From the NCBI RefSeq assembly GCF_010671565.1, contig NZ_JAABOQ010000004.1, positions 124,001-188,000 of the forward strand: a DNA stretch of 64,000 nt. The letters are read 5' to 3'. This document shows, piece after piece, positions 1 to 64,000 of the stretch (the stretch's first letter is position 1; every line of letters starts with the position of its first letter). The DNA comes from Spongiivirga citrea (GTDB lineage: Bacteria > Bacteroidota > Bacteroidia > Flavobacteriales > Flavobacteriaceae). A program made the position numbers and the translations under genes. The notes under the pieces were generated by a model. The model was not told the DNA's origin. It ran no database searches and saw nothing but the letters and a program-made list of their open reading frames with translations.

Positions 1-9
1 GTACAAGTT

Positions 10-333
10 ATGGCAACTTTTGGTGAATTTTTGAAAAAGGAAAGAAAACAGAAAGCTCTAAATCAAAGTGATTTTGGACAAATATTTGGCATAATTATGA
101 CAGATATTAGTAAAATAGAAAACGGACACAAAAAATTTCCTTATGCAAGCCTTGAAAAGCTATCAAAATTTTTAAATAAAGACTATTCCGAAATTAAAAA
201 TCTATTCGTTGCCGATAAATTAGTTGAAGAGGCTCACAAATATGAATGCTCTGATGCGGTATTTTCAATCGCAGAAACTCAATCAAAATACATAAAAAGT
301 AAAAATGTTAAACAAGGAAAATTAGCTATTTAA
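10..333 (+). CDS. XRE-family HTH regulator (controller-like)
   Basis: A 107-residue protein with an N-terminal helix-turn-helix of the XRE/Cro type (about residues 6-60, including the DISKIENG segment typical of the recognition helix and following turn). It ends 9 bases before the restriction-modification gene and is probably co-transcribed with it. Small XRE proteins in this position often time expression of the methylase and nuclease (controller proteins); that role is inferred here. The ATG lies 9 bases from the window edge, so the promoter and the preceding cassette site cannot be seen. Confidence 0.85.
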   Translation: MATFGEFLKKERKQKALNQSDFGQIFGIIMTDISKIENGHKKFPYASLEKLSKFLNKDYSEIKNLFVADKLVEEAHKYECSDAVFSIAETQSKYIKSKNVKQGKLAI

Positions 334-342
334 CACGTAATT

Positions 343-3300
343 ATGAGCGAAGAATTATTACAAAAAGACCTTATTAAAAACCCAGCCAAAATTGGCAAAT
401 GGGATTTTTATAATATTGGAGCTACTTCTGTAAAAAACCTAAAAGAGTATGGAATTATTCGAAACGTAAATTACGGGAAAGAAGAAAAGAAAAAAGTTGA
501 TGGACTTATTGTCCAAAGCAAAAACGTGATAGCTGTAATCGAGTATAAGAAACCTTCAGAGTTTAAAACCAAAGCACAAAAAAACAAAGCAATAAAACAA
601 GAACTTCAAGTTGCTAAAAAACTTGGAGCACATATTATCATTGGGACCGATACATTAGAATCTATTTGGGTTAATGTTTTAACTGGCAAAAGAATAAAAG
701 ATGAAAATGGGAAAGAATTAACCGTTAATTTTGACCCATTAGACAGTAAAATTCCTGCTTTAATAGAAAAAGTAAAATTTTCAATTAATGAGTTAAATGA
801 CCAAATAAAACCAAAAGAATTAGTAAATCCTACGGATTTAGCTAAAAGCATATGGCAAGACATCTGGTCTGTAAGTGGTGAATCCCCAACTAACTGTTTA
901 TATACTTTTGTAGAACTATTTATTTTCAAGTATTTAAGTGATTTAAAAATATTAGGTCAAGGTTTCAATTTTAAATCTTTAATGGAAAGATTTAACTATG
1001 ATACCGAAAACCCCAATGAAGAAGCTTTAGACTACTATGCAAGGAATATTCGACCAAAAATTAAGAAACTCTTTCCTAATAATCCAATAGATAATACCAC
1101 GATAATTAACGGAACCGTTTTTGTAAATAAAGACGACGAACCTGTAATTGGTTATAGTACCGCATTTAAAAAAGTTTTAGATAAATTCAGAAAATATAAC
1201 AAAGGGAAATCTCTTGAGAATATAGATTATGATTTTAAAAGTCAACTGTTTGAAGTATTTTTAAAAGAAGGAATAAGTAAGAAAAATTTAGGACAGTATT
1301 TCACACCTCTAAAAGTGGTTCACGCTATTTCAGAAATGGCTAAAGATGAAATAAAAGTCGGAGCAAAAATTTGTGACCCAGCTTGTGGTGTTGGAAAATT
1401 CTTATTGGAACCTATTGCGACAAAGCTAAACCAGTTTTTCAAAGTTGAAAAAGGGGAAATTATTTCCAATATAACGATTCACGGTTTTGACAAAGGTTTT
1501 GATAAAGATGAACAGAAAACAATCATACTTGCTAAAGCAAATATGTTAATTTACTTTTCAGATTTAATTAAAGAAAACCCAAGTCTAACTTCAGAATTTT
1601 CTAATGTATTCAATCAAAGTTTTAATCTTAAAACTAATTCTATTTTAGGAACATTATCTGACCCTGTAGAAAATGAATATGACCTAATTTTCACAAATCC
1701 ACCTTATGTTACAAGTGGCAGTAGCAATTTAAAAGATGAAATAAAAAATAATGGTGTCCTTTCTAATTACTACAAGATTAATGGAATGGGTGTCGAGGGT
1801 CTTTTTATGGAATGGATTGTACGAGCATTAAAACCTAATGGGAAAGCATTTATTATAGTTCCAGATGGTATTTTTAATAGACAAAACGACAAAAATTTAA
1901 GGCAATTTATTATTGATGAATGTTATATTGATGGAATAATATCTTTACCATTAAATACATTCTTTACCACAAATAAAAAAACTTATATTCTTTGCTTAAC
2001 CAAAAAAGTAAATTCAAAAGATACTCAAAAAGACCCAGTATTCACATATTTAACAAGTGAAATTGGGGAAAGTCGTGATATTTATCGATTTGATATTGAA
2101 GAAGATGATTTGAGTGAAGCTGTTACTTTATATTCATTTTTTAAAGGGAACAAAAAAAGTTTTAGTAAAATTAATTCTGATAAAAGATGTAAAATTTTTC
2201 CAATTGAATTGTTTGACCCAGAAAAACATTGGTCAATCGATAGATGGTGGACACAAGAAGAAAAAATTGAGATTGGAATAATTGAAGAAAACAAAAGTAT
2301 TTCGACAACTGAATTTGGCGATTTTGTAGGAGAAGTAGCTGACTCCTTATTGGAGTTCAAGGAGTTACTACAAGAAGTAAATCAACTAAAAAAAAAAGAT
2401 AAAAAATTAATTAAGAAAATATTTTTATCGGATAAAAAATTATTTGAATTATTTATTGGAAAACGACTTCTAAAAAGAGATTTAGTTAAGATAGAAGGCG
2501 AAATTCCTATTTTTAGTGCCAACGTTTTCAAACCTATTTCATTTCATAATAAAAGTAACATATCAGATTTTAATAATGATTTTGTGCTTTGGGGAATTGA
2601 TGGAGATTTTGAGTTCAACTTTATAAAAAAAGGCGAAAAGTTTGTAACAACAGACCATTGTGGAGCAATTAGAATTAAAGATTCAAATATTCTTCCTGAA
2701 TATTTAATAAGTCAATTATATTCAGTTAAACATAAATATGGTTTTGATAGAGCTTTGAGAGCTTCATTAAAGAATATGAAATCGATTGAAATTGAAATTC
2801 CGATTGATGAGAATGGAGAGTGGGACGTCAATACACAACAATCCGTTGTTGACAAATTCACATTAATAAAAGAATTGCGAAAAGATATTCTTGTTCACGA
2901 AGAAAAGCTCGCCAAAATTAATGTTACTCTTGATTCCGATAGCACTTTAAAAGAGTTTCCTCTAACTAAATTATTTTCGATAGAAAGAGGTAAGGGAAAA
3001 TATACTAAAAGTTATGGCAACTCAAATAAAGGAGAGAATCCAGTATACTCTGCTTCAAACAATGCACCACTTACATATTTAAACACATTTGATTACGATG
3101 GTGAATTTTTAACTTGGGCAACAAATGGATTTGCTGGTTATATAAAAATAATTAATGGGAAATTTTCAATAAATGCAGATAGAGGTTTATTAAAGCCTCT
3201 ATCCAAAAACATCGATATTCAATATGTAAAACACATCTTGGAACCAGTTCTTCGTGATTTAGCCAAAGGAAGGAAAGGGGAAAAAGGTGAAGATGAATTT

Positions 3301-3483
3301 ACTAAAGTATATCCAACTATGCTTGAGAAAATTAAAGTAAAAATGCCTTTAGATAAAAACGGAAAAATTGATTTAAAACAACAGAAAAAAATTGCTTCTG
3401 AATATCGAAAAATCGAAGACATTAAATTGGCTATTAAAAATGAACTTGATAAAATTACATCAATAGAAATTGATTATGAATAG
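343..3483 (+). CDS. Single-polypeptide restriction-modification enzyme (nuclease, N6-adenine methylase, specificity)
   Basis: A 1046-residue protein. The N-terminal domain (about 1-150) resembles the HsdR N-terminal nuclease, with a PD-(D/E)XK signature at D53 and E67-Y-K69. The middle is an N6-adenine methylase of the HsdM type: the AdoMet site DPACGVGKF begins near residue 344 and the catalytic NPPY near residue 452. The C-terminal part (about 680-1046) has two HsdS-like target recognition regions, the second beginning FSIERGKG. This R-M-S order in one chain is that of type IIG/BcgI-like enzymes, so it should both methylate and cleave DNA. It is cassette cargo, and loss of such a gene is usually harmful to the host, which would stabilise the array. 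The target sequence cannot be read from the protein. Confidence 0.85.
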   Translation: MSEELLQKDLIKNPAKIGKWDFYNIGATSVKNLKEYGIIRNVNYGKEEKKKVDGLIVQSKNVIAVIEYKKPSEFKTKAQKNKAIKQELQVAKKLGAHIIIGTDTLESIWVNVLTGKRIKDENGKELTVNFDPLDSKIPALIEKVKFSINELNDQIKPKELVNPTDLAKSIWQDIWSVSGESPTNCLYTFVELFIFKYLSDLKILGQGFNFKSLMERFNYDTENPNEEALDYYARNIRPKIKKLFPNNPIDNTTIINGTVFVNKDDEPVIGYSTAFKKVLDKFRKYNKGKSLENIDYDFKSQLFEVFLKEGISKKNLGQYFTPLKVVHAISEMAKDEIKVGAKICDPACGVGKFLLEPIATKLNQFFKVEKGEIISNITIHGFDKGFDKDEQKTIILAKANMLIYFSDLIKENPSLTSEFSNVFNQSFNLKTNSILGTLSDPVENEYDLIFTNPPYVTSGSSNLKDEIKNNGVLSNYYKINGMGVEGLFMEWIVRALKPNGKAFIIVPDGIFNRQNDKNLRQFIIDECYIDGIISLPLNTFFTTNKKTYILCLTKKVNSKDTQKDPVFTYLTSEIGESRDIYRFDIEEDDLSEAVTLYSFFKGNKKSFSKINSDKRCKIFPIELFDPEKHWSIDRWWTQEEKIEIGIIEENKSISTTEFGDFVGEVADSLLEFKELLQEVNQLKKKDKKLIKKIFLSDKKLFELFIGKRLLKRDLVKIEGEIPIFSANVFKPISFHNKSNISDFNNDFVLWGIDGDFEFNFIKKGEKFVTTDHCGAIRIKDSNILPEYLISQLYSVKHKYGFDRALRASLKNMKSIEIEIPIDENGEWDVNTQQSVVDKFTLIKELRKDILVHEEKLAKINVTLDSDSTLKEFPLTKLFSIERGKGKYTKSYGNSNKGENPVYSASNNAPLTYLNTFDYDGEFLTWATNGFAGYIKIINGKFSINADRGLLKPLSKNIDIQYVKHILEPVLRDLAKGRKGEKGEDEFTKVYPTMLEKIKVKMPLDKNGKIDLKQQKKIASEYRKIEDIKLAIKNELDKITSIEIDYE

Positions 3484-3568
3484 CCAACGCTCAAAGCCAT
3501 ACACATTCGCAATTTGCTACAGCCAACGCTACGCCAAAAATTGCAAAAGAGTATGTCTTGCCAACGCT
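3483..3568. repeat. Triple GCCAACGCT repeat with hairpin
   Basis: GCCAACGCT occurs at 3483-3491, 3522-3530 and 3560-3568, in one direction and about 39 bases apart. Between copies lie CATACACATTCGCAATTTGC-like and imperfectly inverted GCAATTTTTGG-like arms that can form a hairpin. It starts at the stop codon of the restriction gene and differs from the cassette sites. It may be an older boundary of another repeat family. Confidence 0.6.
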
Positions 3569-3623
3569 CACATTTGAACTAAATAACAAACATCGTAAAA
3601 CCAAGCAGAACGTGAAAAGCACT

Positions 3624-3824
3624 ACTTACAACAACGTGTATAAAACATAGCTAATATAGGCTTTCCGAGAGGTTTTTGCTTATTTAAAAGGTACGCCAAA
3701 TTTTTTATTTGGTTATAGTTAGAAAAGAAAATTAAACATAAAAATAAAAAATTCGGCTCGTGCTAAATCCGAAAAGTTAGCGTTTATTTATACGCTACGT
3801 TTCATACACAAGACCGTTAGCAGC
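3624..3824 (+). repeat. attC-like site 1
   Basis: R'' is ACTTACAAC (3624-3632) and R' is GTTAGCAGC (3816-3824). L arms are 3636-3651 (GTGTATAAAACATAGC) and 3794-3809 (GCTACGTTTCATACAC). They pair except for A.C at arm positions 7 and 12, which are T.G on the other strand. Confidence 0.8.
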
Positions 3825-3858
3825 AAGTTTAAAATACGCCTGAAATAGAATAAATATT

Positions 3859-4278
3859 ATGGACCAAAGATTGACAATTATTACGTTAGGCGTTTCTGAC
3901 TTGAAAAAATCCACTGACTTTTATGAAACAAAATTTGGATGGAAAAAATCGGAATTTAGCAACGAACATATTTCATTTTTCATTCTCAATGGAATTCAAC
4001 TCGCAATTTATGGTCGGAATGAGCTGGCCGATGACGCCACTGTTGACTCTAATGGTAATGGATTTAAAGGATTCACATTGGCTTACAATACCAAGTCTGA
4101 AAAAGAAGTCGACCAACTGATTGAAGAATTAAGAAAGAAAGGTGTTGAAATTGTGAAAGAACCTCAAAAAGTAAATTGGGGTGGATATAGTAGCTATATT
4201 GCGGATATAGATGGAAATTTATGGGAAATTGCCTTTAACCCTTTCCTCGAACTTGATGAAAGAGGAAATGTAAAATAA
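3859..4278 (+). CDS. VOC (glyoxalase/bleomycin-resistance) family protein
   Basis: A 139-residue protein with the two beta-alpha-beta-beta-beta modules of the vicinal oxygen chelate fold: ITLGVSDLKKSTDFYE at the start of the first, and SSYIADIDGNLWEIAFNP closing the second. Family members are metal-dependent lyases, dioxygenases or drug-binding proteins; the substrate cannot be told. It sits alone between two sites, 35 bases after R', and is the first of several VOC genes in the array (others at 24357 and 30795), which are only distantly similar to each other. Confidence 0.85.
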   Translation: MDQRLTIITLGVSDLKKSTDFYETKFGWKKSEFSNEHISFFILNGIQLAIYGRNELADDATVDSNGNGFKGFTLAYNTKSEKEVDQLIEELRKKGVEIVKEPQKVNWGGYSSYIADIDGNLWEIAFNPFLELDERGNVK

Positions 4279-4287
4279 TAAAACCAA

Positions 4288-4423
4288 CTGCTAACAACGG
4301 CTATAATTCATTGCGGCGGAATTTCCTAAACGGAAATTCTTATCTCGCAATTATGGCTAGTGTTTCTCGGAATGTCCTTGCGGACGATTCCGCAAGGAAA
4401 CCATCGCCAAACCGTTGTATGCA
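4288..4423 (+). repeat. attC-like site 2
   Basis: R'' CTGCTAAC (4288-4295) pairs with R' of site 1 over 8 bases. L'' is of the GGCTAT class (4299-4304) and the right arm has ATCGCC (4403-4408), one base off the expected ATAGCC. R' is GTTGTATGCA (4414-4423). Confidence 0.75.
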
Positions 4424-4451
4424 ATTTGAGAACTAAAAACAGAAAATAAAA

Positions 4452-5033
4452 TTGACCGAAAAAAATATTGGGATTTTTGGACTTTTATCAGTGTTGACTT
4501 TAATAACAGCACTGTTGGTTTTTGGTCTATTGAATTCTGATTTTAGTTTTTGGGAAGATTTTATAAGCAAGCTTGGAGCAAAGGGGGAACCAAATGCTTT
4601 TTGGTTTAATATAATAGGATTTGTAGTAGTGGGGATATTACTTTTTGTATTCGGGCTTTTGTACGGAAAATTACTGAATGACAAACTGTTGTCAATACTA
4701 TTGTCCTTATTCGGATTAGGATTTGCTTTTACAGCAATACCAATTGATATGGAATTTTCCAGAACATCTGTTTCTAAAGCCCACATAGTAGCCATTTGCC
4801 TAGGATTGGCATTTTGGTTATTCGGACTTTCGAGACTTGGATATAACCAAAACTTGAAACAAAGAATTAGAAAACGAGCGAATTTGACGGCCATTATTCT
4901 AGTCTTGTCAATGATTGGTTTTGTTTTTGGGTTATGGTCAATGCCGATTACACATAGGTTAGTATTTACGATAGTTTTTGGTTGGACTGCAATTACTTCA
5001 ATCGAACTGATGAATAAAAAAACCAGCTGCTAA
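4452..5033 (+). CDS. DUF998 family membrane protein
   Basis: A 193-residue protein with about six hydrophobic helices (for example 8-25, 52-72, 80-97, 113-130, 143-162, 168-186), matching the DUF998 pattern of small multi-pass inner-membrane proteins with no assigned function. The start is TTG at 4452; no ATG lies nearby in frame before the first helix. The stop codon TAA lies inside the R'' box of the next site. The cassette start and end here do not match each other, whereas the end matches the start of the preceding VOC cassette, so the two genes may move together. Confidence 0.8.
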   Translation: MTEKNIGIFGLLSVLTLITALLVFGLLNSDFSFWEDFISKLGAKGEPNAFWFNIIGFVVVGILLFVFGLLYGKLLNDKLLSILLSLFGLGFAFTAIPIDMEFSRTSVSKAHIVAICLGLAFWLFGLSRLGYNQNLKQRIRKRANLTAIILVLSMIGFVFGLWSMPITHRLVFTIVFGWTAITSIELMNKKTSC

Positions 5034-5161
5034 CAATGGCTATAAGTAATTGCTTGTTCTTGCCTACTTCTGAAAATCCTCACGGATTTTCAGTTTTGCG
5101 TGTACTTGCTAAGTTTAATACTAAACCACGCAACTACTCATAGCCGAAAGCGTTGGCGGTA
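5025..5161 (+). repeat. attC-like site 3
   Basis: R'' AGCTGCTAAC (5025-5034) contains the stop codon of the DUF998 gene. L arms GGCTATAAGTAATTGC and GCAACTACTCATAGCC differ only at positions 7 and 12. R' is GTTGGCGGTA (5152-5161). The core before GTT is GC rather than CC. Confidence 0.8.
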
Positions 5162-5202
5162 ATGTAAAACCAACCTCAAATTAAAAAGTGAAAACTGAAT
5201 TT

Positions 5203-7143
5203 ATGAACAAAAAAATAAGCTCGTTTATCGATTCAGTTATCGAACAAAAAAAACTACAATTTTCAAAAGCTGAAAGTGATTTTGACAAGTTGTTATTTGA
5301 AAGAAATATTCTTAAATCAGAAAATGATAAAATATCAATAATTGATTATCACTTAATTTCCTCACCGTTTCTTGACAAATATATTGAAAAACTTGACTTT
5401 ATAATTGGTAAAGATTTTCAAGAAAATGCTGATTTTATAAATAAGGTTAAGGAAGATTTCTTATCTAATGGCTACGTTCACGACTACCACATATTGGAAA
5501 AAGAAATTTGGAAATTAGTTACAAAAGAATCTAATTCTAAATTTAACTGTTCTTTCAATGATTACCTCAATTCTGTAGATTTAGACAACAAAATTGAAGG
5601 ATTATTCAGTTTCATTGATGCATATTCAAAATTGTTACCTGAATTAAACTTAACAGATGAAATAATATTTGATAATGCACTTATCCTAACAGAAATAACT
5701 AAAAGTGATGCACAATATAATATTCCATTAGGTAATGTCCTAAATGGCATTAAGAATAAGTGTAAATCCGACTATGATTTAGGTTTAGAATTATTAAGAA
5801 AATCGATTTCCTTAAATGAGGAGAAAGAAAATATAATATCTGCAATCGTCTCTGGGCTCTATGAAAACAAAAAATATGAATTCTATGATTCAATCTTAAA
5901 AGATTTAATTCAAAAGGGAGACAAACTAAATGCTTTTTTCTTTGGACTATCAAATGTCTCTGATATAGAAATTACCGAATGTGATTTATATAAAGAAATT
6001 ATAAAGAAATATATCAAAGAGGATTCTTTAGTAATATCAATACTATCACTTGTATTTTCAATTCTAAAATCCAATAATTCAAAATATCACAAATTCTGTT
6101 TTAAAGAATTGGATTCAGCTATCGAAAATGAAAAAACGGCTTACTACATTTTAAATAATTTAGACCACCTAAACAATTACAATCAAGAAAAAACTGATAT
6201 TATAGTTAAATTAATAAATCAAGATTACTTTTCTATTGAAAACTATATAAACCCAATCAGCAATGTCTTTTGGCACTTAAAAAAATTTGAATCATTCAAA
6301 AAGGTTGTATTAACTATTATTGAAAGGAAACCTTTTGAAAATTTTATAAAAAGCTTTCAGTCCTATTTGCATTCGGTTGATAAAATTGAATTAGACAAAT
6401 TCACAATAGAACTTTTGACAGGCAACCAAGCAAGCAAAAGAAACATTGGTATTGACATATTTAACTATCTATCAAGTCACAGTCCTTATCAATTTGAATT
6501 TAACATTTTAGATTTATCTCATATTTTACAATATAAATTATGGGTTTCTTTAACTCAAGATTTTCACGAACCAAAAAATAGACTTGTTGCTTTACTTCCA
6601 TTATTTGATTCAAAAAGTGATTTGATACGAGAGAGTTTCATCTGTAAGTTAGAGGAGATATCAGAAGATTACGGAGGACACATTACTAAAATAATAGAAA
6701 GTAACTTTGACAAAAAGAATCCAAATTATTTACCTGTAATTGAAAGAATTAAAAATTACATTGAAAATTATTACGCTAAGAATATTGATTTAAAAAATTC
6801 CGTTTCTGAATTGAATCCATATCATACTCATTATAAATTCATAAAGGCATTTGACGAATCTTTCTCTAAAAATATGAGTAAATCTGTAGATAAAGGTGCT
6901 AGAGAAAATAGTCTTCTTTCAATATTAGGCACAAAGACTGTACAACTATCTAAAGGTGGTGGTTGGCGTTTTGGTGCAAAGAAAGAAATTTCACAACTTG
7001 GTAAGGTCGGAACTAGTTTCACAATGCCTAGAGGTTATTTTATTAATCCGAATAAATTTGAACTTGAAAAAGGTTTTGTAATTAGACAAGACTGGACTGA
7101 TGAAGAATTTTCAGGAATTAAAACTACTCTTGAAAATGAATAG
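5203..7143 (+). CDS. Large helical protein, partner of a nuclease (possible defence gene A)
   Basis: About 646 residues from the ATG at 5203; an in-frame GTG at 5188 would add five. I do not recognise a named domain. The protein looks mostly alpha-helical and repeat-like, rich in Leu, Ile, Lys and Asn, with a glycine-rich C-terminal stretch (LSKGGGWRFG) followed by a conserved-looking tail. It overlaps the nuclease gene downstream by 8 bases, so the two are translationally coupled. Large helical protein plus PD-(D/E)XK protein is a layout seen in several anti-phage systems; the role here is inference only. Confidence 0.75.
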   Translation: MNKKISSFIDSVIEQKKLQFSKAESDFDKLLFERNILKSENDKISIIDYHLISSPFLDKYIEKLDFIIGKDFQENADFINKVKEDFLSNGYVHDYHILEKEIWKLVTKESNSKFNCSFNDYLNSVDLDNKIEGLFSFIDAYSKLLPELNLTDEIIFDNALILTEITKSDAQYNIPLGNVLNGIKNKCKSDYDLGLELLRKSISLNEEKENIISAIVSGLYENKKYEFYDSILKDLIQKGDKLNAFFFGLSNVSDIEITECDLYKEIIKKYIKEDSLVISILSLVFSILKSNNSKYHKFCFKELDSAIENEKTAYYILNNLDHLNNYNQEKTDIIVKLINQDYFSIENYINPISNVFWHLKKFESFKKVVLTIIERKPFENFIKSFQSYLHSVDKIELDKFTIELLTGNQASKRNIGIDIFNYLSSHSPYQFEFNILDLSHILQYKLWVSLTQDFHEPKNRLVALLPLFDSKSDLIRESFICKLEEISEDYGGHITKIIESNFDKKNPNYLPVIERIKNYIENYYAKNIDLKNSVSELNPYHTHYKFIKAFDESFSKNMSKSVDKGARENSLLSILGTKTVQLSKGGGWRFGAKKEISQLGKVGTSFTMPRGYFINPNKFELEKGFVIRQDWTDEEFSGIKTTLENE

Positions 7144-8848
7144 CAACAGCATAATAGTCCGAGAATATCTTGCTTCATTAAAAGAAGATTCAGAATTAGA
7201 TTATTTATTTCCGATTCTTTTAAGTCTTATGGGATTTAGAATTGTACAAACAGCAAAAGAATCAAAAGGTCAGTCGCAATATGGTAAAGATATTATTGCT
7301 GTCGGAAAAGATGAAAACGGTATCAAGCATAAATGGTATTTTGAATTAAAAGGTTATTCAGATAAGGACATAACTCAAGCTAACTACTCAAAACCAGACG
7401 GAATAAGAGAATCAATTATAGAAGCAAAAGATACATTTTTCAAAGATTCAACCATTCCAGGCTTTAATGAACTACCTACAAAAATTGTAGTTGTCCATAA
7501 TGGTGTTTTAAAAACTAATATCAGAGATACTTTTGAAGGTTTTATATCTAGAGAATTCAAAGAAGGTGAGTTCGAGCGTTGGGATATTTACTATTTGACA
7601 GATATTTTTAGCAAATATCTTTTTAATGAATACTTACTATCAGATGATATTAGCAATAGATTATTAAAAAAGACATTAGCCTTTTTAGATTCGCCAGACA
7701 ATGAATATTTAGAATTTAAAGAATTAGTTACTATTCAATTCAACAAAGTCGAAAACATTAAAAGCAGAGCCTTTAAAAAACTTTTTGCGACATTAAATCT
7801 ATTAAACTCAATAATATTTCATTATAGTAAAGAAAACAACTATTTAGTACCGGCAAAGGAGTGCTCTAAGTTTTTAGTTCTAAAAACTTGGCATTGGATT
7901 TTAGGAAATAATCTACAAAATAAAAAATCTGTTGTCAAAGAGTTTAAGAAGTTACTTAAAGGGCAGTTCGAAATATTTGATAAATATTTTCAGAAAACGT
8001 TTCCAATTGCAAGAACTGAAAATGGATTGTTTTCTGAATATGGTGCTTTTTATGAAAAAATCGGATATCCATTAAGATGCTTTGAGTACTTAGATGACAT
8101 AATTTATTACTGCCGTTTAAGAAATGTCGTTTACAGTTCTAAAAATATAGAACGGATTAAAAACAAACAAAAGGACTTAATTATTGAAATAATAGAGAAT
8201 AATAGTGGTTTTAGCCGTCCTTTGTTTGATAACCACTCAATACCAATAATCCAATTGTTTTTGTTTTTTTCTGACAAAACCTGTTTAAGACAAAAAGATG
8301 TTGAGTTTTTATTTAGCTTTTTCCAACTTACAATACAGAATCTTAAAATTGAAAAAATAAGACATAATAGGCAACCTGAATTACACAATAATATTGACCT
8401 AATAATTGAATGTTTTGCCACAGGAAATAAACCAGAAGAATACTGTGACAGTTCTTCTATCTTAATTGCTATCCTACTCGAAATTTGTCTAATATTCGAT
8501 AATGAGAGCCTGTTTAAAGAAATCCTATCATTTATTGATGACGATTTAAGTTTGCAGATAGTTTCTATTGATTCTAATAAATTTAATGTTGAACAACTAC
8601 TGTTTGAAAAAAACTTACATAACGAATATTACGTTGACTGTATAGAAAGAGTTGATAATGGGCTAAAGCTCTTAAAAAATGAAGCTGATTTTAAAGAATT
8701 CAAAAAATCTGTATTAGAAAAAAAAGAAACACCAAATCAGTATGAAACAGATAATCTAGGTCTCTCCTGTATAAGGTATTTAGCTCATAGCTATTTTAAA
8801 AATGAAATTTTACCTGAGGAATGGAGGGAATTAATAGAAGAGAAATAA
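7136..8848 (+). CDS. PD-(D/E)XK nuclease-domain protein (possible defence gene B)
   Basis: 570 residues from the ATG at 7136, which overlaps the end of the upstream gene; a longer start at 7100 is possible but overlaps more. Residues 20-110 form a restriction-endonuclease-like domain: GFRIVQTAKESKGQSQYGKD ends with D52, and FELK provides E70 and K72, the usual D...ExK metal site of the Mrr/PD-(D/E)XK fold. The rest is a long helical region with no recognised domain. With its partner it fills one cassette whose ends are perfectly complementary over 10 bases, so both genes move as a unit. Confidence 0.8.
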   Translation: MNSNSIIVREYLASLKEDSELDYLFPILLSLMGFRIVQTAKESKGQSQYGKDIIAVGKDENGIKHKWYFELKGYSDKDITQANYSKPDGIRESIIEAKDTFFKDSTIPGFNELPTKIVVVHNGVLKTNIRDTFEGFISREFKEGEFERWDIYYLTDIFSKYLFNEYLLSDDISNRLLKKTLAFLDSPDNEYLEFKELVTIQFNKVENIKSRAFKKLFATLNLLNSIIFHYSKENNYLVPAKECSKFLVLKTWHWILGNNLQNKKSVVKEFKKLLKGQFEIFDKYFQKTFPIARTENGLFSEYGAFYEKIGYPLRCFEYLDDIIYYCRLRNVVYSSKNIERIKNKQKDLIIEIIENNSGFSRPLFDNHSIPIIQLFLFFSDKTCLRQKDVEFLFSFFQLTIQNLKIEKIRHNRQPELHNNIDLIIECFATGNKPEEYCDSSSILIAILLEICLIFDNESLFKEILSFIDDDLSLQIVSIDSNKFNVEQLLFEKNLHNEYYVDCIERVDNGLKLLKNEADFKEFKKSVLEKKETPNQYETDNLGLSCIRYLAHSYFKNEILPEEWRELIEEK

Positions 8849-8853
8849 AACAC

Positions 8854-8990
8854 TACCGCCAACAACGTATATAAAAAATAGCGGTTTAATCGCTTAATCG
8901 AAAGAAAATGAATAAATTAAAGGTCATTTACAATCCGAAAAGTTAGTGCATAAAATCCGCTACTTTTCATATACAAAACCGTTAGGCACA
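8854..8990 (+). repeat. attC-like site 4
   Basis: R'' TACCGCCAAC (8854-8863) is the exact complement of site 3 R'. L arms are 8867-8884 and 8957-8974 (18 bases each), differing only by A.C at positions 7 and 12. R' is GTTAGGCACA (8981-8990). Confidence 0.9.
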
Positions 8991-9005
8991 ATTAGAATAA
9001 ATGCT

Positions 9006-9641
9006 ATGAGAATTAGATATTGCTGGAGATGTGAAATGGATGTTCCAATGTTGGAAGGTGAAGAAAGTACTATCGCTTCACGACTCTACGCGGAAGGGTT
9101 TAAGATACCTGAAAAAGACAGACAAAAGCGATTTAAAAAATTACTTGATTATTACAATGATTTAACCGGGTTTGGGGAAACGGAGCCCAATGCAATCGTT
9201 CACCATATTGCCGATATTTATGGCCCTGACTGTGAAAATTGCGGAAAACCATACAGGACCCACAAAGCAAAATTTTGCGCCGCTTGTGGAAATAAAAGGG
9301 AAATGAAAAAACTCTTTTTAGATGATGTTCGGACAATTGATATGATTTATGACAAATCTATGGAATCCGAGTTTGACATTGTTCGGACTTTTGACGAATT
9401 TGTTGCCTACATCAATAAAAATGGACTTCCGAATTATATAAGTTTTGACAATGACCTTGGACTTGGAGAAGACGGAAAGATAGCTCCTGATGGTTTGGCT
9501 GCTGCAAAATGGTTGGTTTATGAATCTGGGCTTGATTTAAAAGATTTGGAATTTTATGTGCATTCTGCCAATCCTGTTGCTGCAGAACAAATAAAAGGGC
9601 TGTTGACAAATTATATAAAACACTTAAAAGCAACGGAATAA
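9006..9641 (+). CDS. Zinc-ribbon protein fused to a receiver-like (cyclic-phosphate processing) domain
   Basis: 211 residues from the ATG at 9006; the open frame continues upstream, but that part lies in the recombination site. The N-terminal part has cysteine pairs C6/C9, C76/C79 and C91/C94, which look like split zinc ribbons. From M100 the sequence KKLFLDDVRT, then FDNDLGLGEDG and a closing HSANPVAAEQ, matches the divergent receiver-like family linked to cyclic-phosphate/RNA repair systems. Stand-alone members of that family usually start at such a Met, so this is a fusion. The target is unknown. Confidence 0.75.
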   Translation: MRIRYCWRCEMDVPMLEGEESTIASRLYAEGFKIPEKDRQKRFKKLLDYYNDLTGFGETEPNAIVHHIADIYGPDCENCGKPYRTHKAKFCAACGNKREMKKLFLDDVRTIDMIYDKSMESEFDIVRTFDEFVAYINKNGLPNYISFDNDLGLGEDGKIAPDGLAAAKWLVYESGLDLKDLEFYVHSANPVAAEQIKGLLTNYIKHLKATE

Positions 9642-9647
9642 AAAAAC

Positions 9648-9786
9648 TGTGCCTAACAACGTGTATAGTTCATTGCTTCGGATTTTCCCTTCGGAAAATC
9701 ACTCGCAAAAGAACTATCGCAAGTTTTATTTATTAAATTAGTCGCTAAACCTAACGCAACGCACCATACACAAACCGTTGTGCGCA
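9648..9786 (+). repeat. attC-like site 5
   Basis: R'' TGTGCCTAAC (9648-9657) is the exact complement of site 4 R'. L'' is GTGTATAGTTCATTGC; the right arm is GCAACGCACCATACAC. R' is GTTGTGCGCA (9777-9786). Confidence 0.9.
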
Positions 9787-9814
9787 AAATTGAGCTAGAA
9801 CGATAAAACGACTA

Positions 9815-10678
9815 ATGATCTCAGAACTCAACGAAAATAAGATTATTCAGATAAGAGTTCATCTCAAGATTATTTTAGAGGAAGGGTTTAAAATAATCGA
9901 AGAGAATAATGATAAATTCAACGTTTATCAAAGCCTTTATAAAAGATATATTTATTGTTTTGATTCCTTAAGCCTTTTACTTAAAGAATTTGGAGATGAT
10001 AAAATTTATAGAACCAATTCAATAGCAATAATTTTAAGAGCAAGTCTACTTGATTATCTAACAACAATCTATTTGAGGACTTTTCAATTGGAGATGAAGG
10101 CTGGATTAAAATCCAATTATACTGAGGAGCTAAAAAAACTGCTTTCAGAACAAATTCGACGTTTTTTAATTGTTCGTGAGGCAGATAGAAAAACGCCCAG
10201 ATACGATCATGAAAGTTTTTGCAGCATGGTGAATAAGATCTATTTGGAGTTTGATTTTTTATTTGACAAATCAGTTCCACTTGATTACAATAAACCTATT
10301 AAATCCTTAAAATATAGTAGACAGGATGATATCAGTTCTCAAACTATAAGAAAACGATTGGATAGTTTTTCTGAGAATCTTAAAAATATCGATTACCATC
10401 ATGTATTTGAGCTCTACGACATTTTTTCAAAATATGACCATTTTGGAATTATCTCAATGTTTCTAGAGGAATTGGAGATAAATGAAGTCTGCGACTATAT
10501 CTTTTGGTCTATCTTTCATATTGTTGATGGAATTACATTTTGTGAAGAGCTATTGAAAGATGAGGTAAATAGTAAGTCAAATTTTGAAAAAATTGGTTAT
10601 GAACTGTCCTCCTTAAAAGGAACAATTTATACAGAATCTCTGTATTTAAGCGAGCAGTATAAATCTGAAAATAAATAA
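9815..10678 (+). CDS. Hypothetical cassette protein, helical
   Basis: A 287-residue protein that I do not recognise. It appears soluble and almost entirely alpha-helical, with no signal peptide or membrane segment and many acidic and aromatic residues. ATG start 28 bases after R'; the stop lies 4 bases before R''. The cassette is single-gene, and its ends match perfectly over 10 bases, with pairing continuing past a wobble at position 11. Confidence 0.8.
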   Translation: MISELNENKIIQIRVHLKIILEEGFKIIEENNDKFNVYQSLYKRYIYCFDSLSLLLKEFGDDKIYRTNSIAIILRASLLDYLTTIYLRTFQLEMKAGLKSNYTEELKKLLSEQIRRFLIVREADRKTPRYDHESFCSMVNKIYLEFDFLFDKSVPLDYNKPIKSLKYSRQDDISSQTIRKRLDSFSENLKNIDYHHVFELYDIFSKYDHFGIISMFLEELEINEVCDYIFWSIFHIVDGITFCEELLKDEVNSKSNFEKIGYELSSLKGTIYTESLYLSEQYKSENK

Positions 10679-10682
10679 ATTC

Positions 10683-10967
10683 TGCGCACAACACCGTATA
10701 AAAGCAATAAGGCGGATTGACATTTTAACCAACATTCTAGAAATAGCACACCATTTTAAGTTTTTATAATCTGCACTGTTTTCTAGCCGAAAAACAACAG
10801 CCGGTCACGCAGCCGAATGGCTAAATGGTGTCCTATTTTTAAACATCGAAGTCCGCAAGCACTTTAATTTTTTTCGCCCACGCAAAAAATCAAAAAACTT
10901 GCTCAGTAATTTTTAGTAAATTTCCGCTAGAAAGCCTTACTGCTTTTATACAAGACCGTTGGCACTA
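10683..10967 (+). repeat. attC-like site 6 (long form)
   Basis: R'' TGCGCACAAC (10683-10692) is the exact complement of site 5 R'. L arms 10696-10713 (GTATAAAAGCAATAAGGC) and 10934-10951 pair at 17 of 18 bases; the exception is A.C. About 220 bases of variable sequence lie between them. R' is GTTGGCACTA (10958-10967). Confidence 0.9.
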
Positions 10968-10976
10968 ATACCAAAA

Positions 10977-11453
10977 ATGAACCATTTCGACCTGATACTG
11001 GAATTCAAAGAAGTTATTCGGGACAGAATATTTATCACAACCGCAACAGACCAACTTGAAACAGAAATTGAATCCAATTGTTGGTCATTAAGTTTGTCCA
11101 AAGAACAAGCTGGATTTGTTTCCACCCATGAGTTTGCTGCATTGTTGGACTTGATCAAACAAAACCGAACCGAACAACTCAATAATTCAGATTACGATGT
11201 AAATCTGATTTTTTACCTATGGTTTGACGAACAAGCTGGGCAAATCAGGTTCAATCTTATCAATGAAAATCATTCGAAATTACCTTTTACTTCTAAGGTG
11301 GAGTTTGCTGAAAATCAAAAGATCATTATATCTGATTTCCTAGAATCAGAATACCTGAATGGAATACCTTTTTCAGAACTAGACGAAAAGAATCTGACCA
11401 TCGACAGGGAAAATATAACAAAGGTCTATAAAGAATTATTGGTCAAAGAATAA
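10977..11453 (+). CDS. Hypothetical cassette protein
   Basis: 158 residues from the ATG at 10977. A TTG at 10959 would start translation inside the R' core and is not preferred. The protein looks soluble and acidic with mixed alpha/beta character and no recognised domain; the segment VNLIFYLWFDEQAGQIRFNL looks like paired beta strands. It is the only gene of its cassette, whose ends match over 10 bases. Confidence 0.75.
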   Translation: MNHFDLILEFKEVIRDRIFITTATDQLETEIESNCWSLSLSKEQAGFVSTHEFAALLDLIKQNRTEQLNNSDYDVNLIFYLWFDEQAGQIRFNLINENHSKLPFTSKVEFAENQKIIISDFLESEYLNGIPFSELDEKNLTIDRENITKVYKELLVKE

Positions 11454-11459
11454 GGTACG

Positions 11460-11593
11460 TAGTGCCAACAACGTGTATAGTTCATTGCGTCTGATTTTCC
11501 TTTCGGAAAATCCTCGCTGCTAAACAAAGGGTTGTCGTCTTTTTGCTATCTTAGGTCTCACGCAACGAAACCATACACAAACACGTTACCCAC
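11460..11593 (+). repeat. attC-like site 7
   Basis: R'' TAGTGCCAAC (11460-11469) is the exact complement of site 6 R'. The right L arm (11561-11578) has one extra base relative to the left arm (11473-11489), plus two A.C positions. R' is GTTACCCAC (11585-11593), preceded by CAC instead of CC. Confidence 0.9.
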
Positions 11594-11667
11594 AAGCTTA
11601 AAATCAACCTCACATTTTAGCACTTTCGTTTTTTTTAGACATACAAATCTAATGTTTGAAAAATATA

Positions 11668-11708
11668 TATTTAAGTATTTGCTTAAATAATAAATAATTG
11701 TAATTTTG
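11668..11708 (+). promoter_or_regulatory. Promoter and ArsR-type operator of the mercury operon
   Basis: TTTG at 11678-11681 and TAATTTTG at 11701-11708 are 19 bases apart, fitting the Bacteroidota -33/-7 promoter. An inverted repeat TATTTAAG (11668-11675) / CTTAAATA (11682-11689) spans the -33 element, where a repressor would block polymerase. The -7 box is only 4 bases from the ATG, so the transcript may be almost leaderless. Confidence 0.65.
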
Positions 11709-11712
11709 TTTT

Positions 11713-12087
11713 ATGGAAAATAATTCTTGCATAAGACAAAAAGCCGATATTGAACAAATAATTCGTTGCAAAGACACCGTTTCGAAATTAAACGAATCCT
11801 TCGATTATCTAGCGAATGGACTTTCATTGGTCGGAAATAGCGTTCGACTTAAAATCCTCTACCTAATCTTCGAGGAAAAAAGACTCTGCGTTTGTGATTT
11901 AAGTGATATTCTTGGAATGAATATTTCTGCTATTTCTCAACATTTAAGGAAAATGAAAGACCGAAATCTTTTAAAGACCGATAGAGAAGCACAAACAATT
12001 TTTTACTCACTTACAATTGAATATGAAATCCTATTAAAACCATTTTTTGAAATACTTGATAAAAACAAAATTTTAGAAACAGTATGA
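11713..12087 (+). CDS. ArsR/SmtB-family metal-responsive repressor
   Basis: A 124-residue winged-helix protein. The segment RLKILYLIFEEKRLCVCDLS carries the Cys-Val-Cys pair often used for metal binding in ArsR-type sensors, and NISAISQHLRKMKDRNLL is the DNA-recognition helix, followed by the wing ending IFYSL. It precedes a MerT-MerP gene with which it overlaps by 4 bases (ATGA), and an inverted repeat overlaps its own promoter, so it likely represses this operon until Hg(II) or a similar ion binds. Confidence 0.9.
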   Translation: MENNSCIRQKADIEQIIRCKDTVSKLNESFDYLANGLSLVGNSVRLKILYLIFEEKRLCVCDLSDILGMNISAISQHLRKMKDRNLLKTDREAQTIFYSLTIEYEILLKPFFEILDKNKILETV

Positions 12088-12683
12088 GAAGTGAAAGCAA
12101 ATTCATCGGAGCAGCTTTACTGACAGCATTTACAGCCTCTTTATGCTGTATAACTCCGGTTTTAGCTCTAATCGCAGGAACAAGCGGAATTGCTTCTGCA
12201 TTTTCTTGGATTGAACCTTTTAGACCTTATTTAATCGGACTGACAATTTTAGTTCTTGGTTTTGCTTGGTATCAAAAACTAAAACCTCAAAAAGAAATTG
12301 ACTGCGAATGTGAGACGGACGAAAAACCAAAATTTATTCAATCAAAAAAGTTTTTAGGAATCGTAACTGTATTTGCAATTGTAATGTTGGCTTTTCCATA
12401 CTATTCAGGAATATTTTACCCAAATACAGAAAAGCAAATAATCATAGTTGACAAATCGGACATTAAAACGACTGAATTTAAAATAAGCGGAATGACTTGT
12501 GCGAGTTGTGAAGAACACGTAAATCACGAAGTCAATAAACTCATCGGAATCGTTAACTTAAAAGCGTCCTACGAAAATGGAAATGCAATCATTGAATTTG
12601 ACAAGACCAAAACAAATGAAACTGAAATCGAAAAAGCAATTAACTCCACAGGTTATAAAGTAACCGACAAAAAAGACAAATAA
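12084..12683 (+). CDS. merTP: Mercuric transport protein MerT fused to a MerP-like domain
   Basis: A 199-residue fusion. The N-terminal part has three membrane segments, the first carrying the adjacent Cys pair (LCCITPVLAL) that moves Hg(II) in MerT. Residues about 130-199 form a heavy-metal-associated domain with GMTCASCEEH, the metal site of MerP. It imports Hg(II) across the inner membrane, normally to feed a mercuric reductase; no merA is present in this cassette, so reduction must rely on another locus, or the system works differently. It overlaps both neighbours, as in a tight operon. Confidence 0.88.
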   Translation: MRSESKFIGAALLTAFTASLCCITPVLALIAGTSGIASAFSWIEPFRPYLIGLTILVLGFAWYQKLKPQKEIDCECETDEKPKFIQSKKFLGIVTVFAIVMLAFPYYSGIFYPNTEKQIIIVDKSDIKTTEFKISGMTCASCEEHVNHEVNKLIGIVNLKASYENGNAIIEFDKTKTNETEIEKAINSTGYKVTDKKDK

Positions 12684-12889
12684 TGGAAGTCCAATTAAAG
12701 TCAGAAATCACTTGTCCAAACTGCGGATATAAAAAAGTAGAGGAAATGCCAACGGAGTCTTGTCAATTCTTTTACGAATGTGAGAATTGTAAAAAAATGT
12801 TACGGCCAAACGAAGGCGATTGTTGTGTATATTGCAGTTTTGGTTCAGTAAAATGTCCTTCTATACAACAGAAAGAAACATGTTGCTAA
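12683..12889 (+). CDS. Small cysteine-rich protein of mercury operons
   Basis: A 68-residue protein with Cys pairs near the start (CPNCGYKK), in the middle (CENCKK), and the segment GDCCVYCSFGSVKCP. Proteins with the GDCC(V/F)(Y/F)CS motif are often found after merT-like genes; their exact task, perhaps binding or handing over the metal, is not established. It starts on the last base of the upstream stop codon (TAATG). Confidence 0.8.
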   Translation: MEVQLKSEITCPNCGYKKVEEMPTESCQFFYECENCKKMLRPNEGDCCVYCSFGSVKCPSIQQKETCC

Positions 12890-12929
12890 AAAGCCAGTGT
12901 TGAAAACCAAACTGAACGAAAATAAGCCA

Positions 12930-13063
12930 GTGGGTAACAATGTGTATAATTAATTGCTGCGGATTTTCACTTCGGAAAATCACACGCATTAATTATCTTA
13001 GCCAAAAGCGGAAAATGACTTACGCCATTTACCGCAACTAATCATACACAAACCGTTAGGCAA
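12930..13063 (+). repeat. attC-like site 8
   Basis: R'' GTGGGTAAC (12930-12938) is the exact complement of site 7 R'. L arms GTGTATAATTAATTGC and GCAACTAATCATACAC pair except at positions 7 and 12. R' is GTTAGGCAA (13055-13063). Confidence 0.9.
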
Positions 13064-13078
13064 CATTAAAAACAACAC

Positions 13079-13714
13079 TTGGAAAGACAACAAGCAATAG
13101 AGCAATATTCGAAATTCAAACTAAAACAGCTTTCTCAAAAAGAAAGAGCTGAACAATTAGAAGTTATGACTTTAGAAGATTGGAGCGATTCGAAAGGTTG
13201 GAATTCCTTGCCAAAATCTGTTAGGAATGAATTTGAGCTTGGAGAAGAGATTGAAAATCCTGAATTGGAAAAGTATGACCAAGTACTAATGATTTGGTTA
13301 AGATATCGACTTGAATCTGTGACAAATGAATTCCTGTGTGAAAAACTGAATATTGACAAGATTATTGGAGAACCGATTAAACTCGAATCTTGTCCTTGTT
13401 GCGGATATAGAACAATTGGAGAACGTGGAAACTACGATATCTGCAAAGTTTGTTGGTGGGAAGATGATGGACAGGACAATCAACATTCTGAAAGAATAAT
13501 GGGCGGACCGAATTACGGAATTAGTTTAGTAATGGGTAGATACAACTATCTAATTTACGGACTTTATGACCCGAAACGAACTGACTTAATGGAATTGAAA
13601 GCAGAAGAAAACGAATTTGAAAAAGGCAGAATATTTGAAATCGTTGACAATGAGTATCTGATTGAAAAAGGAACTGATTGGAAATGGAAAATAACATTGC
13701 CTAACAATGTATAA
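13079..13714 (+). CDS. CPCC family cysteine-rich protein
   Basis: A 211-residue protein with the CPCCGYRT motif and the matching CKVCWWEDDGQD segment that define the cysteine-rich CPCC family, probably a zinc-binding fold of unknown role. The start is taken as TTG at 13079, since the next ATG (13167) would lose about 30 residues. The last residues are encoded by the R'' box of the following site, so the reading frame runs into the recombination sequence and stops just beyond it. Confidence 0.8.
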   Translation: MERQQAIEQYSKFKLKQLSQKERAEQLEVMTLEDWSDSKGWNSLPKSVRNEFELGEEIENPELEKYDQVLMIWLRYRLESVTNEFLCEKLNIDKIIGEPIKLESCPCCGYRTIGERGNYDICKVCWWEDDGQDNQHSERIMGGPNYGISLVMGRYNYLIYGLYDPKRTDLMELKAEENEFEKGRIFEIVDNEYLIEKGTDWKWKITLPNNV

Positions 13715-13834
13715 CCGCAATTACGGCGGATTCGACTACGTCCGAATCCACTCGGAATTGCTAACGTCTGTGCTGAAGCGAAAATTAACGCATATTAACC
13801 CGTAACTGACGGTTATACGAGACCGTTGTAGCCA
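13697..13834 (+). repeat. attC-like site 9
   Basis: R'' TTGCCTAAC (13697-13705) is the exact complement of site 8 R' and overlaps the coding end of the CPCC gene. L arms of the GTATAACCG class include one extra base on the right. R' is GTTGTAGCCA (13825-13834). Almost identical to site 20. Confidence 0.9.
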
Positions 13835-13844
13835 ATTAGACAAA

Positions 13845-14333
13845 ATGAAAGTGCTAAATATTCATAAACGAAAAATTAGAAAACCTGCACAAAATATTCT
13901 TGGACTTTTTACCACGCTTTCAACAAAAAATGATATGATTTGGCCTATTGAGAATTGGCCACGAATGAAATTCAAAAATGGACTTGTTATTGGTTCAAAT
14001 GGCGGTCACGGCCCAATACGATACCAGATTGTGAATTTCGACCCTAAAAGTCATATTGAATTCAAATTTCAAAAGCCAACTGGATTTAATGGAACTCATA
14101 AATTTGAAATAATTGAATTAGATAACGAAATAAGCGAAGTCAAGCACACGATTGAAATGACAACCTCAGGAATAGGAACAATAAGTTGGTTATTGGTTAT
14201 CAGATGGCTTCACGATGCATTGCTTGAAGATGCTTTTGATAAAATAGAGAACCAATTGACCCAATCCAATTTGAAAACGGAATGGAGTATATGGGTTAAA
14301 TTCTGGCGTTGGGTATTAAAACCAAAGAATTAA
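13845..14333 (+). CDS. SRPBCC-family (START-like) protein
   Basis: A 162-residue protein with the layout of the START/Bet v1 helix-grip fold: an N-terminal strand, a central set of strands (IEFKFQKPTGFNGTHKFEI), and a long C-terminal helix (HDALLEDAFDKIENQL). Members bind hydrophobic ligands; the ligand is unknown here. It is the first gene of a two-gene cassette and is followed after 2 bases by the oxidoreductase gene. Confidence 0.75.
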   Translation: MKVLNIHKRKIRKPAQNILGLFTTLSTKNDMIWPIENWPRMKFKNGLVIGSNGGHGPIRYQIVNFDPKSHIEFKFQKPTGFNGTHKFEIIELDNEISEVKHTIEMTTSGIGTISWLLVIRWLHDALLEDAFDKIENQLTQSNLKTEWSIWVKFWRWVLKPKN

Positions 14334-14335
14334 GA

Positions 14336-14920
14336 ATGAATAAAATGAAAATTTTAATCATAAATGGACACCCTGACAAAGAGAGTTTCAACTACGGACT
14401 TTCTGATGCTTATAAAAACGGAGCTGAAAAGTCAGGTGCTGAAATTAGAGAGATTAATATATGTGAACTCGATTTTAACCCTAATCTTCAGTTTGGATAT
14501 AGAAAGCGAACTGAACTTGAACCCGATTTATTGAAAGCCCAAGAAAACTTGAAATGGGCAGACCACATTGTCTGGGTTTATCCTGTTTGGTGGGGTTCGG
14601 TTCCCGCAATTATGAAAGGGTTTTTGGACAGAGTTCTTCTTCCAGGTTTTGCATTTAAAAAAAGAGAAGGCTCGGTCTGGTGGGATAAGTACTTTAAAGG
14701 AAAAACTTCACGATTGATTTGTACAATGGATCAACCAACGTGGTATTACAGACTGATAAACAGAAGCCCTTCTCATAGTGCAATGAAAAAGTTGACGATG
14801 AATTTTATTGGGGTAAAGTCTGTGAAAATAACCTCAATTGGACCATTAAGATTATCAAAGGAAGAATGGCGTAAAAAATGGTTGAAAAAAGTTGAAAGAA
14901 TTGGTGAACAAAACAAATGA
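14336..14920 (+). CDS. NAD(P)H-dependent oxidoreductase (flavodoxin-like fold)
   Basis: 194 residues from the ATG at 14336 (14345 also possible). It belongs to the NAD(P)H quinone reductase/MdaB-type family: ILIINGHPDKESFN is the flavin phosphate loop, YPVWWGSVPAIMKGFLDRV the flavin ring contact, and FAFKK follows. Such enzymes make two-electron reductions of quinones or nitro compounds with FMN or FAD. The cassette ends match over 10 bases, so it moves with the SRPBCC gene. Confidence 0.88.
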   Translation: MNKMKILIINGHPDKESFNYGLSDAYKNGAEKSGAEIREINICELDFNPNLQFGYRKRTELEPDLLKAQENLKWADHIVWVYPVWWGSVPAIMKGFLDRVLLPGFAFKKREGSVWWDKYFKGKTSRLICTMDQPTWYYRLINRSPSHSAMKKLTMNFIGVKSVKITSIGPLRLSKEEWRKKWLKKVERIGEQNK

Positions 14921-14924
14921 TAAC

Positions 14925-14998
14925 TGGCTACAACAAGGTATAACAAATCATAGCCGCCTATCGGCAGGCTACGCTTGTTATACTAAACGTTGTAAATA
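14925..14998 (+). repeat. attC-like site 10 (shortest, 74 bp)
   Basis: R'' TGGCTACAAC (14925-14934) is the exact complement of site 9 R'. The whole site is nearly one hairpin: GTATAACAA and TTGTTATAC at the base, and GCCTATCGGCAGGC near the tip. R' is GTTGTAAATA (14989-14998). Confidence 0.88.
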
Positions 14999-15055
14999 AT
15001 TTTTGACGCAACTTTTTTTGAAAAAATTCATCTTCTTTATTAAACTAGTCGAATC

Positions 15056-15532
15056 ATGAAAAAATTTTATTCAAGTTTGATTTTCCTATTGCTCCTGACA
15101 CTTGGAATCATTTCCTGTAATAATGATGATCAACTCGAACCCGACTTTATCTCAGCGGAAATAAACGAGAAGAACTGGAATGGAATTCCTGAAATTAATG
15201 TTAATAATGTAAATGACACATTAACACTATTAGGGTCCGGTAATGAACAAGTTGTTTTTTTCAAAATTAAATATAACGGAGAAGGTGTCTATAATTTATC
15301 GGGAAGTCAAGCTAATTTTTATACAACTGTTAGTGGAGATGTAATTACCAGTTTATATACACTAGGTGAAAATACTTCTTCTCAAATTACTATCACAGAA
15401 CACAATTTAGAACAAAATATATTAAAGGGAAATTTCCAAATATCACTTATTCAAAAATGGAGTAATCCTGAAAATAATGTTAATTTACTTAGTTTTACTA
15501 ACGGCCAATTTAAAGTAACTATTACTGAATAA
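15056..15532 (+). CDS. Hypothetical lipoprotein
   Basis: A 158-residue protein with a lipoprotein signal: hydrophobic residues 5-19 and the lipobox ending IISC, with Cys21 as the expected lipidated residue, followed by Asn/Asp residues typical of exported Bacteroidota lipoproteins. The mature part looks beta-rich with repeated short strands and has no recognised domain. The start is about 60 bases after R'; it is the only gene of its cassette. Confidence 0.8.
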   Translation: MKKFYSSLIFLLLLTLGIISCNNDDQLEPDFISAEINEKNWNGIPEINVNNVNDTLTLLGSGNEQVVFFKIKYNGEGVYNLSGSQANFYTTVSGDVITSLYTLGENTSSQITITEHNLEQNILKGNFQISLIQKWSNPENNVNLLSFTNGQFKVTITE

Positions 15533-15539
15533 AAAAAAC

Positions 15540-15678
15540 TATTTACAACAACGGCTATAATTCATTGTGGCGGAATTTTCTAACCGAAAATTCCTATCTT
15601 TAAATCATCGCTTGGTTCTCGTGGAATGGTCCTCGCGGACAATTCCACAACGAAACCATAGCCCAACCGTTGTGATTA
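15540..15678 (+). repeat. attC-like site 11
   Basis: R'' TATTTACAAC (15540-15549) is the exact complement of site 10 R'. L arms are of the GGCTAT/ATAGCC class. R' is GTTGTGATTA (15669-15678), only a few bases before the next ATG. Confidence 0.9.
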
Positions 15679-15681
15679 ATT

Positions 15682-16815
15682 ATGAAGAAAATTGTGACCT
15701 ACATTAAAATTTTCATTCCAATATTTTCAATTCAGGCTTTTTCTCAAAATTTAGTACTAAATCCAAGCTTTGAGAATACCAAAAGATGTACCGAATTGAT
15801 TAGTAATTTTAGTCACAATGTTACCAATTGGTCTACACCAACGTTCGGAACAACTGACTTATTTAATTCATGCGAGAAAGGAACTGTTGGCATTCCATAT
15901 AATTATAATGGAATGCAAAAGCCAAAAGCTGGAAAAAATTACGCTGGTTTTTATTTACATTCAGATGAAAACTATCGTGAATATGTTCAGGTCAAATTAT
16001 CTAAAAAATTAGAAAAGGATAAAAAATACAGAATATCATTTTATATAAGTCTTGCAGAAAAATCTGATTTTGCCATAAAAAATATTGACTTTATGCTAAC
16101 CGAAAATGAATTGAAGACAACAATTTGGAGGGAGTTATCAGAAAGACAATTAATGAAACAGGACATTAAAGACTTTTCATTTCACAAGATAGAAAATAAC
16201 AGATTTTATGACAATGATAGCGATTGGACATTAATCTCAAAAGATTTTATTGCTAATGGTAACGAACAATTTTTGACAATTGGGAATTTTATTAAAAATT
16301 CAAAAACGGATAAAATACTTGTATCAAATATGAACAGGTATAATATGTCTTACTATTATATAGACCTTGTGAGTATAGAAAGGACTGATTTACCAAAAAC
16401 ACTGGTGAAGAAATCTAACAAATTAAATGAGGAACCAACTAAAGAGCTCGAATTAAAAGAAATTACACTTAACAAAAATCATACGTTTAAGAACGTGGTT
16501 TTCAACTTTAACAGTACTAAATTATCTGCAAGTGCAAAACTTGAAATAAATTCTCTCTACAAATTTCTAAAACAAAACCTTGATACTGAAATATCAATAG
16601 CAGGTCATACAGATAACGTTGGAACCATTGAATTTAATCAAAAGCTCTCAGAAAAACGAGCCAAATCAGTTGCTGACTATTTTATATTCTTGGGTTTAGA
16701 AAAGAGCAGAATTTCAGCTAATGGATACGGAGACACAAATCCAATATCAACGAATGAAACCGATGGGGGAAGAAATAAGAACCGAAGGGTTTCATTCAGG
16801 ATCGTGAAAAAATAA
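15682..16815 (+). CDS. OmpA-family protein with an N-terminal carbohydrate-module-like domain
   Basis: A 377-residue secreted or envelope protein. A signal peptide ends near SIQAFSQ. Residues about 25-235 look like a beta-sandwich carbohydrate-binding-like module (NLVLNPSFE start, tryptophan-rich middle). Residues about 265-377 are an OmpA C-terminal domain: ISIAGHTDNVG and NKNRRVSFRI are the peptidoglycan-contact motifs. It probably links an outer-membrane or surface function to the cell wall. The ATG is only 3 bases after the complementary part of R'. Confidence 0.88.
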   Translation: MKKIVTYIKIFIPIFSIQAFSQNLVLNPSFENTKRCTELISNFSHNVTNWSTPTFGTTDLFNSCEKGTVGIPYNYNGMQKPKAGKNYAGFYLHSDENYREYVQVKLSKKLEKDKKYRISFYISLAEKSDFAIKNIDFMLTENELKTTIWRELSERQLMKQDIKDFSFHKIENNRFYDNDSDWTLISKDFIANGNEQFLTIGNFIKNSKTDKILVSNMNRYNMSYYYIDLVSIERTDLPKTLVKKSNKLNEEPTKELELKEITLNKNHTFKNVVFNFNSTKLSASAKLEINSLYKFLKQNLDTEISIAGHTDNVGTIEFNQKLSEKRAKSVADYFIFLGLEKSRISANGYGDTNPISTNETDGGRNKNRRVSFRIVKK

Positions 16816-16816
16816 C

Positions 16817-16996
16817 TAAGCACAACAACGGCTCATAACACATTGCGTCTGAGTGGATATGTTTCGGGAGTTTTCCTTACATTTAACAAAACAACAAGCT
16901 GGACGCTGCGTTTCCGGTTTTGCTTACCGCGGAAAAGCCAACGCTCGGCAAAACCTTCACAAGCGCAACGTGTTATAGCCGAAACCGTTAGGGTAC
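16817..16996 (+). repeat. attC-like site 12
   Basis: R'' TAAGCACAAC (16817-16826) pairs with site 11 R' at 9 of 10 bases. L'' GGCTCATAACACATTGCG and right arm CGCAACGTGTTATAGCC pair with one extra left C. R' is GTTAGGGTAC (16987-16996). Confidence 0.88.
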
Positions 16997-17005
16997 ATTT
17001 CAAAA

Positions 17006-17563
17006 ATGACTAAACAAATTCTACTTCTCTTATTTTCAGCTCAATTCATTTCTTGTCATGATTGTGGTTTTGAAATGGATAAAAATTTGGTTGTAGATTT
17101 TAATAGCTATGAAAAGGGACAGATAATTTACTTTGAAAGTAACCAAGCGGACTTGGACACAATAAAAATTTCAGGAACTGACTCATACGAAGTTTGTCAC
17201 TCCTTCATGGTTCAGGACTATAAAATAGCTGATGTTAGAATTGAACACTTACCAAAAAACAAATGGAAATCGAGCACCTCAAAATGGGACGATGAGAAAA
17301 GAGAGAATTCCGACCAAAACCAATCAATTATAAATGTAGATATGCAATTTGACCCAGACGGACCGAAATACACAAAATGGATTGAGTTTCGCGACTTCTT
17401 TGGAGAAATTAAGGTTAAAAATTCAAAAGAAGAGGTAATCGACACAATTTTGACGGACTCAAAACAAGCAGAGATTACAAAGGTGTATTGGTCGAATATA
17501 AATGGACTGGTTGGTTATAAAAAATCTGACGGACAGGTGTATCAGTTAAAAAACGTACCCTAA
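17006..17563 (+). CDS. Hypothetical lipoprotein
   Basis: A 185-residue protein. The N-terminus is hydrophobic and ends in a lipobox-like QFISC with Cys17 as the possible lipid site, but HDC directly after it is unusual, so a plain signal peptide is possible. The mature part is polar and charged with no recognised domain. The TAA stop lies inside the R'' box of site 13. Confidence 0.75.
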   Translation: MTKQILLLLFSAQFISCHDCGFEMDKNLVVDFNSYEKGQIIYFESNQADLDTIKISGTDSYEVCHSFMVQDYKIADVRIEHLPKNKWKSSTSKWDDEKRENSDQNQSIINVDMQFDPDGPKYTKWIEFRDFFGEIKVKNSKEEVIDTILTDSKQAEITKVYWSNINGLVGYKKSDGQVYQLKNVP

Positions 17564-17693
17564 CAATGGCTATAATTCAGCTTTACCCCTAAACCAAAAA
17601 CAAAATTCCTAACTTTAAATCAGTTCGATTTCTTACTTGAAAAATCCTATCGGATTTCCCAAGCCGAAATCATAGCCGAGACCGTTGTACACA
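17555..17693 (+). repeat. attC-like site 13
   Basis: R'' GTACCCTAAC (17555-17564) is the exact complement of site 12 R' and contains the stop codon of the upstream gene. L arms are of the GGCTAT/ATAGCC class. R' is GTTGTACACA (17684-17693). Bases 17694-17868 downstream hold nothing I can name. Confidence 0.9.
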
Positions 17694-17868
17694 ATATTCA
17701 AAAAAACCGCAATCTGAACAATAAACATTTTGGAATTGAACCCTTTTAAGAAACATTCTGCAATAAAAGTTTTCAGAAAATTTTGGATTAACTTCCCGTA
17801 AGAGTATAAAATTTTGCCCAACTCATCTGCCAACCACAAAATTTTATACACTTACTACATCTTGACTT

Positions 17869-18705
17869 TTATTCAACTTGAATTTCGCCCATAGCCATCT
17901 GATTACATCTTAATAAAATATCCTGTAATTCAAAACCATCAGATTTTAATGGGTCGATAGCTTTGACCAAATTGGTTCTCAATTTATATAATTCTTCTCG
18001 ATTATACTTTTTGGACTTTTTGACCAATTGCAATTTTGAAATTGCTTCTTGTTGGTCTTGTTTTGGATTGAACCAACCGTTCAGTTCTGAACATTGGTTA
18101 CAAGCACCATTTTTATTGACCAATGCACAACGATTATCAAAAATATCGGTCATTGAACCTCGTGCATTTTGTAAAAGATACTTGACAGTTCCTTCGCTTT
18201 TTTCGATTATCAAACAAATATCGTTTACCGAAAAATCATAAATATCTTTAAGTATCAAGGCTATTTGATTTTCAATTTGCAAATTTTTGGAAATGCAGGT
18301 AAAACAAGTATCAATATGTTCTTTGATTTCATATTTCCCATACTCGGAAGTCTGTGCCACTTTTACAATTCTGCCCGCTAAATCAGCATTACTCTGAACC
18401 AAATTCTTTGCTTGTTCAGAAACATCTGGAACCCATCTTTTTCTACGTTTCAAATAATTATAAGCAATGCTTGTAGCTATTTGAAAAACCCAAGTTTTTA
18501 ATGATGCTTCACCTTTAAAAGTTTTCAGTTTATCGTAAGCCTTTATAAAAGTATCGTGGGTAATATCTTCTGCATCATTTCTATTTGCTAATAAACGATA
18601 TAGATATGATTTGAGTTGCGATTGGAATTCCGCAAACAGAGATTGAAATGCGTTGATGTTTCCATTCAACGCATCCAATAACAAATCTTCATTAGATTTT
18701 TTCAT
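17869..18705 (-). CDS. RNA polymerase sigma factor, ECF-like, with C-terminal extension
   Basis: A 278-residue protein. Residues about 10-85 match sigma region 2 (the DAEDITHDTFIKAYDKL segment contacts core polymerase and the -10 DNA). A region 4-like helix-turn-helix with the pattern VNDICLIIEKSEGTVK follows near 165-185. Between them lies an ExxxHxxxCxxC element (KEHIDTCFTCIS, about 127-138) like a zinc-binding anti-sigma motif, and the C-terminus has another CNQC. It is last in a three-gene minus-strand operon. Confidence 0.85.
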   Translation of the reverse strand: MKKSNEDLLLDALNGNINAFQSLFAEFQSQLKSYLYRLLANRNDAEDITHDTFIKAYDKLKTFKGEASLKTWVFQIATSIAYNYLKRRKRWVPDVSEQAKNLVQSNADLAGRIVKVAQTSEYGKYEIKEHIDTCFTCISKNLQIENQIALILKDIYDFSVNDICLIIEKSEGTVKYLLQNARGSMTDIFDNRCALVNKNGACNQCSELNGWFNPKQDQQEAISKLQLVKKSKKYNREELYKLRTNLVKAIDPLKSDGFELQDILLRCNQMAMGEIQVE

Positions 18706-18717
18706 CTTCTAATATTA

Positions 18718-19305
18718 TTAAATTTTAACAACTGCTGGTGTTAATGATTTAGGTCTTTTATCCTCGCTACACATATCATTATCTGGTGGTCTAACACCAA
18801 AATACAATTTTCCATCGGCATCCAATTTCAATAAATCGTGGTCTTCCGAGCATTCTGCTACTGATTTCCATAGTGAACAACCACTTTGGGAAATATCCTT
18901 TTCCACGTCTTTGGTCAAATCACAACTTGAAAAGCCAAAACCTTGAATTACATCTGGAATATTGGTTTTTAAGGTAACGAATTTTTTATCCTCAATGAAT
19001 AGTGCATTATATGCATCGTTAACGAATTTAGATTTATCCAAAACAGAATACGTTCCAACTGTTCTAAAAATAAAAATTTGACTTTTCATTTGTGGGTCAA
19101 AAGCCAGCGTAAACTTTAGTGACCATTTACCATTCTCAAAGGTAAATTCACGCTTGCCAAATGTTCCTTGTCCCCAATCGACACCCTGTTGGTCAACATA
19201 AGTGCCTTTTAGATTTTCTAAGGCCTTTTTATCTTCACTTTTTGAATTCTGCGCACACGCTACGCTAAAGATTGCTAATGTGCAAATTAAGATTATTCGT
19301 TTCAT
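18718..19305 (-). CDS. Hypothetical lipoprotein
   Basis: A 195-residue protein with a lipobox near FSVACAQ (Cys17). The mature part resembles a small lipocalin-like beta barrel (GTYVDQQGVDW, then FTFENGKWSLKFTLAF), but I cannot assign a family. It lies 12 bases upstream of the sigma gene and 6 bases downstream of the oxidoreductase gene on the same strand. Confidence 0.75.
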   Translation of the reverse strand: MKRIILICTLAIFSVACAQNSKSEDKKALENLKGTYVDQQGVDWGQGTFGKREFTFENGKWSLKFTLAFDPQMKSQIFIFRTVGTYSVLDKSKFVNDAYNALFIEDKKFVTLKTNIPDVIQGFGFSSCDLTKDVEKDISQSGCSLWKSVAECSEDHDLLKLDADGKLYFGVRPPDNDMCSEDKRPKSLTPAVVKI

Positions 19306-19311
19306 CGTTTT

Positions 19312-20310
19312 TTAGTTATTTGTAGTTAATATTACCTTTCCTATGGTTTTTCTATTTTCGATAGCTTCGTGAGCTTCAGCTGCATCTTCCAAAGCATATT
19401 TATGCGCAATTTCTACCTTCAATTTATCTTGCATTAAAAGTCCAATTACAGTTTCCAATGCTTTCTGCCAGAGTTCCATCCTATTATTAATAAAATATGC
19501 CAAATTGAAACCTGATTGTGTGATGTTCTCATCGACAAAAAATTCAGGATGAATAGTTCCTTGAATACCACTTGCACAACCAAAGACAATAATCTGACCG
19601 CCTTGACTCAAGCTTTTTAAACTTTGATTATACACTTCGCCACCGACCATTTCAAAAACAATATCGACACCTTTGCCTTCTGTAAACTTTTTGACTTCAT
19701 TTGACCATTCAGATTTGGAATAATTGACTATAAAATCAGCACCCAATTTTTTAGAGATTTCCAGCTTTGCATCAGAACTACTTGCGCCTATTACTTTAGC
19801 ACCGTTCAACTTTGCTAGTTGTACCAAAATTGAGCCAACACCACCTGCTGATGCGTTTACAAGAACAGTTTTTCCTTCTAAATCATTGGCGACTTGCGAT
19901 ATCATTAATTGGGCTGTAGTTCCTTGAACGAAAATTGCAGTAGCTTTTTCTGGATTCATTTCTGGTGGTAAGGGAACACAGTATTGGGCAATAGCAGTAA
20001 CGTATTCGGAATATCCACTTGCCTGTGGTAAAATTGCCAATACCGTTGTGCCGACAGCGTAAGGAATAGTTACACCTTCGCCTACTCTGACTATTTCGCC
20101 AACAGCTTCCGTGCCTAAAACAAATGGCAACGGCGTTTCTTGAAAATAAGTGTTCTTTCTACGAAGTATGTCGGAATAATTGACACCAATTGCCTTGACC
20201 TTAACTAAAACTTCCCCAGCGTTTGGGGTTGGGATTTCGGTTTCAACCAATTTTAAAACATCTGGAGAGCCATAATCTTGCATTTGGATTTGTTTCATTT
20301 TGTTTTTCAT
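19312..20310 (-). CDS. Zinc-type alcohol dehydrogenase/quinone oxidoreductase family
   Basis: A 332-residue medium-chain dehydrogenase of the NADPH:quinone oxidoreductase branch. It lacks the catalytic zinc ligands. The N-terminal GroES-like domain contains VKVKAIGVNYSDILRR and the C-terminal Rossmann domain has NASAGGVGSILVQLAKL (the NADPH loop). Probable reaction: NADPH-dependent reduction of quinones or enones. It leads the operon; the start is Met1 or Met5. The cassette is inserted with genes opposite to the rest of the array and so must carry its own promoter. Confidence 0.88.
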   Translation of the reverse strand: MKNKMKQIQMQDYGSPDVLKLVETEIPTPNAGEVLVKVKAIGVNYSDILRRKNTYFQETPLPFVLGTEAVGEIVRVGEGVTIPYAVGTTVLAILPQASGYSEYVTAIAQYCVPLPPEMNPEKATAIFVQGTTAQLMISQVANDLEGKTVLVNASAGGVGSILVQLAKLNGAKVIGASSSDAKLEISKKLGADFIVNYSKSEWSNEVKKFTEGKGVDIVFEMVGGEVYNQSLKSLSQGGQIIVFGCASGIQGTIHPEFFVDENITQSGFNLAYFINNRMELWQKALETVIGLLMQDKLKVEIAHKYALEDAAEAHEAIENRKTIGKVILTTNN

Positions 20311-20639
20311 CTTGAATATAATTTTTTGGTTTATACTCTTTAGACAATCGAACAGACAGAAACGGATGAAAAAACTTCAATAAATTTAGAAACATCAATA
20401 AAATCAACACTTTGCTTGCTATTGCCATTCCACACACTTTTACACCAACGCTAAAGCCAACAAATAAAAGAGTGTTCCATTACATTGAAGAAGAAACATT
20501 TTAGAAGAAAACTTTTGAACGACTTTATAGCTTGTAAGTATAGGTTCAGAAATACGAAAATTGAGCAGGTGAATTACAAAAAAGCAAAGCTAAAAACGAA
20601 TGAAAAAGTATCTATGTCATTGGTTTAGGAAATAAATAC
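20311..20639. other. Leader of the reverse-strand operon
   Basis: About 330 bases between the first minus-strand gene and site 14. They should hold the promoter of that operon, but I could not find a clear TTTG/TAnnTTTG pair. A short minus frame near 20243-20437 overlaps the oxidoreductase start and is not considered a gene. Confidence 0.4.
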
Positions 20640-20777
20640 TGTGTACAACATTGTGTATAATTCATTGCTAGTTAAGGCTTACTTACGAAAATTTCGCTAC
20701 AATTTTCTATCCGTGATTATTTATTAACTTTAGTGCTTAAACACGCAACGAAATCATACACGAGACCGTTGGCTGTA
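20640..20777 (+). repeat. attC-like site 14
   Basis: R'' TGTGTACAAC (20640-20649) is the exact complement of site 13 R', spanning the 2.9 kb reverse cassette. L arms are of the GTGTAT/ATACAC class. R' is GTTGGCTGTA (20768-20777). Confidence 0.9.
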
Positions 20778-20841
20778 ATTGCGAAAGTGTAACCTGGTAA
20801 AGATAATTGTCGTCTTACCTGAAAACTATACTTTTTCAATT

Positions 20842-22284
20842 ATGAATAACACTCTTAAGTTTGCTACAATTGCTCTTTTTCTTTGTATTAACACTTTCGA
20901 AATTGTAGCTCAGGAAAATCATTCCATCCTTGCTAAAAAAATTGATGCCTACCTAAATAAAGGTGTCTCAAACGGGTTTAATGGAGCAGTTCTCATCGAG
21001 AGAAATGGAGAGGTAATATTGAACAAAGGTTATGGTAAGGCAGATAAAGTCAAGAATATTTCAAATACACCAAACACCATATTCGATATTGGATCGAATA
21101 CAAAACAATTCACTGGAGCTGCAATATTAAAACTTGCCGAACTACATAAGTTAAAAGTTACTGATTCTTTACATACTTTCTTTAATAATTTACCTGATGA
21201 CAAAAAAAATATCACAATTCATCAACTACTAACACATACAGGTGGATTTCAAGAATCTTTAGACGGTGATTTTGAGCTGATTTCAACACAAGATTTTTTT
21301 CGCAATGTATTTAATAGTAAGTTATTTCAAGAACCTGGAACTAAATTCAATTATTCTAACTTAGGATATAGCATCTTGGCTAGAATAATTGAAATAACCT
21401 CGAAAATGAATTATGAAAATTTCTTGCAAGAGTTTTTATTTAAACCTTCAGGAATGAACCAAACAGGTTATCTCTTGCCGGAATGGAATGCTGAAAACCT
21501 GGCCAACGGCTATAATAGAAATATACTAGATCAAGGAACAACGATAGAACGCTATAAGGAAGATGGACAAGTGAGCTGGAATCTAAAAGGTAATGGAGGA
21601 ATTAATTCCACTTCAAATGATCTTCTTCTGTGGAAGAAGGCAATAAATTCTAATAAAATATTACCCCAAGAACTGACAGAAAAATGGATTCAACCATACA
21701 CCCTTGAAATCAATCATTACTATGGTTATGGCTGGGGTATTTATAACACTGCTGACAAAATAATTTACCATAATGGAGGAAATGGAGCTTTCACTCATAC
21801 GATCATTTGGAATATGGCAAAGGATTATTTTATCATCTACTCTAGTAATTCAAGCAGTCCGAAGATAGAAAATGTCGCTTACGAAATAGAACAGGCATTA
21901 ACAAATGACTCCTATGTACCCAAAGAAATTGAAAAAAACCCATACTTCTTTGTAATGAGCTTTATAGAACAGCATAATATTAACGATTCTGATAAACTAC
22001 TGAGATTAATAATAGATAAATATAGTGCTGATTTTGGCACTTCTGAGGTGCTAAATAGATTAGGTTATATAACAATGAGATCCGAAAACAATTCGGAATG
22101 GGCCATTAAACTATTCAAGTTTAATACAAGACTATTTGAAAATGAAGCTAATGTTTGGGATTCTCTAGGAGACGGACACTTAGCAATAGGAAATAAAGAA
22201 GAGGCTATTATTAACTTTAAAAAAGCAATCAATTTGGGAAGCGAAGAAACATTGAAGAAACTAAAAAAGCTGCAACAAAATTAA
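20842..22284 (+). CDS. Serine beta-lactamase-like hydrolase with C-terminal TPR
   Basis: 480 residues from the ATG at 20842. A longer TTG start at 20779 would precede the signal peptide and begins inside the site. A signal peptide ends near EIVAQ. The class C beta-lactamase/esterase fold carries the SNTK catalytic motif (Ser nucleophile, Lys), then NYSN and HNGG. A C-terminal TPR-like segment follows (KLFKFNTRLFENEANVWDSL, then a second helix pair). Such proteins are esterases or peptidases and only rarely antibiotic-hydrolysing. A related gene sits at 28473. Confidence 0.88.
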   Translation: MNNTLKFATIALFLCINTFEIVAQENHSILAKKIDAYLNKGVSNGFNGAVLIERNGEVILNKGYGKADKVKNISNTPNTIFDIGSNTKQFTGAAILKLAELHKLKVTDSLHTFFNNLPDDKKNITIHQLLTHTGGFQESLDGDFELISTQDFFRNVFNSKLFQEPGTKFNYSNLGYSILARIIEITSKMNYENFLQEFLFKPSGMNQTGYLLPEWNAENLANGYNRNILDQGTTIERYKEDGQVSWNLKGNGGINSTSNDLLLWKKAINSNKILPQELTEKWIQPYTLEINHYYGYGWGIYNTADKIIYHNGGNGAFTHTIIWNMAKDYFIIYSSNSSSPKIENVAYEIEQALTNDSYVPKEIEKNPYFFVMSFIEQHNINDSDKLLRLIIDKYSADFGTSEVLNRLGYITMRSENNSEWAIKLFKFNTRLFENEANVWDSLGDGHLAIGNKEEAIINFKKAINLGSEETLKKLKKLQQN

Positions 22285-22291
22285 TAGCAAC

Positions 22292-22430
22292 TACAGCCAA
22301 CAACGTATAACAACCATTGCGGCGGATTTTCCTCAGTGGAAAATCCTTGCAAAGCTCAAATCCAAGATTTTTAACTAACTTTCCTATTAAACAATCCGCA
22401 ACGGATTGTTATACAAACCCGTTGTAGGTA
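22292..22430 (+). repeat. attC-like site 15
   Basis: R'' TACAGCCAAC (22292-22301) is the exact complement of site 14 R'. L arms GTATAACAACCATTGCGG and CCGCAACGGATTGTTATAC (one extra base on the right). R' is GTTGTAGGTA (22421-22430). Confidence 0.9.
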
Positions 22431-22439
22431 ATTAACTAG

Positions 22440-23384
22440 ATGAAAATATACCAATTAATATACGATTACAATCGGTCAAATGATTCTGAAAAAGATGCAT
22501 ATCACATTCCATTCGAGCATAGCAATATAGCTTCCTCTATCTTTTTAAATAAAAAACATACTGAAAGATTACCCAAAAAAATTTATTTCAGATCAAATCT
22601 TAATATCATTACTAAAACTGATTTTCCTCTTAACGATTTACGTATACCCATAATGAGTGATAGACTAATTAAGTTAATAAAATCAATTGGAGATATAAAT
22701 CTAAAAGAAATTCCTGCTATAATGCTCGACGACAAATTTTTAGAAAGTAAATTTGATAGTTCGGGCTCACTAATAAATGAAGTCAAATACGTTGATAATT
22801 ACAAAGCAATAATGCTATTGGATAGAATTGATTGTTTCGATTATGAAAACTCAATTTATGAACCTGGTGAATTGAATCCAAATATCCCGGGTTATATTAG
22901 AAAATTAGTGTTAAACATTTCTGATATAAATCTTCCACCTATATTTAGAATAAAAGAAAGCCCTTCTCGTATATTAATCACGGAAAAAGTAAAAAAATTA
23001 ATTATTGACAAAGACATTAGTGGTTGTTTATTTGAAAATGTGGAAACTAAAAAAGAATTAAAGAACACAAGACAAATAGGAGGAATATTAGGGAAAGAAT
23101 ATTTTGAATTAGGACGCGGCAACAGAAAAGTTTCTGAGAATTATTTACGTCCATATATATTAGGATTTAACATCAATAATAAACAAAAGCCATTTGTTGT
23201 TGCAATGGGTGATAACCACTCTGACACAGTTGCCACGAAACTAAGTATAGCTGAATTGGTATCAGGTAAATGGGACGAACATATTAGACTTTCTAATTCT
23301 GAAAAATTTGTTGAAAGTTTAAAAAAGGCATTGAAAAATAAAGAAGAATTTCCTCAAAAATTTATATTGGAATTGATAAAATAA
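22440..23384 (+). CDS. Immunity-like protein (DUF1629/Imm11 type)
   Basis: A 314-residue soluble protein. FRIKESPSRILITEKVKKLI followed by IDKDISGCLFENV resembles the recurring core of the DUF1629/Imm11 immunity family, which protects against polymorphic toxins; an N-terminal stretch (PIMSDRLIKLIKSI) looks like a repeat of it. No toxin gene is nearby. The cassette ends match over 10 bases, with pairing continuing past a wobble. Confidence 0.65.
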   Translation: MKIYQLIYDYNRSNDSEKDAYHIPFEHSNIASSIFLNKKHTERLPKKIYFRSNLNIITKTDFPLNDLRIPIMSDRLIKLIKSIGDINLKEIPAIMLDDKFLESKFDSSGSLINEVKYVDNYKAIMLLDRIDCFDYENSIYEPGELNPNIPGYIRKLVLNISDINLPPIFRIKESPSRILITEKVKKLIIDKDISGCLFENVETKKELKNTRQIGGILGKEYFELGRGNRKVSENYLRPYILGFNINNKQKPFVVAMGDNHSDTVATKLSIAELVSGKWDEHIRLSNSEKFVESLKKALKNKEEFPQKFILELIK

Positions 23385-23385
23385 C

Positions 23386-23520
23386 TACCTACAACAATGG
23401 CTATAAGTAATTGCTGGTTTTCGCCTACTTCTGAAAATCCTCGCGGATTTTCAGTTTGGTGTACTTGCAAGGTTAAGTGCTAACCCACGCAACTACTCAT
23501 AGCCGAGACCGTTACCTACA
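23386..23520 (+). repeat. attC-like site 16
   Basis: R'' TACCTACAAC (23386-23395) is the exact complement of site 15 R'. L arms GGCTATAAGTAATTGC and GCAACTACTCATAGCC, the same as site 3. R' is GTTACCTACA (23511-23520). Confidence 0.9.
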
Positions 23521-23532
23521 ATTTGAAAAAAA

Positions 23533-24018
23533 ATGACGCAAGATTTGAATTACTGGCTTTGTAACAAAGGAACTACTTGTGATAGTGATGATTTTGAAGA
23601 TGGAAGTAGTGTCGAATTTATAAAAGAGGTTAGTTTAATAAAATTAAAAGACGGTAGATACCAAATATCTGAATTTGGAACTTTCAGAAACATTCTTGAC
23701 GGATTTGGATATTCATTAATTGACAATGAAATAGCTGAAGTTCTCAAAAAATATGTTTTTGACCAAATTGAATTGAATCCAATAGTCATTTTCAGACGTG
23801 CAACCGATGAAGAATGGACAAACTATTCCGAATTGAAAATGAGAAACCAAATAGAATTTAAAGATTACTATAAAACGGAATCAATTGGTCTTAAAATTTA
23901 TGGAATATTAAACGGACTTATTTATGTGTCGGCTGAATTGAAAAGTATAATCGAAAAAGAATTAACCGATTTAACTGATATCGAATTTAAAAGAGGATTG
24001 CCTCTTATGGCAGGATAA
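23533..24018 (+). CDS. Hypothetical, possibly immunity-like protein
   Basis: A 161-residue acidic protein with no recognised domain. Its C-terminal segment (FKRGLPLMAG after a helix) and its size fit small immunity-type proteins, but this is only an impression. It follows the Imm11-like cassette and might belong to the same kind of orphan immunity store. It is the sole gene of its cassette. Confidence 0.7.
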   Translation: MTQDLNYWLCNKGTTCDSDDFEDGSSVEFIKEVSLIKLKDGRYQISEFGTFRNILDGFGYSLIDNEIAEVLKKYVFDQIELNPIVIFRRATDEEWTNYSELKMRNQIEFKDYYKTESIGLKIYGILNGLIYVSAELKSIIEKELTDLTDIEFKRGLPLMAG

Positions 24019-24022
24019 AAAC

Positions 24023-24267
24023 TGTAGGTGACAACGCATATAATTTATAGCTCACTCAAGCTGAATCCAAGTCTCCCCTATTTTATATAACTTAGTCTTT
24101 CGGAATTAACCGAACATGCGGCTCTGCCATAGCTTCTGATTCGCACGCCTTTTGGTCCCTTCGAGAACCTCAGGGTCCAAAACGCTTCCGGCTCGCCCAC
24201 GCGACCCTCTTGCCGAATCACACAGCCGCCAGACCGCTGCAAATCATATACGAAACCGTTGTACTGC
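24023..24267 (+). repeat. attC-like site 17 (GC-rich interior)
   Basis: R'' TGTAGGTGAC (24023-24032) pairs with site 16 R' at 9 of 10 bases. The interior (24110-24240) is much richer in G+C than its surroundings and holds its own stem: TTTTGGTCCC and GGGTCCAAAA pair at 9 of 10. R' is GTTGTACTGC (24258-24267). Confidence 0.85.
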
Positions 24268-24356
24268 ATTAAAGAAAACGTTTATTTCAAAAACCAAGTG
24301 GGTTTCAATAAAATGAGACACAATAGTCTAATAAAAATCATAACTTTCAATTAAGT

Positions 24357-24797
24357 ATGGACTTATCAGAATTTCCAATGCCAAAAGAAGGCTTTGTCGT
24401 AACCCAATTCTTAACAGTAAAAGATGCAATTAAATCCGCTAACTATTATGCTCAGGTTTTTGGTGGTAAAGTACTACATGAAGGACATCCATCATTTGTA
24501 AAACTTGCAAACACATGGTTAATATTGAATGAAGGTGGGGGGCCTACAGTAGATAAACCAGACTATTCTCTAGAAGCTCCTACACCAGAATCGCGTACTT
24601 TTCGCAGTTTTCTTAACATCCGCGTGGCGGATATTAAAGAATGTTATGAAGAATGGCAAAAAAGGGGTGCTAAGTTCCTAACCCCACCACAAGATATGGG
24701 TGCAGAATGGCGTAGCTATATTAAAGATCCTGACGGCTATATCATAGAGGTAGGACAAGCGAAACTGGATATGCCGAAATCATTGTCCAACAACTAA
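24357..24797 (+). CDS. VOC (glyoxalase/PhnB-like) family protein
   Basis: A 146-residue protein with vicinal oxygen chelate modules: VVTQFLTVKDAIKSANYYAQ opens and YIKDPDGYIIEVGQAK closes, the latter with the metal-ligand-type Glu. Likely a dioxygenase- or lyase-like enzyme of unknown substrate. It stands alone in its cassette, about 90 bases after R'. Confidence 0.85.
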   Translation: MDLSEFPMPKEGFVVTQFLTVKDAIKSANYYAQVFGGKVLHEGHPSFVKLANTWLILNEGGGPTVDKPDYSLEAPTPESRTFRSFLNIRVADIKECYEEWQKRGAKFLTPPQDMGAEWRSYIKDPDGYIIEVGQAKLDMPKSLSNN

Positions 24798-24801
24798 AAA
24801 C

Positions 24802-25022
24802 GCAGTACAACAACGTATAACGCCAATAAGTTTTGGACAGTCAATAAAAATTCTAGAAAATAGAGCGCTCAGCAAGTTTGCGGTTCGGTTCGCGCACTAT
24901 TTCTGTCAACGGAAGAGCCAAGCACTTTGCTTCTCATGGCAAAGAGCTTGTTTTGCGCTTTTTTACTACATTTATCAATGCCGGATGAAACTTACTGGCG
25001 TTATACAAACCCGTTGGGCTTC
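24802..25022 (+). repeat. attC-like site 18
   Basis: R'' GCAGTACAAC (24802-24811) is the exact complement of site 17 R'. L arms GTATAACGCCAATAAG and CTTACTGGCGTTATAC pair except for one A.C. R' is GTTGGGCTTC (25013-25022). Confidence 0.88.
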
Positions 25023-25043
25023 ATTATCAGAAACCGCTAACCA

Positions 25044-25817
25044 ATGATAAAATTCTTTAGAAAAATTAGACAAAAATTACTCTCTGAAAATAAATTCAGT
25101 AAGTATCTGATTTATGCAATTGGTGAGATTGTGCTAGTCGTTATCGGAATTCTTATTGCTTTACAGATTAATAATTGGAATCTTACACAACAAGATAGAA
25201 ATACAGAGAAACAAAACCTTATAGCGCTTCAGAAAGAATTTTCAAAAAACAAAACTAAAATTCAAGAAGTTATCGAGCTAAATAATGAAAATATTTCAGG
25301 TGCAGAAAAGATGATGCAGTCTTTTAGTAATTCATCAAAAGACACTATTACAGAGCTGTCATTAGCTAATTATGCTAGTGACACCTTTGGTACAGAAATA
25401 AATTTTGAGCCTGAAACTGGCGTTCTTACAGAAATCATAAGCTCTGGTCAATTAAAACTTATCCAAAACAACGAGTTAAAACATAACTTGGCGGGATTAC
25501 AAAGCAAGATTGATGAAATTAAACAACAAGAAAAAGAAGTTCTCGATTACCGACTGATGGCTATTAAAAAAATGATAAATGAAGGAAATATGGAAAGGGT
25601 TTATGCAGATATAGGAATCAGAAAGTCATATGTAAATACCTCTTTTGAAAATACGGGCATTAAATCAATGCTTAACTCTTTACCTTTTTTAAACCAGATC
25701 GTTTTATATCAGTCTAGCTCAAATGTCACTAATCGGGCCTTTTACGAGCCATTGAATAAAGAAATGGACATAATACTGGAATTAATAGCTAATCGTCTAA
25801 ATGAACTTGAATTATAA
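25044..25817 (+). CDS. DUF6090 family membrane protein
   Basis: A 257-residue protein that begins MIKFFRKIRQKLLSENKFSK, a signature of the Flavobacteriia-specific DUF6090 family, followed by one membrane helix (IYAIGEIVLVVIGILIALQI) and a large helical extracytoplasmic part. Function unknown. A broken relative of this cassette, with a similar upstream sequence, lies at 34876. Confidence 0.88.
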   Translation: MIKFFRKIRQKLLSENKFSKYLIYAIGEIVLVVIGILIALQINNWNLTQQDRNTEKQNLIALQKEFSKNKTKIQEVIELNNENISGAEKMMQSFSNSSKDTITELSLANYASDTFGTEINFEPETGVLTEIISSGQLKLIQNNELKHNLAGLQSKIDEIKQQEKEVLDYRLMAIKKMINEGNMERVYADIGIRKSYVNTSFENTGIKSMLNSLPFLNQIVLYQSSSNVTNRAFYEPLNKEMDIILELIANRLNELEL

Positions 25818-25825
25818 AAAATAAC

Positions 25826-25880
25826 GAAAGCACAACAATGGCTATAAGTAATTGCTTGTTTTCGCCTACTTCTGAAAATG
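25826..25880 (+). repeat. Half attC-like site 19
   Basis: The left half (R'' GAAAGCACAAC, 25826-25836; L arm GGCTATAAGTAATTGC) is the same as that of sites 3 and 16, but the sequence breaks off in the variable part and no right half follows. A deletion probably fused two cassettes here. Confidence 0.75.
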
Positions 25881-25944
25881 AAAAAAATCGCCACAAGCAA
25901 ATTAATGATTTGAACTTTTAATAATAGAATTAAAGAAGATAATT

Positions 25945-26448
25945 ATGAAAGAAATACTTGAAGAATATGCTTTGATTGCTGAAATCATATCAGCCCTTGC
26001 TGTTATCATTTCATTGATTTTTGTTGGGTTACAAATAAGGAGTAATACTAAAGCAACACAAGCCTCAACTTTTCATGAGATTGCGGCCCTAGATATTCAT
26101 ATACTTCTGAGTTTAGGTTCTTCAAAAGAATCATCAAGAATAATTTCAACTTTCCGAGTGAATCCAGATGCCTTAACCGAAGAAGAACATAATCATGGTT
26201 TTCACTTGTTTGCTGCGGAAATTAGGCACGTTGAGAATCTATTTTTACAGAACGAAAACAAAATGTTGAGTAAAAAAAATTGGGAATCTAGAAAATCATT
26301 AGTTGATGGAATGTTACTAACCCCTGGCTTTGGAGCACTTTTAGAAAGTCCGAATAAACAATTTTTTGACGGTTATTTTATTCAATACGCAGAAAGTTTA
26401 AGAAAAAAACACTTAAAAAAGGATGACGATTTTGAAAATAAAAACTAA
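25945..26448 (+). CDS. Hypothetical single-pass membrane protein
   Basis: A 167-residue protein with one N-terminal membrane segment (IISALAVIISLIFVGLQI) followed by a helical, charged region. Hundreds of small bacterial proteins have this layout; I cannot name a family with confidence. The TAA stop lies at the beginning of the next R'' box. Confidence 0.75.
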   Translation: MKEILEEYALIAEIISALAVIISLIFVGLQIRSNTKATQASTFHEIAALDIHILLSLGSSKESSRIISTFRVNPDALTEEEHNHGFHLFAAEIRHVENLFLQNENKMLSKKNWESRKSLVDGMLLTPGFGALLESPNKQFFDGYFIQYAESLRKKHLKKDDDFENKN

Positions 26449-26585
26449 GCACAACAATGTATAACCGCAATTACGGCGAATTCGACTACGTCCGAATCCA
26501 CTCAGAATTGCTAAAGCTTGTGCTAAACCGAAAATTAACGCACATTAACCCGTAACTGACGGTTATACGAGACCGTTAGGGCACA
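26446..26585 (+). repeat. attC-like site 20
   Basis: R'' TAAGCACAAC (26446-26455) matches site 18 R' at 8 of 10 bases. The rest is nearly the same as site 9, including the GTATAACCG arms and the interior. R' is GTTAGGGCACA (26575-26585). Confidence 0.88.
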
Positions 26586-26600
26586 ATTAAAAAAACGTCA

Positions 26601-28094
26601 ATGAGAATCTATATAATCATTTTATTATCAATCTTCACGCTTACTTGCAAGGCGCAAAATGAAACAGAATATCTAACAAGAAGTGAAATTGAAAATGATT
26701 TAAAATTTTTAGACGATTTTATACAAAACCAATCTTCATATCAAGGATTAAACGGATTTGATTATCGTAAAGATTTTCACAAATATTTAGAACAAATAGA
26801 TGGCAATAAAATATCAAAATCCGATTTCGGAATATTCTTAACTAAAACTATCGGTAAATTTGGCGACAGACATTCTTACATCAGAGGTTATGACTTGCCA
26901 AATAATTTATTTCTTCCATTTGTGGTTGCACCACTCAATGACAAAGTTGTTGCCTTAAATTACAACAAGTCGAAAAAAGAATATAATTTGCTTTATCAAA
27001 AATTTCCATTTCTAAAAGCAATAAATACTATTCAAATAGATGACTTTCTAAAAAAGATTATTCCAGAAGACATCAACGCACCTGAAATTGCATTACGGAC
27101 AAGAAGTGTAAAACAATTAAAATATATGGCATACAACTACGCCATAATGAGAAAAACAATTCCAGAAAACTTCAAGTTTACGTTTACAAATGGGAAAACA
27201 GATACTATTGTTAAAATTCCACTTGAAAATAAGAGAAGTACATATATCACTTGGGATGAAAAATTTGCTCGTGTAAATAATCCAAGAAGAAAAGACCTTA
27301 ATAAACCTGAATTAATCAAAAATCTATTCCATATTGATGAAGATGATATTGCTTATTTGAGAATCCCAAGTATGGTTGACCAAGAAGATGCTTCAGTATT
27401 TTTTCAGACTATAAATGAATTTATGAATAAGGCAAAATCAAGTGTGTCATTAATAATCGATGTAAGAGGAAATGGTGGTGGAACACGACATTTAATTAAA
27501 GAATTAGCAGGTTATTTTGTCCATCCCGATTCTACTTATATTGTAAATGCAACACGGCAAAGAGGAAAACTTCCTTTAAACGAAGACCTTAAAGATGATT
27601 TACACAATCGATTCTTATTTTCAAAAAACGAGTTGGATTACAAAGAACAAAGTTTAGTCGATAAATTTATGTCCACTTTTGTTCCAATGTATAATTTAGA
27701 TGATAATAAATATAGTTTGTTTCATTACTTTATGTTAAATGGCAAAAAACTCACTAAAGACAAATACCATTATGATAAGCCAATTTATATATTGGCAAAT
27801 GAAAAAAGTTTTAGTGCGGCTTCAGTTTTCGCTTCAGTTTTCAAAGGATTACCAAACATAAAATTAGTTGGAGTAAACACAGATGGTTCAAGCGGAAATA
27901 GTGAAAGATTTGAATTGCCTAACTCTAAATTACGTGGGAAAATAAGTACTATGGTTTCTTTTCAAAAAAATGGTCAGATTTTAGATGGAATTGGAACAGA
28001 GCCAGACATTAAAATAGAAAGGAATTTAGAACAAATTTTTTGGAAAGAAGATTACCAATTGAATAAACTAAAGAAACTAATTAGGGAGGAATAA
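26601..28094 (+). CDS. S41-family (tail-specific) peptidase
   Basis: A 497-residue secreted protein with a signal peptide ending near LTCKAQ (possibly lipidated at that Cys). The catalytic domain shows IIDVRGNGGG, NEKSFSAASVFASVF (the Ser nucleophile region), and ILDGIGTEPDI, which are the S41 peptidase motifs. Likely cleaves proteins in the periplasm or at the surface; partner unknown. The cassette ends agree except for one inserted G in R'. Confidence 0.88.
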   Translation: MRIYIIILLSIFTLTCKAQNETEYLTRSEIENDLKFLDDFIQNQSSYQGLNGFDYRKDFHKYLEQIDGNKISKSDFGIFLTKTIGKFGDRHSYIRGYDLPNNLFLPFVVAPLNDKVVALNYNKSKKEYNLLYQKFPFLKAINTIQIDDFLKKIIPEDINAPEIALRTRSVKQLKYMAYNYAIMRKTIPENFKFTFTNGKTDTIVKIPLENKRSTYITWDEKFARVNNPRRKDLNKPELIKNLFHIDEDDIAYLRIPSMVDQEDASVFFQTINEFMNKAKSSVSLIIDVRGNGGGTRHLIKELAGYFVHPDSTYIVNATRQRGKLPLNEDLKDDLHNRFLFSKNELDYKEQSLVDKFMSTFVPMYNLDDNKYSLFHYFMLNGKKLTKDKYHYDKPIYILANEKSFSAASVFASVFKGLPNIKLVGVNTDGSSGNSERFELPNSKLRGKISTMVSFQKNGQILDGIGTEPDIKIERNLEQIFWKEDYQLNKLKKLIREE

Positions 28095-28096
28095 AC

Positions 28097-28235
28097 TGTG
28101 CCTAACATTGTATAAAAATAATAGCGGTTTAATCGCTAAAACAAAAGTGAAATATATAAATCAAACAACAGCGTCAAGCGGAATGGTAAGTGCATAAAAA
28201 TCCGCTACTATTCTTATACGATACCGTTAAATCAC
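28097..28235 (+). repeat. attC-like site 21
   Basis: R'' TGTGCCTAAC (28097-28106) equals the complement of site 20 R' apart from one extra G there. L arms GTATAAAAATAATAGCGG and CCGCTACTATTCTTATAC pair except for two A.C. R' is GTTAAATCACA (28225-28235). Confidence 0.88.
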
Positions 28236-28288
28236 ATCTTCAACTTTACTCGTATATTTGGTTCATAAGCGTGAACTCCACAAGAAAC

Positions 28289-28372
28289 TGCACACAACTA
28301 AGTGTATAGCACATAAGACTCGATTTATGACTCACGGTTAGGCCCGGCCATACGCTGTGGACGTTAGCCTTC
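28289..28372 (+). repeat. attC-like site 22 (class B)
   Basis: First of a second site class: R'' TGCACACAAC (28289-28298), GTGTATAGCACATAAGAC left, GATTTATGACTCAC in the middle, and R' GTTAGCCTTC (28363-28372) preceded by GTGGAC. Between sites 21 and 22 only about 50 bases lie, with no gene. Confidence 0.7.
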
Positions 28373-28472
28373 ATTAAAACCAAACCACAATTTTACAGTT
28401 AATTGACATTTTTTTTACAAATCAAAAGTTACAAGTTGGAAAAAAACAAGTAGGTTTAGTAAAACAAAGAAT

Positions 28473-29918
28473 ATGAAATTATTACATAAAATTTGCTTAC
28501 TGTTTTTGGTAAGTTCTTGTTCTGGTCAATCCAATTCAAATACTGACAAAGGCGTAAATAGCAAGATTGATCAAATTGATAAAATCATCAGTTTGTACTC
28601 TGATTATGATCGTTTCAATGGAGCCGTTGCCATATCGCACCATGGAGATACTTTATATACAAAAGGATTCGGTTTTGCCAATATGGAATGGGATATACCC
28701 AATGAAACTGACACCAAATTTCAAATTGCTTCACTAACAAAATCGTTCACAGCAATGCTAATTATGCAATTGGTTAATGAAGGTACATTAGATTTACAAA
28801 AGCCAATTTCTACGTATTTACCCAATTACCCTAAGGATAACGCCAATAAAATAAACATTCATCAACTATTAACGCATACCTCTGGAATTCCGAATGCAAA
28901 AAGCGATAAAAAAGTAAATCGCCCAGAAGATTTGATCAACCAATTTGCCAATGAACAGCTTAATTTTGTTCCAGGTACAAACTTCGATTACAGTAATTCA
29001 GGATACACTTTATTAGGTTTCATCATTGAAACAGTTACAGGAAAACCCTATCAAAAGGTTTTAAAAGAAAAGATTCTTAATCCGCTAAAAATGGAAAATA
29101 GTGGGTTTTACAAACATGCGCCAATCATCAAAAAAATGTCTTCAGGTTACACAACGTGGTATCCAGATTATTTCGACGTCGACAAATCCGATGAATCTTC
29201 TGCATATTCTGCAGGCGGATTGTATTCGACGGTGGATGATATGTTGTTGTGGAATAAGGCTTTAACCGATGAAAGTTTATTGCCTAAAAAATATATGGAT
29301 ATGATTTTAACCAAACACAATCTAGATGGCGATGGTCATTACGGTTATGGTTGGGAATTGAAGAAGATGCGTATCGGAAACACTTCTAATAAAATAGAAA
29401 CGATCGGTCATAGCGGTAGCATTTCTGGCTATCGAACATCAATTGTTCGTATTCCGAAAACGAATTCTTGCATAATACTATTTTGTAACAGCAGCAATTC
29501 ATCTTTATATGGAATCATCAAAACTATTTTAGCAATTTTAAATGACAAAACCTACGACTTCCCATTGAAACCAATTGCACTATTTATGGATAGAATTATT
29601 GAGAAAGAAGGAATTGACGATGGAATTGCATTTTACAAAGCCAATAGTAACAATAGGGAATATTTCGTTTCCGAAGATGAACTCATTCTTTCTGGTTATC
29701 ATTTTCTTAAAACCGACAATTTCAATGAGGCTCTAAAAATTTTCAAATTGGCTACAGAAACTTTTCCAAATAAATACAATCCGCATCACAGTTACGCCGA
29801 AGGTTTAATGAAAATTGGCAAGAAAAAAGAAGCCCTAGTGAGTTATAAAAAATCATTGGAACTTAATCCAAATAATGGAAGAGCAGCACGAATGATTGAG
29901 AAGTTAGAAAATGAATGA
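28473..29918 (+). CDS. Serine beta-lactamase-like hydrolase lipoprotein with TPR
   Basis: A 481-residue lipoprotein (lipobox VSSCSG, Cys16) with a beta-lactamase/esterase domain: SLTK catalytic motif, then DYSNSGY, then HSGSISG. The C-terminus (about 400-481) is a TPR pair (ALKIFKLATETFPNKYNPHH and so on). It is the second such enzyme in the array and is clearly diverged from the one at 20842. About 100 bases separate it from site 22; I see no sure promoter there. Confidence 0.88.
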   Translation: MKLLHKICLLFLVSSCSGQSNSNTDKGVNSKIDQIDKIISLYSDYDRFNGAVAISHHGDTLYTKGFGFANMEWDIPNETDTKFQIASLTKSFTAMLIMQLVNEGTLDLQKPISTYLPNYPKDNANKINIHQLLTHTSGIPNAKSDKKVNRPEDLINQFANEQLNFVPGTNFDYSNSGYTLLGFIIETVTGKPYQKVLKEKILNPLKMENSGFYKHAPIIKKMSSGYTTWYPDYFDVDKSDESSAYSAGGLYSTVDDMLLWNKALTDESLLPKKYMDMILTKHNLDGDGHYGYGWELKKMRIGNTSNKIETIGHSGSISGYRTSIVRIPKTNSCIILFCNSSNSSLYGIIKTILAILNDKTYDFPLKPIALFMDRIIEKEGIDDGIAFYKANSNNREYFVSEDELILSGYHFLKTDNFNEALKIFKLATETFPNKYNPHHSYAEGLMKIGKKKEALVSYKKSLELNPNNGRAARMIEKLENE

Positions 29919-29928
29919 AAAAATAACG

Positions 29929-30069
29929 AAAGCATAACAACGTGCATAATTAATTGCTTGGAAGGCTCTAATGTTTACTCAAGAATTTCTTCCGAAACCC
30001 CCATTGCTTCTCCCCTTTTTACTATCTTATTGCTTAAAGCAACTAATCATATACAAACCGTTAACGGTA
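29929..30069 (+). repeat. attC-like site 23
   Basis: R'' AAAGCATAAC (29929-29938) agrees only partly with the cassette start GTTAGCCTTC. L arms GTGCATAATTAATTGC and GCAACTAATCATATAC. R' is GTTAACGGTA (30060-30069). Confidence 0.82.
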
Positions 30070-30085
30070 ATAAAAAAAAGAGCAC

Positions 30086-30784
30086 ATGAAATTAAATACG
30101 ATCGTTGGAATATTAGCTATCGTGATTGTTTGGTCCTGTACTCAGCTTAAACCAAAAAATGAGAATTCGAATACCCAACAATTGAAATTCAAATACGAAC
30201 TAAAGATTGAAAATGGAACTAATCGCGGAACAAGCTATACTGATTCGAAAGGGACAGATTACATTATACGATATATCCCAATTACGGTTACAAATACCGA
30301 TTCTGTTCCAATCCGTATTCAGCTTGACTTCTCTGAAGAATATAGTAGCCTGAAGGGAAGTAATAACAATAAAGTACTTATCCTTCCAGAAGTATTTGCT
30401 CTAGATGGAATAACATTAACTACCAAAAACCAAATTCTAATAGACAGTATGCAAATTGAATTACGGAAATACCTGGAAAAAAAATTAAGTGATCCTTATC
30501 AATTGGATAAGATTCTTCAACCCAATGAAAACATTTTAATAGCGGTTGGAATCCAATACAAACCAAATCAATCTGTACCTTCACCCCTTCCAAATGAGCT
30601 GTTTTTTCAAAGTGAAATATCCAACTATACAGAATGTAATAATCTAAACAATTACGCAGGTACAAGCAACTCTCAAATGTCTTTATGGCTTAAACTTAAT
30701 TTTAATCAAGGAAGATCAAATGAAAATTGTATAATAATTCCATGCGGTCAAATTTCTTATCTAAAAAAGAAAATAATAATCTAA
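30086..30784 (+). CDS. Hypothetical lipoprotein
   Basis: A 232-residue protein with a lipobox around VWSC (Cys18). The mature part seems to be a beta-sandwich, with no recognised family. It is followed after 10 bases by a VOC gene with no site between them, so the two share one cassette; the cassette ends no longer match, a sign of rearrangement. Confidence 0.75.
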   Translation: MKLNTIVGILAIVIVWSCTQLKPKNENSNTQQLKFKYELKIENGTNRGTSYTDSKGTDYIIRYIPITVTNTDSVPIRIQLDFSEEYSSLKGSNNNKVLILPEVFALDGITLTTKNQILIDSMQIELRKYLEKKLSDPYQLDKILQPNENILIAVGIQYKPNQSVPSPLPNELFFQSEISNYTECNNLNNYAGTSNSQMSLWLKLNFNQGRSNENCIIIPCGQISYLKKKIII

Positions 30785-30794
30785 AATAAGCTCT

Positions 30795-31211
30795 ATGACA
30801 AGGATGAATCCATACATTTATTTTAATGGTAATTGTGAAAAAGCATTCAACTTTTATGAAAGAGTTTTTCGCAAAGAGATTTCATACATTGGGCGCTATA
30901 AAGATGTTCCAAAAAAGGACAGACACATTTTCCAAGAAATGGACTTAGAAAAAATTATGCATGTTACTTTGGATATTAGTGCAGAAACAAGTTTGAATGG
31001 GGCTGACTATACAGAAGGATATGAAGAATCAAAAGGATATAGCAACTTTGGTCTTATCATCCACACAGACGGTAAAGATGAAGCTGACAGGCTATTTAAC
31101 GAACTCTCCGAAGGTGGACAAAAAACATTGCCAATGCATACGACATTCTGGGGGTCTTATTATGGTAATTGCATTGACAAATTTGGCATTACATGGAAGA
31201 TTACTGCGTAA
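30795..31211 (+). CDS. VOC (PhnB-like) family protein
   Basis: A 138-residue protein, MNPYIYFNGNCEKAFNFYER opening and GNCIDKFGITWKI closing, as in the PhnB/DUF1338-like branch of the vicinal oxygen chelate superfamily. Function unknown; several stand-alone members bind small molecules. The start is ATG at 30795 or the in-frame ATG at 30804. Confidence 0.83.
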   Translation: MTRMNPYIYFNGNCEKAFNFYERVFRKEISYIGRYKDVPKKDRHIFQEMDLEKIMHVTLDISAETSLNGADYTEGYEESKGYSNFGLIIHTDGKDEADRLFNELSEGGQKTLPMHTTFWGSYYGNCIDKFGITWKITA

Positions 31212-31233
31212 TTAATTAGACCTACAAAAAACG

Positions 31234-31324
31234 AATGCACAACAAAATATAGCGTATAAGACACTATTTATTGCTAACAGTGAGTCGCGCCTCACTTCGC
31301 CCTACACAGTGGACGTTTCTGGTA
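31234..31324 (+). repeat. attC-like site 24 (class B)
   Basis: R'' AATGCACAAC (31234-31243) does not fit the cassette start. Interior ATAAGAC...ATTTAT, then GTGAGTCGCGCCTCAC (near-palindrome, 31280-31295), then CTACACAGTGGAC. R' is GTTTCTGGTA (31315-31324). Confidence 0.72.
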
Positions 31325-31355
31325 ATTTGAAAAACCGTGTCCCCATTGAAAAAAA

Positions 31356-32447
31356 ATGAATATTAGTCAAATAAAAATATTTCTATTAATTATAATTTCC
31401 GGCACCTTCTTATCGTGCAAAGGACAGGAAAAAACTGAATCAAAAACAATAGAAACCAAATCGTTAGAAATTGGAAAAACGGTTCTTAAACTCGACGACA
31501 GCATTTGGGTTGTATTTCAAGATACAAGCAATAATTATTGGTTCGGTAGCAATGGAAAAGGGCTTTACCATTTTGATGGAAAAATTTTAAGACTAATTAC
31601 CTCAAAAGATGGACTGATTGACAACACGATTCGAGGAATACAAGAGGATCAAAAAGGTAATATTTACATTGAAACACCAGATGGAATTAGTCAATTTAAT
31701 GGAAAAACATTTACAACATTGAAGGTTGTAAAAACAACTAAAAATCAGTGGAATCTTGAACCATATGACTTATGGTTTGGATATAACGCCAATGACTTAT
31801 ATCGTTTTGATGGAACTTCACTTTTTGAATTAAAATTACCAAGAAAAGATCTTAAAAAAGCCTTCGGAATAGAAACAGAAGATGTTCAATTTGAAGGAAA
31901 CAAAAATAGTCCTTATGATGTTTTCGGGGTTAACAAAGATAAAGATGGTAATATTTGGTTCGGAACGGAAACTGCTGGTGCTTTTCGTTATAATGGCAAC
32001 TCTTTTTTATGGTTTAGCGAGAAAGAACTTTCAACTCTTTCTGACGGACGAGTACCGGGTGTGCGTTCTATGATTCAAGACAAAGATGGGTATTTTTGGT
32101 TAAGTAATTTTTACAGCAAATATAAAATCAACCCAAGCTTAACTACAGGTTATGAAAAGCTGAAAGCTGTCGATTTACCCGAGGATATTGTGGAAGATAA
32201 GATACTCTACTTTAATTCGGGATTAACCGACAAAGAAGGAAACTTATGGATGACAACGTATGGTGGCGGAGTCTGGAACTATGATGGTCAATCAATATCA
32301 AATTACGAAATAAACAACGGGAAAGAAGATGTTTTACTAATTTCAATATTTCAAGACAATAATGGAATTATTTGGCTCGGAACTGATAATGATGGGGCTT
32401 ATACATACGACGGAGAAACATTTAAGAAATTTGAACCCATTAGATAA
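31356..32447 (+). CDS. Two-component-regulator-propeller lipoprotein
   Basis: A 363-residue lipoprotein (lipobox around LSCKG, Cys21). It is built from repeats of the Reg_prop kind: WFGSNGKGLYHFDGK, IYIETPDGISQFNGK, IWFGTETAGAFRYNG, and IWLGTDNDGAYTYDG, each a beta-propeller blade. Such propellers usually form the sensor of hybrid two-component systems, but this protein ends after the propeller, with no histidine kinase. Confidence 0.85.
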   Translation: MNISQIKIFLLIIISGTFLSCKGQEKTESKTIETKSLEIGKTVLKLDDSIWVVFQDTSNNYWFGSNGKGLYHFDGKILRLITSKDGLIDNTIRGIQEDQKGNIYIETPDGISQFNGKTFTTLKVVKTTKNQWNLEPYDLWFGYNANDLYRFDGTSLFELKLPRKDLKKAFGIETEDVQFEGNKNSPYDVFGVNKDKDGNIWFGTETAGAFRYNGNSFLWFSEKELSTLSDGRVPGVRSMIQDKDGYFWLSNFYSKYKINPSLTTGYEKLKAVDLPEDIVEDKILYFNSGLTDKEGNLWMTTYGGGVWNYDGQSISNYEINNGKEDVLLISIFQDNNGIIWLGTDNDGAYTYDGETFKKFEPIR

Positions 32448-32452
32448 AAAAC

Positions 32453-32545
32453 TACTAGCAGCAATGCGTATAGCAAATAAGACCTGATTTATGGCTCACA
32501 ATGAGGCGCGACTCACTTCGCTATACACACTTGACGTTGACAGTA
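32453..32545 (+). repeat. attC-like site 25 (class B)
   Basis: R'' TACTAGCAGC (32453-32462) matches the complement of site 24 R' at 7 of 10 bases, so it looks decayed. Interior has TGAGGCGCGACTCA (32502-32515). R' is GTTGACAGTA (32536-32545). Confidence 0.7.
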
Positions 32546-32573
32546 AATAACACTGAATAAGAAAACAGCATTG

Positions 32574-33077
32574 ATGAACATTCAATTTTCTCAAATAGAA
32601 ATTACCGAAAAGAAAATAGTTTTAGACTTGTTTAAAGAAGCAGCTTTAAAAATCGAAAAAATGAATATTGACCATTGGCAATATTGGAAAAACCCACCTA
32701 AAGAAAAGATTGAATGGATACAAGAAGGAATAAAAAATAAAGAATTTTATTTTATAAAAAACACTGATTCTACCACTATCGGAATGGTTAGGATTTTGAA
32801 GGAAGATTTGTTGTATTGGGGTAAACAAAAGGAAAAATCTCTTTATATTCATTCATTGGTTGTTAAAGACAACAATGAAAATAAAGGAATAGGGAAAATC
32901 ATACTTGAACAGATTAAAAATGATGCAAAAAATAAAGGTTATAAATATTTAAGACTTGATGCCGATTCTAAAAACTCAAAACTTTGCTACTATTATGAAA
33001 AACAAGGATTTGAAAAAGTTGGAATAAAAGAATTACCTCTTTCTATAAATAATCTTTATCAAAAGGAATTGAAATAA
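32574..33077 (+). CDS. GNAT-family N-acetyltransferase
   Basis: 167 residues from the ATG at 32574 (a TTG three bases earlier is equally in frame). LYIHSLVVKDNNENKGIGKI carries the acetyl-CoA pyrophosphate loop of the form (Q/N)xxGxG(K/R), and LRLDADSKNSKLCYYYEKQG is the usual second half. Substrate unknown; family members modify amines of antibiotics, proteins or metabolites. Confidence 0.85.
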   Translation: MNIQFSQIEITEKKIVLDLFKEAALKIEKMNIDHWQYWKNPPKEKIEWIQEGIKNKEFYFIKNTDSTTIGMVRILKEDLLYWGKQKEKSLYIHSLVVKDNNENKGIGKIILEQIKNDAKNKGYKYLRLDADSKNSKLCYYYEKQGFEKVGIKELPLSINNLYQKELK

Positions 33078-33082
33078 AAAAC

Positions 33083-33174
33083 TACTGCCAACAACAGGAA
33101 TGGAGAATAAGACGCGATTTATGGTTCCCTATAGGCGCGCCTCACTTCGCCATGCGCCATGGAGGTTGTAAGTA
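33083..33174 (+). repeat. attC-like site 26 (class B)
   Basis: R'' TACTGCCAAC (33083-33092) matches the complement of site 25 R' at 9 of 10 bases. Interior contains ATAGGCGCGCCTCA. R' is GTTGTAAGTA (33165-33174). Confidence 0.72.
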
Positions 33175-33197
33175 ATGCTGGAAAACCAACAATCCAA

Positions 33198-33992
33198 GTG
33201 AATAAGACAATATTTGAAATTACCCAAATGGACTGTCCTTCAGAGGAAAATCTAATCCGAATGAAATTGGACGGAATTTCGAGTATTGCGAATTTGAACT
33301 TTGATATTCCGAATCGAAAATTGACCGTTTTTCACAGCGGAGAAATTGACCAAATCGAAAAATCCGTTATCGAACTAAATTTAGGCGGAAAGAAAATCTC
33401 AACTGAACAAACCGACCAAACAGCATTTAAAGAAAATAAAAATCAGAAAAAACTACTTTGGTCTGTACTTGCCATAAATTTCGCGTTTTTCATAATCGAA
33501 ATGACGACTGGAATAATTTCAAAATCTATGGGATTGGTTGCCGACAGTTTAGATATGCTCGCAGACAGTTTTGTATATGGAATTAGTTTGTTTGCAGTTG
33601 GCGGAACAGTAATAAAGAAAAAACGGATTGCAAAACTTGCAGGATATTTTCAAATAACACTTGCAATTATTGGATTTGTAGAAGTGTTAAGGAGGTTTTT
33701 TGGAGATGAAAAACTTCCCGATTTTTTCACAATGATTGTCGTTTCGATTTTTGCACTTATCGCAAACGGAATTTGTCTTTACATTTTGCAAAAGTCCAAG
33801 AGTAAAGAAGAGGCACATATGAAAGCGAGTATGATTTTCACCTCTAATGACGTGATAATTAATTTAGGTGTAATAATCGCGGGGCTTTTCGTGAATTGGT
33901 TGAATTCGAGCAAACCTGATTTGGTTATTGGTACGATCGTATTTACTTTAGTCATACAAGGAGCATTCAGAATATTGAAATTAAGTAAATGA
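33198..33992 (+). CDS. Cation transporter (CDF family) with N-terminal metal-binding-like domain
   Basis: About 264 residues from the GTG at 33198. An in-frame ATG at 33159 would start inside the site and is less likely, since similar proteins start just before FEITQMDCPSEEN. Residues 1-70 resemble a heavy-metal-associated domain whose usual CxxC is changed to DCPS. The rest is a cation diffusion facilitator with about five or six helices; LVADSLDMLADSFVY holds the Asp pairs of the metal site. It likely exports a divalent metal. Confidence 0.8.
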   Translation: MNKTIFEITQMDCPSEENLIRMKLDGISSIANLNFDIPNRKLTVFHSGEIDQIEKSVIELNLGGKKISTEQTDQTAFKENKNQKKLLWSVLAINFAFFIIEMTTGIISKSMGLVADSLDMLADSFVYGISLFAVGGTVIKKKRIAKLAGYFQITLAIIGFVEVLRRFFGDEKLPDFFTMIVVSIFALIANGICLYILQKSKSKEEAHMKASMIFTSNDVIINLGVIIAGLFVNWLNSSKPDLVIGTIVFTLVIQGAFRILKLSK

Positions 33993-34006
33993 ATAAAATA
34001 AAGCAC

Positions 34007-34193
34007 TAACTACAACAATGTGTATAATTAATTACTACCGATTTTCACTTCGGAAAATCACTAGCATTAATTATCTTAGTCAACAGCGGAATGTTTCTTG
34101 CAAACCATCCCACGAATAACCATGCACAAACCGTTGAGATGCAATTACGTGAGGTACGCCTCACTTTGCCATACACAGTGTACGTTATGCAAC
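34007..34193 (+). repeat. attC-like site 27 (composite, class A then half class B)
   Basis: R'' TAACTACAAC (34007-34016) matches the complement of site 26 R' at 8 of 10. A class A site ends with GTTGAGATGC (34133-34142), then the right half of a class B site follows (TACGCCTCACTTTGCC, ACACAGTGTAC) and ends with GTTATGCAAC (34184-34193). Confidence 0.72.
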
Positions 34194-34250
34194 ATCACTT
34201 ATATATTATCATATTTAACAAAAAAATAAAAGGCATTATTAAAATTAAAC

Positions 34251-34718
34251 ATGAAAAAATCTTGGCGTGAATATATTAATACTGTTGAAGAGAAAATTCA
34301 TGATATAACTCCTGAATGGGAAAGTAAAATGGGAAAGGGTAAAATTTTAATTCCTAAACCATTAGACATCGAACGAATTATTAATCGTACTAAAAAGGGA
34401 GAACTATTAACAACTGATATAATTAGAGAGCAATTAGCTAAAGAAAAAAATGTTAGGTTAACAGCCTCCGCTCCAACCAAAATTTATTTAAAGCATATAG
34501 CATTCGCTGCGGAAGAAGAAATTGCAGAAGGAAACGATAATATCACTCCGTATTGGAGAGTCTTATTGCCGAAAGGCTTAATCAATGAAAAATTTCCTGG
34601 AGGATATGAAAAACAGCAGAAATTATTAAAGTCCGAAGGCCATAAAATAGAACAGTATGGGAAAAGAAAAAAGATTCCTAAAGTAGTTTCTTTTCAAGAA
34701 TCATTAATAAAGTTTTGA
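34251..34718 (+). CDS. MGMT-family-like protein
   Basis: A 155-residue protein. KKSWREYINTVEEKIHDITP, ILIPKPLDIERIINR, and ITPYWRVLLPKGLINEKFPG match small proteins annotated as the MGMT family, which share a winged-helix-like part with alkyltransferases, but the active-site PCHR motif is not visible here. A repair role is therefore not claimed. Confidence 0.75.
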   Translation: MKKSWREYINTVEEKIHDITPEWESKMGKGKILIPKPLDIERIINRTKKGELLTTDIIREQLAKEKNVRLTASAPTKIYLKHIAFAAEEEIAEGNDNITPYWRVLLPKGLINEKFPGGYEKQQKLLKSEGHKIEQYGKRKKIPKVVSFQESLIKF

Positions 34719-34726
34719 AAAATAAC

Positions 34727-34862
34727 GTTGTACAACAACTACTATAATTCATTACGGTGGAATTTCCTAAACGGAAATTCTTATCTTTCAATGATGGCTT
34801 GATTCTCTCGGAATATCCTAACGGACGATTCTCCATCGAAATCATAACCCAACCTTTAGTCT
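34727..34862 (+). repeat. attC-like site 28 (mutated core)
   Basis: R'' GTTGTACAAC (34727-34736) matches the complement of site 27's last R' at 8 of 10. The right core is CCTTTAGTCTTC: the invariant G of GTT is T, so the crossover base is lost. Confidence 0.68.
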
Positions 34863-34875
34863 TCATTACCAACCA

Positions 34876-35641
34876 ATGATAAAATTCTTTAGAAAAATTA
34901 GGCAAAAAATGCTGAATGAAAACAAGTTCAGTAGATATTTAGTTTATGCTATCGGCGAGATACTTTTAGTTATCATTGGTATTTTAATTGCCATACAAAT
35001 CAATAACAAAAACACAGAAAGAATTGAAAGAGAAATCTTCGAAAGCAACTTGCAGTATGTGCTTGAGGATATAGAGAAAGATAAAGCAGATTTATTAGTA
35101 ATAAAAGAGAGAAGGGAGATTGTAAAGAATTAAATTTATTCTGAATGCAGTAAAAGATAATAAAACACTTACCCCTATCGAATTTAGGAATCTTCAATTG
35201 GCAGTATTACCATAGAAATAACAGCGGGTTCGAAAGAATATTATCGAGTAATTTATATGAATCGGATGAATTTTTCGAGGTAAGAGAAAAAATCAAGGCG
35301 TATGATGAAATCAATAATGGCTATAGCGATACTGAAAAAAGATTAAATGAATTTCTTGAGGAAATGGAAATTGAAATGTTTAAGGAGGGTTCAAATTTAG
35401 AGTATCTTGAATATATTAATCTATGCAAAGTGTTAACTGGAAACCTGACGCTAAAACGCAAGTTGAAATTGATAATTTCAAAATAAATTTCGATCAATTT
35501 ATTACTAATAACCCAACAATGCTTTCTGCATTGCGACGCAGTTTAGTAATTATTCCTAGTATGATAACCATTTCTGATATGACTATAAATTCGGGTGAAG
35601 AAGTGAGGCTAGAGATTGAAGGTTATTTGAAGAAGAAATAA
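34876..35641 (+). pseudogene. Frameshifted DUF6090 gene
   Basis: The first frame (34876-35133) gives MIKFFRKIRQKMLNENKFSR and one membrane helix as in the gene at 25044, then stops. Pieces of the rest continue in other frames: KFILNAVKDNKTLTPIEFRN directly after, then a stretch containing ESDEFFEVREKIKAY (about 35205-35440), then the last 72 residues (35423-35641). At least three frame changes break it. It lies between two sites whose cores are mutated. Confidence 0.8.
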
Positions 35642-35646
35642 CAAAA

Positions 35647-35779
35647 TGCTAAAAAGGCGCATAGTTAATTGAGGCTGAATTTCTAATCGGAATTTGTTCC
35701 CTACTAAACAATGGTCTCTTCCTCTTTTATTATCTTAGTTGCTAATCGCAACTAACCATGCGCAAACACCTTAGCAGCA
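35647..35779 (+). repeat. attC-like site 29 (mutated core)
   Basis: R'' is TGCTAAA (35647-35653), where AAC has become AAA, and the right core is CACCTTAGCAGC, with CTT for GTT. The arms GCGCATAGTTAATTG and CAACTAACCATGCGC still pair except at the usual two positions. Confidence 0.68.
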
Positions 35780-35801
35780 ATAAATTAAAAATCATATAAA
35801 A

Positions 35802-36179
35802 ATGAAAGTTACAGCCGAAAAAAATGAAAAAGTCGCTAAAATGATATTTGCATCCATTTATCCGCTTTACCTTAATAGATTGGAGAAAAATGGTAGAACA
35901 AAAGAAGAACTCAACCAAGTAATTAAATGGTTTACTGGTTTTGATCAAGATGCTTTACAAGCACTTATTGATGAAAAAGCAACTTTTGGAACATTTTTTC
36001 AAAAAGCTGAAATACATCCTAACGCACACTTAATTAAAGGAGTCGTTTGTGGTTATCGAATTGAAGAAATAGAGGACGAATTTGAATTATATAAACAATG
36101 CAGACAAATGGAGAAGCTGATTGATGAATTGGCAAGAGGTCGTAAAATGGAAAAAATTTTGCGTGAAGAAAAAAAGTAG
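35802..36179 (+). CDS. DUF2200 family protein
   Basis: A 125-residue protein matching DUF2200: KVAKMIFASIYPLYLNRLEK at the start, IKWFTGFDQDALQALI in the middle, NAHLIKGVVCGYRIEEIED near the end. The family is widespread, compact and of unknown function. It is the last gene that lies between recognisable sites. Confidence 0.88.
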   Translation: MKVTAEKNEKVAKMIFASIYPLYLNRLEKNGRTKEELNQVIKWFTGFDQDALQALIDEKATFGTFFQKAEIHPNAHLIKGVVCGYRIEEIEDEFELYKQCRQMEKLIDELARGRKMEKILREEKK

Positions 36180-36184
36180 AAATT

Positions 36185-36210
36185 GGTGTTAACAGCGAGT
36201 ATTCAATGCT
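36185..36210 (+). repeat. Remnant of a left half-site (end of array)
   Basis: TTAACAGCGAGTATTCAATGC resembles a class A left end (R'' AAC, then TTCAATGC), but no right half follows. This seems to be the eroded far end of the array. The 200 bases downstream, to the next gene, hold nothing I can name. Confidence 0.4.
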
Positions 36211-36428
36211 TGGGTATAAGCTTCATTTAAAATTAAATCCTTGAGAAATTGAAAATCCTATTTAAAACACATTGGGATTTCTAGGTAGATTTGCTCAAAT
36301 GTAATTTGCTCGAAATAAAATAAAATTCTAAACTCCAAGGTTTACCTATTTTTATTATATCGCAGAATCTTCGGACTCTACGCTATATGGTTGATTCAAA
36401 TAAGAAAAAAACCAAAAACCTTTTAGCC

Positions 36429-38069
36429 ATGAGAGAAAAATTGCCAATTCATTTGTTTTTTCTTTTGCTATTTCTAGGAGCAAATTCTGTTTTATCTCAA
36501 CGGTCTGAATATATTATTGGTAAGCTCGTAGATTCTACAACTCAAGAGCCTATTGCCTTTGCCACCATCCGAATAAAGGACCGATCTTTAGGTATTATCT
36601 CGAATACGGATGGTAGTTTCAAAATTCCATTAAGATATAAAGAGTACGGTAATATTATCGAGATATCCTCTATGGGATATCAGACAAAAGAGATCTTGAT
36701 TGAATCTTTTTCAGTCGACGAATTGAACAATGTGAAACTTCAACCGGCGACATTAGAATTGGAAGAGGTCGTAGTATTCGCGAAGAAGAAAAAGCAACTT
36801 ACTGCAAGACAAATAGTTCGCAGAGCCTTACGGTCTATACCTAAAAATTACCCAGTCGAACCTTTTTCTACCATAGGTTATTATCGTGATTACCAATTAG
36901 ACAGTTTGCGATATGTAAATCTCAATGAGGCCATATTAGAAGTATTTGACCAAGGCTTTAATACCACAGATTCCGTTAAAACTAAAGTTAAGATTTTCGA
37001 CTTCCTAAAGAATACTGACTTTAAGAGAGACTCCTTAGCAATGCTATCGTACGACTATCAATTCAAAGAAGGTCGCAAGGTTATCGATAAGGCTTTTTTA
37101 TCGTCTTATGGCGGTAATGAATTTACTATTTTAAGGGTGCACGATGCTTTGCGCAATTATAAAATCAATTCTTACTCTTTTGTACATCGCCTTAAATCTG
37201 ACTTACTTTCTGAACACAAATTCAAAAAAGAGCCCGATACTTTTCTAGATGACGAGCCATTTTATACTGTTAAGTTTGAGAAACTAACTTCGGACTATAG
37301 TGCCTATGGCACAATGTACATTTCGAAAAGAAATTTTGCCATCCGCAAGATGGAATATACTACCTATGACCGCACAAGAAAGTTGCCTAATGGCATTATC
37401 AACAAGCACAAAACAAATAACCAACTGATTTTTGAGATTATCACGGAATATCACCCTACAAATGAAAAGATGTACCTTAATTACATCTCTTTTCATAATG
37501 TTTTTCAGCTTTGGGATCCACCAAAGTTCGTTTTGGACTACACAAGTGTAGACATCGATCAAAAGCGTTTTATGATTTCTTTTAATCGAACACCCGATTT
37601 GCAAGCCGCTTTAAACAAGGATAACTATGTATTTAAATACAAGGAAAAAGAAATAGATTTCACAAAAATTAAACTTGATATTAGTGATAAAAATAGAAAA
37701 ACGCTGTTCTTATACCCCAAGATGAGCCGTGACAAGGCTGAAAAAATGTTTAGCTCAATAGCTGCGGCTGCTAGAAAAAAACCTATCGATTCTTTGTTAT
37801 TAAGTGTTCAAGCATACAATATAAGAGATTTGGACGGCAATTTGATTAATGAATGGACTTCTAGAGACTACGATCAATTTCGGGAATTTTTTGTTCAAGA
37901 AGTAAAAACGAATGTAAAAAGCCCAAGTCAATTGGATAGTCTATTTATGGATAAGCGAAGGCCTATATTCAAAGACCAACCAATAACAAAACCTGATAAT
38001 TTTAACGATTATTGGATGAATACGCCTCTTCAAAATGTAAAAACTAAAGGCTATTCAAGGAATAACTAG
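36429..38069 (+). CDS. Carboxypeptidase-regulatory-like domain protein
   Basis: 546 residues from the ATG at 36429; an ATG at 36387 would place 14 charged residues before the signal peptide. The signal peptide ends near SVLSQ. Residues about 15-110 are a CarboxypepD_reg-like beta-sandwich (GKLVDSTTQEPIAFATI, TDGSFKIP), as in the N-termini of TonB-dependent transporters and related envelope proteins. The remaining 430 residues look beta-rich with no transporter barrel that I can recognise. Likely outer membrane or periplasmic. Confidence 0.82.
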   Translation: MREKLPIHLFFLLLFLGANSVLSQRSEYIIGKLVDSTTQEPIAFATIRIKDRSLGIISNTDGSFKIPLRYKEYGNIIEISSMGYQTKEILIESFSVDELNNVKLQPATLELEEVVVFAKKKKQLTARQIVRRALRSIPKNYPVEPFSTIGYYRDYQLDSLRYVNLNEAILEVFDQGFNTTDSVKTKVKIFDFLKNTDFKRDSLAMLSYDYQFKEGRKVIDKAFLSSYGGNEFTILRVHDALRNYKINSYSFVHRLKSDLLSEHKFKKEPDTFLDDEPFYTVKFEKLTSDYSAYGTMYISKRNFAIRKMEYTTYDRTRKLPNGIINKHKTNNQLIFEIITEYHPTNEKMYLNYISFHNVFQLWDPPKFVLDYTSVDIDQKRFMISFNRTPDLQAALNKDNYVFKYKEKEIDFTKIKLDISDKNRKTLFLYPKMSRDKAEKMFSSIAAAARKKPIDSLLLSVQAYNIRDLDGNLINEWTSRDYDQFREFFVQEVKTNVKSPSQLDSLFMDKRRPIFKDQPITKPDNFNDYWMNTPLQNVKTKGYSRNN

Positions 38070-38214
38070 TTTAGAAACTTAAATAGGGACATAAGCACTA
38101 AATTTCAAGGCTTGAACCTGTTTCCCAAGCCTGCTAAATAGTATTGATAGGCGGTACTGCTTTGTTATTTACTATTAATTATTTAAATTAAAATCATTAA
38201 TAATTAAGACCGAA

Positions 38215-38808
38215 TTGATTTACAAAGAATCACATGCACTAATACTTAATAATATAGCTAGGTTTATTGATTTAACCGAGTTAGAAAAGCAAAAATACCT
38301 CTCTTTACTAACTGATATAAAAGTTAAAAAGAAGGCATTTTTAATGCAGGCAGGTGATTTCGCCAAATATGAGTATTTTATAATAAAAGGATGCTTAAAG
38401 GTGTATACGTTAGATGAAGATGGTGCGCCCTACATTTCCATGTTTGCTGTAGAGGATTATTGGACCGGAGACATGGCTAGCTTTATGACCAAAGAACCAA
38501 CACCTTATTTTATAAAAGCTACAGAGCATTCAGAATTATTAGGTATCTCTAGGGCTAATTATGATTTACTGTTTCAAGAAATACCAAAATTTGAGAGGTT
38601 TTATCGTATACTATATCAAAGGTCGCTTGTAAGTTATATAAGACGTTCTAATCATGGTATATCTTTAACTGCTGAGCAAAGATATATCGAGTTCAAAAAG
38701 AAATATCCAAAAATTGTCAATAGAATTACCCAAAAAGACTTAGCTGCTTATATTGGTATTACGCCAGAATTTATGAGTAAAATTATTTCGAAAGTCAACA
38801 GAATGTAA
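38215..38808 (+). CDS. Crp/Fnr-family transcription regulator
   Basis: A 197-residue protein with a cyclic-nucleotide-binding-like domain (YEYFIIKGCLKVYTLDEDGA) and a C-terminal DNA-binding segment (ITQKDLAAYIGITPEFMSKI). The start is TTG at 38215. It may control the adjacent outer-membrane, DoxX and FMN-reductase genes, all on the same strand; the ligand is unknown. Confidence 0.86.
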   Translation: MIYKESHALILNNIARFIDLTELEKQKYLSLLTDIKVKKKAFLMQAGDFAKYEYFIIKGCLKVYTLDEDGAPYISMFAVEDYWTGDMASFMTKEPTPYFIKATEHSELLGISRANYDLLFQEIPKFERFYRILYQRSLVSYIRRSNHGISLTAEQRYIEFKKKYPKIVNRITQKDLAAYIGITPEFMSKIISKVNRM

Positions 38809-38861
38809 AAGTCTTAAACTAGTTCATTTTTTTTCATGTGCTCTTGGCGGAATTTTGAAGC

Positions 38862-39506
38862 ATGAGAAAAATAATATTCATCGTTTCACTTATTTCCATT
38901 GGGCTTGTTCATCACTTGCAAGCACAATTTACACAAGTAGAACTGTTTTCTGGTTTTGATAAAACAGATTTTATATTCCTCTCAAGTTCTACTCTAAATG
39001 CCCGCCAAACGCTAAGCCTAAATACGCTAGCTTTCTTTCAAAGGTTTAAAGATAAAGAAAGTCAAGGCTTCGATGAGATAGGTGTACAGCCAACACTATT
39101 CTGGAATATTAGTAAGAATATAGCAATTGGTCCATCATTATATTACAACAGCTTTGCTGGTTATTCGGAACGTTTGTCAGCAAAGTTCGCACTAAAAAAT
39201 TCACACGTATTATTTGTAATTATTTCTACAGTTGCCCATTCTGAGAAAACGGGCACTAGCTATGCCGAAGCCTTTGCACAGTTTCAATTAAACATACCAA
39301 CAAACGATAAAACATGTCTTTGGTTAAATGGACAGTTATTGACTGTCTGGAATGAATTTAAAACCCATTCAAGGAGTTATCAGCAATTGCGGGCAGGTGT
39401 GTCATTTAGTGAGCATCAATTTGGTATTGGTCTAGACTTTGACCAGTATGGACTTAAACCTATAGAAAAATCATCATTTGGCATGTATTACCGAAAAACT
39501 TTATAA
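38862..39506 (+). CDS. Putative outer-membrane protein
   Basis: A 214-residue protein with a signal peptide ending near HHLQAQ. The mature part looks like an amphipathic beta barrel (alternating hydrophobic residues, aromatic C-terminus YYRKTL). No named family recognised. The gap from the regulator gene is 53 bases and to the next gene 22 bases, compatible with an operon. Confidence 0.72.
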   Translation: MRKIIFIVSLISIGLVHHLQAQFTQVELFSGFDKTDFIFLSSSTLNARQTLSLNTLAFFQRFKDKESQGFDEIGVQPTLFWNISKNIAIGPSLYYNSFAGYSERLSAKFALKNSHVLFVIISTVAHSEKTGTSYAEAFAQFQLNIPTNDKTCLWLNGQLLTVWNEFKTHSRSYQQLRAGVSFSEHQFGIGLDFDQYGLKPIEKSSFGMYYRKTL

Positions 39507-39528
39507 ATCATTTTAAATCCTAAACATT

Positions 39529-39984
39529 ATGAGAAATACAGTAAAAAAACTTTTAACAACGCATCCAAATATTGGATTTAGCATTGCACGATTAACGCTT
39601 GGTTTAGTAATATTTCCTCATGGTGCACAAAAATTATTAGGACTCTTCGGAGGTTATGGTTATTCAGCAACTATGGAATCATTTACTACACAAATGGGTT
39701 TACCAAGTATGGTAGCCTTCTCAGTAATAATGATTGAGTTTTTCGGCTCTATATCGTTGGTCCTAGGATTCTTTAGTCGATTTTGGGCAGTCTCAATTGC
39801 AGGAATGTTCATGGGTATTATTACTACGCAATTAGAAAATGGCTTTTTTATGAATTGGTATGGCAATCAAGCGGGCGAAGGTTACGAATTTTCTCTTCTA
39901 GTAATCGGTCTTGCCTTAACAATAGTAGTTAATGGTGGTGGGAAATGGTCCATGGATCATCTAATCTCTAAAAAACAGTCATAA
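39529..39984 (+). CDS. DoxX-family membrane protein
   Basis: A 151-residue protein with four membrane helices; IARLTLGLVIFPHGAQKLLG is the family's first helix and FFGSISLVLGFF lies in the next. DoxX-like proteins act with thiol or redox systems at the membrane. It overlaps the following gene by one base. Confidence 0.88.
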   Translation: MRNTVKKLLTTHPNIGFSIARLTLGLVIFPHGAQKLLGLFGGYGYSATMESFTTQMGLPSMVAFSVIMIEFFGSISLVLGFFSRFWAVSIAGMFMGIITTQLENGFFMNWYGNQAGEGYEFSLLVIGLALTIVVNGGGKWSMDHLISKKQS

Positions 39985-40523
39985 TGAAAAAAATAATCAC
40001 AATAGCAGGCAGTAACAGCCAAAAATCTATCAACAAAAGTTTAATATCCTATACCACTAGTCTATTGGAAAACCTTGAAATTATTTCAATCGACTTAAAC
40101 AATTATGTTTTACCAATATATGGAGTTGATTTTGAAGCCGAAAATGGGATACCAACGGCAATTAAAAGGCTAGACGAGTTATTCAACGAGGCTGACGGTT
40201 TTATCATATCTCTTGCTGAACATAATGGATCTTATACGGCTGTATTTAAAAATACTTTAGACTGGTTGTCTCGCGCAAGTATGAAAATATGGAGAGAAAA
40301 ACCAATGCTATTAATGGCGACTTCACCTGGTGGTAGAGGCGGTACAACAGTATTGCAATCGGCTAAGGCATATTTCCCATACTTAGGGGGTAATGTAATT
40401 GCAGATTTTTCATTGCCAAATTTCTATGATAATTTTTCGAAAGGTGAAATTTTCGATAATGCATTAAAAGAAGAATTGAGCCAGAAAAAACTTCTTTTTG
40501 AACAGCATTTGAATACTAAATAG
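39984..40523 (+). CDS. NADPH-dependent FMN reductase family protein
   Basis: A 179-residue flavodoxin-fold protein: GSNSQKSINKSLI is the FMN phosphate loop, SLAEHNGSYTAVFKNTLDWL the central strand and helix, LMATSPGGRGG the usual third motif. Likely an FMN-dependent NAD(P)H reductase that acts with the DoxX protein in redox defence (inference from coupling). Confidence 0.88.
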   Translation: MKKIITIAGSNSQKSINKSLISYTTSLLENLEIISIDLNNYVLPIYGVDFEAENGIPTAIKRLDELFNEADGFIISLAEHNGSYTAVFKNTLDWLSRASMKIWREKPMLLMATSPGGRGGTTVLQSAKAYFPYLGGNVIADFSLPNFYDNFSKGEIFDNALKEELSQKKLLFEQHLNTK

Positions 40524-40645
40524 GTTGAAAAATACCTAAGACTTAAAACGAAACGCACCTCTGAAAAGTATCAACAATTATAAACCCTTAAAACTCAAAA
40601 ATTAAGTATCTTCACTAACAAACAATTACGAATCGCGAAAACAAA

Positions 40646-40679
40646 GCATACCAGCCAAAACACCTTGAGGGCTTTATGC
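40646..40679. repeat. Short hairpin before a DUF2306 gene
   Basis: GCATACCAGCC (40646-40656) and GGCTTTATGC (40670-40679) form an imperfect hairpin in the 175 bases between genes. It may belong to another repeat family. Nothing else was found in this gap. Confidence 0.35.
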
Positions 40680-40698
40680 GGTGACCACTGCAAGCTGA

Positions 40699-41352
40699 AT
40701 GAATAAGTTAATAACCAACATATTAATCGGAATTTCAGTTCTATTGATTTTATTTGCCATAGGCGAATCAATTGGAAGAATAGGTGACTTACAATTAGCA
40801 AAAGTAAACCCCAGCATTTTTGAACCAAATTCTCACGACTTACATTATGCAGAAAATGCTGCAATAATGTATATACACGTGATTGCGGGTATGATTTTTT
40901 TGCTTACTGGTTCTTACCAACTTATTCCTTACCTGAGGCGAAAATATATTCATATTCACAGGCTCATCGGAAAATTATTTTTGTTGATTAGCTTTATCGT
41001 TTCGATATCTGCTATTTCTATTGCAGTGCTAATTCCTTTTGGTGACATTTTAGAAACAATTTCTAATTTGATTTTTGGAACCTATATTCTGTATGCAACA
41101 ATTAAGGGATATACTACAATTAGAGCAAAGAAGGTTATTGAACATAGTCATTGGGTGCGAAGAATTTTCTTCCTATCACTCTCTATTGCAACAATAAGAC
41201 TAATTATGATTACAGGAATTGTAATTAATGGACTAAGTATAAAAGAAGTAATGGGAGTTTCATTTTTACTCGGTTTCTTTTTACACTTTGTAGTTATTGA
41301 GCTTTGGATAAATAAACAGAAGAAAATAAGGCTTAATAGAGCTAGCATCTAA
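40699..41352 (+). CDS. DUF2306 family membrane protein
   Basis: A 217-residue protein with about six membrane segments and His residues (MYIHVIAGMIFLL, HIHRLIGKLFLL, EHSHWVRRIFFL) that match the DUF2306 pattern, a predicted membrane protein possibly binding heme or metal. Function unknown. Confidence 0.82.
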   Translation: MNKLITNILIGISVLLILFAIGESIGRIGDLQLAKVNPSIFEPNSHDLHYAENAAIMYIHVIAGMIFLLTGSYQLIPYLRRKYIHIHRLIGKLFLLISFIVSISAISIAVLIPFGDILETISNLIFGTYILYATIKGYTTIRAKKVIEHSHWVRRIFFLSLSIATIRLIMITGIVINGLSIKEVMGVSFLLGFFLHFVVIELWINKQKKIRLNRASI

Positions 41353-41466
41353 AAATATATAGCCGCAATTATAATTGCTTAGGCTGCATCAGAATCCACA
41401 TGGAATTGATAGCGCGACTTGTAAACCGAAATTCAGTAACTTTTACTCCGTAACTTATCGCACACA
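41353..41466 (+). repeat. Relic of an attC-like site (site 9/20 type)
   Basis: ATATAGCCGCAATTATAATTGC, TCAGAATCCACATGGAATTG and CCGTAACTTATCGCAC resemble parts of sites 9 and 20, but arms and cores are eroded. It lies 5 kb beyond the end of the continuous array. Confidence 0.55.
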
Positions 41467-41497
41467 CAAATATTAAATCTTGGCGGTAGTTTAAAAA

Positions 41498-42244
41498 ATG
41501 AAAATATTTGACTCCCATTTTCACATCATAAATCCAAAGTTTCAACTGGTGGAAAACAATGGGTATCTACCTCCCGAATTTACGGTTGATAATTATAGGA
41601 AAGATATCAAAGATTTAAAAATTATTGGCGGAGCGATAGTCTCAGGGTCTTTTCAAATGTTTGATCAAGAGTACTTGTTAGAAGCTTTAAATATACTTGG
41701 AGAAAACTACTTCGGGGTAGCTAATATTCCAATCAGTTTAAGTTCAGATAAGTTAAATCTATTGAATAAATCAAATATATGTGCAGTAAGGTTTAATCTT
41801 AAAAGAGGGGGCTCAGAGAGCTTGGAGAATTTGGTAGAACTTTCAAATAAGCTTTATGATACTTATGGTTGGCATACTGAACTTTATGTTGATAGCAATG
41901 ACTTAAAAGAGTTGAAACCTATCCTTGAGCAAATTCCTAAATTTTCAATCGACCATTTAGGATTGTCAAAAAATGGACTGATGGAATTATATTATTGGAC
42001 TGAAAAGGGTGTGAAAATAAAAGCTACTGGATTCGGACGGCTAGACTTTGATCCCATTAGCGTAATGAAAAAAATTCATTCAATTAATCCGAATGCTCTA
42101 ATGTTCGGAACAGATTTACCCTCTACCAGAGCGAAAGTTCCTTTTACAGTCAAAGATTTAAAATTGATAAAGGACAATTTTTCAGAGAACGAACAAAAAC
42201 GAATATTTTACGAAAATGCCACTGAGTGGTACAGAAAAGACTAA
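41498..42244 (+). CDS. Amidohydrolase (TIM-barrel metal-dependent hydrolase) family
   Basis: A 248-residue protein. FDSHFHIINPKF near the start gives the His-x-His metal motif of the amidohydrolase superfamily; SIDHLG supplies a later His and MFGTDLPSTRA the catalytic Asp. Likely a hydrolase or decarboxylase of the amidohydrolase_2 branch; substrate unknown. Confidence 0.86.
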   Translation: MKIFDSHFHIINPKFQLVENNGYLPPEFTVDNYRKDIKDLKIIGGAIVSGSFQMFDQEYLLEALNILGENYFGVANIPISLSSDKLNLLNKSNICAVRFNLKRGGSESLENLVELSNKLYDTYGWHTELYVDSNDLKELKPILEQIPKFSIDHLGLSKNGLMELYYWTEKGVKIKATGFGRLDFDPISVMKKIHSINPNALMFGTDLPSTRAKVPFTVKDLKLIKDNFSENEQKRIFYENATEWYRKD

Positions 42245-42300
42245 AGCCGCACATGGCATTACATTCTTGAGAACAATGATTTAATAATTACAAACAAGGG

Positions 42301-43167
42301 ATGAAAAACTTAATTAAATTAATCTACTGCTTTCTAATATACTTGGTTGTTTGTTCATGTGCTAAACATGTCGAAAATTCAAACAACCTCAAGGATCTAA
42401 CTCCTTGGTGTATTGTTAACTTCGACTCATTAGAAAGATCCCCAAAAGAGCGTATTAAAATGCTTAAGGAAATGGGCTTTACGAAATACGGGTATAATTG
42501 GGATAATAGGCATTTGCTCGAAATGAAAGATGAATTTAAACTCGCCAAAGAAAATGATATTGAAATAGTGTCCATATTCCTATGGCTTAACGCTAAAAGG
42601 GATAGTATAGGAAAATTGAGTCCATCCAATGAAAGAATGTTATCTATATTAAAGGATGTTGAGAATAAGCCCATAATATGGCTTAGCTTTAGCAATAATT
42701 ATTTTGAAGATCTAAACCAGGAACAATCCATTTCTTTGGCCATTGAATTCATTAAATTCATAAAACTTAAGGCGGATACAATAGGCTGTAAAGTGGCACT
42801 GTATAATCATCATGGGTGGTTTGGCAATCCGCATAATCAAGTTGAGATTATAGAATTACTGCCTCAAGACTCTTTGAGCATGGTTTATAATTTTCATCAT
42901 GCGCATCAATATGTAGATGAATTCCCAGAAATTGCAAAAAAAATAAAGCCCTATTTGTCCTATGTTACTATTAATGGAATGAAAAAAGAAGGCCCAGAGA
43001 TTCTCACCATTGGCGAAGGAGATTACGAAAATGAGATGATTAATATTTTATTGGATGAAGGATTTGTAGGTCCTTGGGGCATTTTGGGACATATTAAATC
43101 AGAGGATGTTCAAGAGGTTTTAGAACGTAATATCAACGGATTAAAATCACTTGAATTAAGTAAATAA
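42301..43167 (+). CDS. Sugar-isomerase-like TIM-barrel lipoprotein
   Basis: A 288-residue protein with a lipobox near VVCSCAK (Cys20). The mature part resembles the xylose isomerase-like/sugar phosphate isomerase barrel: ALYNHHGWFGNPHNQVEII, YNFHHAHQYVDEFPEI and SYVTINGM carry the expected metal-binding residues. Such secreted members are common in Bacteroidota and often act on sugars. Confidence 0.8.
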   Translation: MKNLIKLIYCFLIYLVVCSCAKHVENSNNLKDLTPWCIVNFDSLERSPKERIKMLKEMGFTKYGYNWDNRHLLEMKDEFKLAKENDIEIVSIFLWLNAKRDSIGKLSPSNERMLSILKDVENKPIIWLSFSNNYFEDLNQEQSISLAIEFIKFIKLKADTIGCKVALYNHHGWFGNPHNQVEIIELLPQDSLSMVYNFHHAHQYVDEFPEIAKKIKPYLSYVTINGMKKEGPEILTIGEGDYENEMINILLDEGFVGPWGILGHIKSEDVQEVLERNINGLKSLELSK

Positions 43168-43260
43168 GAGGCGATTCATGGCTAGCCCTAAGGCAGTGCC
43201 TATAATAATATGCTTTAGAGATTATACAACGGCTAAAAACTCAATAAAATAAACGATGAT

Positions 43261-43653
43261 ATGGAAAATTATATAGATGGATTTGTATTTCCGGTTCCAA
43301 AAATTCACCTAAACGAATACAAAAGTGTCGCCGAAAAGGTAGCCGAAATTTGGAAAGAATATGGGGCAGTTGCTTACTACGAATATGTTGGGGAAGACTT
43401 GACTTTAACCGGTACTCGCTCTTTCGTTGAAATTGTAGATGCAAAAGAAGATGAAGCGATTGTATTTGGTTGGGTTCTTTTCCCTTCCAAAGAGATTCGT
43501 GATGTGGCAAACAAACAAGTTCCTAATGACGCAAGAATAGCAGAATTGGTCGCGCCATTGTCCAACCCCAAAAGATTGATTTTTAATGCAGAAAGAATGA
43601 TTTACGGAGGGTTCCAATCCCTTGTCCAGTCACATGGTAGCGGAGCTGAATAA
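43261..43653 (+). CDS. DUF1428 family protein
   Basis: A 130-residue protein: YIDGFVFPVPKIHLNEYKSV and the closing AERMIYGGFQSLV are diagnostic of DUF1428, a dimeric alpha/beta (ferredoxin-like) family of unknown function. Confidence 0.9.
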   Translation: MENYIDGFVFPVPKIHLNEYKSVAEKVAEIWKEYGAVAYYEYVGEDLTLTGTRSFVEIVDAKEDEAIVFGWVLFPSKEIRDVANKQVPNDARIAELVAPLSNPKRLIFNAERMIYGGFQSLVQSHGSGAE

Positions 43654-43792
43654 ACAGCTAATTTCACCTTTTAAATGTTAAACAAAGGTGGTTGCTTTTA
43701 AAATCGGAAAGTCTACAAGCATTTCTACTTCTAGCTTACTCAAAAATCCAAAACGCCTGCTTCCTCTTTTTTCGTAGCTTTATATAAAAGTA

Positions 43793-43830
43793 AAACTTAC
43801 TGCTTTTATACAATGAGGCTATGATGAAAT
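43793..43830 (+). repeat. Relic right arm of an attC-like site
   Basis: AACTTACTGCTTTTATACAA is like the right arm of site 6 (10934-10951), but no left arm is present nearby and the GTT core is lost. Short and uncertain. The rest of 43654-43866 holds nothing I can name. Confidence 0.4.
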
Positions 43831-43866
43831 TACCTTCGGAAAATATGAACTCTAATTTCAAATAAA

Positions 43867-44292
43867 ATGAAAATAACAACATTTCTAACATTTGTCGGCG
43901 ATCAATGCGGAAAGGCTGAAGAAGCTATAAATTTCTACACTTCTGTCTTTCCCAATTCAGAAATAAAAAGCGTAGTAAAATACTCGGAAGGAGAACCAGG
44001 AGGAACACCAGAGCTTATCAAATTTGGAGTGTTCACATTAAATGGTACGGAGTACATGGTTTCCGAAAGCAATTACAATCACGCCTGGTCATTTACACCT
44101 GGTGTATCGCTGTTTGTTGCATGCGACTCGGAAAATGAGATAGATACTTTGTTTGAAAGACTTTCTTCGAATGGTGGCCAAATCATGGTTCCTTTGGACA
44201 ACTACGATTCTGGAGATTATGGTTTCGGTAAAAAGTTCGGATGGTGTGAAGATAAATATGGTATTTCATGGCAGCTTAATCTTTCGGAATAA
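43867..44292 (+). CDS. VOC/PhnB-like (3-demethylubiquinone methyltransferase-like) protein
   Basis: A 141-residue protein: TFVGDQCGKAEEAINFYTSV at the start and KKFGWCEDKYGISWQLNL at the end match the PhnB-like branch of the vicinal oxygen chelate superfamily. Function unknown despite the historical methyltransferase name. Confidence 0.87.
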   Translation: MKITTFLTFVGDQCGKAEEAINFYTSVFPNSEIKSVVKYSEGEPGGTPELIKFGVFTLNGTEYMVSESNYNHAWSFTPGVSLFVACDSENEIDTLFERLSSNGGQIMVPLDNYDSGDYGFGKKFGWCEDKYGISWQLNLSE

Positions 44293-44375
44293 ATACCCAT
44301 TATAATTTAGACTGTCCAACTCAAAGATATAAACGAAATAAAAGTGAAGACGGATTAGAATAACCTTGAATAGTC

Positions 44376-44726
44376 ATGCCAAAAGTCCAGTATAGCATAT
44401 ATGTAATAGAGTTATCTAAGCGAGTTTTTACTGAAAATTCTAGGTTTAGGGCTGCAAATCCTCAATTTAATGGCGTTTTACAATGCCTATATGTTGGCAT
44501 GACGAGTAAGACTCCGAAAGAAAGATTTCTACAACATAAAACAGGATATAGAAACAAGAAAGGTTATAAACTGTCTTCAAACATTGTCCAGAAGTATGGT
44601 ATGTACTTAAGACCAAGCCTTTATAATCATATTGATCCATTACCCACAAGATCAGAAGCCTTGAAAATGGAAGAAACGCTTGCGTTAGAATTAAGAAGGC
44701 AACGATATGCCGTATGGTTTAATTAA
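44376..44726 (+). CDS. GIY-YIG nuclease-like protein
   Basis: A 116-residue protein. YSIYVIEL and CLYVGMTSKTPKERFLQH form the two strands and the conserved Arg of the GIY-YIG nuclease core, although the first motif is diverged. A catalytic Glu may be among EETLALELRRQ. A single small domain with no partner; whether it cuts DNA is unknown. Confidence 0.75.
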   Translation: MPKVQYSIYVIELSKRVFTENSRFRAANPQFNGVLQCLYVGMTSKTPKERFLQHKTGYRNKKGYKLSSNIVQKYGMYLRPSLYNHIDPLPTRSEALKMEETLALELRRQRYAVWFN

Positions 44727-44732
44727 GGGTAA

Positions 44733-44870
44733 GTTCGCAATAATAGTTATAATACATTGCCACTACGCTACTCTAATAAAAATCACTACTTTTAATTGGT
44801 CAGATTTTCTGGCATGAAATTTCTGACGAGTTCTCCACGAAAGAATAATTTCATAACCGTTGGTAGCACC
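44733..44870 (+). repeat. Relic attC-like site
   Basis: GTTCGCAATAATAGTTATAA and TACATTGCC at the left, ATTTCATAACCGTTGGTAGC at the right: class A site layout with an intact CCGTT core but a worn left end. It lies 8 kb beyond the end of the array. Confidence 0.55.
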
Positions 44871-44902
44871 AGAATAAAATAACTAATAATATTGAATTAT
44901 TA

Positions 44903-45778
44903 ATGAATAAACGAGTAAGGGCATATGCACTATCGATTATAGGACTAATTTTACTATCATATCTTTTTTTTAGCTTTTTTAGAAGTAATCCAAATGTTTA
45001 TACTGATAGTAAAGCAACAGGTTTAGATTCAGAATTTAATTCTTTAGTATGGTCTGATGAATTTGATGGCGAAGGCGCAATTAACCAAGAAAAATGGTTT
45101 CATCAAACACAGCTTCCGCCAGGAGGTAGTTGGTGGGGAGGAATCATTCAGCATTATACCGACAGAGAAGCTAATTCATACTTAAAAGATGATTACTTGA
45201 ATCTTGTTGCTAAAAAGGAAACATTTGATGATCAAGGGGAGATAAAACAATATACTGCGGCGAGATTAAATTCAAAATTTGCTTTTACCTACGGTCGAAT
45301 AGAAATTCGTGCAAAGCTACCAACGGGCACAGGAACCTGGCCAGCTATATGGATGCTTAATACAAATATTGATGAAGATGGCGCGTATTGGGATAATCAA
45401 GGTTTAGGAACAACAAAGTGGCCTTCATGTGGTGAGATCGATATACTGGAACATTGGGGTAAGAATCAAGATTATGTTTCGAGTGCCTTGCATAATGCTT
45501 CAAGTTATGGCGACCAAGTCAAAAATGTTGGCGGTCAAAAAATAGATGATGCTTCAGCTAAATTTCACGACTATTCATTCGAATGGTCCGAAGAAAAAAT
45601 GATATTTAGTGTTGATGGGGTTGAACATTTTAGATACCAACCAACAATCAAAAATGCTGATACCTGGCCGTACGATTCTGATTACTATTTAATACTAAAT
45701 ATTGCCATTGAGCCCGGTATTGATCCCGATTTCGTCGAAAGCTCTATGGTGGTCGATTATATCAGGATTTATCAATAA
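44903..45778 (+). CDS. Glycoside hydrolase family 16 protein
   Basis: A 291-residue protein with one N-terminal membrane segment or signal anchor. It has the family 16 active site CGEIDILEHWG (E-x-D-x-x-E: nucleophile and acid/base Glu). Probable endo-beta-1,3- or 1,3-1,4-glucanase for laminarin-type polysaccharides, usual in marine flavobacteria. It stands alone and not in a visible polysaccharide utilisation locus. Confidence 0.92.
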   Translation: MNKRVRAYALSIIGLILLSYLFFSFFRSNPNVYTDSKATGLDSEFNSLVWSDEFDGEGAINQEKWFHQTQLPPGGSWWGGIIQHYTDREANSYLKDDYLNLVAKKETFDDQGEIKQYTAARLNSKFAFTYGRIEIRAKLPTGTGTWPAIWMLNTNIDEDGAYWDNQGLGTTKWPSCGEIDILEHWGKNQDYVSSALHNASSYGDQVKNVGGQKIDDASAKFHDYSFEWSEEKMIFSVDGVEHFRYQPTIKNADTWPYDSDYYLILNIAIEPGIDPDFVESSMVVDYIRIYQ

Positions 45779-45998
45779 TCAATAAATTTTGTAGGTAATA
45801 GAAAACTAGGGAATTTCAACCTGAACAATTAACTAGCCTAACAGATTGACTATAGCTGGTCTCTTCAGGTCAGCAATACCCAGCCCCCTATTCCCCTAAC
45901 GTTCTGATTCCTTTTGTTAAATTAGCTGTGAAACTATCACCATAAAACATAACAAAATGTTGTCCCTTACTTCAAAAACCTCCTTAAATTAACAAAAT

Positions 45999-46412
45999 AT
46001 GAAAACAAAAATTAGCACCCTACTCGTAGTCATTGGATTCTTTCTTAGCTGTCAGCAAAATACAACGCAAGACAATTCTAAAATCAAAAAAGGAATGATT
46101 AAGGTAGCGATCTTCTATCCAAATGGTGAGGATAAAACATTCGACATGGATTATTATGCTAATAAACATATGCCTATGGCGGCTAGTTTATTTGGTGATT
46201 CATTAAAAGCAATGTCAATCGATAAGGGGTTAGCAAATGGGACTCCTGGTATGCCTATTAAATATTTAGCAATTGGATATTTTTACTTTGAAAACATGTC
46301 ATCTTTTGAAAATTCCATGGGACCAAATTCGGAGAAACTTAAAGCTGATGTTCCGAACTACACGAATATTAAGCCCATTATTCAAATTAGTGAGGTGCAA
46401 ACAGCGGAATAA
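45999..46412 (+). CDS. EthD-family lipoprotein
   Basis: A 137-residue protein with a lipobox near FFLSCQ (Cys18). The mature part shows MIKVAIFYPNGEDKTFDMDY and KHMPMAASLFG, which match the EthD-like dimeric alpha/beta barrel family. Function unknown; an exported EthD protein is somewhat unusual. Confidence 0.84.
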   Translation: MKTKISTLLVVIGFFLSCQQNTTQDNSKIKKGMIKVAIFYPNGEDKTFDMDYYANKHMPMAASLFGDSLKAMSIDKGLANGTPGMPIKYLAIGYFYFENMSSFENSMGPNSEKLKADVPNYTNIKPIIQISEVQTAE

Positions 46413-46641
46413 ATAACTTTCAAAATTCAGATTAGTTTCTACTCAATCACCTAGCCTATAAAACAGAAAAAATCGCAGCTATTTGTAATAGGAGCTAATT
46501 ATATATAATTCGGCGTAAAATCTTTAACATGACTAGAAGGGCATTCTAAAAGCACGTCAAAACAACGACTCATGTGAAAAGCTCAAGTTCAGTCGTTTAA
46601 AAGTTAATTAGTATTTTTTTACTTAAACCACTACTTTCCAT

Positions 46642-46659
46642 ATACCACTCAAGTGGTAT
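46642..46659. promoter_or_regulatory. Perfect palindrome, likely operator
   Basis: ATACCACT-CA-AGTGGTAT is a perfect 8+8 inverted repeat ending 20 bases before the ATG of the cyclase gene. A TAAATTG sequence right after it may be part of a promoter. Which regulator binds is unknown. Confidence 0.5.
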
Positions 46660-46679
46660 TAAATTGAAAATGATATCGT

Positions 46680-47372
46680 ATGACAGAAATTATTGATTTA
46701 AGTCAGGAAATTTATGAGGGGATGCCTGTTTATAAAGACCTCCCCCAGGTAAAAATGACAATTCATAATTCGCACGAAGAATGGAATGGCATCAAAAACC
46801 CGACCACCAAAACGCCTGCGGTCCATAAATTAGAACTTGGTGAACATACGGGCACACATGTCGATGCTATAAATCATATGGCGAAAGAATATAATGGGCA
46901 GTCAATTGATACGATGCCACTTTCTACGTTCTATACTGAAGGGATTTGTCTTGACTTCTCGCATAAAGGTTTAAAGGAATTAATCTCTGAAAATGAGATT
47001 AAGGAAGCCTGTATCTCATCCAATTTAATCATTAAAGAGGGCGACACCCTGCTGTTTTATACCGATCATTATCGAAGATATTTTGAAACTGATAATTGGA
47101 ATAAAGGTCCTGGTCTTACGGCTGCTGCTGCGCGGTGGTTAGGAGAGCAGCGTATAGCTGCTTTTGGTGTAGAGACCATGTCTCCTGGGGTTCCAAAAAT
47201 TTCCAACAAAGAAATACACCACATCTGTGGGGAACTCGGCTTTACACATTACGAGAATATGATCAATTTACATAAGTTAGTAGGCCGAGGGCGATTTCGA
47301 TTTATTGGATTACCTTTAAAAATACGAGGAGGTACAGGGTCGCCTGTTCGTGCAGTTGCTATATTTGAATAA
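46680..47372 (+). CDS. Cyclase family protein (kynurenine-formamidase-like)
   Basis: A 230-residue protein: IIDLSQEIYEGMPVYKD at the start and HTGTHVDAINHM are hallmarks of the cyclase family, with the metal-binding HxGTHxDxxxH motif (the usual Pro is Ile here). Such enzymes hydrolyse formamides, lactones or isatin. A perfect palindrome lies just upstream, suggesting its own regulation. Confidence 0.9.
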   Translation: MTEIIDLSQEIYEGMPVYKDLPQVKMTIHNSHEEWNGIKNPTTKTPAVHKLELGEHTGTHVDAINHMAKEYNGQSIDTMPLSTFYTEGICLDFSHKGLKELISENEIKEACISSNLIIKEGDTLLFYTDHYRRYFETDNWNKGPGLTAAAARWLGEQRIAAFGVETMSPGVPKISNKEIHHICGELGFTHYENMINLHKLVGRGRFRFIGLPLKIRGGTGSPVRAVAIFE

Positions 47373-47393
47373 GTCTCTCTAAATAACTTCACC

Positions 47394-47900
47394 ATGCGTT
47401 CATTTTTCATTTTACTATTCTTCTTAATCCCATTTTACACAATTGCACAGACAGATTCTACTGCTATTCAAAATGAAATTAACGATATTGTTTGGAAACC
47501 TTTTAAACAAGCTTTCAGTAAGCTAGATGCAGCAGCATTAAATGCCTTATACGCAAACGAAGTGCTTCGGGTTACACCCGATGGTATTGATACGGAGGAA
47601 TTGTTTAAAACAAAAAACATCAAACGATTTAAAGAGTCAAGCTCTGCGGGTGTGAGTATAGTTCTTGACTTTTGGTTCGACAGTCGTCATACCAATAAAC
47701 GCTATTCATATGAAGTAGGTTTTTATCGTATTGCTGCAACCCTAAACGGGAAAACGACCTATAATTACGGGCAGTTTCATATTGTACTTCAAAAAATAAA
47801 TGGACAATGGAAAATCACACAAGATTGGGATACAACAACCATAAATGGACACACCATCTCTAAAATAGACTTCGGTAAGCAAAAGCCAATTACATTTTAA
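47394..47900 (+). CDS. NTF2-like (DUF4440) secreted protein
   Basis: A 168-residue protein with a signal peptide ending near YTIAQ. The mature part has the NTF2-like layout: a helical start (WKPFKQAFSKLDAAALNALY) and then beta strands ending WKITQDWD. Function unknown. It follows the cyclase gene by 21 bases. Confidence 0.83.
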   Translation: MRSFFILLFFLIPFYTIAQTDSTAIQNEINDIVWKPFKQAFSKLDAAALNALYANEVLRVTPDGIDTEELFKTKNIKRFKESSSAGVSIVLDFWFDSRHTNKRYSYEVGFYRIAATLNGKTTYNYGQFHIVLQKINGQWKITQDWDTTTINGHTISKIDFGKQKPITF

Positions 47901-47952
47901 TTAGAAATTATTACTTTTAACGTACTCATTATCAGTCACAAAATGAACTTTT

Positions 47953-48192
47953 ATGAAAACAATGACCTGTAAACAATTAGGTGGTGCGTGTGATGCAACC
48001 TTTCAGGCGGAAACTTTTGAAAAGATCGCTGAATTAAGTAAAAAGCATGCTATGGAGATGTTTGAAAAAGGAGATGCCGATCATTTAAAAGCCATGGAAG
48101 AAATGAAAATGCTCATGCAATCTCCCGATGCAATGCAAGATTGGTTTGACAATAAACGTCGGCAATTTGATGCCTTGGCAGAAGACAAATAG
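47953..48192 (+). CDS. DUF1059-like small protein
   Basis: A 79-residue protein starting KTMTCKQLGGACDATFQAET, as in the DUF1059 family of small Cys-containing proteins. Helical C-terminal part rich in Met. Function unknown. Confidence 0.85.
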   Translation: MKTMTCKQLGGACDATFQAETFEKIAELSKKHAMEMFEKGDADHLKAMEEMKMLMQSPDAMQDWFDNKRRQFDALAEDK

Positions 48193-48252
48193 TTTTAGTT
48201 CTAAAAAACCTTATCAATAGGGTTGAGACTAAATTGCTAACTCCACAATATT

Positions 48253-49674
48253 TTAAAGTTTATTAAGTACTCCTAAGACCCATGAATCTGCAGTATAGCG
48301 ACCGCCATATTGTGACACTCTAGCCTTTTCCGCTTCGTCTTCATTGTCGTATTTTTCAAGATATACGTAATAAAACTTTCTACCGCTATCATAAAAGTAT
48401 TTTGGTTGAAACTTTTTCTTTGCTAAATCGATTAAAAAACGATTTAAGTTTTGTTTCTCAGCAAAAACATTTACTACCAGATAAAAACCATCTGCAACAC
48501 CATCTACAGGACGTAATTCCAAGGTCTCGGTTTTTTCAAATTTCGTACTCTTATTAGTTCTAAATCTATCAATAGTGTTAGCTTCTACTGCAGATTCAGT
48601 TTGTATTGAGTCTATTTTCACTCTCTCTTCAACTTCGTTCACTACCGCTTTTTCAGGTGTACTCGATGTTTTCGTAGGCTTTCTCCTCTTTTTTGGTGCA
48701 TATCCGCGTTGTTTTTGTTTTTTCGAAACGAAAGAATAAGCAACGGTTATTTCATATGTTGGTCCCAATAAACTACTTACATTAGTTCCTTTTTCATAAA
48801 CCATTCCTACAGCTAGCTCTGGACTCATTTTAAAACCCGCACCAACAGAATAGCCTTTAAACTCATTTCTAAACCCTGAAAAACCGTTGTAACCTGCCTG
48901 AAACCATCCATAACCAGGCATATCTAAGATCGCACTTGCTCCCAATTGAGAAGCATCAGAACCCTCAATAAGACCAGTAGCTACGATTCGAAGTGTTGAT
49001 TCATCTAAAAACTGAACAGAACTTTTTATAGGGTGAGAATACATGAAATGAGTAGAAAAAGTCTTCTCATCAAAATTGGTTAATGATTCTGAAGTCTTTA
49101 AGTTATAATCCACTAAGTTTTGTCCATAAATACCAATATCAAATCGACCAATACTTAGATTAATACCCGGCTGTGCAATTACAACAACAGATTCTTCAAA
49201 ATTCCCTAATGCCGGGTCATTAGTAACATCAGCGTTATTAACTAATGAAGTCCTAAAGATTGGAATATTAACTCCAAAAGAAAGAGTGACTTTGTCATCT
49301 AATTGAATTCCGTAAGCTCCATTTACAATCGCACCAAAATTCGTAAGAATTCCAACATTTTGTTGAAAAAGACTTACACTTGTCCCCACTCGCTCTCCAG
49401 CTCTACTCGTATAATTAAAAAAATAAGACTTCGGAGAATTATCCAATTCTACCCATTGGATACGGCTATATATACTTAAATCTTGCGTTTCTTGATGAAC
49501 ATACGAAAATGCAGGATGAAATAAGGAACGGTTGTATTTCAAGAGATTCTGATTAGAAATATCAATAAATTGAGATCTAACACTGACTTGCTCTTGGCTT
49601 TGTGCTTTAATAACCGATGATGTCGCTATTAATGTACTTGTAAGTACAAAAACTAATTTTGAAATTGTTGTCAT
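48253..49674 (-). CDS. PorP/SprF-family type IX secretion membrane protein with SPOR-like tail
   Basis: A 473-residue protein. A signal peptide ends near VIKAQ. The middle (about 25-320) is a PorP/SprF-type barrel that anchors gliding or T9SS substrates at the cell surface. The C-terminus (about 390-473) resembles a SPOR-type repeat (GFYLVVNVFAEKQNLNRFL, FYYVYLEKYDNEDEAEKA), which binds peptidoglycan. It is the partner of the CHU_C protein encoded just upstream. Confidence 0.88.
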   Translation of the reverse strand: MTTISKLVFVLTSTLIATSSVIKAQSQEQVSVRSQFIDISNQNLLKYNRSLFHPAFSYVHQETQDLSIYSRIQWVELDNSPKSYFFNYTSRAGERVGTSVSLFQQNVGILTNFGAIVNGAYGIQLDDKVTLSFGVNIPIFRTSLVNNADVTNDPALGNFEESVVVIAQPGINLSIGRFDIGIYGQNLVDYNLKTSESLTNFDEKTFSTHFMYSHPIKSSVQFLDESTLRIVATGLIEGSDASQLGASAILDMPGYGWFQAGYNGFSGFRNEFKGYSVGAGFKMSPELAVGMVYEKGTNVSSLLGPTYEITVAYSFVSKKQKQRGYAPKKRRKPTKTSSTPEKAVVNEVEERVKIDSIQTESAVEANTIDRFRTNKSTKFEKTETLELRPVDGVADGFYLVVNVFAEKQNLNRFLIDLAKKKFQPKYFYDSGRKFYYVYLEKYDNEDEAEKARVSQYGGRYTADSWVLGVLNKL

Positions 49675-49699
49675 GTTTAGGGCTTAGTATGTATTGTAA

Positions 49700-49734
49700 A
49701 AAAAGCCATTGAATTAAATGCTCAATGGCTTTTT
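49700..49734 (-). terminator. Bidirectional hairpin terminator between the T9SS genes
   Basis: AAAAAGCCATTGA (49700-49712) and TCAATGGCTTTTT (49722-49734) form a 13 bp stem with A- and T-runs on both sides. It would end transcription after the CHU_C gene, so the PorP/SprF gene may be read through at reduced level or has its own promoter. Confidence 0.75.
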
Positions 49735-49765
49735 AATAAATGTAATAATAATGGTCTTTTTATTA

Positions 49766-50995
49766 TTATTGAACAAGCGTAATTGAACCTTTACCTAAAG
49801 CTTGTCCTTCTTTTCTAATCATATAATAAACAATACTAGTCGAATTAGACTTAGATGCTATATCATTATTAGGCCAGTCATTTTGATAGTTTTTAGTTTT
49901 AAATATAGGATTCCCATTGGCGGTAAAAATCATAACCTCCACCTCTGAATCATTCAACAATTCACTTGGTAAAACCCATTTATCATTAATATTATCTCCG
50001 TTAGGGCTAATAAAACTAGGAATTTTATTGGAATTCTCATTAAATTCGAGCTGCTCTTTCTCTTCTTCATTTAAGGCTATATCGGTCAGATCTTCATCTA
50101 TTACTGTGACAAAAATCTCCTTAGTAACTTTACAGTTTCCTCTAGTAGCAACCATAGTGTACTTACCCTCTTCAGAAATATCAACTTTATCCCCAGAGCC
50201 AAGCTTATTACCATCTTCTGTATACCATTCATAAGAATCTGATCCTGTGGCTGTAAATATCTGGCTTTCGTTTTTACTAAGTGTTACTTCTAAACCAGGT
50301 TTTACTTCTACCGAAGATGCTGTGTTGCCGTCTTGGGTTGCATTAACCACATTAGAGTAAACTAGACCGGTACATGCTCCTAAATAAGTCTCGGCATAAT
50401 AAAGACCCGGCTCGCTAATAGCTAATTCTGCACCAGCTTCCATGAAAAAAACACCATCTTTATACCACATATAACGACTGGTAGATGATTCATCTACACT
50501 AATAGTTGTTGTACTTTCAGAACTACATAATACCACATCTTCATAGTTATTCAACTTTAAATATAAATCGCTTATGTAATGTGCCTCAAATGCGCTAGAG
50601 GGTTCGCTCACAAATTCTGGGCTCGTAGATCTTACTCTTATTTGATATGAAGATCCATACACATTTTCATCAAAAGAAAATTCAGAATAAAAGAATAATT
50701 CTTCGTTTTGATTTTCAACTGCACTTAATATTTGCGGATTTTGAAAAGATCCCTGATCATCTGAAAGCTCAACAATAAAAACATTATCACTAGCAAAATC
50801 TTGTGGTTCAATCTCTATAGCAACCTCAAATGAGTTAAAATTTGGTTGAGGACACGCATATTCAAATAAAGGTTTAGGTGCCTTTATTGACTGGGCAAAA
50901 GCTGAATTGGACAAGAACAAAAATGTTGACAATAAAAAAAGTCGGCTTAAAACATAGTGCGGTACTATTCTTTTAGGTGTAGATAACTGTTTCAT
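49766..50995 (-). CDS. Gliding/T9SS surface protein with CHU_C-type C-terminal tail
   Basis: A 409-residue exported protein. Residues about 1-35 form the signal peptide (SNSAFAQ end). Internal Ig-like segments occur at 150-310. The C-terminal 85 residues (IPSFISPNGDNINDKWVLPS onward) are the CHU_C/gliding motility-associated type B tail that sends cargo through the type IX system. It is paired with the PorP/SprF gene next to it, which likely holds it on the surface. Confidence 0.9.
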   Translation of the reverse strand: MKQLSTPKRIVPHYVLSRLFLLSTFLFLSNSAFAQSIKAPKPLFEYACPQPNFNSFEVAIEIEPQDFASDNVFIVELSDDQGSFQNPQILSAVENQNEELFFYSEFSFDENVYGSSYQIRVRSTSPEFVSEPSSAFEAHYISDLYLKLNNYEDVVLCSSESTTTISVDESSTSRYMWYKDGVFFMEAGAELAISEPGLYYAETYLGACTGLVYSNVVNATQDGNTASSVEVKPGLEVTLSKNESQIFTATGSDSYEWYTEDGNKLGSGDKVDISEEGKYTMVATRGNCKVTKEIFVTVIDEDLTDIALNEEEKEQLEFNENSNKIPSFISPNGDNINDKWVLPSELLNDSEVEVMIFTANGNPIFKTKNYQNDWPNNDIASKSNSTSIVYYMIRKEGQALGKGSITLVQ

Positions 50996-51328
50996 GATGT
51001 TTGATTTAGGTAAAGGGGTTAAACGTATTTATCTTTATTTAATTCATTTCATCGGATTTTTGGTTGGGATTGAACATTTTACTTTAGGTTTTTTCTTGTG
51101 GCTAAGCAAATGGTTGTTTTCCTTAATCACACTTCAATATTGATCAAAAATTAGTTTAAATACAAATTTATTCGATGAAATGCACAATATTTATCAAACT
51201 AACACGTTGGAATTTGATTTCAAATAATACGAAACCTCTCATTAAAACAGTCTCTCATCGATAAATAACGTTAATTAATATACTTTATGGTATTTTTTAT
51301 TATTTTTGGTGAAAACCCCAATAAAATA

Positions 51329-51925
51329 ATGTCTAAAGCAGTTCGAACGACCGAATATATCATCGAAAAAGTAACCCCTATCTTCAACAAAAAGGGGTAT
51401 GAAGGAACAAGCATGAAAGACATAACCGACGCTACTGGACTTACCAAAGGTGCTATTTACGGGAATTTTAAAAGCAAAGAAGATCTTGCCCTCACAGCTT
51501 TTAATACAGCGCTTAAATACATTTTAACAGGTTTACAGACACGAGTAGAAATTGGAAAGACACCGCTTCAAAAACTGTTTAAAGTAACTGAATTCTATAG
51601 CGAATATTATGAATACACCATGGATATTGGTGGGTGTCCTATTGTAAATATTGGCGTAGACGCCAATCATCAAAATTTGATGTTATCTCAACGTGTTCGT
51701 GAAATAATACTGAAATGGCAAAATGAGATATCTGTATTAATCGACCTAGGCATTAAAACGGGAAATATTAGACAGAACACCAACTCCTTTTCATTTGCTA
51801 AGCGCATGATAGTGCTTATTCAAGGTGGTATTTTCATGAGTACTACCATGAAAGACGGCAGCTACTTAAAAAGTACGACTAAACTAATTGATCGTATGAT
51901 TCAAGATGAATTATTACTAAATTAA
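51329..51925 (+). CDS. TetR/AcrR-family regulator
   Basis: 198 residues from the ATG at 51329 (an upstream ATG at 51287 would add 14 residues before the DNA-binding domain). The helix-turn-helix is GTSMKDITDATGLTKGAIYG followed by NFKSKEDL, the TetR signature. The ligand-binding C-terminal part is helical. Targets are not evident; the neighbour upstream is divergent, and the downstream gene convergent. Confidence 0.9.
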   Translation: MSKAVRTTEYIIEKVTPIFNKKGYEGTSMKDITDATGLTKGAIYGNFKSKEDLALTAFNTALKYILTGLQTRVEIGKTPLQKLFKVTEFYSEYYEYTMDIGGCPIVNIGVDANHQNLMLSQRVREIILKWQNEISVLIDLGIKTGNIRQNTNSFSFAKRMIVLIQGGIFMSTTMKDGSYLKSTTKLIDRMIQDELLLN

Positions 51926-51933
51926 GTAAGCTA

Positions 51934-52698
51934 CTAGCAATTAGAACACTCAGTTAGCGGAATCACTTCGATCTCTTCTAGTTCAATCTTAGAAAGCAGC
52001 TTAAGTTCACCTTTCTTAAAATCGATCTCCAGGCTATCAAGAGGGCGCTCTTTATCAATCGGCTTTAAATTATTGTAATCAACAAACCGGATTCCGTTAA
52101 CTAAACGTGGATTAAAAGCTTCTCTAAATCGTTTTCCACCACCATCGGTGTGGTATTCATAAGCGAGGTAATCAACAAACTTAGTCTCTTTATTAATCCA
52201 GTAAATAAAGACATCATCAAAATCATCACCACCGCCCTCTGCATTAAAACTTACCTTTATTCTTTCGTATCGTTGATTTTTAATAGTAGTCGTACCCTCA
52301 TATTTCTTGTTTACTGCGCGATCATTTAGTCCGTATGGTAACATCGCAAAGTAATGAACCGAATTAACTGATTGGCGATACTTGTCCGAAAGCGAATCAG
52401 CTAAAGGATAATATTCTTGATTGATGTATCTAGAAAAACCATCATTAGTCAACTCATCACAAAAGCCACCTAAACTATCAGCAAAAAACCTATTAAGTAC
52501 ATAGCGATTGTTAGAACGAACTGCCTTATAAGCTTTACCACGAAATTTAAATGATACTATGGAGTTTCTATAAACATCTCCTCCTGAGGCACTTATTGAA
52601 CTATCAACAATAGATTGCACGTCAGGAGTTTTAATATCCTCCTTACAGCTAACAAGAATCAAACTATAAATCACAAGAATTACTGCGGATCGCATCAT
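51934..52698 (-). CDS. DUF6503-like lipoprotein
   Basis: A 254-residue lipoprotein (lipobox LILVSCK, Cys18). The mature part matches secreted Bacteroidota proteins of DUF6503-like type, with repeated motifs such as YWINKETKFVDYLAYEYHTD. Likely periplasmic or outer membrane; function unknown. Confidence 0.75.
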   Translation of the reverse strand: MMRSAVILVIYSLILVSCKEDIKTPDVQSIVDSSISASGGDVYRNSIVSFKFRGKAYKAVRSNNRYVLNRFFADSLGGFCDELTNDGFSRYINQEYYPLADSLSDKYRQSVNSVHYFAMLPYGLNDRAVNKKYEGTTTIKNQRYERIKVSFNAEGGGDDFDDVFIYWINKETKFVDYLAYEYHTDGGGKRFREAFNPRLVNGIRFVDYNNLKPIDKERPLDSLEIDFKKGELKLLSKIELEEIEVIPLTECSNC

Positions 52699-52794
52699 TA
52701 AATTTTGATTTATTCAACAAATGTACACAATATGAAACCTGAAAATAACGAATTAACAATTATTAGCATACGTGTGCAATTCGACAATTGTTAG

Positions 52795-52802
52795 TACTTT
52801 TG
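52795..52802 (+). promoter_or_regulatory. Probable smpB promoter (-7 box)
   Basis: TACTTTTG (52795-52802) fits TAnnTTTG, 19 bases before the TTG start of smpB. The -33 position holds GTGTG rather than TTTG, so the call is moderate. Confidence 0.4.
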
Positions 52803-52821
52803 GCAGCCATAATAAACAGTT

Positions 52822-53280
52822 TTGAACAATACGATCAACATAAGAAATAAGAAAGCACGGTTCGAGTATGAAATTCTCGACACCTATATTGCTGGTATTG
52901 TTTTAGCTGGAACCGAAATAAAGTCGATCAGGGAAGGGAAAGCTAATATTGCAGAAAGCTTCTGTGAGTTTAACAATGGTGAATTATTCGTAATTAATAT
53001 GAATATCGATCCATATAGTCATGCTACTTTCTTTAATCACAAGCCAAAGTCTGCACGCAAATTACTTCTAAATAGAAAAGAGCTTAAAAAACTCGAAAAA
53101 GAAGTAAAGCATAGCGGCCTTACCATCGTGCCTCTAAAAATGTTTTTGAATGAACGTGGAAGGGCAAAACTTCAAATAGCCCTAGCTCGTGGTAAAAAAC
53201 TCCACGATAAACGAAATACCATTAAGGATCGCGATAACAAAAGAGACCTTGATCGAGTAAAAAAGAGTTTTAATAAGTAA
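52822..53280 (+). CDS. smpB: SsrA-binding protein SmpB
   Basis: A 152-residue protein, the usual size of SmpB, which delivers tmRNA to stalled ribosomes. Diagnostic stretches: NKKARFEYEILDTYIAGIV, GTEIKSIREGKANIAESFCE and the C-terminal DKRNTIKDRDNKRDLDR tail. The start is TTG at 52822; no ATG is in frame before the first beta strand. Confidence 0.96.
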   Translation: MNNTINIRNKKARFEYEILDTYIAGIVLAGTEIKSIREGKANIAESFCEFNNGELFVINMNIDPYSHATFFNHKPKSARKLLLNRKELKKLEKEVKHSGLTIVPLKMFLNERGRAKLQIALARGKKLHDKRNTIKDRDNKRDLDRVKKSFNK

Positions 53281-53288
53281 AGCGACAG

Positions 53289-53954
53289 TTAGTTCTTGTC
53301 CTCAAGCAAGGGAACAAAACGAAATTCGCCAAACTCTTCTTTAGCAAATGCCTTTTCTGAAGTACGAGTAAACAAAGTCATTATTTGCGGATCCTCGCCT
53401 ACAGGAATAACAAGTCTCCCTCCTACTTTTAGCTGACTCAACAAAGGTTTAGGAACGAAAGGTGCTCCTGCAGTTACAATAATTCCATCGAATGGTGCTT
53501 GCTCTTCTAGGCCTTTATAACCATCACCGAAAATAAGTTGTTTGGGACGATAACCAAGTTTAGACAATAACAGTTTTGTCTTTTTGTATAGTTCCTGCTG
53601 CCGTTCAATACTATAAACTTTCGCCCCCATTTCTAAAAGAACCGCGGTTTGATATCCTGAGCCTGTACCTATTTCTAGAATATTAGCACCCGACTTAATG
53701 CGAAGTAATTCAGATTGAAAAGCTACTGTATATGGCTGTGATATTGTCTGATTAGCCGCAATAGGAAAAGCTTTGTCTTGATAAGCATGCGACTCGAAGC
53801 TAGAATCTAAGTACAAATGCCGCGGAATCGTTTCGATTGCTTTTAATATAGCAGCGTCTTTTATTCCCTTTTTTCTGAGAACGTCAGCTAACTGCTTTCG
53901 CATTCCTTGATGCTTAAAAGTATCTTTCAAGATGGGTATGTTTAGTTTTTGCAA
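53289..53954 (-). CDS. pcm: Protein-L-isoaspartate O-methyltransferase
   Basis: A 221-residue AdoMet-dependent methyltransferase that repairs damaged isoaspartyl residues. IGTGSGYQTAVL is the AdoMet-binding motif, YSIERQQEL follows, and QTISQPYTVAFQ is typical of the family. It converges with smpB; no clear terminator lies in the 8 bases between their ends. Confidence 0.95.
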   Translation of the reverse strand: MQKLNIPILKDTFKHQGMRKQLADVLRKKGIKDAAILKAIETIPRHLYLDSSFESHAYQDKAFPIAANQTISQPYTVAFQSELLRIKSGANILEIGTGSGYQTAVLLEMGAKVYSIERQQELYKKTKLLLSKLGYRPKQLIFGDGYKGLEEQAPFDGIIVTAGAPFVPKPLLSQLKVGGRLVIPVGEDPQIMTLFTRTSEKAFAKEEFGEFRFVPLLEDKN

Positions 53955-54000
53955 ATAAACAATTCTGACGGGAAATATCTCAAATTAAGACAAAAAAAAG

Positions 54001-54032
54001 AAGGACAAGGCTCACCTAAACGCCTTGTCCTT
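54001..54032 (-). terminator. Terminator for the small membrane gene (minus strand)
   Basis: AAGGACAAGGC (54001-54011) and GCCTTGTCCTT (54022-54032) form an 11 bp stem; on the minus strand a run of eight T follows one base later. It lies about 30 bases after the stop of the small membrane gene. Confidence 0.8.
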
Positions 54033-54060
54033 CGTGCACAACATTGATTAACCCAATATA

Positions 54061-54201
54061 CTATTTCACGAATGGTATAAAGTCACTAATTTTTTTAAAT
54101 CTGGTTTGAATGATCTTACCTAACCGGAATGCGGTTAGAAAAACCAAAGTCAAAACTACTACCGAAAGGAGTACCAGAAATAACCTTTCAATAAACACCA
54201 T
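54061..54201 (-). CDS. Small single-pass membrane protein (46 residues)
   Basis: Reading the minus strand from the ATG at 54201-54199 gives a 46-residue peptide: MVFIERLFLVLLSVVVLTLV, then FLTAFRLGKIIQTRFKKISD and FIPFVK. The first 24 residues form one membrane helix, followed by a basic tail. A good terminator lies just downstream on the same strand, which supports a real transcript. No promoter motif was found. Function unknown. Confidence 0.6.
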   Translation of the reverse strand: MVFIERLFLVLLSVVVLTLVFLTAFRLGKIIQTRFKKISDFIPFVK

Positions 54202-54513
54202 AACATGTAGTTCTAGTTTATATTTTTTTGCCACGAGAATCGTTTGGGGTGATTCTCGTAGCGTATAACATTTATGAGCAGGTTAGAATAGTTTACTAGT
54301 TTGCTTAAGCGTGTATTCTCTCCTTAATCATCATTTCACTAATTCAAAAAACTTAAAATATCATCTTAACGATGTTTCAAATGTAATATAATATTTGTTA
54401 TTAACAAATTTTGTTTACAACAAATATTTTAAAAAATTTAATTACCTAAATAAAAACAGCTCAAAAGCCAACAAAATCAGCCATTTAAGCAATCTTCTAT
54501 TATTTCATTTTTT

Positions 54514-54545
54514 TTTGCCAAAGCGGTTGCTGAATGGTACTTTTG
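54514..54545 (+). promoter_or_regulatory. Bacteroidota promoter of the Gfo/Idh gene
   Basis: TTTG (54514-54517), 20 bases of spacer, then TACTTTTG (54538-54545): an exact fit to the -33/-7 consensus. The expected start of transcription is near 54552, ten bases before the ATG. Confidence 0.7.
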
Positions 54546-54561
54546 TGGGAAAATCGAGTGT

Positions 54562-55521
54562 ATGCTTAAAGCAGGAGTACTTGGCGCTGGCCATCTTGGA
54601 AAAATTCATTTGCGCCTTCTCAATCAATCAAACAAATATGACCTTATCGGCTTTTACGATCCGGATGCGGAGAATGCGAAACGCGTCTCAGAAGAGTTCG
54701 GCTATCAAATTTTTGATACCATTGCGGACTTAATTAAAGCGGTAGATGTAGTCGATATTGTAACTCCTACACTTTCGCATTTTGATTGTGCTAAGCAATG
54801 TATAGAAGCTGGCAAACACATATTTATAGAAAAACCGATATCTAATACTGTCGATGAAGCCTTAAAAATGGTCGAATTGGCGAATGTACAGAAGGTTAAA
54901 GGTCAGGTTGGGCATGTAGAGCGTTTTAATCCAGCATTTACAGGAGTAAAAGATATGATCGAGACTCCTATGTTTATAGAAACACATCGCTTGGCAGAAT
55001 TCAATCCACGTGGGACCGATGTTCCCGTGGTACTAGATCTTATGATTCATGATATTGATGTTATACTAAGTGTTGTTAAGTCAAAAGTAAAGCAAATTAG
55101 TGCAAGTGGCGTATCGGTAATTAGCGAAACACCTGATATTGCTAATGCACGTATAGAGTTTGAAAATGGCTGCGTTGCTAATTTGACCGCAAGTCGTATA
55201 TCTTTAAAAAATATGCGTAAATCTAGATTCTTTCAAAAAGACGCTTATATATCGGTAGATTTTCTAGAGAAGAAATGTGAGGTCGTTAAAATGAAAGATG
55301 CTCCTGAAACACCAGGAGAATTTGACATGATCCTACAAAATGCCGAAGGGATTAAAAAGCAAATCTACTTTGAGAATCCAGACATCGAAGTAAATAATGC
55401 CATTTTAGACGAGCTTGAAACCTTTGCCGATGCAATTAATAACAACACCACTCCAATAGTAAGTTTAACTCAAGGCATGGAAGCTTTAAAAGTTGCGAAG
55501 CAAATTATCGATTGCTTCTAA
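54562..55521 (+). CDS. Gfo/Idh/MocA-family NAD(P)-dependent oxidoreductase
   Basis: A 319-residue protein with an N-terminal Rossmann domain (VLGAGHLGKIHLRLL, the NAD loop) and the family motif HIFIEKPISNTVDEA. The C-terminal alpha/beta domain carries the substrate site (VGHVERFNPAF, MIHDIDVIL). Such enzymes oxidise sugars or inositols; here the exact substrate is unknown. First gene of a run of + genes with tight spacing. Confidence 0.9.
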   Translation: MLKAGVLGAGHLGKIHLRLLNQSNKYDLIGFYDPDAENAKRVSEEFGYQIFDTIADLIKAVDVVDIVTPTLSHFDCAKQCIEAGKHIFIEKPISNTVDEALKMVELANVQKVKGQVGHVERFNPAFTGVKDMIETPMFIETHRLAEFNPRGTDVPVVLDLMIHDIDVILSVVKSKVKQISASGVSVISETPDIANARIEFENGCVANLTASRISLKNMRKSRFFQKDAYISVDFLEKKCEVVKMKDAPETPGEFDMILQNAEGIKKQIYFENPDIEVNNAILDELETFADAINNNTTPIVSLTQGMEALKVAKQIIDCF

Positions 55522-55534
55522 ATAATAAAAAATC

Positions 55535-56299
55535 ATGATTAGACCTTACGTTTTAGCCGACACAAATTGGAAACATCTTAAGGACTTTAAGTATGATTTG
55601 GCAATTTTACCCTGGGGAGCCACAGAGGCACATAATTATCATCTACCCTATTCAACTGATGTGATCGAGGGAACGGCAGTTGCTGAAGAGTCTGGTAAAA
55701 TTGCCTGGGAAAAAGGTGCCAAAGTGGTCATACTTCCCACTATTCCATTTGGAGTTAACACAGGACAATCAGATATATATTTAGATGTAAATCTAAATCC
55801 AAGTACACAGTTCGCTATCTTAAAGGATGTCATTACTGTCCTAGACCGGCAAGGAATTCGAAAATTTATGATTCTAAATAGTCATGGTGGTAATAACTGG
55901 AAATCCATTGTAAGAGAACTGGGACTGCTGTTTCCGAAAATGTTCTTGTGTGTAGGCGAATGGGTAAAAACAGTTGATAGAACTAAGTATTTTGACGACC
56001 CGGGAGACCATGCCGATGAAATGGAAACAAGTCTTATTCTTCATCTTGCACCAGATTTAGTTTTAGACAAAAAAGAATGGGGAGATGGAAATGAAAAGAA
56101 GAATAAAATAGAAGCTTTTACTCAAGGTTGGGCATGGTCAGAAAGACCTTGGTCCAAAATTAGCGAAGATACTGGTGTAGGCAATCCACAGGCTTCAACA
56201 AAAGCCAAAGGGGAACGCTTTTTTAACGCCATATGTGAAAAAATGGGGCAACTGTTTGTTGAAATTGCTGAAGCAGATACTGATAATTTATATGAATAA
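55535..56299 (+). CDS. Creatininase-family protein
   Basis: A 254-residue protein: LAILPWGATEAHNYHLPYST (metal-binding Glu and His), then ILNSHGGNNW (the hallmark), then GDHADEMETSLILHL. Likely a metal-dependent amidohydrolase. Creatininase itself is unlikely; the true substrate is unknown. Confidence 0.9.
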   Translation: MIRPYVLADTNWKHLKDFKYDLAILPWGATEAHNYHLPYSTDVIEGTAVAEESGKIAWEKGAKVVILPTIPFGVNTGQSDIYLDVNLNPSTQFAILKDVITVLDRQGIRKFMILNSHGGNNWKSIVRELGLLFPKMFLCVGEWVKTVDRTKYFDDPGDHADEMETSLILHLAPDLVLDKKEWGDGNEKKNKIEAFTQGWAWSERPWSKISEDTGVGNPQASTKAKGERFFNAICEKMGQLFVEIAEADTDNLYE

Positions 56300-56416
56300 G
56301 ACTTATTTCAATTTTAAAGCTGATACTTTTAATTAATAATTCTGAAAAGCATTTTCTTTTAATAAATCATTAATCACAATTTTGAAATTCACTTGAATAC
56401 AAAAACAACATATCAA

Positions 56417-57304
56417 ATGAAAAACATTGCAGTAATAGGCGCAGGTACCATGGGAAATGGTATTGCACACACCTTTGCTCAAAAAGGATTTAAGGTTAGT
56501 CTTATCGATATTTCACCGGAAGCGCTGGAAAGAGGTCTAGGCACGATCGCTAAAAATCTTGACCGCATGATCGTCAAAGAAAAAATTAGTGAAGCGGACA
56601 AAAAGGAGACCCTAGATAATATCAATTCTATAACCGATCTTAATAAAGGTGTTTCCAATACCGATTTAATTGTTGAAGCGGCTACTGAAAATGTCGATTT
56701 AAAATTGAAAATATTCAAGCAAATTGATGAAGCAAGTCCTAAAAATGCAATTTTAGCGACTAACACCTCATCTATTTCCATTACCAAAATTGCCGCTGTA
56801 ACTAGTAGGCCAGAAGCGGTTATAGGGATGCATTTTATGAATCCTGTCCCAATTATGAAATTGGTTGAAGTAATCAGAGGATACAGTACTTCCGACGAAG
56901 TCACCAATCAAATAATGGAACTTTCTAAGACATTAGGTAAAGTGCCGACCGAGGTAAACGATTATCCGGGTTTTGTAGCCAATCGCATTTTAATGCCAAT
57001 GATTAATGAAGCGATAGAGACCCTGTATAATGGTGTTGCTGGAGTTAGTGAGATCGACACGGTAATGAAACTGGGTATGGCACACCCAATGGGCCCACTA
57101 CAATTAGCAGATTTTATTGGCTTAGATGTATGCTTATCAATTTTGCACGTCATGTACGAGGGGTTTAAAAACCCGAAGTATGCCCCTTGCCCACTATTAG
57201 TAAATATGGTACAAGCTGGGAAAATGGGTGTTAAATCTGGTGAAGGGTTTTATGATTATTCAACTTCCAGAAAGGCAGAAGTAGTGTCTGCACAGTTCAA
57301 TTAA
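56417..57304 (+). CDS. 3-hydroxyacyl-CoA dehydrogenase (3-hydroxybutyryl-CoA dehydrogenase type)
   Basis: 295 residues from the ATG at 56417. The upstream TTG at 56393 would add eight residues before the NAD site. VIGAGTMGNGIAHTFAQKG is the NAD loop, IVEAATENVDLKLKIF and TNTSSISIT follow, and MHFMNPVP with the catalytic His is conserved. It oxidises L-3-hydroxyacyl-CoA in fatty acid or butyrate metabolism. It overlaps the DUF1015 gene by one base. Confidence 0.93.
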   Translation: MKNIAVIGAGTMGNGIAHTFAQKGFKVSLIDISPEALERGLGTIAKNLDRMIVKEKISEADKKETLDNINSITDLNKGVSNTDLIVEAATENVDLKLKIFKQIDEASPKNAILATNTSSISITKIAAVTSRPEAVIGMHFMNPVPIMKLVEVIRGYSTSDEVTNQIMELSKTLGKVPTEVNDYPGFVANRILMPMINEAIETLYNGVAGVSEIDTVMKLGMAHPMGPLQLADFIGLDVCLSILHVMYEGFKNPKYAPCPLLVNMVQAGKMGVKSGEGFYDYSTSRKAEVVSAQFN

Positions 57305-58539
57305 TGGCCAAAATAATCCCATTTAAAGCTGTACGAGCACCCAAACACAAGGCGAATCTTGTGCCTTCTCGTTCCTACGAAGATTATGATTTTCGGGACT
57401 TAGAAGCGCAATTGGCTTACAATCCGTTTTCCTTCTTACAAATCATTAATCCGGGTTATAAATTCCATAAAAATGTTTCGGGTGCCGAGCGTTTTCAACT
57501 TGTTAAAAATCGTTATTTAGAGTTTAAAGAAGACAAAACGCTAATTCAAGACGAACAGCCTTGTCTTTATCTCTACAAAATAAAAACTCGAAATAATAGC
57601 TTTTGCGGTATCATTGCTGGCACGAGCTCACAAGATTATAAAGATGACCTCATCAAAAAACATGAGGATACACTAGAAAAACGAGAACAATTATTTACCC
57701 AGTATCTTAAAACAGTTGGCTTTAATGCAGAACCGGTACTACTCACCTACCCGGATAATGATCAGATCGCAACTACCCTGGAAAAGATAATGCAACTACC
57801 AGCTGAATATGAATTTACTACAACCGATCGTGTTTCCCACTTTTTGTGGGTTGTAAATGAGGAGAATCTAATCAGTTCGATTCAATCATATTTTCAAGAC
57901 CTTGGCTCTGTTTATATTGCTGATGGACATCATCGATCTTCTTCTTCTAACTTATTAACGGACCAGCTAGCTAGAGAAAATCCCGAGCATACGGGAAAAG
58001 AGCCCTATAACTTTTTTATGAGTTATTTAATTCCAGAATCCGATCTTAAAATATACGAGTTTAACCGATTGGTTAAGGACCTCAATGGACTAGATAAAGA
58101 GTCGTTTTTAATGAAGTTAGACAAATGGTTTCGTATTGAAAACCGCGGAGCGGAGTTATACAAACCATCTAAAAAACATCATTTCGGAATGTATTTAGAT
58201 GGCGACTTCTATTCGCTATATCTGCGGAAATCTATTTACGAATTCACTGATGCCTTGAGTAGTCTTGATACCCAGATATTGCATAAAATTGTGCTAGAAC
58301 CTATCTTGGGTATTACTGATTTACGTAATGATAAGCGTATTGAATATGGCTATGGTAAACACAATGTCATAAAAATGAAGAATTTAATTGACGAAGGTGA
58401 ATTTTCGGTTGGTTTTAGTTTAATTCCTGTAACTATAGAAGAAATGAAAGCTATTGCCGATGCTGGTTTGACTATGCCGCCAAAAAGCACCTATATTGAA
58501 CCTAAATTAAGAAGCGGACTTACAATTTATGAATTCTGA
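57304..58539 (+). CDS. DUF1015 family protein
   Basis: A 411-residue protein. IIPFKAVRAPKHKANLV at the start, IADGHHRSSSSNLL in the middle and IKMKNLIDEGEFSVGFSLIP near the end are DUF1015 hallmarks; the family is widespread in Bacteroidota and of unknown function. Overlaps its neighbours at both ends, so it sits in an operon with them. Confidence 0.9.
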   Translation: MAKIIPFKAVRAPKHKANLVPSRSYEDYDFRDLEAQLAYNPFSFLQIINPGYKFHKNVSGAERFQLVKNRYLEFKEDKTLIQDEQPCLYLYKIKTRNNSFCGIIAGTSSQDYKDDLIKKHEDTLEKREQLFTQYLKTVGFNAEPVLLTYPDNDQIATTLEKIMQLPAEYEFTTTDRVSHFLWVVNEENLISSIQSYFQDLGSVYIADGHHRSSSSNLLTDQLARENPEHTGKEPYNFFMSYLIPESDLKIYEFNRLVKDLNGLDKESFLMKLDKWFRIENRGAELYKPSKKHHFGMYLDGDFYSLYLRKSIYEFTDALSSLDTQILHKIVLEPILGITDLRNDKRIEYGYGKHNVIKMKNLIDEGEFSVGFSLIPVTIEEMKAIADAGLTMPPKSTYIEPKLRSGLTIYEF

Positions 58540-59209
58540 AAGCAACATAGCAAAAGCTATTAATAGCTACATCGACGAATTGCCGTCGCATGTTACACTT
58601 GTCGCTGTGTCTAAAACCAAACCCAATGACACTATTATGGAAGCGTATGATGCAGGGCAGCGTGTTTTTGGTGAGAACAAAATCCAAGATATGGCAACCA
58701 AGTGGGAAGCATTGCCAAAAGATATTGAATGGCATATGATTGGTCATGTTCAACGAAACAAGGTAAAGTATATGGCTCCTTTTGTAAGCTTAATACATGG
58801 TGTAGATAGCCTTAAACTTTTAAAAGAAATCGATAAACAAGCCAAAAAGAATAATCGAATAATTAACTGTTTATTACAAGTTCATATTGCTCAAGAAAGT
58901 ACCAAATTTGGCTTCGATGATGCCGAAATTCGCAACCTCATCAGTTCTAATGAACTTTCGGAGTTGGATAATATAGTAATACAGGGCTTGATGGGTATGG
59001 CCACTTTTACAGATGATGAAGAACAGATAAAATCTGAATTCAAATCGCTAAACGCCTTATTTACAGAACTGAAAAATAAACCAGACACTGCAAATCTAAA
59101 ACCTCAAATACTATCAATGGGCATGAGTGGTGATTACCAACTCGCCATTGACTGCGGCAGCACAATGGTACGAATAGGAAGTAGTATATTTGGCGCACGT
59201 AATTACTGA
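58529..59209 (+). CDS. YggS-family pyridoxal-phosphate-binding protein
   Basis: A 226-residue protein. VTLVAVSKTKPNDTIMEAYD holds the PLP-binding Lys, VFGENKIQD and WHMIGHVQRNKVK are conserved, and SMGMSGDYQLAIDCGSTMVR is the phosphate site. It keeps PLP balance and has no known enzyme activity of its own. Confidence 0.94.
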   Translation: MNSESNIAKAINSYIDELPSHVTLVAVSKTKPNDTIMEAYDAGQRVFGENKIQDMATKWEALPKDIEWHMIGHVQRNKVKYMAPFVSLIHGVDSLKLLKEIDKQAKKNNRIINCLLQVHIAQESTKFGFDDAEIRNLISSNELSELDNIVIQGLMGMATFTDDEEQIKSEFKSLNALFTELKNKPDTANLKPQILSMGMSGDYQLAIDCGSTMVRIGSSIFGARNY

Positions 59210-59220
59210 TAAAATACACT

Positions 59221-60579
59221 TTGTACGCAATACTGGATATAGAAACCACAGGAGGGAAGTTTAATGAAGAAGGGACTACCGAGGTGGCAATTTACCGTTT
59301 TGATGGTCATAAGGTAGTCGACCAGTTTATTAGCCTAGTCAATCCTGAAAAAGAAATTCAACCTTTTGTTGTCAATTTAACTGGCATTAACAACAATATG
59401 CTTAAGTCGGCGCCTAAGTTCTATGAGGTTGCCAAGCGCATTGTCGAAATCACAGAAGACTGCGTGATAGTGGCGCATAATGCAGAATTTGATTACAGAG
59501 TATTACGCAATGAGTTTAATCGGCTAGGTTTTGACTTTCAAAGAAAAACCTTGTGTACTGTTGAACTTGCTCAACATCTAATTCCGGATCAACCCTCTTA
59601 TAGCTTAGGAAAGTTAGTTCGAACATTGGGTATTCCAATGAGCGATCGGCATAGAGCATCAGGAGATGCAATGGCTACGGTAAAGCTATTTAAGCTGTTG
59701 TTAGCAAAAGATATTGAAAAGAATATTATTCAACAATCTATTCAATCTGGCATTACCACTGTTCTGCCCAGTAAATTACTTGATATTGTTGAGGATATAC
59801 CTTCGGAAACCGGCATTTTATATATACACGATAAAGCCGGCAGTATTATTTACATTGAGCATAGCCGAAATTTAAAACGAAAAGTTAATCAGCATTTTAC
59901 AGGACAAAAGGAAATTTCTAAAAGAATACAGAAGCTAGTTGCTAGTGTAACATATGCCTTAACTGGCAATGAGTTAATTGCTCAGCTAAAAGCCTATGAG
60001 GAGATCAACACTAACCGACCTAGTCTTAATAAAAATGTAAAACCAATCTTCAGAACCGCCCTTTATAAACAGTCAACAGTAGATGGATATATTCATCTTT
60101 CAATAGATAAGCCCGATAAGCGTAAGCAGGAAATCAGCACCTTTACAAGTTATGCCCAAGCGAGAGCTGTTTTAATCAAACTGTCTGAAAAATTTGAATT
60201 GTGTGCTAGTGTTAACCGGTTAATTCCGAGAGGGAAATACTGTGTTGAGGAAAATATAGTGTATTGCAAAGGGACATGCGAACAAAAGGAAACTCCGGAC
60301 ACCTATAATCAGCGTGTTGAGGCGCTAATTCAGTACCAGCAATTCGATCATCAAACAATGGCTTTTATTGATCGAGGGCGCGAGGTTGATGAACGTTCTG
60401 TAATTCTTATCGAAAATGGAAAATACGCTGGATATGGCTTTTACAATCTCAATTTTCAACTCAATAATTTATCCGTTCTAAAAACAATTATAACGCCTGC
60501 TAAAGATAGTATCGAGGCCCGTCATTTGATCAAGGCATATTCTCGAAAGAAAAAAGGGTTAAAAGTAATTGAGCTGTAA
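59221..60579 (+). CDS. Exonuclease (DnaQ-like) fused to a GIY-YIG domain
   Basis: A 452-residue protein. Residues 1-165 form a DEDDh 3'-5' exonuclease (LDIETTGG, AHNAEFDYRVL, HRASGDAMATVKL), as in the polymerase III epsilon chain. Residues about 195-285 form a GIY-YIG nuclease core (GILYIHDKAGSIIYIEHSRN) of the UvrC type; the C-terminal half is unassigned but conserved in related proteins. Likely a DNA repair or processing enzyme. The start is TTG. Confidence 0.88.
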   Translation: MYAILDIETTGGKFNEEGTTEVAIYRFDGHKVVDQFISLVNPEKEIQPFVVNLTGINNNMLKSAPKFYEVAKRIVEITEDCVIVAHNAEFDYRVLRNEFNRLGFDFQRKTLCTVELAQHLIPDQPSYSLGKLVRTLGIPMSDRHRASGDAMATVKLFKLLLAKDIEKNIIQQSIQSGITTVLPSKLLDIVEDIPSETGILYIHDKAGSIIYIEHSRNLKRKVNQHFTGQKEISKRIQKLVASVTYALTGNELIAQLKAYEEINTNRPSLNKNVKPIFRTALYKQSTVDGYIHLSIDKPDKRKQEISTFTSYAQARAVLIKLSEKFELCASVNRLIPRGKYCVEENIVYCKGTCEQKETPDTYNQRVEALIQYQQFDHQTMAFIDRGREVDERSVILIENGKYAGYGFYNLNFQLNNLSVLKTIITPAKDSIEARHLIKAYSRKKKGLKVIEL

Positions 60580-60689
60580 AAATTTAGCAGACCCCTTTTT
60601 TATCATTGAAGCTAGATTCTTTTGGGACCGCATCCTTTTCAAATAGACAAACTAAGATTTCTTATTTTTACTAAAATCTTCTAACGAAA

Positions 60690-61514
60690 TTGAATACAAA
60701 GTCCAGAGCATCTTGGCGACATAGGCTTCATGAAATTATTTATGAAGCAGATACCAAAGTTGGTAAAACATTCGATATTGTTTTATTATGGGTTATTATC
60801 TTGAGTATCATTTTGGTAATGCTCGAAAGTGTCCCCAGTTTCGATGCTAAATATCACGATCAACTCAATATTGCGGAATGGATTATTACAATTCTTTTTA
60901 GTTTGGAATACATAGCGCGTATTCTAGTAGTCAAAAAGCCAACCAAATATATATTTAGTTTTTTCGGCATTGTAGATTTACTATCAACCATCCCGAAATA
61001 CCTCTCCTTAATCTTAGGGGGATCTCATTTTTTGGTGGCCGTAAGAGCACTACGCTTACTTCGTGTTTTTCGTATTTTAAAGTTAGTGCGCTACATGGGT
61101 GAAGCAAAACTACTAACTAGGGCTCTTCAGGCTAGTAAGCATAAAATATTCGTTTTTATATTTTCTGTTGTAATCCTATCGGTCATATTAGGAACGATCA
61201 TGTATCTCGTTGAAGGACCAGAACACGGTTTTACAAGTATACCTAGAAGTGTTTATTGGACTATTGTTACACTCACTACTGTTGGCTATGGTGATATCGC
61301 GCCTGAAACTGCACAAGGACAATTTATTGCTACTTTAGTCATGATTATGGGTTATGGCATTATTGCAGTTCCTACAGGCATCGTAACATCAGAACTTACT
61401 GCTATTAGCAGAGAGTCAAACAACACGCAAGCTTGTCCTAGTTGTATGGATGAAAATCACGCTGATAATGCTATTTTTTGTCATAAATGTGGCGATCGTT
61501 TAAATGAAGAATAA
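60690..61514 (+). CDS. Voltage-gated potassium channel with C-terminal zinc ribbon
   Basis: A 274-residue protein with six membrane segments; RALRLLRVFRILKLVRY is the positively charged S4 helix, TTVGYGD the potassium selectivity filter. The C-terminus (CPSC, CHKCGDRL) is a zinc ribbon. Start at TTG 60690. It overlaps miaA by 11 bases. Confidence 0.92.
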   Translation: MNTKSRASWRHRLHEIIYEADTKVGKTFDIVLLWVIILSIILVMLESVPSFDAKYHDQLNIAEWIITILFSLEYIARILVVKKPTKYIFSFFGIVDLLSTIPKYLSLILGGSHFLVAVRALRLLRVFRILKLVRYMGEAKLLTRALQASKHKIFVFIFSVVILSVILGTIMYLVEGPEHGFTSIPRSVYWTIVTLTTVGYGDIAPETAQGQFIATLVMIMGYGIIAVPTGIVTSELTAISRESNNTQACPSCMDENHADNAIFCHKCGDRLNEE

Positions 61515-62412
61515 GTATCTAATTGCGATCATAGGACCAACTGCCATTGGTAAAACTGCATTATCAATAAAGCTGGCATCTCATTTTAATGCTGAGATCA
61601 TCTCGGCAGATTCCCGTCAGTTTTTTAAGGAAATGAGAATTGGTACTGCGGTTCCTTCTGTTAAAGAATTAGCCCAAGCTAACCACCATTTTATTCAACA
61701 TAAGTCCATTTTTGATTCGTATAGTGTTGGTGATTTCGAAAAGGAAGCGATTATCAAATTGGATGATCTTTTCTCAAAAAACAATGTCGTTATTATGGTT
61801 GGCGGTTCTGGTTTATATGTTGATGCTGTTGTAAAAGGTCTTGATCATTTTCCTGAGGTTGATCCTTCTATTAGAGAAGAATTAAATTCTCTTTTTGAAA
61901 AAGAAGGCATCACTTCCTTACAAACTCAATTGCAAACACTGGATCCAGAATATGCCCAACGTGTCGATATGGAAAATTCACATCGATTGATACGGGCTTT
62001 AGAAATTTGTATTGGAACTGGCAAACCATATTCTTCATTTTTAAGTAATCCCAATAAAGAGCGAACGTTTAAAACTATCAAAGTTGGACTCACTGCCGAT
62101 AGACAGATTGTTTATGATCGTATTAACCGTCGAGTCGATATCATGATCGATGAGGGTCTCTTGGAAGAAGCCAAAGCGCTTCATAAGCACAAAAGCCTCA
62201 ACGCTTTACAAACTGTTGGTTACAAGGAGCTGTTCCATTATTTTGAAGGAGAATGGGACTTAGACTTCACTATTTCAGAAATCAAGAAAAATACGCGCCG
62301 TTTTGCAAAACGACAATTTACTTGGTTTAAGAAAGATGAAACTACGTTATGGTTTGATTATGAAGCAGCGTTGGAAGAAGTGTTAAAAGCGCTCGAAGAA
62401 AGAATTTCTTAA
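61504..62412 (+). CDS. miaA: tRNA dimethylallyltransferase MiaA
   Basis: A 302-residue protein, the usual size, which adds a dimethylallyl group to A37 of tRNAs reading U-starting codons. IIGPTAIGKTALSIKLA is the P-loop, ISADSRQFFKEMRIGTA the tRNA-binding part, TRRFAKRQFTWFK the C-terminal RNA contact. Confidence 0.96.
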   Translation: MKNKYLIAIIGPTAIGKTALSIKLASHFNAEIISADSRQFFKEMRIGTAVPSVKELAQANHHFIQHKSIFDSYSVGDFEKEAIIKLDDLFSKNNVVIMVGGSGLYVDAVVKGLDHFPEVDPSIREELNSLFEKEGITSLQTQLQTLDPEYAQRVDMENSHRLIRALEICIGTGKPYSSFLSNPNKERTFKTIKVGLTADRQIVYDRINRRVDIMIDEGLLEEAKALHKHKSLNALQTVGYKELFHYFEGEWDLDFTISEIKKNTRRFAKRQFTWFKKDETTLWFDYEAALEEVLKALEERIS

Positions 62413-62560
62413 GGGATCTCGATACATTTTTCATTTTCTTATCAGTCAATGAAAAACACTCGATGTAAGATGGTTAAAGCGAGATGCTCGTGTCTCCAGA
62501 TTCGTTCTCGATACAATCCCGATAGCGATCGGAATCACTCGAACTGACATTTCGATTAAC
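62413..62560. repeat. Short REP-like hairpin region
   Basis: CCGATAGCGATCGG (62519-62532) and nearby TCTCGATA, GCGAGATGC and CACTCGAAC repeats look like dispersed intergenic palindromes of the TCGAGA type often seen in flavobacterial genomes. No gene. Confidence 0.45.
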
Positions 62561-62561
62561 A

Positions 62562-62591
62562 AAAAGCCTCAAGATTTCTCTTGAGGCTTTT
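62562..62591. terminator. Bidirectional terminator between miaA and the response regulator
   Basis: AAAAGCCTCAAGA (62562-62574) and TCTTGAGGCTTTT (62579-62591) form a 13 bp stem with a 4-base loop, flanked by A and T runs, between two convergent genes. Confidence 0.88.
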
Positions 62592-62613
62592 ACTTTATTT
62601 CTTTGAGTTAAAA

Positions 62614-63330
62614 CTATCGCTCTACATCACTTTTTACGACTAGACGGAACCCTTCTCCGTGAATGTTTAGTATTTCTACTTCGTCATCTCTACGTAAATA
62701 CTTACGTAACTTTGCGATGTATACATCCATACTACGTGATGTGAAGTAATTGTCATCACGCCATATTTTAGTAAGTGCTAATTCACGTGGCATTAGGTCA
62801 TTTTCATGTAATGCTAATAAACGTAAAAGCTCATTTTCTTTTGGGGAAAGCTTTATTGGCTCTTCGTCTTTATAAGTTAAGAAACGTAGTTTTGAATTCA
62901 AGTGGAAATTACCAACAACAAACTCAAACTGCTTACTATCCGCAACAGACTCAGTTGCCTTACGCTGCATAATTGCACGAATCTTATAAAGCAACACTTC
63001 TGAATCAAAAGGTTTGTTCAAATAATCGTCAGCGCCTGCTTTGTATCCTTTTAATACATCTTCTTTCATGGTCTTTGCCGTAAGGAAGATAATAGGCACA
63101 TCGGCGTTTTTTTCTCTGATCTCTTTAGCCAATGTAAAACCGTCTTTATAAGGCATCATTACATCGAGAATACAAAGATCGAAATCATCTCTTTTGAACT
63201 TCTCAAACCCTTCCATTCCATTTTTGGCTAGGGTTACATCAAAATCGTTTAGTGTTAAATAATCTTTTAAAACAATCCCGAAATTCGGATCGTCTTCTAC
63301 CAATAATATTTTCTTTTCTACTGTTTCCAT
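62614..63330 (-). CDS. OmpR-family response regulator
   Basis: A 238-residue regulator. Receiver domain: LLVEDDPNFG and CILDVMMPYKDG (phosphorylated Asp about residue 56), IFLTAKTMKEDV, and GADDYLNKPFD. Winged-helix DNA-binding domain: KLSPKENELLRLLALHENDL and MDVYIAKLRKYLRRDDEVE. It pairs with the kinase encoded 18 bases upstream; the set resembles the RprX/RprY type. Confidence 0.92.
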   Translation of the reverse strand: METVEKKILLVEDDPNFGIVLKDYLTLNDFDVTLAKNGMEGFEKFKRDDFDLCILDVMMPYKDGFTLAKEIREKNADVPIIFLTAKTMKEDVLKGYKAGADDYLNKPFDSEVLLYKIRAIMQRKATESVADSKQFEFVVGNFHLNSKLRFLTYKDEEPIKLSPKENELLRLLALHENDLMPRELALTKIWRDDNYFTSRSMDVYIAKLRKYLRRDDEVEILNIHGEGFRLVVKSDVER

Positions 63331-63348
63331 AAGGATCTGTTGATCTTA

Positions 63349-64000
63349 TTAAATTAACGGAAGTTTGATATAAAACGTACTTCCTTTATCTTTTTCACTC
63401 TCGGCATATACTTCGCCTTGATGATCGTCTACTATTTTCTTTACATAGGCAAGTCCTAAACCATGCCCTTTTACGTTATGTATATTACCGGTTGTTTCCC
63501 GATAAAATTTTTCAAATATTTTTTTCAGCACCACCTTACTCATCCCCATTCCTTGATCCTGTATTTTTACGATGATGTAATTACCAACGTTCTCTGTATA
63601 CACATCAATTTTCGGGCCATCTGGCGAATATTTGATGGCATTGTCTAACATATTAACGATTACGTTAGTAAAATGCATCTGACTCGCTACCACATCATCT
63701 CTTTTGGCTTCTAAATGCGTGTTGATAAAACCACCCCTATCTTCTACAATCAGAGAAACATGTGTGACCGCTTCTTCAACTAAGTCGTGCATGCTTACCC
63801 TATCCTTACTAATGTCAAGTTGATTTTTCTCTAATCGAGAAATACGCAATACATTTTCAACTTGTGCATGCATTCGTTTATTCTCATCCTTGATCATTTT
63901 TAAATAGATCTTCATCCGCTCTTCATCACCCATTGTTTTGGGATTTTTAATTGCGTCTAGAGCTAAATTAATGGTCGCGATAGGCGTTTTAAACTCATGC
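63349..64000 (-). CDS. Sensor histidine kinase, C-terminal part (cut by window edge)
   Basis: The frame runs off the window. At the edge HEFKTPIATINLALDAI gives the phospho-accepting His (codon 63997-63999). The ATPase domain has NMLDNAIKYSPDG and GHGLGLAYVKKIV. The N-terminal sensor part lies outside. The coding region goes back beyond the ATG at 63933. Confidence 0.93.
   Translation of the reverse strand, partial: HEFKTPIATINLALDAIKNPKTMGDEERMKIYLKMIKDENKRMHAQVENVLRISRLEKNQLDISKDRVSMHDLVEEAVTHVSLIVEDRGGFINTHLEAKRDDVVASQMHFTNVIVNMLDNAIKYSPDGPKIDVYTENVGNYIIVKIQDQGMGMSKVVLKKIFEKFYRETTGNIHNVKGHGLGLAYVKKIVDDHQGEVYAESEKDKGSTFYIKLPLI

Follow-up and report, generated by a model that had tools for sequence, protein, structure and literature searches.

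Introduction

The closest described systems are the sedentary chromosomal integrons, in which tandem cassettes carry hairpin attC sites of the form R''-L''-L'-R' with AAC/GTT boxes, the bottom strand is favoured, and a cassette's own R' and R'' are complementary. Integron cassette ends self-pair over 9-11 nt in most cassettes (PMC2727003). A passage of PMC12901181 gives GTTRRRY as the R box consensus, and one of PMC5371416 says that, within arrays, R'' and the 4 variable bp of R' are "not necessarily" complementary. Partridge 2000, according to a passage of PMC12901181, proposed that the Delta-attI cassettes of class 1 integrons originate when the R'' of attC crosses over with the L box of attI1. 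One excerpt of PMC4792948 describes the attP of CTX phage as a folded hairpin without extrahelical bases, served by a recombinase without I2, and states a paradox: did attC sites or the I2 domain come first? One section of a complete-genome survey (PMC9024848) lists a single complete integron for Bacteroidetes proper (Salinibacter ruber), besides Chlorobi and Ignavibacteriae, and leaves integrase-less attC clusters in Bacteroidetes uncounted.

Here we analyze an array from Spongiivirga citrea that lies in a 64,000-nucleotide stretch of DNA, hereafter the window. Like sedentary chromosomal integrons, it combines tandem cassettes and foldable bottom-strand attC sites with an adjoining tyrosine recombinase and self-complementary ends. 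Unlike them, the flavobacterial arrays have an integrase without the IntI-specific insertion (I2) and with ~100 residues ahead of its first recognised domain, an integrase gene co-oriented with the array, few extrahelical bases (bulges) on the L'' side, and cassette ends that mostly depart from GTTRRRY. Archaeal Xer/XerA proteins provide the closest solved folds of a homologue from Mesonia, and differ in lacking the extra N-terminal region and the adjoining attC-like array. The Delta-attI cassettes resemble the present arrays in the crossover proposed at R''; there a cassette trades its attC for a piece of attI, whereas in the flavobacterial arrays whole attC bodies are common to cassettes. 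CTX phage attP has neither a cassette array nor an integrase of its own.

Results

Cassette ends match within units

The array comprises 29 listed cassettes; the first begins upstream of the window, at position -856 according to L007, and the last ends at 35652 (Table 1). The original prediction held that fifteen consecutive cassettes have fifteen different starts, each complementary to its own end, perfectly in thirteen and with one mismatch in two. Inspection of cassettes 4-18 (5152-24811) bears this out, with 13 of 15 perfect over 9-10 nt. Matching was scored at positions 4-10, which leaves the shared GTT uncounted. Own pairs agree at 6.80 of 7 positions versus a mean of 2.83 for re-paired ends, and the true sum is attained in 0 of 20,000 permutations. 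The own end scores best for all fifteen starts and uniquely best for fourteen. The pairing joins the ends of one unit and not of one site, as had been proposed: within a single attC site, R'' matches R' at only 2.21 of 7 positions.

Table 1. Coordinates of cassettes and attC sites in the window; each attC site runs from AAC of R'' to GTT of R'.
Feature	Positions	Strand	Remarks
Cassette 1	1..3632	+	starts at -197 (read from L007); key GTTGTAAGTA, self-match over 10 nt; type I methyltransferase and specificity domains
attC site 1	3630..3818	+	
Cassette 2	3816..4295	+	key GTTAGCAG, 8 nt self-match
attC site 2	4293..4416	+	
Cassette 3	4414..5034	+	exception: start GTTGTATGCA, end GTTAGCAGC; match is GTT only
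attC site 3	5032..5154	+	
Cassette 4	5152..8863	+	key GTTGGCGGTA; two genes match Olokun OloA and OloB
attC site 4	8861..8983	+	
Cassette 5	8981..9657	+	key GTTAGGCACA
Cassette 6	9777..10692	+	key GTTGTGCGCA
Cassette 7	10958..11469	+	key GTTGGCACTA; alone among the fifteen in lacking A/G at position 11
Cassette 8	11585..12938	+	key GTTACCCAC; gene and key also in two other genera, attC bodies differ
attC site 8	12936..13057	+	body unlike those of its two homologues
Cassette 9	13055..13705	+	key GTTAGGCAA
attC site 9	13703..13827	+	surrounding 138 nt 90% identical to stretch around 26453-26577
Cassette 10	13825..14934	+	key GTTGTAGCCA
Cassette 11	14989..15549	+	key GTTGTAAATA
Cassette 12	15669..16826	+	one mismatch, position 7; OmpA-family protein
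Cassette 13	16987..17564	+	key GTTAGGGTAC
Cassette 14	17684..20649	+	key GTTGTACACA; three larger ORFs on minus strand
Cassette 15	20768..22301	+	key GTTGGCTGTA; protein of Pfam PF00144 (Beta-lactamase)
Cassette 16	22421..23395	+	key GTTGTAGGTA
Cassette 17	23511..24032	+	one mismatch, position 3
Cassette 18	24258..24811	+	key GTTGTACTGC
Distal array part	25013..35652	+	ten cassettes, ends mostly mismatched

Upstream of the fifteen, cassette 0 matches its own end over 9 nt, and when cassettes 0-18 are taken as one set, again 0 of 20,000 permutations reach the true pairing. The ten distal cassettes match at 3.70 of 7 positions versus a permutation mean of 2.17 (5 of 20,000 reach). That is to say, cassettes 4-18 are a clean stretch, cassette 3 fails and the distal ten mostly fail. 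The distal part also holds, at 25834, an attC left half without a right half. Among relatives, 13 loci have at least five cassettes; one (L048) does not rise above permutations (680 of 5000 reach the true pairing), and the excess is weak in L045 (91 of 5000) and L052 (86 of 5000).

Two candidate accounts of failing ends were rejected. A general ageing clock, with self-match falling with distance, gave no significant rank correlation in seven arrays of at least 20 cassettes. Fusion of cassettes behind the mismatches fared no better, with 10 of 59 failing starts matching another end within three cassettes and a background of 70 of 343.

The comparisons establish, at the level of sequence, that a key of about 10 nt, made up of GTT and 7 variable nt, stands at the start of a cassette and its inverse at the end, and that it belongs to one unit. 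Of 142 self-matched cassettes, 54 have a purine at position 5, so most keys depart from the GTTRRRY consensus.

Predicted folding favours the circle and the bottom strand

When crossover cuts R' at G|TT, a cassette begins with its own R' and finishes with its own R'', and the two therefore form one attC only in the circle. Folding of 143 self-matched cassettes predicts a bottom-strand R stem of 13.7 of 16 pairs (mean) in circle form versus 4.6 of 16 in array form, and favours the circle over the array form in 139 and the bottom over the top strand in 142. The circle hairpin is predicted to be about 7 kcal/mol more stable than its array-form counterpart. These models support the earlier expectation that a circle joined next to the G of GTT would pair its own R' and R''; such circles presumably occur in the strain.

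In 11 of the fifteen cassettes 4-18, bottom-strand pairing runs on beyond the key through a G.T wobble at position 11 and then 2-5 pairs. Position statistics were restricted to cassettes with at least 6 of 7 own matches (343 of 419, from 29 loci). At position 11 the start reads A in all 343, and the combination A/G occurs in 287, with 50 more carrying one bulged nucleotide, which gives 337 of 343 a G.T wobble directly after the key. R-stem mismatches at positions 4-10 are G.T on the bottom strand in 44 instances and on the top strand in 0 (343 cassettes). Changes in one copy of the key go with changes in the other, the two copies can pair in the bottom strand, and the G.T wobble at position 11 is conserved.

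Across 155 sites, the L arms contain 414 bottom-type versus 22 top-type wobbles; we use this count because the method applied to 324 sites scores bottom-type wobbles above top-type ones. An L''-side bulge is present in 18 of 414 sites, in 3 of 27 hand-picked window sites and, by another method, in 19 of 324 sites, versus 7 of 8 in a canonical array. Compensatory changes were found in 13 of 16 attC body pairs, and Rfam gave no match at the gathering threshold. L''-side extrahelical bases are confined to few sites, and the asymmetry comes, as judged from predicted pairing, from G.T wobbles.

An integrase without the IntI-specific insertion

The integrase matches Pfam Phage_integrase, and R232, K257, H321, R324, H347 and Y356 are invariant in 24 aligned relatives; we take these residues to be the catalytic set R-K-H-R-H-Y. 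The IntI-specific insertion (patch or I2) is missing: the flanking aligned blocks are separated by 19 positions in the family profile (274-292) versus 62 residues in IntI4 (182-243). TIGR02249 matches in two pieces, skipping profile positions 181-238. Its cut-off is exceeded in none of the 149 family genomes; the positive control was the phylum set, in which 57 of 198 genomes exceed it. The best NCBIfam model is NF040815, at 210.2 bits (cut-off 220). A fold search with residues 94-367 of a model of the Mesonia homologue (L060) returned 4a8e (Z 22.2) and 5hxy (Z 20.0), with IntI4 (2a3v) at Z 18.7. The integrase is thus classed here as XerA-like and without the IntI-specific insertion.

The genome holds two other recombinase matches, C9 and C13, labelled XerC/D-like from their tree position. 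The tree unites the window integrase with 13 close relatives (100/99) to the exclusion of both, unlike what would be expected of a chromosome-dimer XerC/XerD. This tree was built from 40 selected rows, among them five canonical IntI of a single phylum; it does not order IntI relative to the flavobacterial group and fits either a loss of I2 or its original absence. A putative attI, ATATAAC[CAG]A|GTT, lies 25-42 nt past the integrase stop codon at 8 of 18 loci listed, with variants in 2 more; 14 further loci gave no line in this search.

Distribution of integrase and sites

At least one attC-like site was detected in 132 of 149 Flavobacteriaceae genomes and at least three in 118; site model R1 was built from rows of 17 of these 149, which match by construction. 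The window's own sites served to train the detector, which demands an ungapped start of the L arms. It misses some sites: in the window it merges neighbours and yields 21 cassettes versus the 29 listed. Cut-offs were 28 for adjoining-site counts, 30 for folding and the 419-cassette set, and 33 for one other run. A generic attC detector was discarded for its excess of false sites at loose settings.

The integrase (E <= 1e-40) occurs in 98 of 132 site-positive versus 3 of 17 site-negative genomes, and 34 site-positive genomes gave no match at that threshold. At 16 of 20 integrase loci the gene is co-oriented with at least three adjoining sites; the other four have fewer than three, and the detector found no site at Mesonia L060. 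Sites of the same model also occur in 19 of 57 phylum genomes with canonical IntI, so the site type is not limited to I2-less enzymes. Ten canonical IntI loci of the phylum showed no adjoining array with the detectors used, and a plasmid integron was therefore taken as the canonical yardstick. Separate observations are site matches in 11 of 19 relatives of G184 and nine phage records with canonical IntI.

Keys are separable from attC bodies

Clustering of attC bodies gives 36 families covering 230 of 323 unique cassettes, the largest with 30 members, 24 keys and 10 genomes. Conversely, one gene and one key occur with different bodies in six pairs, representing four independent cases. Within the window, the near-copy of attC site 9 at 26453-26577 is preceded by a different R''. 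The body-sharing sets were pre-selected (570 pairs with keys at most 3/7 alike, 626 pairs at most 4/7), and the low key identity in them is partly due to this choice of unlike keys; one further comparison was free of that choice. Counts of pairs with shared bodies are non-independent. Genes evidently keep their keys, and the body from AAC to GTT is common to unlike keys and evidently replaced as a block. Separability of keys from bodies is absent from the literature searched, as are the XerA-like integrase without the IntI-specific insertion, the wide occurrence of attC-like sites in the family and the wobble asymmetry.

Discussion

We consider it likely, from sequence and modelling, that the locus is an integron-type array with private keys, a hairpin favoured in the circle, an I2-less integrase and bodies that are swapped separately. 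The adjacent XerA-like integrase would recombine two partners: R' on the circle's folded bottom strand, cut at G|TT, and the putative attI just past the integrase stop codon. Insertion would break the perfect R stem, and circles may therefore insert well and inserted cassettes be held more firmly. A relaxed integrase would also cross over at R'' (AA|C), which would swap bodies; this crossover and a looser choice of strand could follow from the missing I2 and the mostly missing L''-side extrahelical bases. The broader form of the proposal is tentative, and we place it a little below an even chance: a class of integrons common in Flavobacteriaceae that works without I2 and mostly without L'' extrahelical bases, in which strand choice resides in G.T wobbles, the private key makes only the circle fold perfectly, and the body is a mobile module swapped at R'' and R'.

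Alternatively, repeated attC bodies might be exchanged through gene conversion or homologous recombination. Within an array the bodies are direct repeats, RecA-type crossing over close to their left edge would likewise leave the key with its gene, and five mosaic body pairs exist, all from genome G078. Against this route, pairs alike at one edge share both halves (at least 0.93) in 453 cases and only one half (at least 0.95 versus at most 0.65) in 5, counts that are non-independent and omit intermediate cases. Identity drops to background directly beyond GTT at the right edge, which was free of selection, and bodies replaced on one gene are only 0.40-0.61 identical, which offers little homology. 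We regard exchange by homology as rather doubtful.

A plainer account is that the attC of a circle must fold and that R-box diversity reflects drift and compensation. It accounts for the end matching as first noted, which is already known for integrons because self-pairing over 9-11 nt is published for most cassettes (PMC2727003); in the Thiodictyon plasmid yardstick (L184), 4 of 7 cassettes likewise match their own ends at 5-6 of 7 positions. This account is nevertheless improbable as a full explanation, as it does not cover the A/G at position 11, the missing insertion, the rare L'' bulges or the separation of key and body. Equally improbable is that cassettes are made in place: new genes would acquire a resident attC body, and the start key would be copied to the end in a step that might use a hairpin as template. 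The body families spread over many keys and genomes fit such a process, but existing gene-plus-key units are found with unrelated bodies, and templated copying should not preserve a non-identical A/G at position 11.

The host XerCD could recombine the hairpins in place of the adjacent enzyme, as for CTX phage, whose hairpin without extrahelical bases is used with XerCD (Escudero 2016, in an excerpt of PMC4792948), and the genome has the XerC/D-like C9 and C13. The adjoining, co-oriented integrase gene, its distribution shared with the sites and the attI-like motif past it make this very unlikely. Chance or a common consensus has a negligible probability: all cassettes agree in part at GTT, at position 4 (A or G) and at positions 9-12, but the permutation tests rule out chance matching of ends for cassettes 4-18 and for the set 0-18.

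The array appears to be a flavobacterial integron variant in which the enzyme and most sites are without parts thought essential, and in which sites appear to be swapped between units. Separate inheritance of key and body bears on the likeness of attC sites within genomes and on cassette formation, a process that a section of PMC5371416 calls largely unknown, and keys could act as cassette-specific tags to trace gene movement. If I2-less integrases work on sites without L'' extrahelical bases, these bacteria would offer living test material for the attC/I2 paradox, and the class would be a functional form such as this chicken-and-egg question asks for.

Cassette starts pair with their own ends

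In the window and the stretch upstream of it, the array comprises 29 listed cassettes (0-28; see table). We refer to the ~10 nt cassette start (GTT plus seven variable nt), inverted at the end of the same cassette, as the key, and to the attC from AAC to GTT as the body; matches are counted over the seven variable positions. The original prediction held that each start in cassettes 4-18 is complementary to its own end, and inspection of the array bears this out: complementarity is perfect over 9-10 nt in 13 of 15 and contains one mismatch in 2 of 15. With GTT excluded, own pairs match at 6.80 of 7 versus a mean of 2.83 for shuffled pairs, where the true value was met by 0 of 20,000 permutations. 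The pairing also ties together the two ends of one unit and not of one site, as predicted, with R'' and R' of the same site matching at just 2.21 of 7. Cassettes 0 and 1 likewise self-match (9 and 10 nt), cassette 2 does so over 8 nt, cassette 3 does not, and the ten distal cassettes have a mean own match of 3.70 of 7. Cassettes 4-18 are the clean part of the array.

Coordinates of features in the window, its genome and one relative
Feature	Coordinates	Observation
Cassette array	-856 (upstream of window) to ~35.7 kb, contig C12	AAC...GTT hairpin sites
ORF in cassette 1	10-333	107 aa, precedes the 1046-aa protein
Protein in cassette 1	343-3483	1046 aa; carries type I methyltransferase and specificity domains
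Cassettes 4-18	5152-24811	
Genes of cassette 4	5188-8848	Two-gene cassette; both Olokun defence genes matched (OloA E 1.5e-74, OloB E 1.3e-133)
Cassette 8	11585-12938	Key shared with two other genera; bodies differ
attC left half	25834-25903	No right half; aligns to the site at 5032 with 66% identity (70 nt)
Unit holding the lone left half	up to 26456	Apparently a fused or damaged unit
73-base cassette	28226-28298	Between two sites
Three short sites (77-79 nt), distal part	31241-33167	Resemble another attC type; absent from the detector's list
attC-like sites elsewhere in the genome	C15:203270-203392; C11:590825-590949	
Mesonia aestuariivivens, locus L060	10001-11176	Integrase present, resembles an empty integron; no array by detector in the stretch examined around it

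Self-matching of this kind is known biology in a new place, since PMC2727003 describes self-pairing of integron cassette ends over 9-11 nt and PMC5371416 states that within arrays R'' and the variable portion of R' are not always complementary. In the canonical yardstick, the eight-site array of Thiodictyon plasmid pTs485, four cassettes out of seven have an own match of 5-6 of 7, and A/G at position 11 is not regular.

Relatives follow the same rule

Named relatives of the integrase suggest that the host belongs to the Flavobacteriaceae. Up to 20 kb around and downstream of integrase relatives was sampled from 20 other genera of the family, and 16 of these 20 loci carry at least three sites on the integrase gene's strand. 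Neighbouring stretches were added, as were six site-bearing loci out of 80 named loci (including Algibacter onchidii, Winogradskyella ursingii, Seonamhaeicola aphaedonensis and Rufibacter sp.). Across the resulting 419 cassettes in 29 loci, own matches reach at least 6 of 7 in 343, and same-site matches average 1.67 to 5.00 by locus. Among the 13 relatives' loci with at least five cassettes, own keys are not better than permutations in one (L048, 680/5000) and beat them weakly in two (L045, 91/5000; L052, 86/5000). Locus L040 of genome G113 contains several ~310-340-base cassettes whose keys end in TTTA and whose R stem has one additional T.

Predicted pairing favors the bottom strand of the circle

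Position 11 of the start is A in all 343 self-matched cassettes (at least 6 of 7 own matches), and the complement at the end is G in 287, with a further 50 having one bulged nt ahead. This A/G combination forms a G.T pair on the bottom strand and an A.C mismatch on the top; in 11 of 15 of cassettes 4-18, pairing resumes for 2-5 nt past this position. Mismatches within the key of these 343 cassettes comprise 44 bottom-strand G.T pairs versus 0 on the top strand, and L-arm wobbles in 155 sites are bottom-type in 414 instances versus top-type in 22. A consensus hairpin from 55 bottom strands reveals compensatory changes at 13 of 16 pairs, and G.U at two pairs in 43 and 53 of the 55 sequences. Folding predicts that in circle form, where a cassette's own R' and R'' meet, the bottom strand is the stabler of the two strands in 142 of 143 cassettes, and that it is stabler there than in the array form, where R'' meets the neighbor's R', in 139 of 143 (mean difference 7.2 kcal/mol). 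In the best-supported reading, the key serves as the circle's R stem and is under selection to pair when the bottom strand folds. A neighbor's key would break this stem in the array, such that insertion would be favored over excision.

Keys and bodies are inherited apart

The key is kept at both ends, 7 of 7, in all 16 homologous pairs with at least 90% protein identity, 13 of which lie within one genome. Body identity is at most 0.8 in 12 of 34 homologous pairs. Six of these, from four independent cases, have identical keys at both ends and bodies 0.40-0.61 identical, with the switch to unlike sequence beginning past AAC; cassette 8 of the window is among these cases. Keys differ as well in the remaining six of the 12, at 1-6 of 7 positions. 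When pairs are taken without key selection, bodies 0.90-0.95 identical (114 pairs) carry keys matching at 2.54 of 7 versus 2.50 when re-paired, and bodies at least 0.95 identical (42 pairs) carry keys matching at 3.12 versus 2.50. Both body halves are shared in 453 compared unique pairs and one half only in 5, counts that represent non-independent events, and 366 of the 453 have at most 4 of 7 key positions alike. Same-body pairs are 0.83-1.00 identical at body edges and fall to background level in the next cassette. Altogether, 230 of 323 unique cassettes belong to 36 body families, the largest spanning 24 keys and 10 genomes.

If crossover took place at both R'' and R', bodies bounded by AA|C and G|TT would be exchanged. 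The main rival is body exchange by homologous recombination. As to crossover at R'', PMC2727003 reports that inverting the extrahelical bases of a canonical site and supplying the top strand moves recombination there, and PMC12901181, with reference to Partridge 2000, mentions a proposed R'' crossover in class 1 integrons. Lacking the IntI-specific insertion (I2) and acting on sites free of L'' bulges, an enzyme might be less strict and cross at R'' too.

The integrase lacks I2 and most sites lack L'' bulges

The window integrase is 397 aa with catalytic residues present, and alignment shows I2 to be absent, with 19 profile positions where IntI4 has 62 residues. Profile search with TIGR02249 reaches the cut-off in 0 of 149 Flavobacteriaceae genomes and 57 of 198 phylum genomes. 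The predicted model of an integrase homologue (mean pLDDT 80) scores higher against archaeal Xer (Z 22.2, 20.0) than against IntI4 (Z 18.7). A tree built from 40 selected rows groups the window integrase with 13 close relatives (100/99) and places five canonical IntI in a second group (100/100); this tree does not settle the branching order of the two, and enzymes of the six added loci spread over more than one branch. An attI-like motif, ATATAAC[CAG]A|GTT, lies 25-42 nt past the integrase stop in 8 of 18 loci listed, and in several other loci the first detected cassette start is far from the stop.

An L''-side bulge occurs in 7 of 8 canonical sites versus 18 of 414 present sites (3 of 27 hand-picked window sites). 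The two best-tiled arrays have it in 1 of 118, and few sites can have been missed there because 112 of 118 cassettes self-matched. L'-side bulges are common (157 of 414).

Distribution and implications

The site model, built with rows from 17 of the 149 family genomes, matches 132 of the 149 at least once and 118 at least three times, and it matches 69 of 198 phylum genomes at least once. The integrase is found at E <= 1e-40 in 101 family genomes, comprising 98 of 132 site-positive versus 3 of 17 site-negative genomes (Fisher p 9e-6); in the other 34 site-positive genomes the arrays may be orphaned or the enzymes more distant.

Integrons have been reported in the phylum as such (passages of PMC8618304 and PMC2426708), and for Bacteroidetes proper the relevant part of PMC9024848 names one complete integron, in Salinibacter ruber. 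In PMC2426708 a match counted only if the additional domain or patch was present in it, and PMC9668308, with reference to Messier and Roy 2001, treats the IntI-specific domain as necessary and as a defining character. PMC4792948 describes how I2 and extrahelical bases co-evolved as a chicken-egg paradox. No earlier description of this integron class was found in the literature searched, which did not reach preprints and most subscription papers.

Of the 57 phylum genomes that carry a canonical IntI, 19 also have site-model matches, so site type is not neatly divided by enzyme; this slightly lowers our confidence in the following reading, which we hold tentatively, at somewhat less than an even chance. 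That is to say, Flavobacteriaceae may commonly carry an integron class without I2 and mostly without L'' bulges, in which G.T pairs set strand choice, keys are private to each cassette and bodies are mobile modules swapped by R''/R' crossover.
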